Origin: Cystobasidiopsis lactophilus
Lineage: Eukaryota > Basidiomycota > Agaricostilbomycetes > Agaricostilbales > Chionosphaeraceae
Reading direction: 5' to 3'
NCBI GenBank assembly: GCA_001599975.1
Contig: BCIO01000004.1
Span: 2,701,328-2,765,327, forward strand
Length of the DNA: 64,000 nt
Below, piece by piece: positions 1 to 64,000 of the stretch (position 1 is the first letter of the stretch; the number at the start of each line of letters is the position of its first letter). The translations under genes and the position numbers were made by a program. The notes beneath the pieces are model-generated. The model was not told the DNA's origin. It did no database searches and saw only the letters and a program-made list of their open reading frames with translations.

Positions 1-668
1 CGCTGTGCAACGATGAGTCTGAGACACCGACTCAAAACGAAACCTGGCTTACTTGGGGGTGCCAGTTCCGGGTCGGGTTTCGTTGATGATCTGCCACGTC
101 CTCGCAATGGTCGGGTCCATGTTCTTGAAGGGAGAGACGATGGGCCCGGGGTTCATCACTTCAAAACCGAGAGCCAGAGCGCATTCGACAGTCCCGGACT
201 CGACGGCTTGGCGAGCGAGGAAGGCAGCCGCAGAGCCTGAGGCACAGGCATTGTTGCAGTTGACAATGGGAATGGCAGCTGGAAGACAAAGGTCAGAGCC
301 GCGCGGGGCGCAAGGAAAGGTGAGTGCTCCACTCACTCATGCCCAGCTGGTAAAGGGTGCGCTGTCCACAGCCACTGTGTCCGTATGCGTAGGCAACGTC
401 TGGATTGCTTTAGTCAGCAAGGCAGTGTGTGGCGAGAGAAGCAGTCGAGAAAGGCGCACAGGCTTGCTCCACATCGTCGTAGTTGATGCCAGCGTCCAGC
501 AAGGCCTTGGTGGCAGCTTCCAAGCCAAGTTCATGGTACTGAACCTGCCCTCTGGGCTTCTGGAACGCGGTCACTGTGGTGGCGCCGGCACGGATTAGGC
601 TCTTCTTCGACGAGCAGAGCGAAAAGAAGCTCACTGCCAACGCCAACGATATATGACTTTCTGGGCAT
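1..668 (-). CDS. SCPx-type peroxisomal thiolase, N-terminal part (cut by window start)
   Basis: This gene runs off the left edge; about 150 N-terminal residues are visible. The start (ATG at 666-668) gives MPRKSYIVGVG, then an intron with GTGAGC donor, then TAFQKPRGQ, the usual opening of the SCPx/acetyl-CoA acetyltransferase-like thiolases. The block around positions 230-290 holds NCNNACASGS, which carries the nucleophilic cysteine, followed by FLARQAVESG and LALGFEVMNPG, all characteristic of the family. Family members cleave 3-ketoacyl-CoA, including 2-methyl-branched substrates from sterol side chains and pristanic acid, in peroxisomes. The C-terminus, where a PTS1 or SCP2 domain would lie, is outside the window. 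It is divergent from the racemase gene with 163 bp between start codons. Family assignment is firm; substrate is inferred. Confidence 0.88.
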
Positions 669-831
669 CTTTGCTTCGTTTTTCAAGAGATATTGTGAAG
701 AGAGAAAGTAAATATTTCAACCTCCTTGCGAGCGCAGGCCGCCGGCAATCATACGGAAAGGTGAGCTCCCTCAGTGAGGCCGTGCCGGCTTGCCTTTAAA
801 GTCCGCCTCCAAGAACTTTTCCTGCACAGCA
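669..831. promoter_or_regulatory. Shared divergent promoter, thiolase / racemase
   Basis: These 163 bp separate the start codons of two divergent peroxisomal genes and so must hold both promoters. The sequence shows an AT-rich stretch at about 671-712 and two copies of the palindrome GCCGGC at 741-746 and 784-789. The same pair occurs in the next divergent promoter at 4166-4323. No TATA box is obvious. Confidence 0.6.
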
Positions 832-2375
832 ATGGCCTCCAGTGGACCTCTGAAAGGCATCAAGGTGGTGGAATTCGCCGGTTTGGCGCCTGGCCCGTTC
901 GCCAGCAGTGAGGCCCGTTCAAGATCGGGGACAGCTTTGGCCAGATCTGAAAGCAGATGTCTTTCCGCAGTGCTCCTCGCGGACTTTGGCGCAGAGGTCA
1001 TTCGCATCGACAAGCCTGGTTCTTCATCCTCGGCGCCTCCAGACGTGCTTACCAGGCAAGTCGACCGTCATTAAACGAACAGACGGACGCGATTTAATTT
1101 AACTGCTTGCAATAGGCGGAAGCGGTCCATCGCTGTCTCGCCCAAGACCAAAGAGGGGCTGGACATCATCTTGAAGCTCATCTCGACCGCGGACGTCGTT
1201 ATAGACCCTTTCCGACCAGGAGTGCTCGAGCGACTTGGTCTTGGCCCCGCGGTGATCGCCTCCGCATCAAACAACCGCGCGATTTTGGCAAGGTTGACGG
1301 GCTTCCAGCGCACCGGCCCATGGGCCCAGAGAGCTGGGCACGATATTAACTATGTGGCTCTGAGCGGCGTTCTTGCGGTGAGCTCTCCGGCCAGTGCCGA
1401 CATCACAACACTGAAAAGCCTTTGCTCTCCCTTTTCAGATCCTGGCCCGACCAGAAGTGCCTCTTCCTCTTCCACCTCTCAATATACTGGCAGACTTTGC
1501 TGGGGGTGCCGTCATGTGCGTTGTAGGCATCTTGGTCGCCCTGTTCGAACGGTCCGTCAGCGGCAAGGGCCAGGTGGTCGAGGCCGACATGGTGAGTTCC
1601 TATCCCCTGTCTGGTCCAGTGCTAAGTAATCAACATGACAGCTCTCTGGGGCTCGTTATCTGGCAACCTTCCCTCTCATGGGCCAGATCGCAAATTCGGG
1701 CTCGACTTCCTGGGCCTTCCCACCGGGAGAAAATCTGCTGGATGGAGGTTCTCCTTGTGAGCGACCTTCAAACTGTTTACATAGCCGAGTCTCAATCGGT
1801 CGCGGGCAGTCTACAACACTTATGCTTGCGGCGATGGAAAATGCATCACGGTTGGAGCCATCGAGACCCAATTTTACAAGATCTTGCTGTAAGAAGCCAG
1901 GTTCGTCTCTCAACCTCAGGCTGATCAGGTCGCCTCCAGAGACACGCTCTATGCGATCTCGCCACCGCCGACTCCACAGCACTCGCAATTCCGCGAGCAG
2001 AACAATCGAAAGATGTGGCCCGATCTCAAGGTCTACCTCACGGCGACTTTCAAGTTGAAGGGACGGGATGAATGGACGTCCATCTTTCAAGAGCTAGACG
2101 CCTGCGTTGCACCGGTCTTGGATCCTTCTGAAGCTGCCGGCTCTGCCGAACCAGCTGCGGGCGTGCCCGAGATCACGCCTCATCTTTCAAGAACGCCTGG
2201 CTTGAGTGCCAAACAAGCGTCTGATAATGTAGGCAAGGAGTCGTTCATTCTACCTCCGGGGTCGCACACCACAGCCATCTTGCAAGAGCTAGGCCTCTCG
2301 GACAGCAAGATCTCCCAATTGAACGCTTCTGGGGCCGTCGAGAGTGTGAAATCGTATCGCACATCCAAATTGTAA
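832..2375 (+). CDS. Alpha-methylacyl-CoA racemase (CaiB/BaiF family) with PTS1
   Basis: AMACR interconverts (2R)- and (2S)-2-methylacyl-CoA so that branched chains can enter beta-oxidation. The start is [23 protein letters not shown]; the spliced continuation [16 protein letters not shown] is the family signature. Further on, [12 protein letters not shown] (catalytic His), ILADFAGG (catalytic Asp) and VGAIETQFY (catalytic Glu region) match racemases rather than formyl-CoA transferases. The protein ends in SKL, a canonical peroxisomal signal. At least five introns are needed; the one at 1056-1115 has a GC donor (GCAAGT) in place of GT, and splicing it restores the expected RRKRSIAV block. The stop codon lies 15 nt from that of the convergent dehydrogenase. 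A longer in-frame start at 790 adds 14 residues that do not look like family sequence. Confidence 0.9.
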
Positions 2376-2390
2376 TGCAAAGCACGCGTA

Positions 2391-4165
2391 TCAGAGTTTG
2401 GACTTTTGCTTCTTGGCCTGGTTGGCCTTGCCGAACCCAAACAATTTCTTTGCCACGTTGCGCATCTGGATTTGCTCCGACCCTTCCGTGATGCGGTAGC
2501 GCCTGTGGTGGCGATACATGTGCTCTAATAGCGGTCGGTCAGACGCGGTTTGCGCCCACAAAGGAGTAGGAAAAAACTAACCGAAGGGATAGTGTCGAGA
2601 ATAGCCTGTCCAAGCCTGTCAGCTGAGCTCCTGGCAGTAGTCGAGAGTAATCTTACCCATGCCACCGTGAACCTGGATGGCAAAGTCAGCCGCCTCGCAA
2701 GCCAGCTTGTTGGACCGGTAGTTGCACATCGAAACCCGATCGGAGAGGTGCTCGTTCACTTCGGCGCGGGTCATCTTGTCCATTTTACTGGCGGTGTCCC
2801 GGATAAGCATGCGAAGCATTTCGGCTTCGGTAGCAAAGTTGACCAAGGGGAATTGGATGGCTTGGTTGGAAGCAATTGGCTTGCCAAAGCTGAGACGCAA
2901 CTAGTTGAACTTTGCCTTGCCGGTCCGGCAACTTGAAGCACTCACAGCACACGTTCGTTGGCATACTTGACAGACGCATTGATACAATACACCGCTGCAC
3001 CTAGAGAGCTTGCTGCTTGTCGAATACGATTCTCGTTGAGGAAGACGCCCATCACGCTCAGCTGTTGGCTCCCTTGAGTCTCATGCCCAGTGTGGAAGAC
3101 ACAAAAAAACGAACCCCATCGCCTTCGGTGCCCATGATGGCCGAGTGCGGCACTCGGATATTCTTTAGTGTCACACGGGCGTGGTCGCTAGGCATGTTGA
3201 AGGTCCAAAGGCTGGGCGAGATGTCAATTGCCTGCCGGCCTTAAAGTAGTACAAAGCTCACTATTCTTCAATCTTGAGACCGGGGGCATTGATAGGCACC
3301 ACAAAGGCGGTCAGACCCTTTGCATCGCCGTCCTTGCCAGACGTGCGCGCAATGATGAGGTCGTGAGTGGCGATGTGCACCGCTGAAGCAGTTATTAGGA
3401 AAAGAGTATTCTATAGGAGATGTAGGCTTGCCTGTGTTCCAGATCTTTTCGCCATTGATGATCCAAGACTCGCCGTCCCGCACAGCTCTAGTTTCCATGT
3501 GCGTTGCATCACTTCCGTGGTTCGGTTCCTGGTACGCAATAAGCAATATTGCAGTGAAGGCAACTGATTGAGCTCACCGTCAAGCCAAAAGACATGTGGT
3601 ATTCGCCGGACAAGATTTTGGGCAGCAGCGTTCTCTTCTGCTCTTCCGAGCCCTTCGCGTGGATGATGATGGCCAAAGGCGCATTGCCGACTATAGCGTG
3701 CTCGTTCTGAATGTCACAGTGCAGGCCTGCTGGACGTCAGCAAGGGTAAAGGTCCGGTTGGTGTCAGTGTTAAGCCCACCGAGTCCCTTTGCCGTGAATG
3801 TCTCCCGGATAATAGCCACTGCTCGCGAAAGGTCAGCATTGGTTAAGCTGAGGAAGGGGGTTCCGCCCACTCTCCAAGTTGCCAATCGCCTCCCCACCCA
3901 GTGCTCGCGGAAAGGGGAGACGCCAGAAACCAGCTTGATCCGCCAAGTCTCGAGCCTTGTGGAGCAGGGCGTCCCATTCCTTGCGTGGCAGACCTCCTTT
4001 GTCCCAATCCGTGCGGGAGTGCTCGCGCCGGTAGTCAAAGAAGCGCTCGTTGTCGTCCTGGGCTTGCAGCGGCTTGATCTTGGCGTCGATGAAGGCGTCC
4101 AGCCGATCGAGCAGGTTCTGGATCTCGGGGGTGACGAGGTACTTTGTAGTGTCTGTCTCAATCAT
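2391..4165 (-). CDS. Acyl-CoA dehydrogenase with PTS1
   Basis: This is a flavin-dependent acyl-CoA dehydrogenase that would form a trans-2-enoyl-CoA. It starts MIETDTTKYLVTPEIQNLLDRL, with RFFDYRREHSRTDW about residue 45, a form I associate with bacterial catabolic dehydrogenases. The middle domain shows EPNHGSDATHMETRAVRDG and INGEKIWNTG (flavin and substrate contacts), and the C-terminal domain shows AIQVHGGMGKI. The last residues are KKQKSKL, a canonical PTS1, unusual because most fungal dehydrogenases are mitochondrial. Several short introns split the gene. It is divergent from the ACAD10/11-type kinase at 4324, with 158 bp between starts. In animals such a kinase and a dehydrogenase are fused in ACAD10/ACAD11, so the pair may act in sequence (inference). 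Confidence 0.88.
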
Positions 4166-4323
4166 GTTGCTTGAGAAGGTGCAAGACCAGAAAGGCAGAA
4201 GGTGGGGTTGGTCCAACGCGAGAGTGCGAGGCGTCGAATTCCCGCCGGCAGAGCAGCGCTCGCACAAGAGTGAAGTGGGCCGGCCTATTTTGCGTGCATC
4301 AAACTGCTCCCAACAGCATCGAA
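4166..4323. promoter_or_regulatory. Shared divergent promoter, dehydrogenase / kinase
   Basis: These 158 bp lie between the start codons of the divergent dehydrogenase and kinase. GCCGGC occurs twice, at 4244-4249 and 4279-4284. The arrangement suggests co-expression of the two proteins. Confidence 0.6.
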
Positions 4324-5964
4324 ATGGCAGCCCTGGACGACAAGGGGGTGGCCAACTTGGAGAGTTACCTCTCGCAACGCATCTCTTCTCTCCGACCACC
4401 GCTTCGAGTGTCCAAGTTTGCTGTCCGTTTCCCGCCTCTTGCGCGTGTGTCGAATCTGCTTGACATTGCTTGCTTGCACAGAACGGCCAGGTAGGCGTGG
4501 GCTTTTGAGGGCAAGCAGGACAGTTGATTAATGGAGTGGCCGTCCAGAGCAACCCGACGTTTTTGGTGCAGGATGCCAGGTTCGCGACTTTGACAACCCC
4601 AATCGTTGAATGGAGTGCTCATGGACGGACTGCAGTGGGTCCCGGTATGTGCTCCGACGGCGCCCACCCGGCAACCATCCGCCTTCGGCCCACAACGTGC
4701 AGCGAGAGTATGACATCCTCAGCGCCCTGCAGCACTACAACAGGGCCTTGACAGATGCCTCGAAGGCTGTCCCTGCCCCTCAAGTGTTCGCCATGTGCAA
4801 GGATGAGTCCATCATCGGCAGTCTGTTCTACATCATGGAGTTTCTGAACGTGAGTCTCGCCCTTTCTCCGCAGTGGCAAGACCTCATCTCACCCGGCTGA
4901 AAGGGTCGCATATTTACGGATGTCCGACTACCAGAGCTTAAACCCAACGAGCGGGCTGCATAGTAAGTGCACGGGTGTACATCGAAAATTACACCAACTG
5001 ATCAAGGACTGGCCCAGCTGGAAAGAGCTCATTCGAGTTCAAAGCTCTTTGGCGCGAGTGGATCCTTCCAAGCTGCCGTTCCCGTCAAATTTCTACAGCA
5101 ACCAGCCATTTTATGCGCGGCAAATCAAGTCCTTCGAGCGCATTGCCCGAACACAAGCCAGAGTGAAGGATGTAGAGACCGGCGAGGAATTGGGATTGAT
5201 GCCTGGCTTCGAAGAAGCGCTGGCATACCTCAAAAAGACCATGCCCAAGGGGGTTAATGATCAGGGGATTGCACACGGCGACTTGAAGGTAAGCTGCCCC
5301 CTCCTAATCTCAGACCTGAGTCACTTCTTACTGAATTGCTTTTTCAGATGGATAATGTGGTACGCACCGTGGGTTCGCGGGAGGCTGAAAGGCTCAATTC
5401 GATCCTCCAGGTGTTCCACCCAACCGAAGCTCGCGTAATTGGCATTCTAGACTGGGAGCTGTGCAGCCATGGGGCTCCTGTGAGTGTGATTGAACACTTT
5501 GACAAGGATACCAGGTCTGACCAGGCTGCTGAAGTTGGGCGATTTCATCAATGGCACTTCACCTTTTCTTCGGCCGGTCCAGCCAGACACGGCCTCAGCA
5601 TCAGATGCTTACCCTGGATTTGAAGGTGCTGATTTAACCAAACTGGGGGTGCCGCAGTACGAGGAGCTTCTCCAACTTTGGTGCGACGGGGCCGGTGTCG
5701 CTTACCCACCCCAGGAGATTGATTGGGCGACAGCTTGGTACTTCCTTCGCGTGAGCACTTCCTGATGCAACACCTTCCAGCAATTCAGTGCTGATTGTGA
5801 CTCAATTGTAGGGCGCGGTCATTGCCCAAGGCATTGCGGCCCGCTATGCTCAGCGGCAGGCCTCCAACGCCAAGGCTCAAGCATATGGCGAACGTCGGTT
5901 TATCAACATGGACATGACGCAGAAGTACATTCGGAAGCTGAAGTCCAGGGACTCCCACTTGTAG
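4324..5964 (+). CDS. ACAD10/ACAD11-type aminoglycoside phosphotransferase-like kinase, PTS1 variant
   Basis: This matches the N-terminal kinase domain of ACAD10/ACAD11. That domain is reported to phosphorylate 4-hydroxyacyl-CoA so that a dehydrogenase domain can remove the phosphate. Visible motifs in order are NGQSNPTFLVQDA (glycine-rich ATP loop), YVLRRRPPG (ATP lysine region), IMEFLNGRIF, AHGDLK-MDNVVFHPTE (catalytic loop) and IGILDWELCSHGAP (metal-binding DWE). The C-terminal half includes LGDFINGTSPF and WYFLRGAVIAQGIAARYAQRQA, also typical. The N-G-Q of the ATP loop sits on a 9-nt microexon at 4482-4490. The protein ends in SHL, which fits a relaxed PTS1. Here the kinase is a separate gene, not a fusion. 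Family is firm; the 4-hydroxyacyl-CoA role is inference from the mammalian relatives. Confidence 0.87.
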
Positions 5965-6206
5965 ACCTCCTCCTTCGCTGCCCCAAATAATAGCTCAGCG
6001 GGCCGCTGCCTCTCGCAAAGCTTGCACCATCCCCAGTAATGCACCTTGATTAGCCCCACTCGACGCGCCGCAGGTCTTCAGGCCTGAACACGCACTGAAC
6101 CTGTCGCATGTTAACCGACGCTGCACGGCAATAGCTGTGAAAGTCAACACAGCAACACGAGACATGGCCGGATTCAACGCCCCTTCGCCTCAATCAGCCT
6201 GCACTG

Positions 6207-7557
6207 ATGGCCAAACCTGCACCAAGGAATCAAGAAAAGCTGCTCATTGAAGACAACATCGAAGTGGAGGACATTGGTTCCGATGAATTTTCAGGTGGGT
6301 TTCTTCCAAATGTTGCGCCATGGAGCAAACCTTGACGACGTAAAGCATGTCAGCATCAACATTATGGAGCTTGAATGTCGCTAGAGGAGCATACGGCGGC
6401 CAATTGGTAGCGTACGCACCCCTTTGGCGCGCCGTTTTGAATCCTTAATACTAAGCGTAAACAATCCTAGGCAAGCAGCGCGCAGTGCGACGCACACAGT
6501 CAAACCCCATCTTTTCCTTCACTCTTTGCACGCCTACTTTTTGTCGGCAGCAAACGTCACGCTCCCAGTCAAATACAAGGTCACACGGCTCCGTGATGGC
6601 CGTGGATGTGCGTCGTCTCAGCTCGCTGTCTCGCAGAGGCTGTCTTGAAGCGGGCTTCGGCAGACTGCACGCGATTCGTCGTTGGAAAGCAAGGGGATCA
6701 CCCAGTCGTGTCTATCATGGCGTCGTTCAAGGCCAAGGAGGGCACACCCATCAGCTTGCAGATTCCCTTCCCAGACGGCATCCTTCACCCCGACCGATGT
6801 CCGCCGACGAGGGGTTCTGCTCAAATTGTCTTGCAAGCTGAGCGCGCGGCACCCTTGGAACTGGCCGATCTACCGAAAGACGGTTTTGCCACACCGAACC
6901 GGTTGCGTCGCAGCATAGAACTACGGATCGCAAGAGGTGAAGATCAGCCGGAGAACGCATCGAAGGTGGCGACCGCACGGCATCTGTACACCCAGTCGAC
7001 CTGGATGCGCTGCGTCAAGACCGAGACTTTGGATGAGGCAATGCAGAGGGTGAGCCCCTGCTTCAGCTCGTTTACGTCTAACGACTAACGTAGCCGATTT
7101 TCACATAGTGTATTATGGTTTACATCAGTGATTTCGACGTTCTTGGAGCTGGCGCAGAGGCAGTAAGTCCGGTCGGTAATTCGGAGGCTTCCGCTCAAGG
7201 CGCGACAGCTTGGCCTGACCCGTCAATCTCGGCCACGGTTGGCTATGATGGTCTCTCTGGACCACAGTCTTTCGTTTACACACAAGTGCGTGGTCCTGTT
7301 CGATACCTTCCGCGCGGCTGATCAGGGTGGCAAAAACTAGTAAGCTTGATTTGAACGATTGGGTTTTACATCACAAGCAGTGTCGGGCGGCAGGCGATGG
7401 CAGAGCACTTGTTCAATCTGTAAGCCGTCTCTGCTTTGGCCGGTCAATGCCTCAATGCTGACGACAAACACATAAGGCGATCTTTGGCCGTGACGGCTGC
7501 TTGGGAATGTTGATCACACAGGAAGGGGTGATGCGCCCTGAAGGCTGCAAGCTGTGA
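6207..7557 (+). CDS. TesB-type (acyl-CoA thioesterase II / ACOT8-like) thioesterase, PTS1 variant
   Basis: A double-hotdog acyl-CoA thioesterase releases free acids and CoA, often at the end of peroxisomal chain shortening. The chosen start (6207) gives MAKPAPRNQEKLLIEDNIEV. Family landmarks follow: RRAYGGQLVAQAA, HSLHAYFL, RLRDG, RFVVGKQGDHPVVSIMASF, QIPFPDG, then YISDFD, LDHSLSF, DWVLHHKQ, RALVQS and LITQEGVMR. The exons must be joined across at least six short introns. The end is PEGCKL; CKL fits the relaxed PTS1 consensus. It lies 242 bp after the kinase and 140 bp before the acyl-CoA oxidase, all on the same strand. The exact exon boundary near 6590-6665 is uncertain. Confidence 0.83.
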
Positions 7558-7697
7558 CGACTCTGTGTACGCAAAGTCTCTGGAAGGTGGCTACTGGGTC
7601 GCGGCCTTCGAGCGAGATTCAGGTTCCCGTCGGCATCAAGGAGGAGGAGGGCTATGGGGAGATTTATATGTAGAGCAGACCCTTAGAACCGTGACAG

Positions 7698-10670
7698 ATG
7701 GCTGCACTCCAACTTCCTTCGCATCTGGCCTTCTCCAGCGCGCTGGGTCCAGACATCCTTGAGCGCGAACGAGCAAATGTGCCCTTCGAACCCCTCGAGT
7801 TGTCGCGATTTCTGTATGGCCAGGAGCACCTCGACCGCCAGGCCAAGATCCTTGCTGTCTTGATCAAGGAGCCGGCCTTTGACAAGTCAAACCTCTACTA
7901 CTTGGGCCGGAACGAGCTCTTCGAATGGGGCCTCAAGAAAGAGAAGCGGTTTGCGGAACTGCAGCTGCAGCAAAAGTGGACGCCCGCAGAGATCACGATG
8001 GTGTGCTAGGACAATGTGTTTTCTGGGGGAGATGGTCTGATCACTCACATTGAAAGGCCGAAAACTTGCTGGACGTGTCGGCCGCCTTGCGCCTTCACAA
8101 GCTTGTCTACGTTGGCAAGTCTACTGCACCCTAAGCTTATACTATTGCTTGACTGTCTGGAGCAGAAACTATTCGTGGTCAAAGCACAGATGAGCAGAAG
8201 CGAGTGTTCTTGGGACCGGCAGAACGCTACGAGCAGATTGGGTGCTATGCGCAGACTGAACTCGGACATGGCTCCAATGGTATGGGGTCTCCATTAACAA
8301 TGAGAAACAAGCCCTAAGGTGAATTTATTACAGTGCAGGGCTTGGAGACAACCGCAACCTACGACAAGTCGAAACGGGAGTTCGTCCTGAACTCGCCAAC
8401 CGCCACAGCCACCAAAGTGAGCTCGGACCTGTCTTTAATCACAAGGCTGTAGTCTAAGAGAGTTCATTCAGTGGTGGCCCGGATGTGAGCTCTACCTCTG
8501 CTGTTCCCTCGACAGCTGGCTAAGCTTGGGCAGCTCTTGGACGAACGGCCGATCACGCCGTCGTTATCGCCCAGCTGGTTTCCAATGGCAAACGATTTGG
8601 CCCTCACCCATTTGTTGTGCCTATCAGAGATATGAAGACCCGCAAGCCCTTGCCCGGGCGTGTTATTGGTGAGCAATTCGCTCCGTGCAAGCGAGGCTGC
8701 ACATCTAAGCGTCATATGTACAGGTGACATCGGACCGAAAGTCGGAATCAATGCTGTGGACAACGGCTGCCTGAGCCTTTACAATGTTCGCATCCCCCAC
8801 TTCAACATGCTGGCCCGGTTCAGCTCGATCGATGCGCAATCGGGCAACTACAATGCACCCAAGCGCCCTCAGCTTGCTTATGGCAGTATGACGCAAGTGC
8901 GTGGAAGGCTGGTAAAGGACGCCTCGTCAGCCTTGGCCCGAGCTGCTACGATTGCGATCCGAGTGGGTTCGGTCCACATTTTTTACACAGGTTCTCAGAG
9001 CTGACAGCCCTTCAGTACTGCACCGTTCGCAAGCAGTCCTCCAAGGAATCTTCGCCCAAGGGTGTTGAGAACCAAGTCGTGGACTATCAGTCGGTCCAAA
9101 TCCGCATCTTCCCAGTCCTTGCAGCCGTATTTGCTTTCCACTTTAGTGGGCTTTCAAAATGCTGTGTGTTTCGTTTTGAGTCTAACTTGGCAACTCAACA
9201 GCGGGGGAAGCCATCTTTCAGCAAAGCGTCGAGAACAGTGCAAGAATCAGTCAAGGCGATCTTTCGCTTCTCGCTGAAACCCACGCTGCAACGTGTGCTT
9301 TGAAGAGTTACGCTACGATATACACCGCTGACGCAATGGAGCGATGTCGTCGAGCCTTGGGCGGACATGGTTACTCGCTGGCCTGCGGCCTTGGCATGGC
9401 GACGTACGCTGTCTTGTCGTGTTCATGATCGACTCTTGCTAACAACTCCACAAATAGTGGAGACTATGTCGGAGGTGTTACTGCGGAAGGCGATTCATAC
9501 ATGATCCCGGTCAGTACACCTCCGAATTCTCGACCACGCATCACTCACACTTTGTCAACAGCAACAAGTGGCTAAATATGTAGGTGCCATCAGATCTCGT
9601 ATATTGGACTGGTTAAATGTGCTTTCATGATAGCTCTTCAAAGCATACCGCAAAGTGGTGGGCGATCGCTCCGGAAAAGCGGCGAATGAAGCCGAGGCCT
9701 ATATCGCTGATTACTTATCCGGTCCGCTACAGTCTCACATTGCGCATTTATCACGATACTTATGTTGTGTCGAGCAGATCCACGGGCTACGTTCTCCTGG
9801 CAGTCGCCGAGTGCACCCCCTTCACCCGCCCAAGTACGTACTTCATTCACTCGCTCACCTGTCGTGGAAGCTGAGTGCGGTCTTAGTTCACAAGAGCATT
9901 TGGTCATCGTGCAGCCTATCTAATTGCACGGGCTGTGGAGAAGATGGACAAGGAGAGAGTTTTATTCGAGGACTTGCTGGGTATGTCTGTCGCCCAAAGC
10001 CACCGATATACCCACCTCACCGTGTGATGCAGTTGATGTCACACGCATTTCCATTGCCCACGCCCAGTTCCTCCTCGTCTCAAAGTTCGCCAGCGCAGTC
10101 GAATGTGCCCGCGTGAGCGCTCCGCTAAGCGAGTCCCTAAAGTGAGCTGGTTCGTTCTTTCTTTCTGGGTGTGTCTGACGTCTGTCTTCAGGATCTGTTT
10201 TCAACTTTTTGGTGGGTTTTGGGGGTTTTATTTACCGTGGCGAGTCAACGCTGAGTGCGAAGCAGCGTGCCACACAATGGACCAAGAGGCGGCCGACTTC
10301 CTGATTTCGGGGTTTTCAAAGGCACAGCAGCATGAGTGGCTAAGGCATCATAGTGAGTACTTTGATTCCCGGGAAATGCCTTACTTGACATGCGGTTCGC
10401 CAAGTCAATTCACACATGGCGGCTTTGCGCCCAATTGCGGTTGGACTGGTAGACAGTTTTGCGCTGCCCGACTACCTCTTGAACTCAACAGTGGGACGCT
10501 ATGACGGAAACGTGTACCCAGCCATCTTCGACTTCGCGGCGCGCTCTCGTAGGTCGATGCTTTAAGGCGGTGGCCCGATTGTTCTGATACTGGGCCCAGC
10601 GCTTAATACCGTGGACTGGAACCCTTCACTTGGAGCTAGCAGCGTTGTTGTCGGAAAATCAAAGCTGTAG
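7698..10670 (+). CDS. Peroxisomal acyl-CoA oxidase with PTS1
   Basis: Acyl-CoA oxidase makes 2-enoyl-CoA and hydrogen peroxide, the first step of peroxisomal beta-oxidation. The start MAALQLPSHLAFSS and the following ERERANVPFEPLELSRFLYG match the N-terminal oxidase domain. Next come YAQTELGHGSN (flavin-contact motif), GLETTATYDKSKREFVLNSP, WWPG, FVVPIRDMKT, GDIGPKVGINAVDNG, and in the C-terminal half RRALGGHGYSLACGL, next to the usual catalytic glutamate region, and the GDYVGGVTAEGD block. The final exon reads WNPSLGASSVVVGKSKL and stops at 10670, so it carries a canonical PTS1. The gene has many short introns. A little over 600 residues are expected, the usual family size. It is convergent with an SDR gene, with 114 bp between stop codons. 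Confidence 0.9.
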
Positions 10671-10784
10671 AAGGCCTATGCCTACAACATCGCAGCGCTT
10701 TGCATTTGCAACTTTGAGGCCTCTACTTGGTCTGCTTCACATAAGCTTTCAAAGTAGCAACCCGTACGAGCACCGACAAAAGCT

Positions 10785-11960
10785 TTACTTGTTGACAGTC
10801 GCCACTTGCTCCAAAACGTCCCGGCAGATTTCGGTCGGTCCGCGCTCCTGCTCCATCCAATCCGCCACATCCTCCAGAGTCAGCTTCTGGTCATGTCCTA
10901 CTTTTTGGGTGCCATAAACGACCTCTGAGATGTATCCACGGGTTGTGAAAAACCCTCTAGAGTTGTAGGGGCAGCTCTCGTGAATGAGGTAAACGGCGCA
11001 AGGCTGCAAATTAACATTCGATCAGCTCTCGCCCTGTATTAGCCCTATAGAAAGAAACTTACTGCACAAAGCTCGGGTGTAGCATCCTTGACTTGCTCGA
11101 GGATGGCGGGGTCGGTGATGTTCCTCTTCATAGCCGCTGTGGTCGCCGAAGGACCCATCGCGTTGATCTGAATGCCGACGTGGCGGCCTTCCAGTCCCAA
11201 AGAGCGTGCAAAAGACATCTGAGCCGCTTTTGCAGCGGTGTACTGTGCAAAATGTCACTGGAGGGTCTTTTGCCACTGTGTGCGAGCTCACATTGGCCCA
11301 TTCTTCGAGGCCGAACAAGGACGTCGAGCTGATATTGAGGATGCGACCGTAATTGGCAGCCACCATGTGGGGCCAAACGGCCTTGATCATCATGACCGGT
11401 CCCCAGTAGTGCATCTGCGGATTGGCTTGAGCAAAGCGACCGCCGCCTCGCAAAGAACCATCTCACCTCAAACAGCTTGCGCATGTCGTCCACCGTCGTC
11501 TCGGCAAACTTTCGCTGGTAGGCGAAGCCAGCGCTGTTGATGAGACCATCGATCTTAGTGGAGTGTCAGCGCTCCTCGCCGACCACCTTGTTCGCCGCGT
11601 CCACTCACCTTTCCGTACTTAGCGATGACTTTCTCCACCAACTCTTTGATGTCGGACTCGCTCGTGATGCTCCCTACGTAACCAATGTGTTGGCCCCCGT
11701 TTTTGGCGAGCGTTTGCGCAAAATCGACAACGCCCGGGTTCTGCTGCTTCGTTAGCAGCATCGGACCATTGACGAAAGCACTCACCAAGTCAAAGCAGAC
11801 CAGCGAAGCCCCGCGCTCGGCCAGCAGTTTGGAGTAGGCACCTCCGAGCTCGCCGTTCGCTGCGACGAGATTCAGCGTCGGCTCAGCTCCGGGAACGTCG
11901 CCGCTCACCGCCAGTGACGATGACAACGCGACCTGCAAAGCTGAGCTGTTCTCGAGGCAT
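10785..11960 (-). CDS. Short-chain dehydrogenase/reductase, MFE-2 SDR-like
   Basis: This is an NAD(P)-dependent SDR. The start MPREQLSFAGRVVIVTG leads across an intron into ANGELGGAYSKLLAERGASLVCFDL, a Rossmann-fold dinucleotide site. After HIGYVGSITSES come MMIKAVWPHMVAANYGRILNISS, the catalytic-serine strand, and YTAAK, the YxxxK catalytic pair, followed by SLGLEGRHVGIQINAMGPSA. It resembles the SDR units of the multifunctional beta-oxidation enzyme at 24685-28413 but stands alone. A C-terminal tail with TTRGYISEVVYGTQKVG also resembles those enzymes. The protein ends VNK, not a PTS1. It may oxidise a 3-hydroxyacyl-CoA or a ring alcohol; the substrate cannot be told from sequence. At least four introns. 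Confidence 0.83.
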
Positions 11961-12155
11961 TTTTGAACTTATCAAGACCAAACAGGTCAAGCAGCAAAGC
12001 CGGGAAGTTCTGCGAGCTGCAAGCGTCGGTCCGAGGGGCGCTCCACCAGCGCCACCTCTTTCGAAATATTGCTCTCTTTTGTGCTGTCAGCGGCTCTGGG
12101 ATTGCAGCAGCATATGAAGAGGCAGCTAAGATACACAGTCGGTGGGAATAAGGGT

Positions 12156-13779
12156 CTACTTTTCCTGGACGAAGTCCAAGTACTGCAGCACAGGCTCGCG
12201 CAACGTCTCAGACCAGATTGGATCTTCCTCCTATGGCCAACGAGTTAGTCACCTTTGAAAAAAAGGGAGAGCAAGACTCCCTCGCCTTGTTCACTACGTT
12301 ATAGTCAAAGCCGTGCTGTGCACCTTCGACCATTCGCAAAACGGCGGGCACGCCAAGACGGTCCAGCTCCGCTTTCCATGTCTTCGTATCGGAAGGGGGA
12401 GATGCCGTATCTGCAGTTCCGTGGAATAAAACAGTTGGAGGGTGCTCCGAAGACCTTTGCGCCTCGTGCGTCAGGAAGGCTCCTCTGCCTCTGAGGAAAG
12501 GATGCTCACAGCGTATGAAGCGGGAAGTCTGTCTTAGGCTCTAAGACACTGCATATCATTGAGACTTTGATGCTCACATTTATGTAACTGCGGGGGAATC
12601 GCAGCCTTGCGCTCCTCGAAAGTCTTGCAAGCGGACAGCTTCTCGCTGAGCCCAGTGGTGGACGCGATAGCGTTAGCCCACTGGCCGTATTGAATCAAAT
12701 GGATACAGCTAAGATGAGAGGATCAAGACGGCCTCAATCGAAGCCCTAGATCATGTCGCAACCTACTATGTGTTGCGGTGCAACAGGACTTGCCGCTCCT
12801 CAGCGCTCATGGGAATGTCGTCGTCTTTGGTCTTTATGAAACCTATGAGCTCCGTGCTGCAGACAGGCTCCAGGTCGTGCAAGTCTGGCGAAGTTTCGCG
12901 TCAGCTAACCCGAGCCAGCGCCGAAGGGAATTCCATACAGGCCAGCTTTTCGGGCGATTCGGTCTGAACGCCAAACACAGGCTGCCCAGGGGCAGGAGTG
13001 TTGAAGTCTACGCCCAGTCAGTCACATAGAATGCTTGAAGATGCCAGTGCATACAGGGTCCATCCAGAAAGGGCATGCCATACAGCGCCAAAACAGCCTT
13101 TACTGGGGCAACTTGCGCAAGCACTGCAACGTTCCAAGTGCCTCCACTGAGACCAAGGATCTAGAAGGGATTCAGACATTGCCGGTCAGATCTCGAAACC
13201 ACCTCACTCCGATGGATGCCTTGTCGATGGCGCAAAGGCCCTCCTTCTGAAGCTCGGCCGACAGGTTGTTGGCAATCCAGTTGAAGGCATCAAGGCTAGG
13301 CGACATTGCAAGCCACAATGTCAGAATGACACGACCGGGTTGGAAGCCAGTTAAGCGTCACCGACCTGTCTTCCAGGATTTCATCCGGAGTCGAGCTGGG
13401 CAAGAGCCGATAATCTGTGCTGACACAAACTATGCCTCGCCCTAAAGCCTCGTCGATCAAGTAGTTGGGTAGCCTGCTGTAGCGATTGCCACCCGTCCTG
13501 CTCGGCCATGTTCAATCTCACAGTCAGCGCGTCGGAACGGCCCCGAGACACATACAACCCGCCCTACAGATCTTTATCAATGTACTGACGACTACAGAGT
13601 GGAGTGAGCCTCACAGGGTGAAAATTGAGCAAAGCCGGACATGGTTGACCCTTTGGAACCAGCTTGCTCGCCCATACGGTCAAGCTTATCTCGAGATTGT
13701 CGACTTTCTTGAAGACGTAATCAGCAGTAAAAGCAGCGTCGATGCGTGGGAAGGCCCCCTCTGGCCTTAGAGACGCCAT
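12156..13779 (-). CDS. Alpha/beta hydrolase (HSL/esterase-like)
   Basis: This is a serine hydrolase of the alpha/beta fold. It starts MASLRPEGAFPRIDAAF, followed by YVFKKVDNLEISLTV and PALLNFH. Splicing introns with GTGAGG and GTATGT donors joins LNFHPGGL to TGGNRYSRLPNYLIDEALGRG, so the usual HGGG oxyanion loop reads HPGG here. The nucleophile elbow is GLSGG, the acid is in HGTAD and the histidine in EGAQHGFD. The end is EEDPIWSETLREPVLQYL. The exons have to be pieced together over many introns, so boundaries between 12250 and 13050 are approximate. It is divergent from a second hydrolase with 107 bp between starts. It likely cuts an ester or lactone (inference from neighbours). Confidence 0.75.
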
Positions 13780-13886
13780 GGCTCGTCGACAACGAAAGTG
13801 GGCGGCATCTCCATCGAAAGCCGGCGGTCGGTGCGTTGTCTCACTGGCGGCGCGCTCCTCTGCGGTGGACGACCAACATACATCCT
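13780..13886. promoter_or_regulatory. Shared divergent promoter, two alpha/beta hydrolases
   Basis: Only 107 bp separate the two hydrolase start codons. One GCCGGC palindrome lies at 13820-13825. The short spacing argues for joint regulation. Confidence 0.55.
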
Positions 13887-15213
13887 ATGGCAGCACTAGA
13901 AGAGCAGGCAGCGCGCGAGAAGGCTCTCATAGACCCTCAGTTCCATGGCTTTTACGATCTTTTGCCGTTTAATCAGACAGTCGACGCCGAGTCGTTCGCC
14001 CGAGCCCAGGCTGGTGGCTCTTTGTCCGCCAGGTTGCTCGCCACGAAACCACCCCTAGATGATCGCTTGGTCATGACTGAGATCAAGGACGAGAACGTGG
14101 AGGGCTTTTACTACCGCTTGAAGGGCCAAGAAGCTCCCCGAGGTGGTCTTCTTTGGTTTCATGTAAGAGGGACACATCAACCGTCTCTAGTAGAGCAGTC
14201 TGGTTTACGGAGGCGATTCACAGGGAGGAGGGTACATCCTTGGCCATCCCATGATGCAAGAGGTTTGTGGCTTGCAGCTCCTGAGCAGCTTTGTCAGTTT
14301 TGAACGCCAAAAGAAAACAGTCGCTTTATGCTGCCTTCATCCTCGAAACTGGTCTGGCTGTTTTTGCTGCCCGCTATCGCCTCGCCCCAGCGAACCCGTT
14401 TCCTGCAGGTCGGTGCTGCACGGCCTGTTTTTCGTCACACTCCTGATGCACTTCAATGCCGGTAGCTCTCGAAGATGCAACTGCGGCGCTCGGTTGGTTC
14501 TCGAAAGAGATTGGCTCAGTTCCAATAGCTGTTGGTGGCGCATCGGCGGGTGGGGGGTTGGCTTTGGCGACGGCGCTCTACAACCGTGACCACCAGCGCA
14601 TACCGGTAACCACCCTCATTCTCAACATTCCATTCCTGTCGCCTACGGCTGGCTATTCTATGCAGCATAACAAGGTCAACAAGATCTGGTATGTTGGGAT
14701 GCATTTCACCACAGAGCACCCTTTGAAGCTGTAGTCGTCACACAGGAGCAGAGAGAACGCCGCCTTTGCATCTTCAGTTTACACGCCTCCGGGCACCCTG
14801 GACGACGAACACTACGCGTGGCCGGCGGAGCATTCCAACTTCAGCGACCTGCCGCCCACTCAATTCAACGTTGCAGAACACGGTGAGTTGTGTATCTACA
14901 CTAACAGTATAACTTATTAATTTTTCTGGGTAACAGATGTTCTTCGAGACAGCGCTATCGACGTGGCCCTCAAAGTGATGAAGGAGAGCGCAAATGGTGC
15001 CGAACTCCTTGTGAGCTAGCCAGCGATCTGGCTTACATCAAAGCTCAATTAAACGCCTTGCCCCAGGTTCGAAAGGGCACCTTCCATGGCTATGAAGCTC
15101 TCATTTCTGCACCGATCACTCAGGAGCAGCTGGCAGCCACTATCCGGTTCTTGCGTCGCCACATGGGTCTTGAAGAAGGCAAAGCGCTGGACAAAGGCAA
15201 AGGCAAAGCGTGA
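13887..15213 (+). CDS. Alpha/beta hydrolase, hormone-sensitive-lipase family
   Basis: This is an HSL-type (family IV) esterase. It starts MAALEEQAAREKALIDPQF. The conserved sequence WFHGGGYILGHP forms the oxyanion hole after splicing, ARYRLAPANPFPA follows, and the nucleophile elbow is GGASAGGGLALA. The acid and base lie in FNVAEHDVLRDSA (Asp) and KGTFHGYEAL (His), so the triad is complete. The protein ends KGKGKA, no peroxisomal signal. Likely introns lie near 14164, 14265, 14410, 14690, 14882 and 15013. Its substrate is probably a short or medium ester; next to a BVMO-type gene it could hydrolyse the ester or lactone that enzyme makes (inference). Confidence 0.86.
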
Positions 15214-15652
15214 AGCCTGACTAGAATAGCGAGATCAGGCAGGTGGTGCTGCCACAACTTCCCGGAGCCTTTCAATTAGGTTCGCGAGGACGCCTTTGAA
15301 TGCATTGCAAGGCACGGTGTCGTCCAACTAGACATCAACTATCAATTGTAATGCACGAGCTACATCGTCCAATATTGGAGAGGACCGTCACCTCTGTTTG
15401 AGAGTTGACGCGGCGTTGGCTTTGCCGACTCTGAGTTCGCTCGATCCCTTGGTGCTCTTCGACGAGCAAGCTTCCTTTTATGCGCCGACGCGGAAGCCGG
15501 TTCGCAAGCCCTGAAGCGCTTCAACTTTGACATGCGCTGGTCATTCGGCAGTGGCCCCTCCGCAAATTCGAGCCGGTCGGTAAATAAAGTGCGCTGCAGG
15601 ATAGCCAGACCGAGTTGACCTGTTGGCTCTAGTCCATTAACTCTGCACCGAA
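15214..15652. other. Intergenic, upstream region of the BVMO-type gene
   Basis: About 440 bp with no supported gene. It holds the terminator of the hydrolase and the promoter of the monooxygenase. GCCGGT occurs twice (about 15497 and 15573). I see no clear TATA box or repeat. Confidence 0.5.
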
Positions 15653-18309
15653 ATGAGCGTTGTTCTTAACGGAGACGGCAAGAAAGCAGCCAGCCAAGGC
15701 GTGGAAGTGGATGATGCTCTCATCCGCAAGGCCTTGGATGGCGCCAACTTGAATGCCGTCCGACTGGCCCTGTACCAAATGACCAACGACGAATCCTTGC
15801 TGACGGATATCAAGACCGAGCATCGACTGGTCCGAGGCGGCGCTCTCATCCAGACTGCCGTTGCGGCCGAGGACGAGGAGTCAGTGCGATTTCTTTTGTT
15901 GCCGGCAGCGCATTCGTTCTTTGCCTCTCCGGTCTCGCTTTCGGACGTGTGTCCTCATCTATGTTTCTCGAACGTTTAGGAAAGTCAAGGACAAGGCGTT
16001 CGAGTGGCTCAAGCACGACAGGCACAGCGTGGAAACGCCGCCTCCTCCGTCCAAGCAGCGCTCCCGAGAGCTCATGAGCAACTACCTTAGCGAGCCCGTC
16101 AAGGACGTTGAGTTTGAGTTTAATTACGAAGTGGGTTCCTTTCTGTTCAGGAAAAAGGCAAGCTGTTGACCCGATTCGGCCCTCTGCAGGAGCTGGCTTT
16201 CGAGGACTTCCCGCGCGAGGCCAAGTGGAAGGCCGGCCCGCCTCCAGAATCCGTTCGCAATGCCTTCAAGGTCCTCGTCGTCGGAGCAGGTATCAACGGC
16301 ATCGGTATTGGGTGAGAGCGGCTCTTGCGACAAGCATTGGTATGCTAAAGCACGTCCTACAGCATTCAACTAAAGCGGCTCGGCATTCCGTTCACCATCA
16401 TTGATAAGGACACAACATTTGGCGGAACATGGTCTGTCATGTCTTGCTTGCCTGCGCTTGTTGTTGATACGTCGCGATGGCAGGCACATCAACCAGTACC
16501 CTGACTGTCGCGTGGACACCCCCTCGCACTTGTTTCAGTGGAAGTTTGAGAAAGTGAGCAGCTTTATATGCCGGACTGTCGTTCAAAGCTGAGCGATGGC
16601 GCGGGCAGAACTATCCCTGGAGCGGTAAGATCGCTTTTTCTTGGCACACCGACGGTGGCGCTTATTATAGGAGCAGAGTACTTCGCTGCCGCATCAGAGA
16701 CGCTGCGATATCTTACTCACTGCGTCGACAAGTACGACATCCGCTCTCATTTCATCTTCAACGTCGAGTCCAAGCAAGCCATCTGGGACCCAAATTCGAA
16801 AACCTGGAAGGTGGACGTCGAGTACAAGGACGGCCGCAAGGAGCAGATGGAGGCCAATGTGGTTGTCTCTTGCTCCGGTTCGCTGTCTAACCCCAAGCCT
16901 CCCGACATGCCGGGCTGGAAAGACTTCAAGGGCAAGATCTTCCACACCCAAGCTTGGGACCATTCAGCAAAGACCGAAGGCGCTCGAGTGGCTGTCATTG
17001 GTACCGGGTCCACTGGTGTCCAGCTCATCCCTGTCGTTGCCCGAGATGCCGGAAACCTGACCGTTTATCAGCGAACGTGAGAGCGGTCTCGCATGACACT
17101 TCCGTCGCCTTTCTCACCTGATTGCCATTCCAGACCACAATGGATTACAGCTATGGCAGGCTACCGCACACTCATCACCGAAGACGTTCGTTGGCTGTTT
17201 GACAATTTGCCGTACTATTGGAACTGGCACTGCTTCTCTGTGCATGTCGCAGTAAGGCCGGCTTAGTCGTCTGCTCTTCCCTTCGCTGAACAGGTGGTCT
17301 CTCAGTCCCAACAGCTGCACGGTCTCCAAAAAGTGGACCGCGAATGGCAAGCAAAGGGCGGCTTGATCTCGGAACGCAACGACAAGATCCGCGCCGGTCT
17401 CACCTCCTACATCCAATCCAAAGTCGGCGACAAGCCCGAGATCTACAAAAAGGTGCTACCGGACTACGCTCCGTTGGTTCGCCGTCTAGTAAGTCGACCC
17501 GAAGACCTGTGCGCCGCTGCTCAATTGACTGATGCCCTCTTATCAGGTTGTGGACAATGGCTTCTACGACGCTCTCAATCGTGACAACGTCGATCTTGTG
17601 GCACACGGGATCGACCGCATCACCGAGAAGGGCATCATCGCCAAAGACGGCGTCGAGCGGGAGCACGACATCATCGTCATGGCCCTCGGCTTCGATGTCA
17701 ACAACTTCTTCTTCCCCATGAAATACATCGGGCGAAATGGCGTCGAGATACACGAAGCCTGGAAGAAGGACGGCCCGAGGAGCTACTTGGGCATGGCCCA
17801 CCTTGATCAGCCCAACTTTTTCTCCGCGCTGGGTCCTAAGTGCGTCTTCCCACGTTCTACTGAAGTGCTGCAAGCTGATACGATACTTCAGCCATGCCCC
17901 TCGAGCTGGCGGCCTTTACTCCTGGGCCGAGATTTGGTGCAAGTACATCTGCCAGGCCATTGTCGGCATGATCGAGAATGGCTACACCACCATGACTATC
18001 AAGCAAGAGCCCTACGACAAATATCAGACTCTCCTAGGTGTGTTTATCCACAGTGGCGTGTGTTCAGGTGGGGTTTGACCTGGACGTTTTGCACAGACGC
18101 CCAACTGAAGGACGCCATTTGGTCCGAGCCCGGCCACAGCTACTATGTAAACTCTTTTGGCCGCCCCAACATTAACAACCCAGTGAGTATCGCTCCATTC
18201 TGCGGAAGCTTGGTATCGAGCTCATCGCGCTTGCCTACAGTTCACAATGTGGGAGGCGCAAGTGCTCACCCAGAATGTCAAGTGGGAAGACTATGAGCTT
18301 GAGAAGTAG
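15653..18309 (+). CDS. Baeyer-Villiger-type flavin monooxygenase, HAPMO-like
   Basis: This class B flavoprotein would insert oxygen next to a ketone to give an ester or lactone. The first FAD site is VLVVGAGINGIGIG, followed by FTIIDKDTTFGGTW; the BVMO fingerprint FxGxxxHxxxW is present as FKGKIFHTQAWDH; the NADPH site is VAVIGTGSTGVQ. MALGFDVNNFF is the usual late motif. About 150 residues precede the first Rossmann motif, beginning MSVVLNGDGKKA with IRKALDGANLNAVRLALYQ, as in 4-hydroxyacetophenone-type enzymes. The end is WEDYELEK, no PTS1. Roughly ten short introns. Substrate unknown; ketone rings of terpenoids or sterols are plausible from context. Confidence 0.88.
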
Positions 18310-18605
18310 ACGCTCTTATTGCATAGATCTTTCTGTATCGCTTCCTACCATCTGCTGCAATATTGACCCTCGAGCTTTACACACGAATCGAAGTCCCTCT
18401 GCTTGCTTCGCTTGCCACACTCTCAATTCGGCCGACTTTGACCTCGCTTCAAGCACGGACATTCAACGGTGCCGTAAAACAATCCTGCTAGCATGCACCG
18501 GTGCCGTCGAAGACATGTGATTTGAGACCGGCGGCAAAGGTTCGAGCTCCGCCAAAACAGCAAAGGGGCGCGGATTCCTCTTGTCCCTGCTTCACAAGTC
18601 GAACA

Positions 18606-20275
18606 ATGGCAGCACATACCGAAGAAGTCCTGACGGTCCAGCAAGACCCTGCGAAAAAGAAAGCCGAACAGGCCAAATTGGCCCGCATTCGAGAATTGTT
18701 TGAGGACGAGAAGACCCATCCTGTAGTCAGCTTGCTCTCTCCTTGAAGGCCTACAGGCGCACCTGACCCCGCTACGAGTCCAGGTTCCGCTCAAATATGG
18801 CGACATCCCTCCCAATTACGAGTCGGTGACCAGCGAATGGCTCACCGCGACCATCAACAAGGATGACAAGGTGCCCGGCGCTCAGGTTGTCAAGCATTGG
18901 CTGGACAAACCCGACTCTGGCACCTCCAACCGTCGGAGAATCTACATGGAGTGGAACGAGGCCGGGCAAAAGGCCGGGCTTCCTGAAAGCGTGTTCTGCA
19001 AGGCGAGTCGATCGCTGACCTCCATGCGGCATCTCTCAAAGCCAGCTTTAGGGCACTGCCGAACTCATCAACCGTCTCATCTTGAGCTCTTGGGGGACTC
19101 TGACGGAGACCACGTTCTTCCAGAAGATCCGCCCTACTGTGTCCTTTGAAGCGCCCACAGCCATCTTTGCCGACTTCGACCGGGAACGCTACACCAGCAT
19201 CATCATGCTCGAAGACCTGAAAGACAAGGTCAAAGAGTTCTGCGGCAGCAAGACCTTGGTCTCCAAGGACATGAACATGAATCAACTCGAAACGCTCGCC
19301 ACCTTGCACGGCCAGTTTTACAAGAAGGTCTCGCCGATCAGCCACCTGGCCAGCTTCTGGGACCGTACCGAAAACATGATCGTCCACCACAACCTCAAGA
19401 ACGTTATCGACGAGGGCTTCCTTGCGTCGAAGGACGTTTGCCCACCCCGCTTGTACGCCCGTGGCGTCCAAGAAGTCTGGAACGCCACCGTCTTGTCCTT
19501 GCGCCGCAATCGCCATCTGGTGGAGACTGGGGTCACAGCTTGCCATGGTGACCTGCATCCTGGAAACGCAAGTTCTTCTCGCGGCCGACCTCGAACACTT
19601 TCCTCTAACATTTCAGTACAGTGGTATCAGCTCAAAGATGGCAAGATGGGGCTTTCGGACTGGCAGTGTTTGACGTAGGCCCTGTTTCCCTTCCATTTCG
19701 GCCCCATGCTGATGCTGAACCGCTTGTCCATAGGCGTGGTGCTTGGCAAAGGTGGGAGTTAGCCAGTTGCTGCTCGAGAGCCGAAAGATTCACACCCTCT
19801 CAGGGATCTGGCATACGTGATTTGCGCCAACTTGATGGTCGAGAATCGACGTGCCTGGGACAAGGAGCTCGTCAAGTTTTACTTGGAACGCCTGGCTCAT
19901 CACGGCGGACCGACCCCTTCGGAGGAGGATACCTGGAAGGAGATCCGAGGCCAGCTGCCCACCGTTCTCAGCTTGTGACTCTCTTTTTTGAGCTTTACTT
20001 ACCATGTGGCTTAAACGGATGGAGCAGCTGGACAATGACACTCACTCCTGGGCAGAGGTGATTGCCTTTCCCTGTCGTTTGAAAGCTAACCGTCTGACAA
20101 CTTGCTCAGCTTTCCCGACATGCAAACCGAAGACACTACGCTTGAGATCATTAAGCGCATCTGCTACTTTGTGCGTTGCCGTGCCTCCTTGGCATCAGCT
20201 CACAGACTGACGGCGTAATGTGGCGAGCAGATGGACGACTGCGATGCTTTGGATGTCAAGTTTGACGATTTCTAG
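18606..20275 (+). CDS. Aminoglycoside phosphotransferase-like (CHK/ecdysteroid-kinase-like) kinase
   Basis: This is a kinase-fold small-molecule phosphotransferase. It starts MAAHTEEVLTVQQDPAKKK. Visible blocks are NRRRIYMEWNEAGQKAGLPESVFCK (ATP loop and lysine region), IIMLEDLKD (hinge), TLATLHGQFYK, CHGDLHPGN (catalytic loop with Asp and Asn) and GLSDWQCL (metal-binding Asp). C-terminal blocks DLAYVICANL and FYLERLAHHGGPTPSEED recur in the two kinases at 52796 and 56081, so the three are paralogues. Unlike those, it keeps the histidine of HGD. It directly follows the monooxygenase on the same strand (about 300 bp gap). Its substrate is probably a hydroxylated lipid or terpenoid alcohol, inferred from the family and context. 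Confidence 0.84.
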
Positions 20276-20394
20276 CGGGCGATCCATTCATAGAGTGCAA
20301 CGTCGTGTTCCCTCCTTCGGGCATAAAACTGCATGTGCCCAACCCTTATCCTTTCAACCCTACGTGTACAGGTTTCAAAAACGGATTGATTGCC

Positions 20395-21594
20395 TCAGGC
20401 CTTCCCATTAGCGAGGTCCACATGCCCATTTGCATGGCCATTGGCGTAACCGTTTGCGCCCTTCAGCGGCAAAGCGTCCGCATCATCTTCGGGTGGCGGG
20501 GTCTTTGCCAGGTTGTGCTTCTTGATGTCATAGTTGATCTTGGTGCCCATGCAGAAAGCAACGAAAGCTGTACGTTGAGGTCAGCAGATGATCGAGCGCA
20601 AAGGGTGCGGGCAGCACACCAGAAAATGGCACCCTGGAATTTTCATGTTTCGACGTGAGCGCTTGCGACTTGGCACACACTGAATACTAGGGAACGTACC
20701 ATTGTTCAGGTTCGAGGAAGCGCTGCGCAAAAGAGAGCGAAATGGGATTGATGGTGGCCGTCGTTCGCCACGCTCTGCCAAAGTTGGAGCGAACATACTT
20801 GACGACCTTCTGCCACGGTCGCACGTCATTCACGAACGCTGCCATGGTTGTCAGGTAGGCCAGAGTGATGATGGGCGTGACCAAAGTGTTGCTCGCCACG
20901 ATTTGCAAAATCTGTGCGAGAAAGTAAACAACGCGTCAGTCAAGCGCTTGGGGGCCCAAATCGAGGAGCCGCTAAGGTTCACCCTGGACTTCAGATCGTT
21001 CTTGCCTGCAAAACGCGCCTGCAGCTGCCGGATCAAGACGTGGGCCAGAGGAGCGCTGATGAAGCCGCCTGCAAGACGGCATGAACGCCGCGCGATCAGC
21101 TTGCTCCCAATCAAGACTCGGTCAAAACCAACGTACCATACATTGCTAGCTTTATAGCTCTGCTGTATCTTCGGATCAGATCCAAAGGCGGGATGCCCGA
21201 CTTCTGGACATCTGGCGGTGCGACGCCTGCCAATCGGCTCGCTCTGCACAGCAGCACCGCTCTTAAAGGAATCGTCCCGCCTTGGATCCAGGAAAAGTGA
21301 AACGCACAAGATCTCTTGCAAGAAGCTGCCCGACAGGGAACGCCATCAGCCACACACATCTTGTCCGCAATCGACGATGCGCACCAAAAAAACGCCGAGG
21401 TCGCCATCTTCGTCGTCAGCGGTTTCTGTAATCGGCTTCAGGTCCCTGTGTGTGCTTCTTGATACAAGACAACATTGCATACCTTGGCCAGCCGCCTGGG
21501 AACGCACGCTCCGGTCAACGCTGGAGTGCCACTGTGCAGGTCTGGCTCACTCGTTGTAGGCCCGGATCAGCTGCTTGGCGCCGATGGCCTCCAT
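20395..21594 (-). CDS. Mpv17/PMP22-family (peroxisomal) membrane protein
   Basis: This is a small multi-pass membrane protein of the Mpv17/PXMP2 family, thought to form pores for small metabolites in peroxisomal or mitochondrial membranes. Spliced sequence begins MEAIGAKQLIRAYNERLAK, then KPLTTKMATSAFFW; later IRRYSRAIKLAMYG and GGFISAPLAHVLIRQLQ match the family, as do VTPIITLAYLTTM and INPISLSFAQRFLEPEQW. The tail after GTKINYDIKKHNLAKT is hydrophilic with NGYANGHANGH and ends ANGKA. The start at 21594 and the small second exon are inferred from splice sites. Neighbouring peroxisomal enzymes favour a peroxisomal location, but targeting is not provable here. It could let acids or CoA products cross. 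Confidence 0.82.
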
Positions 21595-22047
21595 CCTGTC
21601 CTTCAATGTGCTGTTGGTTTACGGTCAAGTGGCGTATGTTCGGCGCTTCGACGCCTGGCTGGAAGAAGGGCGAGGCTTGCTCTCTTTTTTAAATGCCGAC
21701 GATAATCCGGTAAAACCACCACCTTCCCTGCCCGCCCCTGCAGCCTGCAGCCGCCAGGAATCGCACTTCACGCTGATCTTAGCTCAGCAGAGCTTTGCCG
21801 AGGAGCGCAAGGTACTCGGTGGACGATCATGCACTGGACTTGCGAACCCATCATTTCGGCGACTCCAGCGCCCTTGTACTCAAGAGCATTGCTTCCACCG
21901 CTCGGCCTCTTCCAAACTCTTACCTCAGCTTCGGCTGAACCTCCAAAGCTAAATGCCACTGCTTGGCATGCCCCGCACGGTTCCCGGCTACTGATGGCGA
22001 CCTTGCAGAGCTCGTTTGTGCTTCTTTAACCCAGCGAGAGCAACGAC
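21595..22047. promoter_or_regulatory. Divergent intergenic region, Mpv17-like / AveC-like
   Basis: About 450 bp between divergent start codons. Short ORFs on both strands look like non-coding shadows. There are polypyrimidine stretches but no recognised motif. Confidence 0.45.
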
Positions 22048-23149
22048 ATGGTCTCCTCGGCAAAATTGAAGACACTCGGACTTTCCGCTGCTGTAGTGGT
22101 ACTCGCTTTGGTCCTCTCGTTCGTTCACGAGAGACCCACCGAAGGCAGCATCGACCTGCGCTTCGACGACAACTTCCGCCTGCCCATTCCACCCCGTGAA
22201 GTCCCCTACTCGTATCGCAACAATGTGATCTGCACCATCGTCATGTGCTGCTTTGGTGCCATTGGTGTTGCACTCGGGGTTTGGGATTGGGTCAAGCTGG
22301 GAACACCTCTCCATCTTATGCTGTCCCTCTCCGGTGGAGCTATCGTCTTCCCGGAAGTGTTTTACGATGTGATCGGCTGTGTCTGGTTCCCGGTGGAAGA
22401 GGGCCACGGGATCTTTGGTTATCTGGGGCGAGAGATGCCCTTTTGGATCGTGGCGTGAGCGGGTCCTCCTCTCTGCCGCTGTCTAATCCACACTCATACC
22501 TGTTCCCCAGCGGTTGGTTTGGCTATGGAGCCAACATGGTCCTTAATATTCGCTTGCTGAATGGCAATCCGACCACAAAAGCACTCTGGCTCTTCTGGCT
22601 GGCGGCTGGACTGAGCAGCGTCATCTTTGAAGAAGCTTTGCTCTACGCCGGCGTCTATTACTACTACGGAAACCAGCCTTTGGTTCTCTTTGGACTCTAC
22701 CCTTGGTGGTGGGCAAGTGGCGCTTTCTTCTTAGCGTCCTTTTCAAGCACTAATGATTTGCCGTCTCAGTTTCCCTGCAATAGCGTGGGCTGCACCTTAG
22801 CCGCTTGGTGAGTGCAACCCCAGTACTTTCCAGCCGTATTGAAGCGTGGCTTTCTTTCAGCCTGGCATACCGCTGTTCGACCCAGCTTCAAGGGTGGAAA
22901 TCTGTCGCCGTATTGTTCCTAACGCCTATGTCGGTCACCGCCGTTTACGGATTCATCGCTTTGCCATCTTGGATCGTCGTCAATGGCGCCTATCCTTGGT
23001 TTTGGACTCAGGCGGCCGGCTTGCTGACTCTGGGTCTGGGCGTTGTGGCCTTTGCCATCGTGCTCGACACCGTCTTGGACCGACGGCCTTTCGACATGGA
23101 CGCGAAAGCGGAAAAAGTAAGCGGTGAACGTGCGCCTCTCTTGGGTTGA
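22048..23149 (+). CDS. Multi-pass membrane protein resembling the AveC (spirocyclase) family
   Basis: The start MVSSAKLKTLGLSAAVVV is a signal anchor or first membrane segment. Further hydrophobic helices cover VICTIVMCCFGAIGVALG, LWLFWLAAGLSSVIF, AVLFLTPMSVTAVYGFIAL and LLTLGLGVVAFAIVLD, so six or seven membrane spans are likely. The pattern LSGGAIVFPEVFYDVIGCVWFP, then MPFWIVAGWFGYG, then GVYYYYGNQPLVLFGLYPWWW recalls AveC-like proteins of actinobacteria, where AveC acts on a spiroketal and relatives sit in lipid-catabolism operons. The exon path between 22710 and 22860 is unclear: splicing one candidate intron gives an early stop, so that stretch may be read through. The assignment comes from recalled pattern, not a search. 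Confidence 0.6.
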
Positions 23150-23215
23150 GCAAAAGACATTCGGATTGGTGAAGGCGTACGGCCTTTGAATCAAGTAAAG
23201 CCCAGCTGTGAATAG

Positions 23216-24430
23216 CTACAATGTGATTTTTCGACCCTCCTTGTTGCTCCTTTCGATCGCATCAATGAGCTCATGCATCTTGACCGCGTGATTAAAGTCG
23301 AGGATGTTGGGCGTGTCCTTCTTGGCGAAGGCCTCATACTCGCGGCCAACGTTGCCCAGCTTGTCGTCGGCGGTGCCGGTCTCGACTTTGGTACCATTGA
23401 GAAAGAGCTGCGGCTCGTAGATCTGCGCTAGACGGTTGAGATCCTACCCTCGACCGAACATGGCCGAAAACTTGCCTGAATGTGGCCCATGTCGCCTTTG
23501 AAGACCAAGCACCCCGTGGTCCCCTGGATCTCCCAGTAGAAATCGCAGGCTCCGTTGGCAGCATCGCTTCCCCCTCGGAAGTGGAGGGACACGGGCGCCC
23601 CGGACGCCAGTTCTGCCATGATGCAAATCTGGTCAGGCGAGGTCTTCGGGATGGTAGATTTCTTTTCGACGATGAGGATGTCCTTTCTGCCGTTGTAGAT
23701 GGACGCAGAGAGGGCCTTGAAATCCCCGAGAAGGTAGAAGAAGGCGTCGAGAAAGTGGCAAGTCGGGATCTGCAGCAGGGTAGCGCCTGTATAGGTTCCA
23801 TGAGAACCGCCCACACGTTATAGCAAGGGAATCTTCTGACCGTTCTTGACGTCGTTGGTATACATCTCTCGCTCGTTGATAGCCGCTCCCCAAGCGCCAC
23901 CGGCTCCCAGCTGAAGATCGGCGTTAGTTAACAGAGACGGGGTGGTCATAAAGCCAGGCACTCACAACAGTGGTGGAGATGATCTCTCCAATAGCTCCCT
24001 CCTTCAGGAGCTGATGAGCTTTCATTACGGCCTTGCCTTGTCGAGCTTGAAGACCAATCATCGTCCGAACACCCTTTGCGTTCGCCAAGTCGGCAATCTC
24101 TTTGGCTTCTGCCAAGTTGACACCGAGAGGCCATTCGCAGAAGACGTCTTTGCCGGCTTCAATGGCGGGCAAAATGGCTTCCTTGTGCAGAGGCAGTTTG
24201 ACGGACACCACGACCAGGTCAACGCTGGGATCTTTGGCGATGTCGGCCGCGCCGGAGTAGCCTTTCACGTTGTACTCTTTGGATGCTCGTTCGGCAGATT
24301 GAGGGTTGGAGGTGGAAACGGCGACCAGCTTCGCCACGCCTTGCTCCTCCAGCACTTTCAAGCCGGGCAAGTGCGCGTTGGCTGCCCAGCTGCCAGGGCT
24401 CAATCCAATGACTCCGATGTTCAGCACCAT
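23216..24430 (-). CDS. Gfo/Idh/MocA-family NAD(P)-dependent oxidoreductase
   Basis: This family oxidises or reduces sugars and related alcohols. The start MVLNIGVIGLSPGSWAANAH holds the dinucleotide-binding loop; VDLVVVSVKLPLHKE and AGKDVFCEWPLGVNLAEA contain the usual EKP-like strand (here EWP), and GLQARQGKAVMKA follows. The C-terminal domain has TCHFLDAFFYLLGDF, with the conserved His and Asp pair, and ends EGRKITL. An apparent in-frame stop near 23820 is removed by an intron with donor GTCAGA and acceptor TACAG, which joins DVKNG to ATLLQIP. It is convergent with the AveC-like gene (66 bp between stops). Its link to the catabolic block is only positional. Confidence 0.86.
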
Positions 24431-24684
24431 TTCGACTGTAGAGATCTAGGGGAAAGAAGCCGATTCAAAGAAAGCTGGGGAAAGCTTGAAGGCCATCGGT
24501 TATGCGTCCTCTGCCATGGGTCAGCAGGATGTCGGATGCGATTACGCATTTGTCAAGCACTTTTAGGTAGTGAGCCGAAGTAGGAACCGTCATCGATTAG
24601 GCCGAAGACATCGTATCTATGATTTCACTTCACGACGCAAACCCAACAAAAGCTTCCCACTACCGACTGCTTCCAGTGATCACA

Positions 24685-27600
24685 TCATGCCAAGGTAGCT
24701 GCTGCGCTTGAAAGCACGGTGGTGTTCCTATCCAAGCACTTGGCAACTGAACTGACTGTGAGACTAGGTCTGCAGAGGTGAGCGAGCATGGACTTACCAA
24801 AGATGATCTTCTTGCCCTCCTTCCAGGTCGAGATTTCCAAGGTCTCCCCTGGTAGGACATGGCCAGAGAAACGGACCTTGATGTCCTTGAGCGGCCCATA
24901 GAAATCGACGAGATGCTTGGTGGCAATGCCAAAGAAGCATAGGCCGTGCAAGATGGGGACCGGGAAGCCTCCGACTCTGTATTCAAGCATGGTCAGATGA
25001 TGATTCTCGCTATTTGCAGTCGTGAGATAACGAACTTTGAACGCTTGGGATCGATATGACTGAAAGGAGATTCAGCAGATATTGAGGGAAATACGGGCAC
25101 CGACCTACAGAGGGTTATAATCGCCACTCAGCCTGATCGTCGTCGTATCAGCTTCTTTCCAGTACTTTGCGAGGTCGCCAGGACATACCTGTAGATGGCG
25201 GCTTGCTTGGCTTCGGTCTTGATCTTCTCAATGTGGTCGGGATTTCGAGAAGGTGGCTTGTTGGCCGCCGTTACGGGCCCAAGATCTGACGGAAGGCATT
25301 AGTCTCAAAGAGTCTAGGGCAGACAGTGGGTCAAGGGGGCACAGACCTTGGCCGCTTTTGCGTCCGCCAAAGCCACCTGCCTCGCGAATGAAGAGGGTCG
25401 TGCTGCCAGTGCCGACTAAAGCACCCGTGGCCTTGTCTCTGGATTCCGACATGATGTTGACCACGGCTGCCTTGCCTTTGTCTTGCACTTCCAGCAGCTT
25501 GGAAGTGTTGACCAAAGTGCCCTCGGTCGGGATCGGCGCATCGAAGGAGAGGTATTGCTCGCCGTGAAGAAGCTTAAGGGGGTTGAAGTTGGGAAGCCAC
25601 TTGAGAGCAATATGGCGGTAGACGGCTGCTTGAGGGATGACAATGAAGGAGGGGATCACTTGGAAGTCGTCTTCCAACTCGAAAACGTATTTGAGCTCCT
25701 TCTCGTCAGCGCCAAGACCCAGATTGTAGAGCATCGAGTCGCGCTTGGTGTAAGAGTAGACAGAAGTCTGGGTGGCAGTCTTCTTGGCCTGACGCACGAG
25801 GTCGCTGTCTTGCATGTCAAAGGTGCTGCCCCAGGCAAAGGGAGGTTGATCATTGACGCCAAAGTTGGCAGCCATTTGGGCGACAGCATCGCGCGCAAAG
25901 TGAGGATTCGTAGGTCGTTGATCTGATTGCACCAATCAGCATAAGTTGGGCTGAAGCGCGTTGCTTAACGCACCAAAAGAGGTGATGACTGGCCACTTGG
26001 ATGCCACATCTTCGACTGTAAAGCCTTTGTTGGAGAACTGCAGCCACAATCAGTATCCGGCCTTAGTCATTGCCAAAGAGTGCACTGACCGCGTAGCCGT
26101 AGGTTCGCTGATAGCGATAAGCACCCATTCCACCACCGGTCGTGTGATAGACTTGGCCAGTCGTCGTAGTGTTGTTAGGAGAGGAAACATAGACAACGAG
26201 AGGGGCGTTGAATTCAGGCGCCCAGACCTTCAGCATTTCAGGCGCCCAGACTTGAGCCGTCAGCTGAGTGCCGCCCGTTGGCAAGAGTGCGTTCGCGAGG
26301 ATATTATACTTGCTGCCTTCGACAGCTAGGGAGCGCGTGAGGCCAATGATGCCGCCCTTGGCTGCCGCGTAGTTGGCCTGTCCGAAGTTGCCGTGCATGC
26401 AGACCAACGACGCCGTGTTGAGAATCTGGTATTATTTTGAGTGCCTAATTATCTCAACATGTCAGATAGAGCGCATACTCGTCCGTACTTTTGCTTGACC
26501 ATATGCCTGTCGTATGCATTCAGTCGAGCGCTGTAAAGTAGCATTGAAGTCACTCACGGCCACGCAGCATGACAAACGGTGTAGGTTCCACGCAGATGAA
26601 CGCTGTTGATGATGTCCCATTCTTGGTCGGTCATAGCAGCAAAGGAGCGATCTCTGTGGCCAAAAAAGTGAGCAGCGACAGAATTCAAGGGCGAAGAGAT
26701 TACCTTAAAATGCCGGCGTTGTTGATGACAACATGGATGCCGCCAAAGTTCTGCAAAGCGGTTTCGACCAGCTCGTGTCCTTTTTCGACGCTAGAGTAGT
26801 TTGCCGCCGCCTTGCCGCCAGCCTTGCGGATCTCATCGACCACTTTGTCGGCGTTAGCCTTCACCATGTCGTTGACGACGACGGCGGCGCCATGCTTTGC
26901 CAAGACGTGGGCATAGCCCCTGCCAATTCCTCCGCCTGACAAGAAGTTTAGCACATGGCTTCACCAACAACAAAGGACACACCGGCTCCTGTCACGATCG
27001 CAACTTGGCCGGTAAAGTCAATCTTGGGACCCTGCGGGTTAGGTGGAGCGTTAGGGATTTGGCCATTGAGCGACTTCAAGTTGTCCTCCGAGATTTGTTG
27101 AGGGTGGCGGGCTCCTCGGAAGTCGTTGATTTCTGCCCATCGCGCGGCAACCTGGCACGCATGCGTCAGCAAAGGTAGAACAGTCAGAGACAGCCGATAC
27201 CTACCGAAGAGGGCGTGAAACTGTCGTCTGTCTTGAAGATCACGCCTTTGCTGGCCTCCAAACGGGTCTTGCCGACCCAGCCCGCGCCGGTCTCGATGAG
27301 AGAGCCGGTCTCTTTCGTTCTATGCTCGCGTGTCAGCACGAATGATGCTTGAGATCTTAATGGCACTCACGACTCGTGGCAGAGGAAAACTACCACGGGA
27401 GTGACCAACTCCGGGCTCATGTAGGCGAGCTCCTGCGGAGTCTTGATCGTCGCAGTCATGGCAGACGCGGCCCATGGTGCTATCGCATTGGAGTGAATGC
27501 CGTACTATGGGTTTGCTTTCAGTCAGAGTGTCGCCGTGAAGTGAAGCTCAGCGCACCTTGGCACCTTCGATGGCCAGAGTCTTAGCAAAGCTGACCAGCG

Positions 27601-28413
27601 CGGACTTCTGAGCTGCATAATTGGCTTGGCCAAAGCTGCCGTAGATACCAGCTGCGCTTGAAGTCTACAGACCGCACTCAGCGTGCATTCAAGAAAAGCC
27701 CAGCGCTGAACTCACGAAAATCAAGCGGCCAAACTTCTGCTTGCGAAAAATGGGCCAAGCAGCCTTGGAGATGAGGTATGCACCTCTCGAGTGCACTTCG
27801 TAGACGGCGTCCCAATCAGCGTCAGTCATGTTCTTGAACCTGCAGCGACGCTTGAGACCACTAAACGCCAAACAACAATCCGGACCGCTCACGCTTTGTC
27901 GCGCAGAATGCCGGCATTGTTGATGATGATCTGTATAAAGAAGAGAGTCAGAAAGACCGTAAAGCTACCAGGTCGCGTGAGCACCACGAACATGAACCGT
28001 CCCGAACGCTTTGACAGCAGCGTCGACGATCTCTTTGCCATCTGACACGCTGTGGCCGTCCGCAATGGCCACGCCTGCTTTCGGAATTCAGTCAGAATGT
28101 GTACCAGATTGGTTTGGAAGCACGAAAGCGGACCGCCAGCCTTCTTGATTTCTTGGACCACGGCGTCCGCATTTTGCTTGGAGAAGTCGTTGACAACGAC
28201 CTTTGCGCCCCGCGATGCGAAGGCTTTGGCGTAGCTGGTCGATTTTTCAGGATCATGGGACTCGGTTTAAACGATCGAGAGAGCTGCTCACCTGGCCCCC
28301 AAGGCTCCACCGGCGCCGGTCACAATCTGCGCGCTCTCGCTGTTAGCTTCCAAGCTGGGACAATCGGACTCGGTCTCACTCACCACGACCTTGTTGTCGA
28401 ACCTCAATGACAT
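24685..28413 (-). CDS. FOX2: Fox2-type multifunctional beta-oxidation enzyme (two SDR units plus hydratase 2)
   Basis: This enzyme carries (3R)-hydroxyacyl-CoA dehydrogenase and 2-enoyl-CoA hydratase 2 activities. Domain order is SDR-A ([43 protein letters not shown]), SDR-B ([39 protein letters not shown]) and a double-hotdog hydratase. The hydratase signature [14 protein letters not shown] is intact and [17 protein letters not shown] follows. Length should be near 900 residues, as in yeast Fox2. The gene has a dozen or more introns. The C-terminus reads [14 protein letters not shown] with no PTS1, unlike the first peroxisomal block; reading through the stop does not reveal one. The start at 28413 is supported by its frame and splice site. 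Confidence 0.9.
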
Positions 28414-29100
28414 TGTGTATGTTGCCACTGACAGATCAAAAGTTTGAGAGACGCTGGAAAAAGATGCCGTGGGCGAGCGAGCGAATACCCGGCGGCGAAA
28501 GCGCCTGGCTCCTGCCTACTCCATTTCACGAGGCAAGCATCAACCGGGAGGTAATTTTTCTGTATTCTCTTGGCGCTGGACATCTCACATTGTCCTCGTA
28601 CCAGGAAGGCGGCTGCCGGCCTCACTTTGTTTTTCACTCAACGCCACCGGCCCGTCTCTCGCAGTCCCACTCCCTGCGCTATCTCAGCAGTATGTAACAA
28701 CTGACAGTCTTCCAAGAGGACTCAGGGACTGGTGGAGGCAACCGCCATTTCAGAGAGGGGGAAGGTGCAATTCAGAGGGTTGACCTTCATCCGGCTCTTT
28801 TGCCACCCAATGGCATCATGCGACTGCTGAGAGCGAAAGCATCCATTAACCCTTCCTCCTCCTTCTCGACTCGGTCTGTCAGCCCCTCGGCCAGTCGGGC
28901 AGCGAGCACGGCATCGCAACGGCAGCCATCGATCTTGACCCCGAACACGAAGCGAGCTTCTCCCATCACCTCTATAAAAGCTTCACCCGCCTCACCACCC
29001 CTTCCAAACACACCAAATAATATCCGTGAGTAAATTGCCAACTCGACTTGCCTGCCGCTTGGGTATTGAGCGCAAACTATTTCCGTCTTCTGAAGGCAAC
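28414..29100. promoter_or_regulatory. Divergent region between FOX2 and dienelactone hydrolase, with TATA box
   Basis: About 690 bp between divergent start codons with no supported gene. A TATAAA lies at 28973-28978, some 125 bp before the hydrolase start, followed by a C/A-rich leader. One GCCGGC lies near 28614. Short ORFs here look like shadows. Confidence 0.5.
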
Positions 29101-30446
29101 ATGTCGTCGGCTCCTCAGCATCCTGATCACTGCTGCGACCGAGCTCCCGTCGTCACCGCCAATTACGAGCCTAAAGGGAAATCAGCCACCTATGCCGGCT
29201 TCGAGTCCTACGAAATTGGCGAGGGTGACAAGGTGCGATTTTAAGACGAAAGTCAGCATGACGCCAAAACAGCTTTGCTGAGAAACGCTGGCTTGCTTCA
29301 GTACATCATCGCCATCGCCGACATCTTTGGTCTCGCAACGTATGCATGAAGCCCTGGTTCATACGGGACGAGAGCTGAGAAGCGGCGAACAGAACAACCA
29401 AGCAGGGCTGCGACGTCCTTGCCGACTTGGGCTTCCATGTCATTCGTACGCTCGCCTTTTTACTGTATGGAGTCTTCATGAACCAAGGAGCGAGTGGTAC
29501 AGTGCCCGAGATCACTGGCGGTCAGTGGCTCGACCACGCCGAGTTGGCCTCTGGCAAGCGGGGCGACCTGATCGGCGAATTCTTCTCTGGCGTCGGCAAC
29601 CCTTCCAAAAGCGCAGAGAGCATCATCACCCTGGCCAAGGAGCTCAAGACCAAGGGAGCCTCGAGCGTGGGCGTCTAGTGAGCCTTTGCCCCGTCTTACG
29701 TCTTCGTGGTGCTCCCGAGACTTAGCCTCCCTTTTCTCTACAGCGGGTGCGCATTCTCATCTGCAAAGTGCTGCAATGTTCGAGCTGACCCCCCAATTGG
29801 CAGACTGTGCTGGGGCGGAAAGGTCAGTTCGAGATCCGCCGCGCATCCACCAGCAGTCTGCTGATGGACAAGCGCCAAAATCCAGGTTGTGACCATCCTG
29901 GCTTCGAGCGCAGAGGCTTCTGTTGTCTCTGGCATTGGCTCCGTCCACCCGGGCAAGGTCGAGCCGACCGACTTCGAGACGATCAAGGTCCCGGTCGCCT
30001 TTTTCCCGTCCAAGGACGAGCCTGAAGAAGCCGTGCGTATACGCGTCTACCTAAAGACATTCTGGCTTGTATTGACTCCTCTGCGGACCGCACAGTGCGA
30101 CAAGAGCTGGGCCATCATTGAAAAGCTGCCGGTCGGTGGCAAGTCGGTGCACAAGCGCTGTGAGCTTCTTCCTTCTATGCTGCCTCTACTCGACTAAACG
30201 ATACGTTCGAAGATACGACCATGTTCCACGGCTGGGCGGGCTCCCGCGCCAACCTGGAAGACAAGGAGAAGTGAGCGGCTCCATGCTCATCTTTCTATTC
30301 CCAAAGTTGAGGTTGGATATCTTCACAGCAACGAGCTGTTCTCGGACGTCTACTCTCGCTTGGCTACTTGTGAGTGTTGTCGTCCCCTTCAGCCAATCAC
30401 TGGCTCAAGGCTCGTCTTCGCCACAGTCTTCAAGTCTGTCGCTTGA
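29101..30446 (+). CDS. Dienelactone hydrolase-family protein
   Basis: This is an alpha/beta hydrolase with a cysteine nucleophile. The start is MSSAPQHPDHCCDRAPVV. YIIAIADIFGLAT and QGCDVLADLGFHVI follow the family. The nucleophile motif is GLCWGGK; the acid is in FPSKDEPEEA and the histidine in YDTFHGWAGSRA, so the Cys-Asp-His set is complete. The exon around the nucleophile is odd: joining GVY to GLCWGGK needs a 3-nt microexon at 29744-29746, or else a 57-nt intron (29747-29803) is kept in frame and adds 19 residues. The end is LATFFKSVA. A lactone-opening role would fit next to monooxygenases, but family members vary widely in substrate. Confidence 0.84.
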
Positions 30447-30697
30447 ACGCGTCCTCTGTTCTCTATAGCGCTGTCTCCTGTTGCAATGCACGAACCTTAG
30501 GACCCAAAGACGCGTCCTTCTCCAAGCAGCCGTCCTTCCGCGCGTGTTGCTTCCGCACGCCGAGAAGGGATCGCCACCCTATTCTTTTGTCCTGCGTTCA
30601 ACAAAAGGTGTTCTACACTAAACACCCCGGCTGTTCTCTTCACGATGGCTGGTTCTTCTTCTGCTACCACCAAGACCGTAATACGCTATAATACAAT

Positions 30698-31495
30698 ATG
30701 CGAGCCTCGTTTGCCCTCGTCGCCGCTGCCTCCGTCGCCCTCGTCTCGGCCCAGGCTGATTTCCCACCTTGGTTCGTTGTTGTTTGCGCTCTCTGCTCTT
30801 TGCGTGGCTGTAGGCTGACAAGCAATCGAGCAGCGTCACGTCCTGCCTGACCACGGTGGCCGCCAGCAGCCCGTGCGCGTCCTTGACCGACGTCGCCTGC
30901 CTTTGCACCAACGACGCCTTCATCGCCGGCGCCGCCCAGTGCTACGCTGCCAGCTGCGACGCTGGTGATGCGGCCACTGGCATCGCCATCTCCCAGCAGG
31001 TTCGTCTTGCTCCTGCTCCACTTGCACTTCAAGGGCATCGGAGTTGAGTGTGGGCAACAGCTCTGCTTGCAAGCCGGCTTCACCGTCTCCGTCCCCTCGG
31101 TCGGCCCCTCGTCCACCGAAACTGACGTTGCTTCCTCGACCGGATCTACCGTGAGTTCCTATCGTTCCAATCAAGCCTCGCGCCGAGGCTGAAAAGGGCG
31201 AGATCGTCTCACAGATCTTCGACTCGTCGCCGAGCAGCGTGCCCAGCAGCACCTCGTCCTCGACCCCTGCCTCCAGCTCGTCGAGCTCGAGCTCCAGCAG
31301 CTCCGTCGCCCAGTCGTCCTCTGTCTCCTCTGCTGGTGAGTCTGGGTCTTCAACCATCCACTCTCGAGGATCACATCTGACCACTTTCGACTCACAGCTC
31401 CCTCGTCCTCGGTCAGCTCTGGAGCTTCCCGCATGGCCACTGGCGCCGTTGCCGCTCTCTTGGGCGTCTTCGGCCTCGCTGCCTTCGCCTTCTAA
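30698..31495 (+). CDS. CFEM-domain protein, secreted and probably GPI-anchored
   Basis: The start MRASFALVAAASVALVSAQ is a signal peptide. A CFEM domain with eight cysteines follows: CVTSCLTT, SPCASLTDVACLC (with the conserved Asp), QCYAASC and LC. Then come long serine/threonine-rich stretches including a run of serines, and the C-terminus RMATGAVAALLGVFGLAAFAF fits a GPI signal. CFEM proteins bind haem or sit in the cell wall. Four introns fit well (after PPW, SQQ, GST and SSA). It marks the change from the catabolic wing to surface genes. Confidence 0.88.
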
Positions 31496-31919
31496 ATACC
31501 CCAACGCCACGCCACGCCACCCAAAACTTTCCGAACAACAACCGACGACCTCCCTTACATTTTCAGAATCTATACCCTCCACGATGCGCCCTTGGGACGC
31601 GAACATCAACCAAAAGCCTCTCGCTTTTTTTTTTTTGAACACTTTTTCGCGCTTCTCCTCAACGCTCCTTTTGAACGGACGGACGACCTCTCTTTTGTGT
31701 GTTTGTGCTAGGGCAGACCAGTGTGTCGCGCCCCATTTACTCGGATCGCTTGGAATCCCAAACTCCGCTTAGACTACTCCTTACTTTGCTGCTCGGTTTT
31801 CAATGCGCGCCAGGCTGGCGAGGCGCTGCTCGTCGAGGCCCTCGAACTGGCGCCCGGCTCCCTCACCCTCTTCTCTTCCTAAGAGCACGACTGAGCCTGG
31901 AGCTTGTCATACGGGCAGC
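31496..31919. other. Intergenic, CFEM 3' region
   Basis: About 420 bp without a supported gene. A T-rich run lies at about 31623-31637 and may be part of the CFEM 3' end. Nothing else recognised. Confidence 0.4.
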
Positions 31920-32261
31920 ATGGCCGACTTCATTGCACTCGCCGTCGCCACAGGTAAAGTTGCCACCCTTGCACCGCCCTTTCCCTCTCTACCCCTCTAC
32001 TCACGCCCTCCTCTAGGCTCAGGTGAAATCTTGGCCCTTCAGCTCCCTTTTTCCGAAGTAGATGGCTGGCTGGACCAGCTGGGCGAGGCGGTCCGACCAG
32101 ACGTCGAACGGAGCTTGCTGGTGGCGCGCAGCTGGACTGCGAGCAGGGACGCCAGGCTGCGAGCTACTGAGACTTTGATGCGCTATGAGTGTCCAGGGCT
32201 CCAGCTTGCGCTCGATGGCTGGGCAAAAGGAGTGAGATTGGTCGGTGGCGTTCGAAATTGA
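31920..32261 (+). CDS. Small two-exon protein, family member 0
   Basis: Exon 1 (31920-31953) encodes MADFIALAVAT and a split glycine; a 63-nt intron with GTAAAG donor and CTCTAG acceptor follows; exon 2 (32017-32261) encodes GSGEILALQLPF to KGVRLVGGVRN. The intron is in phase 1, as in the four genes downstream. The first residues resemble those of member 3 (MADFMHLSPEAF). The sequence beyond has no domain I recognise and no signal peptide. It belongs to the small-gene array by structure and position; sequence similarity is slight. Confidence 0.55.
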   Translation: MADFIALAVATGKVATLAPPFPSLPLYSRPPLGSGEILALQLPFSEVDGWLDQLGEAVRPDVERSLLVARSWTASRDARLRATETLMRYECPGLQLALDGWAKGVRLVGGVRN

Positions 32262-32523
32262 AATCTCCCAACTTGCCCTTTCGCGCCTCAGTATCAGCAT
32301 ACTGCACGCGCAATATGAGATGCTTAAGAAAAGTCTTTGAGTTATAGAAGAGACCAAGTCGAGGGCGGAGAAGACCTCAAGGTGGAAGGGGACAGAATCT
32401 GTTTGGCAGGCCAGGATCGCGTTCCTTGTTTCGTTCATCTCCTACCACCGTTATCTCTCGATAACTCTTGCACTCAACTCTTTCCTAAGACGTGCATATC
32501 GGCAAGTTAAGCAGCAGAGCCAA

Positions 32524-32868
32524 ATGCCCGGACCGAACGAGCCACAGAGAATCGGTTAGTTATTCCGTCGACTCTTTGAGGAACGCGCCAGAAAGAGAGT
32601 TCAAAATCTACATCCAGAGGCCCATCAGAGCCATGCGCATTACTATTTGCACCAGAGCACAAAGGGCTATCAATACACGCGCGCATTTCTCGCCAAAATT
32701 CGAGGACAGAGTCTTGCAAAAATGGAAAGACTTGTCCTAAAGTTGCAACAGTTGAAAGGAAAAGGAAAGGAAAAGGACGAAGTCAGGAGGCAATTACTCG
32801 CTGAGGGCGTGCCTCCGGCGGTGATCGACGAGTTTGAAGGTGAACGCAGGCAAAGCGGAGACACTTAA
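32524..32868 (+). CDS. Small two-exon protein, family member 1
   Basis: Exon 1 (32524-32554) encodes MPGPNEPQRI; a 63-nt phase-1 intron (GTTAGT to CCAG) follows; exon 2 (32618-32868) encodes EAHQSHAHYYLHQSTKGY and a basic tail, KLQQLKGKGKEKDEVRRQLL, then AEGVPPAVIDEFE. The tail resembles the end of member 3 (ELAEEGVSPTTRREME). No signal peptide or known domain. The start follows the duplicated TCTCCTACCACC box by 75 bp. Confidence 0.55.
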
Positions 32869-33369
32869 GCTCTTTGAGAGCGCACGTACATCTGCCCTTT
32901 GAAATGACTGTGTCAACCCAAAGATGCATGGGTAGCTTTGGTCTCCAACTACCACGTCCGTCAGATTAAGGGTGAAGATGCACGCCGGGCCCAGTCGATG
33001 GGGTTCAATAGCCCGTGAGCAGACTGCGAGTAGGGAAGCCAGGCTGCGAGCTAAGAAGTGAATACTTGTCGTTTGATCAAAGAAGACATTCATTGATGGA
33101 GCAAAAGAAAGAGGGACAAGTTGGTGGCGTCCGAGCTTGAGGTTTTGCATCTTGCTGTACTATACCCCGACGCGGACGTACTGCATCCGTGAGGAGAGGT
33201 GTCTTCAAGGAACCCTTTAACCATAGAGGAGAACAAGAAGAGGGCGGAGAAGGCCTCCAAAGTGGAAGGCGTCAGAATCCGTTTGCAGGCCAAGGGCTCG
33301 TTCCTTGATTCGTCTCTCCTACCACCGATACCAGCATACAAACAAACTAAGCTATCATTCTGCGTCGAC

Positions 33370-33674
33370 ATGCCGGACGTCGGACGCTATCTTCCTCGCG
33401 ACAGTGAGTGCCTTGGGGTCTCTCAGCGTGGCCTTTTCTGATCTTTAATTTAGGCAGAGCTCTGAAAGCTATAGCCGCGTCGGTTAAAGTGCTTGACGAC
33501 TTCTTCAGATTGGTGCGACGCTTCAGAATTCACCCTCCGCCTGCTGTAGCGGCTGCCGCGCAAAGGCTTGAGCACCCCAACTCCGACCCCGCATGGCTTA
33601 CCGACGAAAGATATGTCGAGGGATTCGTTGTATCCGCGAAGGCACGGATGGGACATCGTGACGGCCGCTTGTGA
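33370..33674 (+). CDS. Small two-exon protein, family member 2
   Basis: Exon 1 (33370-33403) encodes MPDVGRYLPRD; a 50-nt phase-1 intron with GTGAGT donor and TTTAG acceptor follows; exon 2 (33454-33674) encodes SRALKAIAASVKVLDDFFRL to KARMGHRDGRL. The exon-intron layout and the duplicated upstream box tie it to its neighbours, while the protein differs from them. Function unknown. Confidence 0.55.
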
Positions 33675-34147
33675 TGGGCTTGGCTTTGCGTCTGCGCGCT
33701 GCATCGTTGAAAGAACAGAATCCTCCAGCCTCTGACTTAGACGTTTGACCGGGAGTTATCCTCTCAATCACAGCTCGAACAATCAAAGAAGCAAGGCATA
33801 GCATTCTTAAATGCGCCAGTGAGAGGAGAACAGGACAAAGTAAATGGCGATCGCGGCCAAAGACGCCGAGCAGACGGCAAGGCGTTGGTCCGAAGCAAGT
33901 CTCGCTCGTTGAGTCCCGGCTTGAATCTGCATGTAGACAGACACACGCGCCAGCGAAAATAATTGTAAACTATTGGCATAGAAAGAAGGGCAGCGGAGAC
34001 GGCCTTCCAAGTCGAGGACGTCGAGACCTGGTGGCTGTGCGTGCCCCAGGTAGGAGCTCTGGCCCAGGTTCTTCACTCTCTACCACCTATCAGTCTCATT
34101 CGAGGACTTCAAAAAGCAATCGCCACTCTCAAAGAAACCCCGATAAA

Positions 34148-34481
34148 ATGGCAGATTTCATGCACCTGTCCCCCGAGGCCTTCGGTGAGTCAAGCCACTC
34201 CCCTCTCGGGGAAGAGAGAAAAAAGAAAATTAATCGTGGCGGAAGAGGGTTACAACACCGGTCTCACTTGGATGTCGGACAAAGGACTAGAAGCCTGCCG
34301 ACACATGGGGCGCCTTCTGAAAAAGTTGAAACCCTCTTTGAAGAACCGTGTCGTGGCATCGCTCAAGAAGCTGAAACACACGAAGGGAAGTCCTCAAGCG
34401 CGAGCGGAATTCGACAGGGAGCTGGCCGAGGAGGGCGTATCGCCAACCACTAGGAGGGAGATGGAAGCCATTGTGGCTTAG
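34148..34481 (+). CDS. Small two-exon protein, family member 3
   Basis: Exon 1 (34148-34184) encodes MADFMHLSPEAF; a 61-nt phase-1 intron (GTGAGT to GGAAG) follows; exon 2 (34246-34481) encodes EGYNTGLTWMSDKGLEACRH, a basic region GRLLKKLKPSLKNRVVASLK and the end EEGVSPTTRREMEAIVA. The repeated lysine/leucine pattern suggests an amphipathic helix. No targeting signal. Confidence 0.6.
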
Positions 34482-34962
34482 TTGCACCAAGCATATCATT
34501 GCCAGCAAAAGCCTTTTCAATACCGCACACCACGGCGGCGCATTCGTGACCAATTGGGTGAGAGACAGAGTACAGCAGCCAGTTTTCAGCGAACAGACTC
34601 TTCGTGCCGCATGAGCTGTGGACGTTGTGCAGGCAGTAAGCGCAACTTAGGACTCCCAACCTCCCAAGTAGTAGATGCACCATGAGATGAAAGGCGGCAC
34701 AGATTTCCGATCTAGCGGTAGACCGCTCAAGCCTCCAAAAACGGAAAGGTAGAGTTTCGAAAGCGAGATTGAGTCTACATTAAGTCAAGGGAGCAGTTGA
34801 GCAGGGTGCATTGAAGCGCATTCAGTGCAACAGAGGCAAACAGAGGCAAGGAGGAGTCAGCGGAGACTGAGGGAGAGAAAGCGTCCTTGTGGCGGTGTTC
34901 GCACGCCAGAGCTGCAGCCGCGACTTTCAGCCGCATTCCGCGACAGTCATCATTAAAGAGCA

Positions 34963-35270
34963 ATGCAAGAAGAGCACTTGGAGGACTTGGCGCTTCCGCT
35001 GGCCATACTGCGTCAGTCTGGCCTGAGCGCATTCCGATCCAAGCTGATGGGAAGCGGTTGCCAGGGACTCTTGGCTTCCGATCATGGAAGGGCATGCTGA
35101 CTACGGTCGCATGGATCGCAAAGCACCATCCTTTCAAAGCCAGCAAGATCAAGGCCGCCTTCAAAACCTTGAGAAAGGGCAAGCGAGCGACGGCAGCCGA
35201 GAGGGCAGCGGCAGAGGAGGAGCTGAGGCGCGACTTTGCCGAGTACGCGAGGTCGTCGGTTCCGGCCTAG
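34963..35270 (+). CDS. Small two-exon protein, family member 4
   Basis: Exon 1 (34963-35011) encodes MQEEHLEDLALPLAIL; a 53-nt phase-1 intron with GTCAGT donor and CCAG acceptor follows; exon 2 (35065-35270) encodes RTLGFRSWKGMLTTVAWIAK, KASKIKAAFKTLRKGKRATA and the end AEEELRRDFAEYARSSVPA. The basic helix followed by an acidic/basic helix matches members 1 and 3 in kind. An upstream in-frame ORF from 34887 exists, but the spliced model is closer to the sister genes. Confidence 0.5.
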
Positions 35271-35745
35271 GCTCCCTGACGTAGACCTTGGATTTCCCGG
35301 ACGCCGTGTCGCGGTCCCTGTTGAACAGAGCGGGCTGCTGTCCAGCGTAGTCATCGCATGGCACCCAACAGTGGATGAGAACAGATCGCAAGTCGTCCAG
35401 CCTCGAGCTTGAAGAGTGCCAAGCGTCCAAGAAAGCCCCAACGTTAAAGTCCATCCTCAAAGCTGAGGTCGCCCACCGCCGCATAGTCGCCCAGTGATTG
35501 TGGAGGAGCCACGCCGTCCAGATGAGCGAGGCAAAGGATGGAGGAGAGCCATGGAGATTGCAAAGGACTGGTGGGGGGAGCAGCGTTCATGCAAAGCCAA
35601 GTCTTTGTGCGGAGCCGCCCGCTGCCTGTATGCCTCCGCAGTCACGTCAGCCTAACATCAGGCTAAGTGGGAGGGGAGCAGGACATACACCTCGTATCAA
35701 AAGCCCAGAGCCCTTTAACCGTAAACGAGTCGCTGTGCAAATGGG
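35271..35745. other. Intergenic between small-gene array and NTF2
   Basis: About 475 bp. Short ORFs on both strands have no recognisable content. Nothing else seen. Confidence 0.4.
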
Positions 35746-36348
35746 TCAGAAGATCAGCTCCTGGCCAGCGGCGAGCTACAAAGGCAGGGGATCCCAAGAA
35801 CGCACGAAGACATCGTTGTAGACGTAGTACGAGTTGCCGTCGGCGATGAGCTGGAAGGCCTGGGAGTAGTTGAGCGTGTTGGGGCCGTCGTCGACGAGGA
35901 GCTGGCCGGTGACGAGCACGAGGATCGAGTTGCCCGCCGGGTTCGAGGGCTGGGCGTCCAGCGTGGACACTTGGTGCTGCACCTTGCCAAATGGCAGGCT
36001 CTGTGAGTTCGCGCGTGGGCTGTCAGCAAACGCCAGGCCCAGCACAGCGAGCGGGCGTCTCTTACGCCGAGGTGCTCGACGATGGCGGCCGAGCCTTGGA
36101 TTTGCTTCGACTCCCACGTCAGCATCGAGTGGTCCCTCTGTGCGCACCATCGAGAAAATGAGCCCAGGCAAGATGGGCTGAAGGGAGAAGGCACGAACGT
36201 AGAGGCCGCCCAGCGCTTTGCGGTCCGAGTCGAACTGGTTGTAATAGAACTGCACGAAGCTGGTGGCTGTACATGCTCGTTGAATGCTAAGACACCATCG
36301 TCTAGTGCGGCAAGAGCAGCCCGTACCGACAGCCTGAGGATCAGCCAT
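35746..36348 (-). CDS. NTF2: Nuclear transport factor 2
   Basis: NTF2 carries Ran-GDP into the nucleus by binding FxFG nucleoporins. Spliced sequence reads MADPQAV-ATSFVQFYYNQFDSDRKAL, then GGLY, DHSMLTWESKQIQGSAAIVEHL, SLPFGKVQHQVSTLDAQPSN, and LVTGQLLVDDGPNTLNYSQAF, ending YYVYNDVF-ELIF after the last intron (stop at 35746). About 125 residues, the normal family size. Four introns fit. It is a single-copy housekeeping gene and helps show that the middle block is ordinary chromosome. Confidence 0.92.
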
Positions 36349-36656
36349 GACTTCTGAGGATTTGGTGCGACGAGGTCAAGCTGAGCCTCCACGCCCAAAA
36401 CTCACTGGTCAGGCGAAGGACAAGCTTCTGGTTTCCAACTGTGCGTGAATATACAAGTGTGTACAAGTGAGCTATGCAAAAATGTCCAAATCCTGCCCTA
36501 ATGCGCCTACAAAGCAATGGGCAGGGCAAACCCCCAAATTGTCCGTGTTGTTTTCCGCCCTTCGAGCCAAGAGCGCTGCATCAAGACCATCCAAGGCCTC
36601 AGGAAGCAGCAGCCCATGAGCATCAAGAGCGCGTCGAAAAAGAGCGTGAAGGTAGG
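36349..36656. other. Intergenic, NTF2 promoter and oxidase terminator
   Basis: About 310 bp without a supported gene; it must contain the NTF2 promoter. No clear motif. Confidence 0.4.
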
Positions 36657-39159
36657 TCAGTGGTGAAAGAGCCAAGCCAAGAGAGCAGGAGTGAGCGCCA
36701 CCACCGCCCAAGGGCCCGCTGAAGACAAGGGCAGCGCGCCGCTCGATTTCTGGGCAGCTTTGACGCTGGAGGGTACCTTGTAGTTGGACTTTGGTAGAGA
36801 GGGATAGGCGCCAAGTGGCTGCTTGCCCAACTGGCCATTGCCGATCATGACCAGCTTGCCGTGGCTGGGGACGCCGTTGATGACCACAAAAGCAAAGGCC
36901 GGGCCAGGAGCAAGCACGGCTGGGTTGGAAGGCAGTGGGGCCACCGTAAGCCTGTAAGTTGTCGCATTGGCGCTAAGAAGGAAGTCTTCTTGGAGTAACG
37001 CAGCGCAAACTCACGTTGCTCCATCGCCATTGTTAGCCAAGCTCGTCTCCAGCCTAACAGTGCGCTGGCCCATCTGGATAGCATGGGTGGAGAAGCCAGT
37101 TCGAACGATGACAAACTTGGCGTCGGACGCATTGCTCAGAGCCGAAATGTCAGACGCGGAGAGCTGGACGTCGAACGAGTCGCCGCCGTAGCCGATGGAA
37201 GCAGGGATGCCAGTCGGGTTGGGGCGCGGCTTGGAGAAGTAGTCCGGATAGAAGATCTCCAGGCGCGTCTCGCTCCACCACTCCACCACGGCCTTGCTCG
37301 AGTAGTTGCCGGCGTTGTACACGCTGCCATTCTTTTGGAAGTCGGCGTCTGTGAGTTTCGAAGCGCACTGACCATCAGAAACTGATGCAAGTAGGGCATT
37401 AACGACTCACAAGGGTTGGAGCCACCAATCACAACGGAGCCATCGGCAAGCAAGGAAGCGGTCGAGTGGTAGAGACGCGGCAAAGAGGCATTTTGAAGCG
37501 ACGAAGGCCTCTGCCATCGACTGCCCGAAGCAGCGCCAGGGTCAAAGTAAGCAGGCGCGTAGATCGGGTCCGTTCCAAAAGGCACTCCTTGGTAGTCGTA
37601 GCCAGAAACGCCCGACTGTGCTTTGATGAGTTATGCGAGATCTCATCAGAGATGGTGTACAGCAACGCACCGATATGCCATTAAGCATGAACAGCCTCTC
37701 GTCAGGCAAGGCAATGAACTGGCCCATGACCCTCGCTTCCGGCATGTCGTCGCTATCAGACCAGGTTGGGTTAGGATCTGTCGGTGTGATTTGAACACAC
37801 GTGGCCGAGTTGGGCTTGTTGCGGAAATAGGAGTTGGTGTTCTGGTTCGCCTCCCACTCGGCGTCGGCGTAATCCGCGCCACCGCAGAAGAGAATCGGTG
37901 AAGTCCAGTTGTTCTCGGGCGTTTGAGGCAGCATGGCGGTAGCTCCTGAAGCGGGGTAGATGCGGATGGCTTTGGTCACGTTGGGCAGCGGCGTCTCTTC
38001 GCCCGTCTCGGCGTCGAGGAGCTGGGCTTCCCATCCGGCTTGCATGAACAGCTTGCCAGAGGGCAGGAGCCAGGTGAGAGGGTAGAGGTTGGCAGGCAAG
38101 GTGCGGTTGAGGAAGAGCAGGTCGGTGTTGCTGGACGGGTGCGTGCCATCTTTGGGGTGCCACTCGAACGAAGGCTGGTTCTTGCTGCCGTCTCCTTGGT
38201 TGACAAAGCCGCCCCCGGACTCGCCACCGATGATCAGGGCGTAGCCATCCGAGTAGGCTTCCAGCGTTGGGTACCATCTTTGAGAGTTCATGTCTGCACG
38301 CACTTCCCTTGAGCTCGGAGGTTCAATGAGGGTCATCAAGGAAGAGCAGCGCACAATTGGCCGAATCGTCAACCCATTGGCAGGTCTTGTCCACACAGGG
38401 CTTCAAGATACGCAGCGCTCTCTGGCCGTCGTAGTTGTCGTAGACGCCGGTGCCCGGGGCAGCATAGACGCCGCCAGGGCCGACGGGTCCGTTTCCCCCA
38501 GCGTTGCTGGTGCTCGGGATTAGCATCTAGATCATCCGAAATGAATCAAAAGACATGGAACGCACATCCAAGACCCATCCCCCAGTGCCGTGCCTGCAGC
38601 GCAAAAGGTGTTCGTAGCCACGTCCATGCTGGGTCATCCGCTTGAGTCCTTCCTACCGGCTCAACGTCATAGACCAACTCACGCCCTTGAAGACTTGTCA
38701 GAAAGGTGGACTTCGGCGGCCCTTTTGAACAAAAAGGTGGGTGATGGTCTTTGCACAAAGCCAATGTGGTGGGCTCACCATGCTGGATGCCCTCCGATTT
38801 TGGCAGGATTGTCTGTCCGCGTTCAAGAGAACATCAGAGCCACAACCTTCGCGGCTATCTGTACTGGGACTGACTTTCACTGCAAGCCAGCAGCTACTTC
38901 ATAAGCCCACTAATTTAAGAGCAACGGAAGACGAGCGGCCTACACTTTGTCCACGATGTACAGCACGTCCTCGCTAGCCACAAAGAGCTGTTGTGCAGAT
39001 ACTCCAACATCCATCCATATCTGAGCCCCAGCAACTCAAGCACGGTTCATCGCCTCGCCGAGCTGAAGCATGAGGACGCACCTCAAAGTTGTTGTCCGCG
39101 AGCGCCTTGGAGATGCATGCTAGCGCGGCCAGTGAGGAAAGCAGGACCTTAGAGATCAT
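36657..39159 (-). CDS. Copper radical oxidase (glyoxal/galactose oxidase-like), GPI-type, copy 1
   Basis: This is a secreted oxidase that would make hydrogen peroxide from an aldehyde or alcohol. MISKVLLSSLAALACISKALA is the signal peptide. The four active-site positions known from galactose and glyoxal oxidases are present: Cys in NTFCAAGTALGD, Tyr in RWYPTLEAY, Tyr-His in PRLYHSTASLL, and His in STHAIQMGQR. The middle shows ILFCGGADYADAEW and the C-terminus has a DUF1929-like domain, then GPWAVVALTPALLAWLFHH, which fits a GPI signal. About seven or more introns. It is a tandem sister of the gene at 42058-44613; several stretches, such as IGYGGDSFDVQLSASDISAL, are identical. Confidence 0.9.
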
Positions 39160-40055
39160 TTCTGGAGAGGGAACCGTTGGATTGCCGGGCGAGAGGTGGT
39201 CTCCAAACGTATCAGATCAGGACGCCTTCGAGCCAACGCTGCTGCTCGCACTGAGGATAAAACGAGTGTGCGGGATTCCTGAGGGCTCTAGTCGATCGAA
39301 GCAGAGGTGAGAGGTGGCGGACAGAGGTCAAGGAAGATCGTCCAGAGTGGCGCGACCTCGTTCGAGAAGCCAAAATAAACAAACGTGGCAGGAAGAACGG
39401 ACAGCGTCTCCTCTTTGCTGCTCGCGACGACTCGACCCCAGAGCAAGTCTTCAAAGCAGGTCGACGCAGACCAAGAGTGCAGAGAGCCAAACGAAGCCGT
39501 CTTTCGAAATTGCTCCGCCTCGACCTTGGCGAGCGTGGGGATGAGAGCAAGGCCCGAGGACTGGCGGCCCTCCTCCCTCTTGCACCAGCTCTCATCTCTT
39601 GTTCCGTCAAAGATTAAAGCGGACGGCGACCGCCCACAGAGGTTCGTTGCTTAGGGCCTTCGCCACTGGCACCTTCGACGACTCGACGTCAAACTCCAAA
39701 GTTGAAGTCGCCTGGACTGGGTAGACCGACTGCTGCTGCTTCCTTCTTACTTAGTACTGCTTGCGAGGTAATTCCTGGATGTCGATTGTACTGTAGGGCT
39801 TGATGCCGGAACGCTTGGCTTATGGGAGTCGCTCAAGTTACTCCCATGTTCAAGGCTGAGCGCTCGCAGTCTCTCTCGCTCGACTGCTTTTGTGACCCAT
39901 GACCTGAAACACGGGAAGCGGTCTATTGAGCTGACACAAGTCCCGGCCAAGTGATCAGATGTGAGTATTTGTCTGACGATCCCGACACATCTTTCAAGAA
40001 ATTCCCGGATCAGACAGCTGCGGCGAGCCCAAACTCTCTGATGACGGATGTCAGT
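39160..40055. other. Intergenic, upstream of oxidase copy 1
   Basis: About 900 bp with no supported gene. A 132-residue minus-strand ORF at 39212-39610 is arginine- and serine-rich, without domain or splice support, and I treat it as chance. The region must hold the promoter of the oxidase. Confidence 0.45.
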
Positions 40056-41592
40056 TTAAATGCCCACGGCAAGCGAGTAGGGCAACATGCCTCCTTCGTA
40101 AGAAGTGAACAATGGGCCCAGTTGCGATCTGAACTTGTACTCGAGCGCCAATCGCCGTTCCTCGCTCGGGACTGTTTGCTTTGGTTTAGTCGCCGGCAGA
40201 AGTGCGACTACCACACTCACGGGCAGGAATAGCGGGAGCGCGAGTGGCCAGTAGCCATTGACCTTGCGGCAAGCGAAGCGTCGTATCCTTGCTCGTGCTG
40301 TCGTGATTGTCGGATTGACCAGAGCCCTCTGCGTCTGGCCCTGCTTTGCCTCCCCCTCTTCGCTTTCCTTTCCGTGCTGCTCTTGTGGCTCCTCCTTCTC
40401 GTTTACCTCCTCCTCCTCCTTGTCGCCCTCGTCGTCAACTTCCGGAACTGGTATGCCTAGCACGGCCAATCGAGTGAACAAAGAGTCAATTAAGTCGAAA
40501 AGCAGCGCATAAGTGTCTTGCGCATGCTTGGGCAGCTGTGATAAGGGGTGTTGTTGGAGGAAAGTCGTGTATTTGTGGAAAACGTTGAGGCACCAGAGAA
40601 AGGGGTTCATCTGGTTTTCAAATTGACGCTGGTGCTCGTGCGCGAAAGGTGGGAGTAGAGATCCATCCGATTGGTAGACCTCGCCTTTGCTAGTCAAACG
40701 CAGCATTTGCGGTTGAGGTGAGTTGAGCGGGTGAATGAGAAAGTACTGATCGTCGTCGATCGAGCCACCTGGAGCCGCTCGAAAGTATTTGGGCCTGAAA
40801 AAGACGATGTCATAGAGCGCGGGGTCTTTGCGACCGCGTTTGATCAGTGAGCCATAGTAGATGGCCTGCAAGCAACAAGGATCAGTCAACGAGAAGTGCC
40901 TGCTGTAGTGAAAATCGTACAAATGGTGTCAGCGGGGGGTGGGCGAGTTTCGCTGTCACTTGGGACACGTCGATGGCCTGCCGCATGTCTGCCAAGTCGC
41001 GGTGGCAAGGCGCAAATCCAAAAACATGCTTTTTGTTGTGCAGTCGGTGGTCCAGTGGATTCACTCGGCAATAACACATGGAATTGGTTTTGACTTCGTT
41101 TAAAGCATGTCCAGAGGCTGCTCACTAAAGACTAGGTTAGATGGCCCGTGGATCCAAAAATCGTCGGCGACCACTCCCAGGCTTTGGAGCAAAACCATCT
41201 GAGGGCGCTGTTTTGAGCTATTGGCCTGGGTTCGAGTGAAACCAACCTCTGACCTTCTTTTTGAAGGATCCGGCTGTCTTGGCCGCTTTGTCGATTATAT
41301 GACAGAGCTCATCAGATCCAGTCGCAAAGCCAAAGAAGAAGCGCGCTTTCTCGAGTCGACACTCTGCTATCACACTTTTCGGGGGTGTCGACTTCGATAC
41401 GTCCTTGTAGGGTGTCTGAGCTGCGCTGGATGCGGCCGCGCTAGCCTCAGAAGGCGCTCTCCAGTCTGATGGTGCCAAACTTGGCGCATCGCCAAAGCCA
41501 AAGAACCCCGGCTGCGGTTTGACTGGCTCGATGTTGCTGAAGCCTAGGGTTTTGAGGCCGGCTGCTAGTTCTAAGACGCGTGGATCTGGCAT
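40056..41592 (-). CDS. Unrecognised protein with a single C-terminal membrane segment
   Basis: I do not recognise a family. The chosen start gives MPDPRVLELAAGLKTLGFSN; KPQPGFFGFGDAP follows, then STPPKSVIAECRLEKARFFFGFATGS. After introns near 41235 and 40870-41170 comes AIYYGSLIKRGRKDPALYDIVFFRP, a long well-formed domain, then an acidic stretch (DDEGDKEEEEVNEKEEPQ), a hydrophobic segment GYWPLALPLFLPVSVVVALL near the C-terminus, and a short tail ending MLPYSLAVGI. This looks like a membrane-anchored cytosolic protein. A longer start at 42051 is open. A possible intron in the membrane segment (GTGAGT, 49 nt) would break the frame and is unlikely. It lies between the two oxidases. Confidence 0.7.
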
Positions 41593-42057
41593 AGTAGAAG
41601 AGCTAGAGGCGGTGGAGGAAGTAACGCTTGGCAGTGGCCGGTCACGGTGGTGGCGATCCAACATGTCACCTCCCAGCTCGGCGACCCCCTCTCTCTCCCA
41701 CATCCATACGTCAGAGACTCCTTTCCATCGCTCTGGATGTAGTGCAATAGCCTTCCCATGCAGTGCCGACCGGAGAGCGGCGACGTTCCTTCGGCTTTGC
41801 CACCCGCCACGAATGAGGCTTTGGCTTGGTGTGCATTGCCAAAACGAACGCATTGAATGCATGCTAACAAATGAGGTGTGAGAATTGCAAAAGGATGGGG
41901 GTTTGGTCGTCGTATCGTCAACAAGAAGTAGTGTCCATTGTTTGTAGTTTGCCTTCACCAGCAGGCAAAAAGTGTCCGTTTTCCCCTCGTCTCTCCGTCC
42001 AACCTCCTGAGAAGAAAGAAGCTGACCAGAGCTTGGGACCTTTGATGTCAAGGGCGA

Positions 42058-44613
42058 TTAATGAAGGGCGAAAGCGAGGAGGGCAGCAAAGGCCAAAGTG
42101 ACCACATGCGGCAAGAGGGCGGGGGCGGAGCTCGACTTGTGCTGCGCGTTGTTCGCGGCGGACTGGGTGGCTTGGGCCGCGGAGAGGGAGGAAGCTGCGG
42201 ATTGAGCGGCGGCTGAGGCTTGGTAGGTCGACGAAGGCAAGGTAGGGTAGGCGCCGACGGGCTGGGTGCCGAGCTTGCCATTGCCGACCATGACCAGGGT
42301 GCCGTTGCTGGGCACGCCGTTGATGACGACGAAGAACAAAGCGGGGCCGGGAGCGAGCACGGCTGGGTTGGCAGGTAAAGGCGCCACCGTGAGCCTGTGA
42401 GTTCTCGCAACAACGTCAGAAGAAAGCCTTCTGGGGTAAAGCCGCGCGAACTCACGTTGCTCCATCGCCATTGTTAGCCAGGCTAGTTTCCAACCTGACC
42501 AGCCTCTGGCCCATCTGGATGGCGTGGGTGGAGAAGCCAGTTCGGACGAGGACGGCCTTGGCGTCCGAGGCATTGCCCAAAGCGGAGATGTCCGAGGCGG
42601 ACAGCTGGACGTCGAACGAGTCGCCGCCGTAGCCGATGGAAGCGGGGATGCCAGTCGGGTTGGGGCGCGGCTTGGAGTAGTAGTCCGGGTAGAACTTCTC
42701 CAGCCGGGTCTCCGACCACCACTCGACCGTGTCCTTGGAGGAGTTGGCGCCGGCGTTGTACACGCTGCCGTTGGTTTGGAAGTCGGCGTCTGTAAGCAAC
42801 CTCCTCTATCACTTTCTAATGAAGGGCTGTTGAGAGAGGAAGACTTACAAGGGTTGGAGCCAGCGACGATGATGGAGCCATCAGCGATCAACGTGGCCGT
42901 GGAGTGGTAGAGCCGGGGCAAGGAGGCGTTCTGGAGGGAGGACGGGCGCTGCCACCTGTTGCCCGAGTCGGCTTTGGGGTCGAAGTAAGCGGGCGCGTAA
43001 ATCGGGTCCGTGCCATAAGGCACGCCATTGGTGTCGTAGCCCGCCACGCCGCTCTGTTCATTAAGGGACTACTTCAATCCAAGTTAATGGATAAAGGAGG
43101 AGGCAAAGACGAACGGAGATGCCATTGAGCAAGAAGAGCCTCTCGTCGGGCATGAGGATGAACTGGCCCATGACTCTGGCCTCTGGCATGTCGTCGTTGT
43201 CGGTCCAAGCCGGGCTCGCGTCGTCCGGGGTGATCTGGACGCAAGTGGCCGAGTTGGGCTTGTTGCGGAAGTAAGCGTTCGAAGCCGCGTTGGCCTCCCA
43301 CTCGCCGTCGGCGTAATCAGCACCGCCACAGAAGAGGATGGGCGCCGTCCAGTTGTTCTCTGGCGTTTGGGGCAGCATGGCGGTGGCCGCTGAGGCCGGG
43401 TAGATGCGCACGGCTTTAGTGACGTTGGGCAAGCGGGTTTCCTCGCCCGAGTCGGCGTCGAGCAGCTGGGCTCCCCAGCCGGCCTGCATGAACAGCTTGC
43501 CGGAGGGCACGAGCCAGGTTAAAGGGTAGAGGTTGGCGGGCAAGGTGTCGTTGAGGAACTGGAGCTGGACGTTGGTCGACGGGTGCGCGCCGTCCTTCGG
43601 GTACCACTCGAACGAGGGCTCGTTTTGAGAGCCGTCCGCGTTGTTGACGAACCCGCCCCAGTCGTCGCCGCCAATAATGAGCGCATAGCCGTCCACGTAG
43701 GTCTCCAAAGTCGGGTACCACCTCCGGGCGTTCATATCTTAATCCCCTCTCCCCATCAGCTCACTTCCGTTTAGAGAAAGAAGGGGAGGACGCACAATTG
43801 GCAGGTGCGTCGACCCAGTTGCAGCGCTTGTTGGTGCACGGGTTGAGGATGCGGAGGGCCTTGCCGCCGTCGTAGTCTTCGTAAGGCTTGGCGCCGGAAG
43901 TGACGGTGGCGCCGCCTTTCCCGACCGGGTTGTTGCCGCCCGCGTTGCTAATCCGCCCTTTCAGTTTCTATTCCCAAGAATTGAATCAAGGGAGAAGAAA
44001 CTGACATCCAACTGCCATTCCCCAAAGCCGTTCCGGCCGCGCAGAATGAGTTGGTCAAGATGTCCATGCTGTAAGACATCTCCGAACTCTTAGCCTCAAG
44101 AAGTGGCTAAGGTAAAGGAGAATCGCCTTACGACCTGGAAGTCTTGGAGGACACATGAACTTCCGCAGCCCTTTAAGGTCCACACGTTAGCATGCCAAGA
44201 TTATGCCGAGAGAGAGGAAAAACGGACCAGGCAGGATGACCAGCGACCGTCCCAGGGTTGTCTGTCAGCTCATGCCGCTAAGGTTAGACCAATTGAATGT
44301 CTAAGGTGAAGGGCAAAAAACTGACTTTCACTGTGGGTGCCCAAGCCCATTCAGCTTTTTTCCTTGCCCAAAAAAGCGGAATTAGGCGAAAAGGAAAACC
44401 CACGCCTTGTCCACGATGTAAACGACGTCTTCAGAAGCAGCGAACAACTGCTGGGCCGAAACTTGGGCGTCCAACCAGATCTAATTCACTCCTTCCTCTC
44501 AGTATCATCCCGGATCAAGCCAGGGGTTGGGGGACACAGACTTCAAAGTTGTTGTCTGCCAATACTGAGGAAGACAGCAAGGCTAAGAGGCCGACCAGAG
44601 CTTTGGAAGCCAT
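42058..44613 (-). CDS. Copper radical oxidase (glyoxal/galactose oxidase-like), GPI-type, copy 2
   Basis: The signal peptide is MASKALVGLLALLSSSVLA, followed as in copy 1 by DNNFE. The radical-site residues are the same: NSFCAAGTALGNG, RWYPTLETY, PRLYHSTATLI and STHAIQMGQR. The end carries a serine/alanine-rich linker and LPHVVTLAFAALLAFALH, which fits a GPI signal. Intron positions match copy 1 wherever I can compare, so the pair arose by tandem duplication with introns in place. The serine/alanine linker is longer here, a point of divergence. It is divergent from CCT4 (414 bp apart). A peroxide-making surface enzyme could feed lignin or cell-wall oxidation. Confidence 0.9.
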
Positions 44614-45027
44614 TTTTTGTTGAGAATTAGGGGGTGCGCGATGAAACTCGAGAAGCAATGCCCGTCCAAAGAGCTGGAATGAACGAGTGGAGTAGTTTTT
44701 AGGATGGCTAACAGAGCCGAGCAGCAGAAGTGGGCAGTGGATGATCCAAAAAAAGAGGGCCGCAGTGTAGGTAGCGTGGTTTGGGAGAGAGAAACAAACA
44801 AATGGAGGCGAGGTGAGAGTCGGAAGCCGGTCCTCGGACTTTGGTGTTCGCCGGGGGTAACCAGTGTCTACAGGAGTTCCAAAGCAGTCAATGCCAGGCC
44901 TCGCCACAGTCGAGATTGGAGGATTGAGAGCAACCCACCCTCGGCGAGCATGAAGCACGGGAGGTTATGAAGCCTCTCCCCCTTGTGCATGAACGCGGTT
45001 TGTGCACGCCTTGTCCAGCAACGAGCA
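44614..45027. promoter_or_regulatory. Divergent region, oxidase copy 2 / CCT4
   Basis: 414 bp between divergent starts. No canonical motif stands out. Confidence 0.45.
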
Positions 45028-47135
45028 ATGGCTGCACCCAGACCTGCTCAAAAGGCGTTCCAGGATAAGCAAAAGCCGACGGAAGTGCGCCTGTCCAACT
45101 TGACAGCTTCTCGCGGTGCGTTCACTTGCTCGTTGCAAATTTATATATGCTGATTATAATGGTGTGTTGATAGCCGTAGCGGATGTGGTTCGAACGAGCT
45201 TGGGGCCGAGGGGGATGGACAAGATGATCACTACAAAGGAGAAGCAGGTCATCGTCACCAACGACGGGGCCACCATCCTCAAAAACTTGGGCGCCATGCA
45301 TCCCGCCGCCAAGATGGTTCGTTCCCTCACACTCTTATAGTCTTGTTCTAGTGACAGACAAAGCTAACATGCATGGTTTGTGACACAGTTGGTGGACTTG
45401 AGCCAGGCGCAGGACATCGCAGCTGGAGACGGCACCACTTCCGTCGTCGTCCTCGCCGGCTCCTTCTTGTCCGCCGCAGAGAAGCTCTTGGCCAAAGGTG
45501 TGATCTCTTTACCCAACACACACTTGTCACAATATACTAACACACAAGTCAGGCATCCACCCCACCGTCATCGCTGACAACTTCACCAAGGCGTCCCAAA
45601 AAGCCGTCGAGTTCTTAGAAGCCATGGCCACCCCCGTCAAGCTGGACGACCGAGATGCGCTCTTACGCGCTGCTTCCACGTCCCTCAATTCCAAGGTATC
45701 GCGTCCTCTCCCCTGTCTTAAGATCTTACGGTCTAGAAACTGATGGAGTCGATACAGATCGTCTCGCAATACTCCTCCGTCTTGGCGCCCATCGCAGTGG
45801 ACGCCGTCAAGCGGCTGGCCTCCTCCACCCCGGATCCGGACAACGTCGACCTCAAGGACATCCGCATCGTCCGCAAGGTCGGCGGCACCATCGACGACAC
45901 CGAGCTCCTCCCCGACGGCGGCGTCGCCCTCCAGCAGAACGTGCTCACCTCGGCCGGTGGGCCCTCGAGGGTGGAGAAGGCCAAGATTGCCTTGATCCAA
46001 TTCCAACTGTCCGCCCCGAAACCGGATGTGAGCCGTCCCCCTTTTCATCAGTGTCGGACCTTTTTCGTTGAATGTGGGGTTCAGATGGACAACCAAGTTG
46101 TCGTAACCGACTACCGGCAGATGGACAAGATCCTAAAAGAGGAGCGCCAGTACCTCTTAAACCTGTGCAAGGTGATCAAGAAGTCGGGGTGCAACGTCCT
46201 CTTGATCCAAAAGTCCATCCTCCGGGACGCGGTCAACGACCTCTCCCTGCACTTCCTCGCCAAGCTCAAGATCGCAGTCGTCAAGGAGATCGAGCGGGAC
46301 GAGGTCGACTTCCTCTGCCGCTCCCTGGGTTGCAAGCCGATCGCCGACATCGACAGCTTCACAGAGGACAAGCTGGGCCACGCGGACCTGCTGGAGGAGG
46401 TCGAGTCCCACGGGGCGAAAACGGCAAAGATCACGGGCATCAAGGCCTCCACGGGTGGGAAGACGGTGTCTGTCATTTGCACCGGCGCCAACGCCATGGT
46501 GCTCGAGGAGAGCGAGAGGAGCTTGCACGACGCCCTGTGCGTGGTCCGTTGCTTGGTCAAGAAGAAGTTCGTGCCCCCTCCCCTGTCTTAGCAATGCCCT
46601 TTTGCTGAATTGGTAGGCAATGAACAGAGCCATCATCGCAGGCGGCGGCGCTCCCGAAATCCACGTCTCCCGCCTTCTTTCAGCCCACGCCCAGTCGCTC
46701 AAAGGGCACGAGGCGTACACGTTCCAAGCGTACGCCGAGGCGCTCGAGGTCATCCCCACCACCTTGGCCGAGAACGCCGGCTTGAACCCGATTGCGATCG
46801 TCACTGAATTAAGGAATAGGCACGCTAAAGGAGAGTGAGTGCTGCCCCCCTTTCTTTTACTGCATCCAAGTATGTGGATGAAAGTTGATGAGATTGGTTC
46901 ACAGACGAAATGCCGGGATCAACGTGCGGAAAGGCATGATCACCAACATCGTTCGTTCTCCTTCCCTTCCTTACTTCATTGCGTGGCGTTTTTTGCTCAA
47001 TCAAGAACTTGGTGTTACGAACAGCTGGAGGAAAGCGTGATCCAGCCCTTGTTGGTGTCCACCTCCGCCATCGAGCTCGCCACCGAGACCGTCGGCTTGC
47101 TGCTCCGGATCGACGACTATAGCGTCACGCGATGA
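45028..47135 (+). CDS. CCT4: T-complex protein 1 subunit delta (CCT4)
   Basis: CCT4 is one of eight subunits of the cytosolic chaperonin that folds actin and tubulin. The start [25 protein letters not shown] leads to [18 protein letters not shown] and [21 protein letters not shown], then [20 protein letters not shown], the ATP-site signature with the catalytic aspartate in GDGTT. Later [49 protein letters not shown] and [18 protein letters not shown]. At least eight introns. A housekeeping gene, so the middle block is not a transferred island. Confidence 0.96.
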
Positions 47136-47436
47136 ATGCCCTTCCTAGAAAATAGAGAGGAAATGAAATTGAAACGACCAAAGGAAGCAATGATCTTAGA
47201 ACTTTGGAGTGTGTGTGCACCTCTCGATGAGGAAAACACGAGTGGCGAATTTGACTCTCTCAAGTGTTGAGAAGCAAAGGGACATAGGAAGTTCTCTCTC
47301 TCTCAAAAAAGGGTTTTTGCAAATATTGTCCGTTTTAGAAAGCTCAAGAATGCCCAACCAAGCGAAGAATAAACCAGATCCCCCCCGGCTCTTGAGGCAA
47401 GCCAGATCGGCTTGTTACTTTTGAAAGGAGACCTTT

Positions 47437-48460
47437 CTAAGCGTAGAACCCTGCAAGCAACAAGAGATTAGGGAAGGAGAAGAAGGGAAGAGGGGGGGAC
47501 ACGGACAGTATTCAGAGGCGTAGGCGGTCTGGGTGGTGTTGCCGGTCGTGCAAGCTCCAGCTGGCGGCTGACCTCCGGCGGTGTGGACCCTGTGCGGTAA
47601 GTACCAATGGAAGTCAGCCATCAAAAGAGACGAGGGCTAAGGTAAAGGGTCGTAGCGCACCTGAAGACGTTCTTGGCCAGCCCGCCGTCGACGTGCTCGA
47701 GCTTGAGCCAGGCCACGTTAGACGCGCCGTCCGGGCTGGGCAGGGAGATGTTCTTGGAGCCGAGGAAGAAGGAGGCTTGGCCAGGCTTGATCGAGCCGCC
47801 CACCGTCGTGGACTGTGAGCAGCTCCTGGGTCACAAAATCCCAATGAAGAGATAAAGTGCGAGAGCCACCCACAAAGTCAAACTCGGGGGAGAGGCCTCC
47901 GGTGCCGTTCACAAAGTAGTGCTCGCCCAAAAGGACCGAGGTGGAGCACGACTTCTTGACGCTGGCCAGGCCTTTGGTGGCGGTCTGGTAGCCGATCGCG
48001 CTGACCGACTTGACCAAGGCTTCCAATGCTGTGCGAGGATCCCGAGGAGGATCTGAATTGCGAAAAACAGATAAAGTAGGGGACTCCGCACCTTTGGGTT
48101 GAGTCGCCAATGTGCAGCTGTCGAAGAGGTGAGCCTTGGCCCCGGTCGAAGCCCAGGCGCCAGCTTGGCACGAGTAGAGCTGGGCGCCAATGCCAGTGGC
48201 GACATACTTGGCGGTCAGACCTTTATCAATCGGAACTGTCGCGTCAAAAAGGTCAGAAGACAAGTCGGTGGAGTTTGGAGCCAAACAACGAGAGAGCTCA
48301 ACTCACGCGAAGCAGCGCTGGAGCCTAGGTCCATGTTGGCTTTGGCGGGCGAGCAGGCGCGGGCAGCCAGGCCCTGCGGCTTGTGGACGGGGACGAAGCG
48401 GGCCGAAACGGCGGAGAGGAAGAGGAGGGCGCAGCCCAGGGTGGAGGATGATGCCAGCAT
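47437..48460 (-). CDS. Secreted DUF3455 protein
   Basis: The start MLASSSTLGCALLFLSAVSA is a signal peptide. Family blocks follow: PIDKGLTAKYVATGIGAQLY, CQAGAWASTGAKAHLFDSC, SPEFDFV, VAWLKLEHVDGGLAKNVF, RVHTAGGQPPAGACTTG and the end EYWFYA, which is reached only by splicing a GTCCGT-donor intron (stop at 47437). The function of DUF3455 is unknown; fungal members are secreted. The gene is convergent with CCT4 with about 300 bp between. Confidence 0.85.
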
Positions 48461-49260
48461 CGTGGATGGGGAGAAAGGGGTGGGAGTGGTAAAAGGGAGT
48501 GGGTGGGTTTTGGAGAAGGAGAGAGAGGTGGAGGAAAGGGAGCAAGAGGCACTTTAATGTGACTGGGCAACTTTTCAAGATAGGGGCGCGAAACAATTTG
48601 AAGCAGAAGGTGTTTCGGGTACCAAGCAAGATGTCGGAGCGCAGCATCCAAAACAAAAGCTCGAAGAGGCTGCTTCCGTGCGTGCTTCTCGCCATCGGCG
48701 TCGTCGTCGAAGGCGGTTGAGCCCGCGGAGGGTCGAGACGCGTAGGAGCAGACCTGCGACCGGAGCCTCTTCGTCCATTGTTCGCACACTCCAGAGAGGC
48801 AATTTCCGTCGGACAATGAAGATGCAAGGCGCCCTAGAAGCGGGAAGAAAGGCAGATGGAGCGTCGGCGCTCGAAACAAGGGACGCATGCTGCCAGCCGC
48901 TGCACGCCGAGAGCGAGCCCGCTTCCAAGGCTAGACAGGGCTCTCAATATCACATCGAACGACACTGTGATCAATACACTAGAGTAAACAGCAAGCCAGC
49001 GGCCGACTTGGAGTGAACTTGCTCCAAACGGAGCGAGCCCGGTGGCAAACTTTGCCACCGACACTTTTGGTTCATCTGACCTCCAATAGACGAAGATACG
49101 AAGACCTTGATCTGGGTGTCATGAGATGGCTCGCAAAATACCCAACTTGTCAAAGTGCCAGCTGAAAACCCGCGCCTGATATTTCACAAAGCAGCCCCTG
49201 CTGCAACTCGTTTCCGCGCCAGCTGTTCCCTTATAACACAAAGCTTTTGAGAACGTGAGC
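48461..49260. other. Intergenic, DUF3455 upstream and transporter downstream
   Basis: 800 bp with no supported gene. It holds the DUF3455 promoter and the 3' end of the transporter. ORFs in it are overlapping shadows. Confidence 0.45.
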
Positions 49261-51616
49261 TTAATGTGCCAAGGTCATGCGAGCCTTTTCGGCGGCAGCC
49301 TTCTCGCCCTCCCTCTTGGCCAGCGAGACGGCCACGTCGTCGCCGTCGCCAAACGCCAACGAGATCTCTTCCAGCGACATGCCTTTCGTTTCGACGACCA
49401 TGAGGTACATGACGCCAGTGTTGAACAGCGTGAGAGCAAGGAAGATGAGGTAGTACCTGTGCTCAGCCGTTGTGAGCCTCTACGTGTTTGCGGGCCAAGC
49501 ATGCCCAACTCACTTCCAGCCAATGGATGACACACCAGCAGGCTGGGCCATCGTCTCCCAAAAGCTGACTAAAGCGTCAGTCTTTGGAAGCTGATTGGAC
49601 AACATCGAATCATGGCGCACCTTTGCAAGTTTAGTGTGGCAAGGCCGATGGCGATGCCCTTGACGCGCACATGTGTAGGGAAAATCTGTTCTCGCAAACA
49701 CATCGGATACGATCAATCGGGGTAATAATAAGAAGACCACTGTACCTCGGACAAGTACAGATAATTGACAGGCTCGGCGGTCGAGTACCAAAACAGAACT
49801 GGCAACAAGGCGGTGAGATGTATTCCTGGCCGCCGAACTGTTCTAGCGGCTCACACCAGAAGAAGGCCCAGACGGTAGCCCTTTGACCAGCCACATTGGT
49901 GGAATCTGCGCCGCCAGGGCCGTACGTGGCGATCAGGCCGATCATGACGGCAAGTGCCAGCGCAGGCATGAGCGTGCCCCAGACGATCAATGGCCGCCGG
50001 CCAACGCGGTCAATTGGAAATGTCCTATAGTGGCGCTGGATTGGTCAGAGTGGCAAGAGTGCTTTGCAGGAGATGTGGACGCACCAGAAGACATCCGACA
50101 CCCAAGCCCAAACGTACCATCCACCGGCGACAAGCAAAGGCTGTGCCCCAGTAAGACCCAGGGAGCCATAAATGGTGGGTCCATAGTTGGTTACAATCTA
50201 TGAGAAACAGAGGACGTCAGGTCTGACCTTATGAAAAACACGTTCACCGGCCTGCTCACCTGGATGCCGGTGCCTTGGTTGGCAAAGAAGACGGCAAAGG
50301 CCAAAAGACTCCGCTTGCGATATTTGGTGACCATAGAGAGCCAGGACGAGGGCAAGAGGCGATCGACCTCGACCTGCTTCAAGATTTGGTAGTGTTCTTC
50401 TTTAGCGACAACGTGGTCGGGGTCGTGCGAGCTGGCGTGCAGGGACCGGAGGGTCGCTAAAGCCTCCTCATTCCGGCCATTGAAGGCTAGCCATCGCGGA
50501 CTCTCGGGCACAAAAGGGAGCAGGACGATTGCCAAGAGGCAAGGGCCGAGCTGAATAATGAGCGGCGCCCGCCAGTTGATCGCAGAGTTGCAGAAGTAGA
50601 AGCCGACCGACACCCTGTATGAAACTGTAAGTGACCAGACTCGGTGAAGCCGGCGCATTGAGGACTGACCAGGCCGCAAGGACGTAGCCTGTGCTCGAGG
50701 GTTAGCCACCACTGGCCTTGAACAGGACGCTGGCTAGTGAACACGTACCAAAGGTGACACCTGGACCCACCGACCCGCCGACAACACCCCGGACGGTCGC
50801 CGGCGAGATCTCGGCCTGCGAAAACAAATCAGCCTCGTGCGGCGTGGAAAAGGGCTGGCGCACTTGGTAAGCAATCGCTGACAGACAGCCACTCCATCCG
50901 CCCATACCACTGAGCAGACGACCGACGGCGAACATTGCAGAGTTCCGTGCGCCAGCTGCCAAAGCCCCGCCGACCAGCAAGAGCAAGTATGCGAAGGCGA
51001 AGCCCATCTTGCGGCCCCACTTGTCCTGGACGACGCAAGCAGCAAAGCAGCCGATAGCTCCACCTATGGAGAGAACCGTGAGAGGGAGTCCGAGCTCGCA
51101 AGCCCAAGTGACAAACCTAAGCTCGACATGCCGACGAACACCCTATAGTTGACTGGTTGAGTCAGCATTCACAAGACGCGGATGATTCTTACGAGATGAT
51201 ATTGATATCGGTCACACCGAAGTCACTGGGCAGGAAGCGAAGTCAGCATCCTCGACCATCTTAATTCCACGCCGAGCTCACGTGTAAAAGTTAGGCTGAA
51301 GGCTGCCTTTAGAGCTAGAATATCTCGCACTGACGATCGCGTTTACTGACCTGGCCCAGAGTCGACTGCCCAAAGTGCGCGAGATGTAGCTCATGGAACT
51401 GGTAAAGGCTCAGGGAAAGGGGCACACCCCGATGGCAGCGGCCATGTATCCCAAAGTAAAAGGAGCCAGTAGGGACCACATGGATACTCTTGTTAGTCTC
51501 CAATTGATGCCTTGCATATTGGCGTCGTTGATGGCAGCCAGCGCGCTGAGGTGATGGGCGAGCGCATTGCCGTCTTCTTCTCGTTCGGTTATAGGTTTGC
51601 CGCTTTCAACCGACAT
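49261..51616 (-). CDS. MFS sugar transporter
   Basis: This is a 12-helix facilitator of the sugar porter family. The start is MSVESGKPITEREEDGNALA. Helical and signature stretches include TLGYMAAAIG, QDKWGRKMGFAFAYLLLLVGG (GRK loop), FVPESPRWLAFNGR (the PESPRWL motif), QPLLVAGGWYVW, PLIVWGTLMPALALAVMIGL, VNYLYLSEIFPTHVRVKGIA and ETKGMSLEEISLAFGDGDD, ending EKARMTLAH. Many short introns. Substrate unknown. It stands at the border of the right catabolic wing, so uptake of a related substrate is possible but not shown. Confidence 0.88.
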
Positions 51617-52795
51617 GGTGTCCAGTCCAATAAGTAGAGCTAAAGGTGCCGAGCTTGGTACCGTGGTCGTAAAATGGTGAGACGGAACAGAAGTAGCGAT
51701 CCAAGTTTTCATGCTTCCTGGGGGCTCCACAGTCGTTTGGCGGCGGGGTGTAACTCTACAAGTCGTATTAATAAGTGCGTAGCCGATCCCAGAGCGAGTA
51801 GAGCGCACGAAACGAGGGCCAGGTAGAGGAGGGGGCGTAACCCTGTGCGGGGGCAGACGCACCACCGCATATTCTTCGCTGATGCGATCCTTTGAGGATA
51901 CGATACCGAAGGCACAAGCATTAGACAGGCCACATCATTGCCGGTAGGCCAATAAGAAGGATGCGAGCAGCCAATTCAAGTGAGGAGCCACGACGGGTCA
52001 TATCGTTCGCGCCAGTTGATGACTTTAAGTAATACTACCAGCAATGAGGGGAAACAGGAGGAGTGCAGGCAGATCGTCCGGGCTGATGCTGGACTGGTTC
52101 AACAGCTCCGGGAAGAACAACTCGTCGCTCGATGTAGCCTCTCCCGCAAAATCCTGAGACAAATGTCGCCTTTGAAGCATGCGCATCACGTAGAAGTCCC
52201 CTCAATGTGACAAAAGATATCGAGGGCCAGTCCGGAGTTGCCCGCCGCCTTGTTCTCAGAAGTCGAGAAGTGGTCAAAGGCCGGGTCCAGTATGCGCAAG
52301 GACGGCAAATCGCGTCTGGTGCTATCACCTAGTTGCCATTGAGAATGAAATGAAGCGCTGAAGGATAGAAGCAAGCCACCGCAGATCCAATCAGAGCACA
52401 TCTCGTTCAACGGTTGGATGTGGACAACGATGGGTTGCTCAACCCGCGCAGCTCTGAGTGTCAGCTGTGGTCTCTGAATGGTTCTCTTTTGCCTAGAGAA
52501 GCACTCTGTCGATGTCAGAGATCGCCTTGGTGCCCTTCGTCTGCTCTGTACGAGACCGATGACACGCTGCCTCCTTCAACTTCTTGCCACTGTTCGGGTC
52601 GCTCGACTTCGTCCTGATGCTCGTGTCTCGGTATCGTTCGATTCATCGCATGCGACTTTGGGAGCGCCCGGTCACCACCAGCACTTCAGACTTCACCCCG
52701 CCGCCCCCTCTAATGCGCGGAGGCCTCTTTGAAAGCGCTTCTTACTGTTGAACGGTGTCCAGTCGCGAGCTGTCCAACGGCATCCAGTCGCAGAA
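51617..52795. other. Intergenic with a possible gene remnant
   Basis: About 1.2 kb with no complete gene. On the minus strand near 52040-52410 two frames look weakly coding: GNSGLALDIFCHIEG, then a shift to DFYVMRMLQRRHLSQDFAGE and ISPDDLPALLLFPLIAGSIT with a stop. A splice site could join them; the end has a faint likeness to the C-terminus of fungal zinc-cluster regulators. No start, zinc cluster or domain can be seen, so this is a guess. Confidence 0.25.
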
Positions 52796-54563
52796 ATGGC
52801 CGCCACACCAGAGGAGATCAAATTGATGGCAATCGCCCCGGGGCGGATCCAGCAGATCATTGACCTTTTCGAAGCGGAGCAAAAGAACCCCAAGTTTGCA
52901 GAGCACTATGGCGACTTCCCAGAGAGCTACGAGACAATCCGATGCTCTTGGTTCACAGAGACGATTGGACGCGGCACACCTGGGGCTGAAGTCTTGTCTT
53001 TCGAACTTGGGCGTGAGTGCGATTTCGGGCTTTGCAGCGCGGGATCATGGCTGACAGGTTACACTTGGGCCAGCCACGGACGACGGAACAACAAATAGGC
53101 GAAGCATAACATTGCATTGGAACGAGGCCGGCAAAGGTCTGCCAAGCAAAGTAAGAAGAATGCCTCTTGCATACATGCGTCCTGCGCTTACCCTCCCGAA
53201 AGGTCTTTTCGAAAGCGACCATGGATCTCCTCAACCGGACGAACACTGCGTATGGCGCTACTGGGTTTGAGTGTCTGTGGTACAACGTGAGGGATCCGGC
53301 TGACGCGCAGTGTTCCGCTGCTCTTGCTCACGCGGACAGAGGCAGACGCTCTGCAAGAAAATCCCCGACTTTCCTACCCATCGCCCTCTCTACTGTGCAT
53401 GGGACCCACCCAGCGCCAACTCAATCATCATATTGGAAGATTTATCCGATACCGTCGAGTTCCTCAGCTACAAAGTCGAACTGTCGAGGACGAACGCCGA
53501 AGAGCAAATGAGCGCCTTGGCCCTGCTGCATGGCCATTTTTGGGGCATGAAGGACCCGGACTTGAAGGCGGGGCTGGTAAGCGTTTACGCCTCGTCACAA
53601 TAAGGCTTTTATCCTGACGGGCAGACGAAACGTATTCGCAGCTTCTCCGCGAGCAGTTCGAGTACATGATCGAGAACTTTTCCCTCGAAAAGGCATGCAC
53701 AAATGGCATCAAGAATGTGTGCTGCCAATTTCCCTTGGATAGCCTTCAGAACTGCTCCGCAAGTTAAAAGCACACTCTCCAGGCTCAAGATGTTGTTCCG
53801 CCAGCGCTTTATGCACGCATCCCAGAAATATGGCCCGCTACACTATACGCTATCGAGCACAGTGATCCAATCACCATGTGCTGGGGCGATCTCCATCTTT
53901 CGAATTGGTTTCGCTACAAGGACACAGGCAAAATGGCAGGGCAAGGTAAGCCGACAACTCTCTGAAGCGGTAGCAGAGCTAACCTCTCGTCAATACTCCC
54001 AGACTTCCAGCAGTCCGGAGGAGGCAACCCTTTCCGTGACGTCGCCTATGCGCTTGCAACGTAGCTCGCTCTCTTCGACAAGTTGGCTGCGTAGACTCAC
54101 GTCCTCTTCTTCATTTACAGGGCAATGCCAGCCGAAACTCGCAGAAAGTGGCAGAAGGATCTCGTTCGTCACTACCTAAGCGAGCTGCCGCGACATGGCG
54201 GCCCCATCATCGCCGAGGAGGACGCCTGGGCGCAGATTCGCATCCACTGCTTATCAGCGATGGCCTTTTGGACCCTTGTGAATGCTCCCACCGAAGTTGT
54301 ATGTGGTCTCCAAGTCTCTTGAGCCGCGTCAATGCTAAACAGACCTCTTGTGCGGCCCCCAGATGGTACGAGATTTTGCTTCTGGTCCTCGTGGTGATGA
54401 ACTGACACCATCATCGCAGCCGATAATGCAACCACAGCATGCTGTTATGGCCTACATAGGGCGACTGTCCACGATGGTGGACGATTTGGATGCGTTGGGA
54501 GCAGTTGCCGATGCTCGCAAGACAGACGCCGCCATCGCCAACGGGGTGAACGGCCACCATTAG
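52796..54563 (+). CDS. Aminoglycoside phosphotransferase-like kinase (paralogue)
   Basis: Start MAATPEEIKLMAIAPGRIQQ, then PESYETIRCSWFTETIGRGTPGAEVLSFELG and TDDGTTNRRSITLHWNEAGKGLPSK, spliced to VFSKATMDLLNRTNTAYGA, the ATP loop region. ANSIIILEDLSDTVEFL is the hinge; MSALALLHGHFWGM and VVPPALYARIPEIWPATLY lead to CWGDLHLSNWF, the catalytic loop. The usual HGD is WGD, keeping the catalytic aspartate but not the histidine. It closely resembles the kinase at 56081. Around ten introns. The end is ANGVNGHH. Likely acts on a small hydroxylated compound. Confidence 0.85.
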
Positions 54564-54724
54564 AAGCGTCCTGTTCTCAACCCAGAGGCAACCTTGCAGA
54601 GAGCCATGCAATAGAGCCGCTTCAGTCTCGGCCGCTTGGCACTCGAGTCTCAGAAAGTGAAACTGTCCCTATGGCACTTGGACGAGACTGTTCTTTCTTC
54701 ATTGCACACAATGCCCATATATGT

Positions 54725-55848
54725 CTAAGTGAGAAAGCCACCATCGATGATGACCGGCGCGCCCGTGATGAATGAAGACTTGGTCGAAAGCAAGAAGCCA
54801 GCCAAACTTTCCGCCTTGCGAATCAGCTCTTTCAGCATGGTAGAAAGTGAGAAGGGCTTACTTTGCAACTTCTTCCGGCGTACCGGTGCGCTTCAAGCAT
54901 GAGTACTCGGCCAGGGATTGCTGTGTAAAGAGGCCTTTATCTACTCCCGCTTGAAGGAGTGGCGTGTCGATAGAGCCAGGAAGGACGGCGTTGCATCTGA
55001 TACCGTCAGGACCGTAGTCTTTTGCTGCGACCTTTGTGGTGATGGAAGCGTGAGGGAGTATATCGCAACCAAATGATCCAGACAAGCGCACCTTGGTGAG
55101 GCCGACGACTGCCGAGCTCGGCTTTAACGGAAGTCGCGGACCATAGCTGCATTATGGACTCACCAGCATGCTTAGAAGCCACATAAGACGACGCTGGCGC
55201 GAGAGTGAGAGTCAGCCTAATCGACCGGGCAAAGGAGCAAGATGGCGAACCAAACCATTGCCCAAAAGCACCTGAGACGCTTGAAACGTTGACTCTGCAT
55301 GATCACAGGCCACGTTAGATGATTTCAATACGCATCAGGAGAAGATTTTTGAGGAAACGGACACGCTGCCTCCCGCCTGCAGATATTTGTACTGCGCTCG
55401 CATCGAGTTCTTGATGCCGCTCAAGTTCACGCCTAGAATAAACTCCCATTCTGTTTCTCTTGCATGAGATGACTGTTCAAGGCGGAGAGACAAGGAGAAT
55501 GGGTCGCCACGCACCCTGTTCGTCCAGCTCGCCAATTCTCGTCCTTGAGAGCGTCTGCACGCCAGCCGCGTTGAACGCCCCATCCAGCCTTCCAAACGTA
55601 TCAAAGACCTCCTTGGTGGCCTTCTCGACAGCCTGTGGGTCAGTCACATCGACTGCTTTAGCCACCACTTTGGTCGCGTTGCCGCTTCGCTCGATGTCCT
55701 CCTTGGCCCGATCGACCGCTGCCTGTTGCAAATCGAACAGCGCAATGCCGGCCGCTGCTTCTTCTGCTAGTAATTGTGCGGTCGCAAGGCCCATACCAGA
55801 CGCTGCACCAGTGAGGATGTAGAAGCGGCCTTCGTGTCCGGATTTCAT
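54725..55848 (-). CDS. Short-chain dehydrogenase/reductase
   Basis: A classical SDR. MKSGHEGRFYILTGAASGMG opens with the nucleotide-binding loop; IALFDLQQ, FNAAGVQ, NVSSVSGAFG (catalytic serine) and SSYVASKHAG (YxxxK) follow, then YGPDGIRCNAVLPGSIDTPLL and ITGAPVIIDGGFLT at the end. The stop is at 54725. At least four introns fall between these blocks. It lies between two paralogous kinases and is divergent from the second (232 bp apart). Likely oxidises or reduces a ring or side-chain alcohol. Confidence 0.85.
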
Positions 55849-56080
55849 GTTGTTTTGGGTGGTGCTCCAGGGTCGGGCGTCGTTGTTGCTCCTGCCTGGC
55901 GACCAAAGACGAGCCAGAACGACCCCGCCGCCCCTTCATCACCTCGCCGCTGGCGCACCAGACGGGGAGCGCTCGGCAGCGGGGGTTTGGCTTGCGGGCG
56001 GCCGTCTCGAGGAGACGAAGTGCTTTTGCATGATTTTCTCGGTTGCTCTCGTCGTGTTGCGGATCGGAGCTTGAAAAGTC
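55849..56080. promoter_or_regulatory. Divergent promoter, SDR / kinase
   Basis: 232 bp between divergent start codons, GC-rich, with a CGGCCG near 56000. No clear TATA box. Confidence 0.5.
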
Positions 56081-57768
56081 ATGGCTGCTCTCTATGCTGG
56101 TCGGATCGAAGAAGTGACCGCCCTTTGGGAAGAAGAGCAACAGACCCCAAAGCTGGCCGAGCACTTGGGCGACTTCCCGATCTCATACGAGGCCATAACC
56201 AGCCAATGGCTTGAAGAGACAATCGGCAGGAAAGTCAAGGGAGCGAAGGTGCTGTCGTTCGAGCTTGGGCCACCCGACGACGGAACGACGAATCGCCGTG
56301 GTCTTACCATCGAATGGAGTGTGCAATCCGAGCTTCTGCCTCGCAAGGTGCGTCCACTCGTCTTCGATGTGCTCTCTTGTCCTTATGCTGACCCGTGTAC
56401 AGGTCTTTGCCAAGTCTACTATGGACTTACTGAACCGATTGAACCTCTGCTATGGCGCTTGCGGGTGAGTTTCGTGCTGTAGGGTCGGGCTCGCATTCTA
56501 AAGCTACATAACAGCTCTGAAGTCACTTGGTACAACGCAAGTCTCATTAAGCGTGTGGTATTGCTGTTGCGAGGACTGACGCCCCCCGCGTCCATCAGGT
56601 CATTGCGCCAAAGGTCCCGGAATTCCCGACCCACCGAGTGGCATACGCTGGCTGGAACCCCAAAACCGCAAACTCCATCATTATCATGGAAGACTTGAGC
56701 GATTCTGTGGAGTTCTTGAAGTTTGACTCCGAAGTCACCAGAGCGAACGTCGAGGACCAGCTGTCCAGCCTGGCGTTTCTGCACGGCAAATTTTGGGGCC
56801 TGAAGGATCCAGACGCTAAGGCTACTTTGGTAGGTGCCTCAGTGTGGCTTGACTTCGTTTCTCGTCTTCCGATCACCTCCGCTCACCAAAGTCACGTAGC
56901 GCTATCGGGACCAATTTCAGTTCATGGTCAATCACCTACGAATTGAGTCTGCGTCCACCAACGGGTTTATTAGGGTCAGAGCTGCATGTCACTTGCTCCG
57001 AAGTCCGCCTCTCATCTCGCGCGCACAGGCCAAAGACATTATTCCGCCCGCGCTCTATGCTCGTGCTGACGAAATTTGGCCTGCAACTCTATTCGACTGC
57101 CACAACAATGTGCCAATGACTCTTTGCCAGGGAGAGTGAGTGCTTCTTACGCTGATAGGATCGGGCCTATTTGAACGATAGTACAGCCCACACCTTTCCA
57201 ATTGGTTCCGTGTGAAGAAGACGGGCAAGATGGCTGCTCAAGGTGAGTTCTGACCTCTGCATTTGTTTGCTAAGCTCATATGGACCTTTCAGACTTTCAA
57301 AACATGGGCGGAGGTAAGCGAAGCCTCTCGTTTTGGCGCGTACACGACTCAGCTCGGCCTCAGGAAACCCATTTCGAGACGTCATTTACAACATTACTAC
57401 CGCTCTATCAGTCGAGAAGAGGCGTGCATGGGAGAAGGACCTCGTCCGCCACTACCTCAGCGAGCTCAAGCGGCACAACGGGCCGGAAGTTAGCGAGGAG
57501 GAGGCCTGGCATCAAATGGGTGTCCATTCCTTCACCGGATTGGCGGTGTGGACACTGTGCAACGCCCCGAGCGAGATTGTGGGTCGCTCCAAAGACTGCC
57601 GGTTTTGCTTGATCTCATATCCACCCTCCACAGACGCCGTTCATGCAGCAAGGCGGCAATGTCCAGACTTATATCACCCGTCTAACCACCATGATTGACG
57701 ACATCGACGCGTTAGGTGCTGTCGCCGAGGCTCGCAAGCGGAAGAGCCAAATGCTTCAGGGATCGTGA
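56081..57768 (+). CDS. Aminoglycoside phosphotransferase-like kinase (paralogue)
   Basis: Start MAALYAGRIEEVTALWEEEQ, then TTNRRGLTIEWSVQSELLPRK, spliced to VFAKSTMDLLNRLNLCYGAC. ANSIIIMEDLSDSVEFLKF is the hinge; LSSLAFLHGKFWGL follows. The catalytic loop, spliced across a GTGAGT intron, reads CQGDPHLSNW; so His is replaced by Gln while Asp stays. After GKMAAQ and GGNPFRDVIYNI comes a C-terminal part with DLVRHYLSELKRHNGPEVSE also seen in the kinase at 52796. The pair arose by duplication and flanks an inverted SDR. The end is MLQGS. Confidence 0.86.
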
Positions 57769-57993
57769 AGGGACAGTGGTCGGCGTCTTGTATGAGCATA
57801 GCCTATTCCCACGTGAAGTATCCAGTGCAAAGAGCCCCCTCACATTATAGTCTGCGATTCATGCCGAGCCGAGAAGGGGGAAGGGGTAGTTGCGGCGGGG
57901 TGGCGTGTAAACCCCGCCACTCCTCAAGGCATCTCGTCTCGCAGAGCGGGATGTTGGGACACTTAGAATCAAACAAGGAAAGAGACAAGTAAT

Positions 57994-60517
57994 ATGGTCC
58001 ATACAGCGTTCTCAAACGGCGTCCCCGAAGACTTTGCCCAAGTCGCAGCCGCTGTGCACACAAAGGCTTCGGTGCCTCCGTTGGTCGGCAAGTTTACGGT
58101 ACGCAACTGATGTTCCAATCTCTCAAAGACGCTCCCCTGAACTCCAGAGCAGGAGAAGATCGCGCCCGACACCGACGCGGTCGCCACTGTTCAAGAATGG
58201 TTGTCCGGGTTCGGCCAGGCGAGTTCCCGTGCTGTGGCGGAGAAAGCCTTCACACTGACTTGAAAGACTCAGGCCTTGGCGGCCAACGACTCAGCGGCGT
58301 TCGCTCACTTGTTCTGGGAACATGGCTGGTGGAGGGACAAGCTTCCTTTTACAAGCGACATTCGCAGCCTGTACGGGCATGGGCTCATCAAAGAGGCTTT
58401 TGAGGTCAGCCATTTGATCGTATTAGCAGCCTCGGTGAAGCTGACACGCAAAATTTGACAGCATGGCGCCAAGCGGGCAGGTGTGACCAAGTTGACCTTG
58501 TTGCCGGCTCCCGCTCCCGCCATTGCCAGCCCTTACGACGACATCTCCTTCATCCAAGGCCACTTCACTTTTGACACCATTGCTGGATCCTGTGTCGGCA
58601 TTGTCAATTTGGTTCAAGTCGATGGCCGGTTCGTTGCTTGGACCTGCCTGACCATGCTGGAGTCGGTCCATCAGTACCCGGAAATGGATCGGCCCTGGGG
58701 TACTGACAGGGGCTATTCCACCTGGGAAGAGCAGAAGGCGGCTCAGAATGCTGCTGACGAGCAAAGCCTGCAGGTGCTGATCAGTGAGCATCTTCGACTT
58801 TCCTGCGGAAGTACAATGCTAAATCTCTCCTCTCAGTTGGTGCTGGCCACAGTGGACTCATGCTGGGCGCTCGTTTGAAAAAAATGGGCCTCAGGGTGCT
58901 CTTGGTGGAGAAGCATCCCCGAGTTGGTGACAACTGGAGAACTCGGTTGGCTTGGGTCCTTCATATAGTCGACGCCACGTCGCTGATGTCGGTATGCAGC
59001 TACGACAATCTCTCTTTACACGACCCGGTATTTTCGGACGCCCTGCCTTACATGCCCTTTCCATCGACGTGGCCCATCTTCAGCCCCGCTGGCAAACTAG
59101 GCGATTGGTTGGAGATGTATTCTTCTGCTTTAGACGTGAGTCTTAGTGCCCTTATCCGGTGATGAGTTCGGGCTGTTGACAGAAAACGCAGCTTAATGTC
59201 TGGACGTCGAGCGCCGTCACTCAAGCGGTCTTCGACAAAGATGGCGGCAAGTGGTCTGTCACCGTCGAGAAGAAAGGAAAAGCTCCTGTCGTGCTTCAGA
59301 CTGGACACTTGGTGGTGGCGACTGGGCTGGGAGGAAGCAAGCCATACGTTCCGCCTCCCAGGCCGGGCCAAAGCGACTTCCCTGGTCCTATTCAGCACGG
59401 TTTCGAATTCAAGTCTGGTAAACCTTGGGCGGGCAAGAACGTTTTAGTCGTAGGAACGGGTTCATCGGGTGAGGGCGGCCTCTTCGCTGCGCTGGACGTT
59501 CGAACTGATCCTCGTTCAGGCTGGGACATATCTTATGACTTGGTCAAGAACAATGCCAGTGTGACACTTCTCCAGCGATCACCTTGTTACGTGTGAGTTT
59601 GTCGAGCTCTTCTCGTATTTCCCTCCGCGAGACTCACCCGGACCCTCAGGATGTCTGTCGCCAAGGGAATTCCCGCTCTTATGACGCCACTCTACTGGAA
59701 CGGACCGCCTCAAGATGTGAGTGTGGCTCCTTGTGTGGCCCCGCTCTTGAGCTCACCCCAACCGGATCCTAGGTGGCCGACCGCCTTTCACAGGCCATAC
59801 CTCTTGCCGCTGGAAAACTTCTCCTTGCCAGGAAGGTTCAAGCCATTGCGGAACTTGACAAAGAGTTGCTAGAGGGCATCCGGTCAAAGGGTCTGCGCAC
59901 TTGGTTTGGTGAGGAAGGAGGAGGAAGCACAGAGTTGGCTCTCAAACGCGGGTGAGTTTTCTGATGAGCACAGCTGCTGCCGACACTTCTAACAAACTAA
60001 GACAGAGGTGGCCTCTATTTTGACGTTGGATGCTGCGTGAGTGAGGATTGAGAGCGTCTCATTGACGCGTCTCACCTCTTTTCAATCGGCCATCAGGATC
60101 TCATCATCCAAGGCAAGATCAAGATTCAGCCCGGCACGATTGACCATTTCGAAGAGTCAAAAGTAGTCTTTGCAGACGGCGCGGCGGACAACTTCGACCT
60201 CATCGTTTTCGCAACCGGTTATGACACGGTGAAGAACTCGCTGCGTCCCATTTTTGGTGAAGCAATCAATGATGTAGACGATATGTGAGCTCAAATAACA
60301 CTCTGTCATCCTACGGCAACCTGATGTTCTTCGCGTCAGCTGGGGCCTCGACGAAGAGGGTGAATCCAAGGGGTTATGGAGACCGCTAGGACACCCGAAT
60401 CTCCACGCCATGCTCGGAGGTTTCCAAATCTCTCGTGTCAACTCGCTAACTCTTGCGGTCGGGATCGCTGCCATGGAAGCTGGTGTTGCCGGAGAACCTC
60501 TCCGTCGCCAGTTTTAG
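57994..60517 (+). CDS. FAD monooxygenase with NTF2-like N-terminal domain
   Basis: This is a class B flavin monooxygenase of the YUCCA-like type common in fungi. It opens MVHTAFSNGVPEDFAQVAAA, then a SnoaL/NTF2-like region from about residue 35 to 180 with AFAHLFWEHGWWRDKLPFT and FIQGHFTFDT. The FAD loop spliced from VLI is IGAGHSGLMLGARL, with LLVEKHPRVGDNW. FPGPIQHGFEF (FxGxxxH) and VLVVGTGSSGWDI (NADPH loop) follow, then FATGYDTVK, the usual FATGY. The end is GVAGEPLRRQF. More than ten introns. It probably oxygenates a ketone or other carbon; N-hydroxylation cannot be excluded. Confidence 0.88.
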
Positions 60518-60627
60518 CGTCAAAATATCTCCATAGGCTGCACTCAAAATAACTCTATAGATCTCCAGTAAACCGAGAGCAGCCACTTTGTTCAACTTTG
60601 CAATTTCAGAGAGATGCAGATCGAGTC

Positions 60628-61996
60628 TCACGCCTTGCGCTGTCTGCGCTTGAAAGTCTCCAGCTCCTCCTTTGTGCCTTTGAGTTGAACAAAATCAGAG
60701 TCTAGGAAGGAGGCCATGGTAGGATCGTGAGCAAGCCAGACGTTCACATTCTTCTCCAAGTCCATGCGCCCGCATTTCGACATGGAACGATAGGCTTCGG
60801 CTGTGCAATTGTTCATTCTTGCTCAGATAGAGGCGCAAGGAAAGCACAGACCGAGATCTTCCTCGAAAGAGACCAGCGCGTCTTCCTCTCCTTCCTTTGC
60901 TCCACCCAATGGCCCAAGCCGGGCCGGGTAAAGCCCCACGTAGGTGCCAGCGTTGCCATTCTCGCCAATGAGCTGCGCAAAACTAAGCGCCAGAGTCGGC
61001 CGTGAAAGTAGGAATGTGCTCACCGAGATATGATGTGCAACATCACCCGCAAGCAAGTGGTAGACCGGCGGCTCGCTGGATGTACGAACTAAGGCAGAGA
61101 TATGGCCTGCCATCAAAAGGTCAATCGGCTGGCAGCTATCGAGGCTTTCTATTCACCTTCCATATGGCCTGGCGAATCCAGCAAGAACAGGCTACCATCC
61201 CGAAAGTAATCGAGGCCCTTGAAGGCGCCTACTTGGATCCAGTCGCCGGACGCGCGGTCGAGAAAAGTGACTTTGCGTCCCTCGAGCGCCGACTCAGAGA
61301 CCTGGAAAACTGACGAAAGCTCCGAGGTCGTGAGCTTCGTGGCGCGTGGGCCGAGGATGAGCTCGGTCCGAGCCGCAAGGCCAGAGACGTCGCCGGTGTG
61401 CTGACATTCAAGTCAGCTTCGGCATGCTGGTAGGATACTGAAAGGCACCAACATCAAAGTGGTTGTGGCTGATGATAAGCGACTCGATGCTGTCCAACTG
61501 AACGCCAGCCTCTTTGAGGATCTGCGGCGCGCCCTTGGCACTCATGAAGTCAAATTTGGCAGCCACCTCCACCAGGTGCGGATTTTGGAAGGCGCAGTCC
61601 TGGTATTGAAACCGTACTGATTAGACTTCTATGGGAGAGAGCCAGCTCGTAACTCGCCTTCTTGATGCCCAAATCGAACAGCACTTTTCTGTCGCCCTTC
61701 GCGCTTTCGATAAGGAACAAATAACACTCCATCGGCATCTCGTCCTTGTGGTCCATCACCCAGTAGAAGCCAGGCATCTTGAGGCTGCCGGCCTTTGCTA
61801 CGGATAATTTGCAAACCGATCCATCCCCTGCCGGGATGGCTTCAAAGGGCTGCTCATAAGGTGGGATCGGCTTCAAGGCCTGCAAACGGGCAGACTCTTT
61901 GGCAATGCGCTCTGCAGTCGTATGAAGCTGGCACATTGGTGGCTGTAGCACCGTGACCGGGTCATGGGCGGCGCCATACGCCGCCAGAGAGCCCAA
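60628..61996 (-). CDS. Metallo-beta-lactamase-fold hydrolase, lactonase-like
   Basis: A di-metal hydrolase. The start MGSLAAYGAAHDPVTVLQPP leads to MPGFYWVMDHK and KVLFDLGIKK; SLIISHNHFDHTGD is the metal-binding HxHxDH motif; GSLFLLDSPGHMEG gives a further His, and YHLLAGDVAHH an Asp and His. This pattern fits the AHL-lactonase-like branch in fungi. The end is EELETFKRRQRKA. At least four introns. Beside the monooxygenase at 57994 it would be placed to open a lactone (inference). Convergent with that gene, with 110 bp between stops. Confidence 0.85.
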
Positions 61997-62327
61997 GCGG
62001 GGGCAACGCCTCTCAACGGGGTATACAGCACGGCACGCTCATGCCGAAATGCGGGACACAAGAGGCAAGCACAGGGCATAAAGCAGTGAACGAAAGCCTG
62101 GCACAAATAGACCACAGGGAAGGACGAGAACAAAAGTCAAATCGCCGGCCGCACAAGCGAGCGCAGGATTTTGCCACTCGCGGCGACTGGGCTCAATACC
62201 AATCCCAGACGAAGGAAAAGCACGCGAGGCGATATGTGGAAGTCTTTCAATTGGCATTGCGCCGATCTAAATTGGCAAATCTTGGGCGCCGTGCCACGAC
62301 CCAGTGGCAAACGGCAAGGCGATCGCC
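61997..62327. other. Intergenic, lactonase upstream
   Basis: 330 bp; holds the lactonase promoter and the end of the PRISE-like gene. One GCCGGC near 62147. Nothing else seen. Confidence 0.4.
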
Positions 62328-64000
62328 CTAAGCGGGAGGTGGCAAGCACTTGTTCTTCTCCGCTTCCTTGAACATGGCGATGTGCGTCTCGGTAGAGTCG
62401 CAGTAACCAAAGAAGCCATAGTCTCGGCACTTCGTCCTGATGCCCAGAGTGAGAAGGGCCTCTGACGAATCTTTCGCAGACAAAGCCTTACATCGACATG
62501 CTGGAAAGAGCATCTTAATAAGGGCTCCTGTTTAGACAAAAGTCAAGGGGGGCCACTCACTTGCCTGCGGAGAGGAGACAGGCCGTCAGACAAGACCCCG
62601 CCACGACAAAGATTAAAACAAGCTTACAATCCCACTGGATCCCAAACAAGAAGTCCAACAAGGGCCACCAGGTCTTTTCAAAGACGGCGGGCTGGAGGTC
62701 ATGCTTCTTCTGCAGGCGGGCGAATGCCTCTTTGACCTTGGGCTGGGCAGCCCAGTTGGCCATGACGATGCGATTCTTGAGCTTGGCCGGGAGACCGTCG
62801 CGAGGAGATGGCACTCTGGTGTCCATCTCGGCCTCGTTGGGCTCGTCACCAGTGAGCTTCTTGACCTTGACGCCATAGTATTGAGCCAGCAGCTGGAAAC
62901 CTCGGCTCCAGGTGTACACATCGCCTGCTCATCCCATAGTCATTATTGAGATCAGACTGGCATAACGTGAACCGACTCGCCATTCTGAATGTTGAAGTCC
63001 TGGTTATGGCACCTGGGACATCGGGTCAGCGGGCGGACCTGCCACCGAGAGGGAAGTAGACCCACTCCTTGTGCAGAAGCGAGTACTCCTCGAAGCAAGC
63101 ATTCAATGGCGCATAGGACTGGTCGCAGTACGAGATGTAATTGGTCTGGCAGGCAAGGTCAAACAAAGCCCGACATGACGCCGAGATGCATTCACATACA
63201 TAGGTTCCAGGGAACTCGACCTCTGTCTCGCCCATTTCCTTGCAGAGAGCAAGATACAAGGCGTAGGCCATGGCGGCGTTCAAAGCGTTCACTTCTTTTG
63301 GCGCACCAACGATGAAGGACGGGCGAACGACGGTCCAGGCGAATCCGAGCTTCTTGGCTTGAGCCTTGAGCTCTGCCTCCTGGGCGTAGTAGAAGTTCGC
63401 CTCGTAATCAGGGGCCGGGTCGCCTTCAGTGCCGGGAGAGAGGATTGGTCCCAAGTGGAAGCCATCTGCGCGCCAGATCAGATTCGCCTGGTCTTGTCAA
63501 TGGCGAGGCAAGCTTACAGTTTTTGGTGCCAGTCTGCAAGCAGACACCCTTGAGCTTGCTACCAGACTTTGCGGCAGCCTCGATGGTCGCTTGAAGCATG
63601 TAAGTGTTGTTGGCCACCAGGGAGTCGGTGGCGGACCAAAGCGAGTTGGCTGTCGCTGTGGACGAGACTGACGAGTCGGTATAGCTGTTCCACGCTTGCT
63701 CAGTGCTCGCTCTGTGGCGCTCGATCAGAAGAACCACTCACGCAAAGTGGAAAATGTAGTCCACAACAATGCCGCGCTTCTTGAACTCGGCCGCCAATTC
63801 GTCACTCGAAGAGTTAAGCAGGTCGAGCGCGCTGGAACAGCATTCAGTCTGTGCGTTTGCTGCTCGAGTCCGATCGCGCTTACTGATGCTCGGCGCCGGG
63901 AGTAGCCTTGGCTGGAGGGCGACGGCTCACCGCGAACACTTTTGCCCACCTGCCAGTGCCAGCGCCAGCGCCACCATGCATATGCGACGCCAGCCACTCG
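62328..64000 (-). CDS. PRISE-type (progesterone 5-beta-reductase/iridoid synthase-like) reductase, 5' end cut
   Basis: The N-terminus lies beyond 64000. Visible sequence: GTGRWAKVFAVSRRPPAKA, ALDLLNSSSDELAAEFKKRG, VDYIFHFA, VCLQTGTKN, then FYYAQEAELKAQAKKLGFAWTVVRPSFIVGAP, CECISASCRALFDLACQTNY, DVYTWSRGFQLLAQYYGVKV and the C-terminal exon TKCRDYGFFGYCDSTETHIAMF. These match the extended-SDR PRISE family, which reduces enones such as progesterone or 8-oxogeranial. YYAQE shows the Tyr of the family's YxxxxE-like variant rather than classical YxxxK. At least six introns. Fits an early step on an unsaturated ketone (inference). Confidence 0.85.

Follow-up and report, generated by a model that had tools for sequence, protein, structure and literature searches.

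The window (the whole stretch of DNA analysed, 64,000 nucleotides) holds two groups of catabolic genes, a left and a right wing, with some 22 kb of unrelated genes between them. Gene models were made ab initio with our own script and families were assigned by Pfam scan; several model ends are uncertain, among them those of MFE-2 and the thioesterase, the EcKL1 and EcKL2 exons, and one TM7 intron. On this basis the left wing runs from -6.9 to 30.4 kb (negative positions lie left of the window) and consists of contiguous genes that fit one plausible degradation path. Within the window it comprises an SCPx-type thiolase, AMACR, an acyl-CoA dehydrogenase (ACAD), an APH kinase, an acyl-CoA oxidase (ACOX), an SDR, two alpha/beta hydrolases, a Baeyer-Villiger monooxygenase (BVMO), an EcKL-type kinase, MFE-2 and a weak dienelactone-hydrolase-like gene. 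The right-wing families in the window are two EcKL-type kinases, an SDR, an FMO-type monooxygenase, a metallo-beta-lactamase-fold (MBL) hydrolase and PRISE. Between the wings are genes for a CFEM protein, an NTF2 protein, a TCP-1/CCT chaperonin subunit, a sugar transporter and two glyoxal oxidases, one of which was Pfam-scanned while the other is 75% identical to it; a secreted protein was also identified there by eye.

An earlier note on this DNA had described the window as one two-winged cluster. Our gene models and Pfam scan recovered most of its gene content, but not its limits or its unity. The island overruns both ends of the window, from about -10.2 to +84 kb. To the left are an FMO (-4324..-1413), a peroxisomal acyl-CoA synthetase with a PTS1 (-6871..-4535), and then an MFS transporter and an SDR, followed by a CRM1-like exportin recognized by eye. 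The right flank contains a CoA-transferase III, a Fungal_trans regulator (whose C2H2 match is sub-threshold), a second BVMO (70543-72866), an S15/CocE-type hydrolase, an SDR and NmrA, to which inspection by eye added another regulator and an MFS transporter. Two gene models outside the window are fusions of adjacent genes. Mpv17-like, TM7 and GFO/Gal80-like genes and a weak thioesterase had not been listed in the earlier note.

The left wing holds a nearly complete set of peroxisomal beta-oxidation enzymes. The SCPx-type thiolase is present in the window as its 3' part (1..668, minus strand, gene to -1255; Thiolase_C_1 91 bits, Thiolase_N 78 bits); it ends in ARI, and no better PTS1 was found at its C-terminus. 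AMACR (832..2375, plus strand; CoA_transf_3 209 bits) ends in the PTS1 SKL and scored 287 bits against the alpha-methylacyl-CoA racemase 8rmw. Its best matches are true racemases, and the His, Asp and Glu residues that we take to be catalytic align with those of the solved racemases, which identifies it as a true racemase. ACOX (7698..10670, plus strand; 115 bits) also ends in SKL. It is preceded by the weak acyl-CoA thioesterase-like gene (6717..7673, plus strand; Acyl_CoA_thio 25 bits, cut-off 21), for which the model is poor. MFE-2, the multifunctional beta-oxidation enzyme (24660..28413, minus strand), has two adh_short domains, MFE-2_hydrat-2_N (140 bits) and MaoC (58 bits); no PTS1 was found on this model, the C-terminal end of which is uncertain. 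In total, five left-wing gene models carry PTS1-type endings (SKL or SHL), namely the acyl-CoA synthetase, AMACR, ACAD, the APH kinase and ACOX, and the synthetase, SCPx, AMACR, ACAD and ACOX all lie within 18 kb. Because the genome has one ACOX locus and three MFE-2-type loci besides these, the cluster copies look dedicated.

ACAD (2391..4165, minus strand; Acyl-CoA_dh_1 141 bits, PTS1 SKL) is divergent from an APH-type kinase of the ACAD10/11-LvaA kind (4324..5964, plus strand; APH 112 bits, PTS1-like SHL). The kinase scored 126 bits against ACAD11 (8v3v), and where chain numbering puts ACAD11 residues D220, N225 and R176 it has the same residues. The numbering gave no position for R86, but the arginine next to the alphaC glutamate, two positions off, is matched as well. 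However, ACAD has none of the three phosphate-binding residues of ACAD10/11 and LvaC: F, Q and S stand at ACAD11 R626, H634 and R637, as placed by eye on a conserved arginine without the ACAD11 sequence alongside. The adjacent ACAD was rejected as an LvaC/ACAD11-type enzyme for this reason, and the known kinase-dehydrogenase pair is thus incomplete. A search of the genome for uninterrupted coding of GRIHHCMR (its HCMR and spacing as published, the other residues assumed) found nothing, although a copy split by an intron would have been missed.

The remaining left-wing genes include an SDR (10785..11960, minus strand; adh_short 138 bits), a weak alpha/beta hydrolase (12156..13779, minus strand; Peptidase_S9 34 bits, Abhydrolase_3 30 bits), a second alpha/beta hydrolase (13887..15213, plus strand; Abhydrolase_3 142 bits) and the dienelactone-hydrolase-like gene (29101..30446, plus strand; DLH 24.6 bits, cut-off 21). 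The type I BVMO (15653..18309, plus strand) scored 206 bits against cyclohexanone monooxygenase 6era and has an N-terminal extension of about 150 residues. It carries FKGKIFHTQAWD, an instance of [FY]xGxxxHxxxW[PD], which we take to be the type I BVMO fingerprint; this was also present in the second BVMO and absent from the FMO-type genes at 57994-60517 and -4324..-1413. Both flavin monooxygenases proposed for the window exist, but only the one at 15653-18309 has the BVMO fingerprint, while that at 57994-60517 has the FMO form. Of the proposed ester and lactone openers, the MBL hydrolase and two alpha/beta hydrolases were found, but the dienelactone hydrolase and one alpha/beta hydrolase are weak matches. 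An Mpv17/PMP22-like gene (20395..21594, minus strand) is sub-threshold (24.8 bits, cut-off 27).

EcKL1, ecdysteroid-kinase-like (18606..20275, plus strand), is placed by the tree in a clade of fungal kinases amid bacterial ones; it had no Pfam hit at 0.001, and most homologues among the matches listed bear PF02958. Phenoliferia psychrophenolica, another basidiomycete yeast, has an EcKL1 homologue (RQP46_011233). Near it in the fungus lies TM7 (22048..23149, plus strand), a multi-pass membrane protein whose gene has introns, including a GC-AG intron at 22713-22769. The homologue search scored the 7997 candidates with the most shared words, and all seven TM7 homologues with organism names are bacterial. 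The window protein had no Pfam hit and a bacterial homologue no NCBIfam hit; a bacterial homologue was also modelled, and no clear fold match was found for TM7. In nine bacterial genomes, 15 of 33 TM7 hits (some of them weak) were within 10 kb of a phosphotransferase compared to 2.95 expected, under a null that spreads genes evenly and independently; because PEP-utilising genes are themselves clustered, the P value of this test is too small. The other 18 hits had no phosphotransferase within 10 kb. Relatives of TM7 and of the kinases are often close together in soil bacteria. The GFO/IDH/MocA, Gal80-like gene next to TM7 (23216..24430, minus strand; 117 bits) adjoins TM7 in loci L025 and L028 too. 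A bacterial origin was rejected for this gene, since its top matches are basidiomycete (best 120 of 1192).

In the right wing, EcKL2 (52796..54563, plus strand) is 43.5% identical to EcKL3 (56081..57768, plus strand; EcKL, PF02958, 33 bits, cut-off 22). Family membership rests on PF02958 for EcKL3 and on homology for EcKL1 and EcKL2, the latter placed in the tree with no Pfam hit at 0.001. Together with the APH kinase these make up the four kinases claimed for the window. An SDR (54725..56031, minus strand; adh_short_C2 136 bits) lies between EcKL2 and EcKL3; each wing has one SDR within the window. Next are the FMO-type monooxygenase (57994..60517, plus strand; FMO-like 60 bits) and the MBL hydrolase (60628..61936, minus strand; Lactamase_B 35 bits, motif HNHFDH), for which solved relatives are weak (best 22.8 bits). 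The expected PRISE-like gene, for a predicted enone reductase, was confirmed at 62328..64000 (minus strand, 5' end at 64131; PF22917 60.7 bits, cut-off 27); its nearest solved relatives are 5-beta-reductases and iridoid synthases (6el3, 76 bits). A paralogous EcKL/FMO/CoA-transferase trio, with a P450 and an SDR, is found on contig C6, where the EcKL is 46% identical to EcKL3 and the FMO 48% identical to the right-wing FMO. None of 13 C6 models matched the left-wing beta-oxidation enzymes by blastp, the CoA-transferase/AMACR family itself excepted. The simulated chance of the trio is about 0.001; the family counts behind this value are rounded numbers of exon hits, and the test was made after the trio had been noticed.

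The word CCGCCGG was found in 6 of 14 left-wing promoter regions (limit 450 bases) and in none of 43 others, including the eight of the right wing. This enrichment, discovered and tested in the same data, was equalled by 2 of 200 length-matched permutations; a gene-level count (10/29 vs 0/51) was not relied on because it counts divergent promoters twice. Sites lie in the divergent SCPx/AMACR (739..745) and ACAD/APH (4242..4248) promoters and, as CCGGCGG, between the two alpha/beta hydrolases (13821..13827), upstream of EcKL1 (18528..18534) and upstream of MFE-2 (28489..28495). The word also occurs 17 further times inside genes, once in a centre intergenic stretch outside the promoter limit (32815), and in two intergenic stretches of unrelated C6 genes. 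No regulator that would read it was found. The peroxisomal catabolic reading was supported for the left wing, where the PTS1 ends, true AMACR, ACOX, MFE-2, SCPx and shared promoter word look like one peroxisomal regulon.

The reading we favour, and hold to be rather probable, is a modular catabolic island with this peroxisome-centred left wing. Its substrate would be a lipophilic, branched or cyclic compound, probably of an isoprenoid-like class; an isoprenoid or sterol is a putative choice. From the gene families, PTS1-type ends, AMACR and BVMO signatures and promoter word, all directly observed, we infer a route in which the BVMO would oxygenate a ketone, the hydrolases would open the resulting ester or lactone, and the PTS1 acyl-CoA synthetase would activate the acid. 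AMACR may then set the 2-methyl stereochemistry, and ACOX or ACAD, MFE-2 and SCPx would shorten the chain within the peroxisome. The PTS1-type kinase of the ACAD10/11-LvaA kind would phosphorylate the hydroxyacyl-CoA from lactone opening, and EcKL1 a hydroxyl of the uncleaved substrate, with TM7 as its possible functional partner. The right wing (EcKL, FMO, CoA-transferase III, BVMO, esterase, PRISE) would be a second related module under other control, which may act on a different part of the molecule, either preparing or processing it.

That both wings form one path, co-induced and degrading one substrate in sequence, was the claim of the earlier note, and EcKL, FMO and CoA-transferase-III family members do occur in both. 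Additionally, CAGTGGCA is present in 3 of the 14 left-wing and 3 of the 8 right-wing promoter regions, and in none of 35 others. However, as a word common to both wings it fails correction: 64 of 200 permutations attain the best left-plus-right scores. All eight right-wing promoter regions lack CCGCCGG, the 22 kb of unrelated genes, chaperonin subunit included, intervene, and on C6 a copy of the right-wing trio stands with no left wing. This suggests two related modules rather than one demonstrated path, and we regard the single path as doubtful. Somewhat less likely still is the known 4-hydroxyacyl-CoA route of ACAD11 or LvaA/LvaC. In it, the BVMO and opening of the lactone would yield a 4-hydroxy acid; once activated, this would be phosphorylated by the PTS1-type kinase, and the adjacent ACAD would turn the product into an enoyl-CoA. 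The kinase's match to ACAD11 with its three shared residues, and its divergent arrangement with ACAD, both ending PTS1-type, agree with it, but the by-eye placement of F, Q and S in ACAD and the missing GRIHHCMR word, which an intron-split copy would escape, do not.

Biosynthetic clusters, too, contain FMO, P450, SDR and local regulator genes, and those found here and on C6 would suit an island that makes or modifies a secondary metabolite instead of degrading a carbon source. However, the Pfam-scanned models include no polyketide, peptide or terpene synthase, and the nearly complete beta-oxidation set makes this improbable. A chance neighbourhood of large redox families is very improbable indeed: SDRs, FMOs and hydrolases are large families, and relatives of the right-wing FMO match about fifteen other places, including FMO1 and BVMO1, but the clustering of five acyl-CoA enzymes in 18 kb, the five PTS1-type endings in a single wing, the promoter word and the paralogous trio argue against it.

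Compared with known systems, the modular island resembles fungal catabolic clusters such as that for salicylate in Aspergillus terreus in that degradation genes are grouped; relative to what is described in that source (PMC7842363), it is set apart by its peroxisomal focus, by the four kinases in the window and by a partly bacterial affinity. ACAD10, the peroxisomal ACAD11 and the bacterial lva operon (PMC12440821, PMC11342911) likewise have an APH-type kinase beside an acyl-CoA dehydrogenase, and the kinase catalytic residues and one CoA-site residue match; here, however, there are two genes and the dehydrogenase is without the three phosphate-binding residues. Zearalenone opening in Apiotrichum mycotoxinivorans, also a basidiomycete yeast, has a BVMO followed by an ester hydrolase, both predicted candidates, though the parts of that report considered do not describe a comparable cluster (PMC7416605). 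In bacteria that have EcKL kinases and TM7-type proteins, homologous TM7 likewise lies near a phosphotransferase, which is an EcKL in Hydrocarboniphaga, whereas of the seven actinobacterial loci that have such a neighbour, six have a PEP-utilising enzyme and one an EcKL. We tentatively propose that TM7 and its partner phosphotransferase may carry out an undescribed phosphorylation-dependent step for lipophilic alcohols, bacterial in origin and built into a basidiomycete peroxisomal degradation regulon. If true, phosphorylation of lipid-like alcohols would be an early step shared by bacteria and fungi in the breakdown of recalcitrant cyclic or branched compounds, and TM7 would gain its first functional context. 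Biocatalysis could draw on the island's BVMO, hydrolase, AMACR and kinase enzymes, and the role of EcKL-type kinases outside insects has here a case that can be tested directly.

The best account of these data is a modular catabolic island, in which a peroxisomal left regulon is accompanied by a related right module. The genome comprises 22.1 Mb in 8 contigs, with the window at C4 2701328-2765327, and the range from -40 to +104 kb (window coordinates) was read with a purpose-written splice-aware gene finder, whose training set combined the window and its flanking DNA with segments from three further sites. Introns in the resulting models were numerous and short (median 58 bases), and protein matches were to Naganishia, Plicaturopsis and Phenoliferia; together these features indicate a basidiomycete, most likely a yeast. 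The left wing begins with an acyl-CoA synthetase (-6871..-4535), an FMO (FMO1, -4324..-1413) and an SCPx-type thiolase (-1255..668), and continues with an AMACR, an acyl-CoA dehydrogenase (ACAD), an APH kinase, a weakly matched thioesterase and an acyl-CoA oxidase (ACOX). The synthetase, AMACR, dehydrogenase and oxidase end in SKL and the kinase in SHL. Also in this wing are an SDR, two alpha/beta hydrolases, a BVMO, the ecdysteroid-kinase-like gene EcKL1 (18606), the membrane protein gene TM7 (22048-23149), a Gal80-like GFO, MFE-2, a DLH-like gene and an Mpv17-like protein scoring under the cut-off. Elsewhere the genome has one more ACOX locus and three more sites with MFE-2-type hydratase matches, so the copies in the cluster look dedicated.

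The right wing holds EcKL2 (52796), an SDR, EcKL3 (56081), an FMO, MBL and PRISE within the window. Past its end are a CoA-transferase III, a Fungal_trans regulator, a BVMO, an S15/CocE-type hydrolase, an SDR and NmrA, with another regulator and an MFS transporter read by eye. The centre between the wings encodes CFEM, NTF2, a chaperonin subunit, a sugar transporter, a secreted protein (by eye) and two adjacent glyoxal oxidases (36657-44951) that are 75% identical to each other; a third fragment of this kind seemingly lies near 86.2-87.6 kb (by eye).

Promoter regions of up to 450 bases, each divergent pair counted as one, were compared for the left wing (14), right wing (8), centre (5), flank (16) and elsewhere in the genome (14). 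The word CCGCCGG was present in 6 of the 14 left-wing regions vs none of the remaining 43, including none of the 8 right-wing regions. When all 7- and 8-letter words were considered, 2 of 200 length-matched random sets equalled this enrichment. These six sites serve ten genes, at distances of 41 to 126 bases from their model starts: the acyl-CoA synthetase, FMO1, SCPx, AMACR, ACAD, APH kinase, two hydrolases, EcKL1 and MFE-2. The 144 kb contain 24 copies of the word, 17 intragenic and 7 intergenic, and the seventh intergenic site is in the centre (32815). A candidate word of both wings, CAGTGGCA, did not survive correction (equalled by 64 of 200 random sets).

The right-wing module is repeated on another contig, C6, where an own-genome search placed an EcKL some 3.3 kb from a CoA-transferase III. 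Gene finding over 30 kb of this region gave 13 models; besides these two genes, they include an SDR, a P450, an FMO and a Fungal_trans protein. The CoA-transferase matches its right-wing counterpart at 56%, the EcKL matches EcKL3 at 46% and the FMO matches the right-wing FMO at 48%; such a triple would arise by chance at about 0.001, with family counts rounded. Therefore, the module exists without the left wing. CCGCCGG was looked for on C6 after the left-wing result: upstream of the CoA-transferase are three sites, roughly 400 to 1100 bases from its model start, a fourth precedes the FMO by about 300 bases, and the word is also in two unrelated intergenic stretches. In a 44-row tree (37 of 90 homologues used, the genome's other EcKL matches left out), the three window EcKLs and that of C6 group with Phenoliferia and P0042 in a single clade (SH-aLRT 97), sitting among bacterial or unnamed sequences.

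AMACR and SCPx are enzymes of methyl-branched chains, and the nearest solved relatives of PRISE are 5-beta-reductases and iridoid synthases. Because of these, and a CrtO-like neighbour of TM7 in one bacterial locus, we infer an isoprenoid-like substrate, though none of them is proof.

The top solved relatives of the APH kinase, which is divergent from the ACAD, were 3dxp (142 bits), deposited as a putative acyl-CoA dehydrogenase, and ACAD11 (126 bits). Section 7 of PMC12440821 names the ACAD11 kinase residues D220, N225, R176 and R86. The APH kinase matches the first three, which fit chain numbering; R86 could not be placed by chain number, and the kinase matches the arginine beside the alphaC glutamate. 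The same paper reports that the ACAD step is disrupted most by non-conservative substitution of R626, H634 and R637, and the divergent ACAD has F, Q and S at these positions (alignment placed on the conserved arginine). With three kinase residues matched and the ACAD lacking these three, sequence comparison makes the first half of the 4-hydroxyacyl-CoA route plausible here and gives no such support for the second.

Forty TM7 homologues were found, and all seven with an organism name were bacterial. The window gene is not from a stray bacterial contig, because it has introns and lies on a 3.1 Mb contig. One intron (22713-22769), absent from the gene-finder models, is apparently GC-AG when the DNA is read by eye against bacterial homologues. 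In a 50-row tree the window protein falls on a long branch inside an actinobacteria-rich set, with no well-supported sister, and the structure predicted for a bacterial TM7 (mean pLDDT 86) gave no clear fold match. A PEP-utilising enzyme or EcKL lies within 4 kb of TM7 in 8 of 14 bacterial loci (L023, L024, L025, L027, L028, L029, L033 and L035); neither was found in the other six with the queries used, some flanks being short. Across nine genomes, behind nine of the loci, 15 of 33 TM7 hits had a phosphotransferase within 10 kb vs 2.95 expected; counting one TM7 per genome, this held in 6 of 9 vs 0.51 expected. GFO directly adjoins TM7 in 2 of the 14 loci, as in the fungus. In Hydrocarboniphaga the TM7 and EcKL genes overlap by a few bases, and the contig also carries the CrtO-like flavoprotein, an acyl-CoA-synthetase-like gene, a TonB receptor and a PQQ alcohol dehydrogenase.

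Single TM7 contigs of three bacterial genomes carry 6 (G001:C78), 7 (G002:C222) and 5 (G003:C101) PEP-utilising enzyme matches. Flavin monooxygenases are also present on actinobacterial TM7 contigs (these three and L024, L025 and L026), and Mce-like genes were seen by eye at L024 and L026. The actinobacterial contigs are possibly an undescribed catabolic island. A further catabolic cluster is possible at G000:C3:303293-307191, where acyl-CoA dehydrogenase and CoA-transferase III matches are less than 4 kb apart. Lastly, one epimerase-like protein stretch was seen by eye in two models on opposite strands a few kb apart (-33810 to -30082 and -26398 to -25346), which suggests a recent local duplication.
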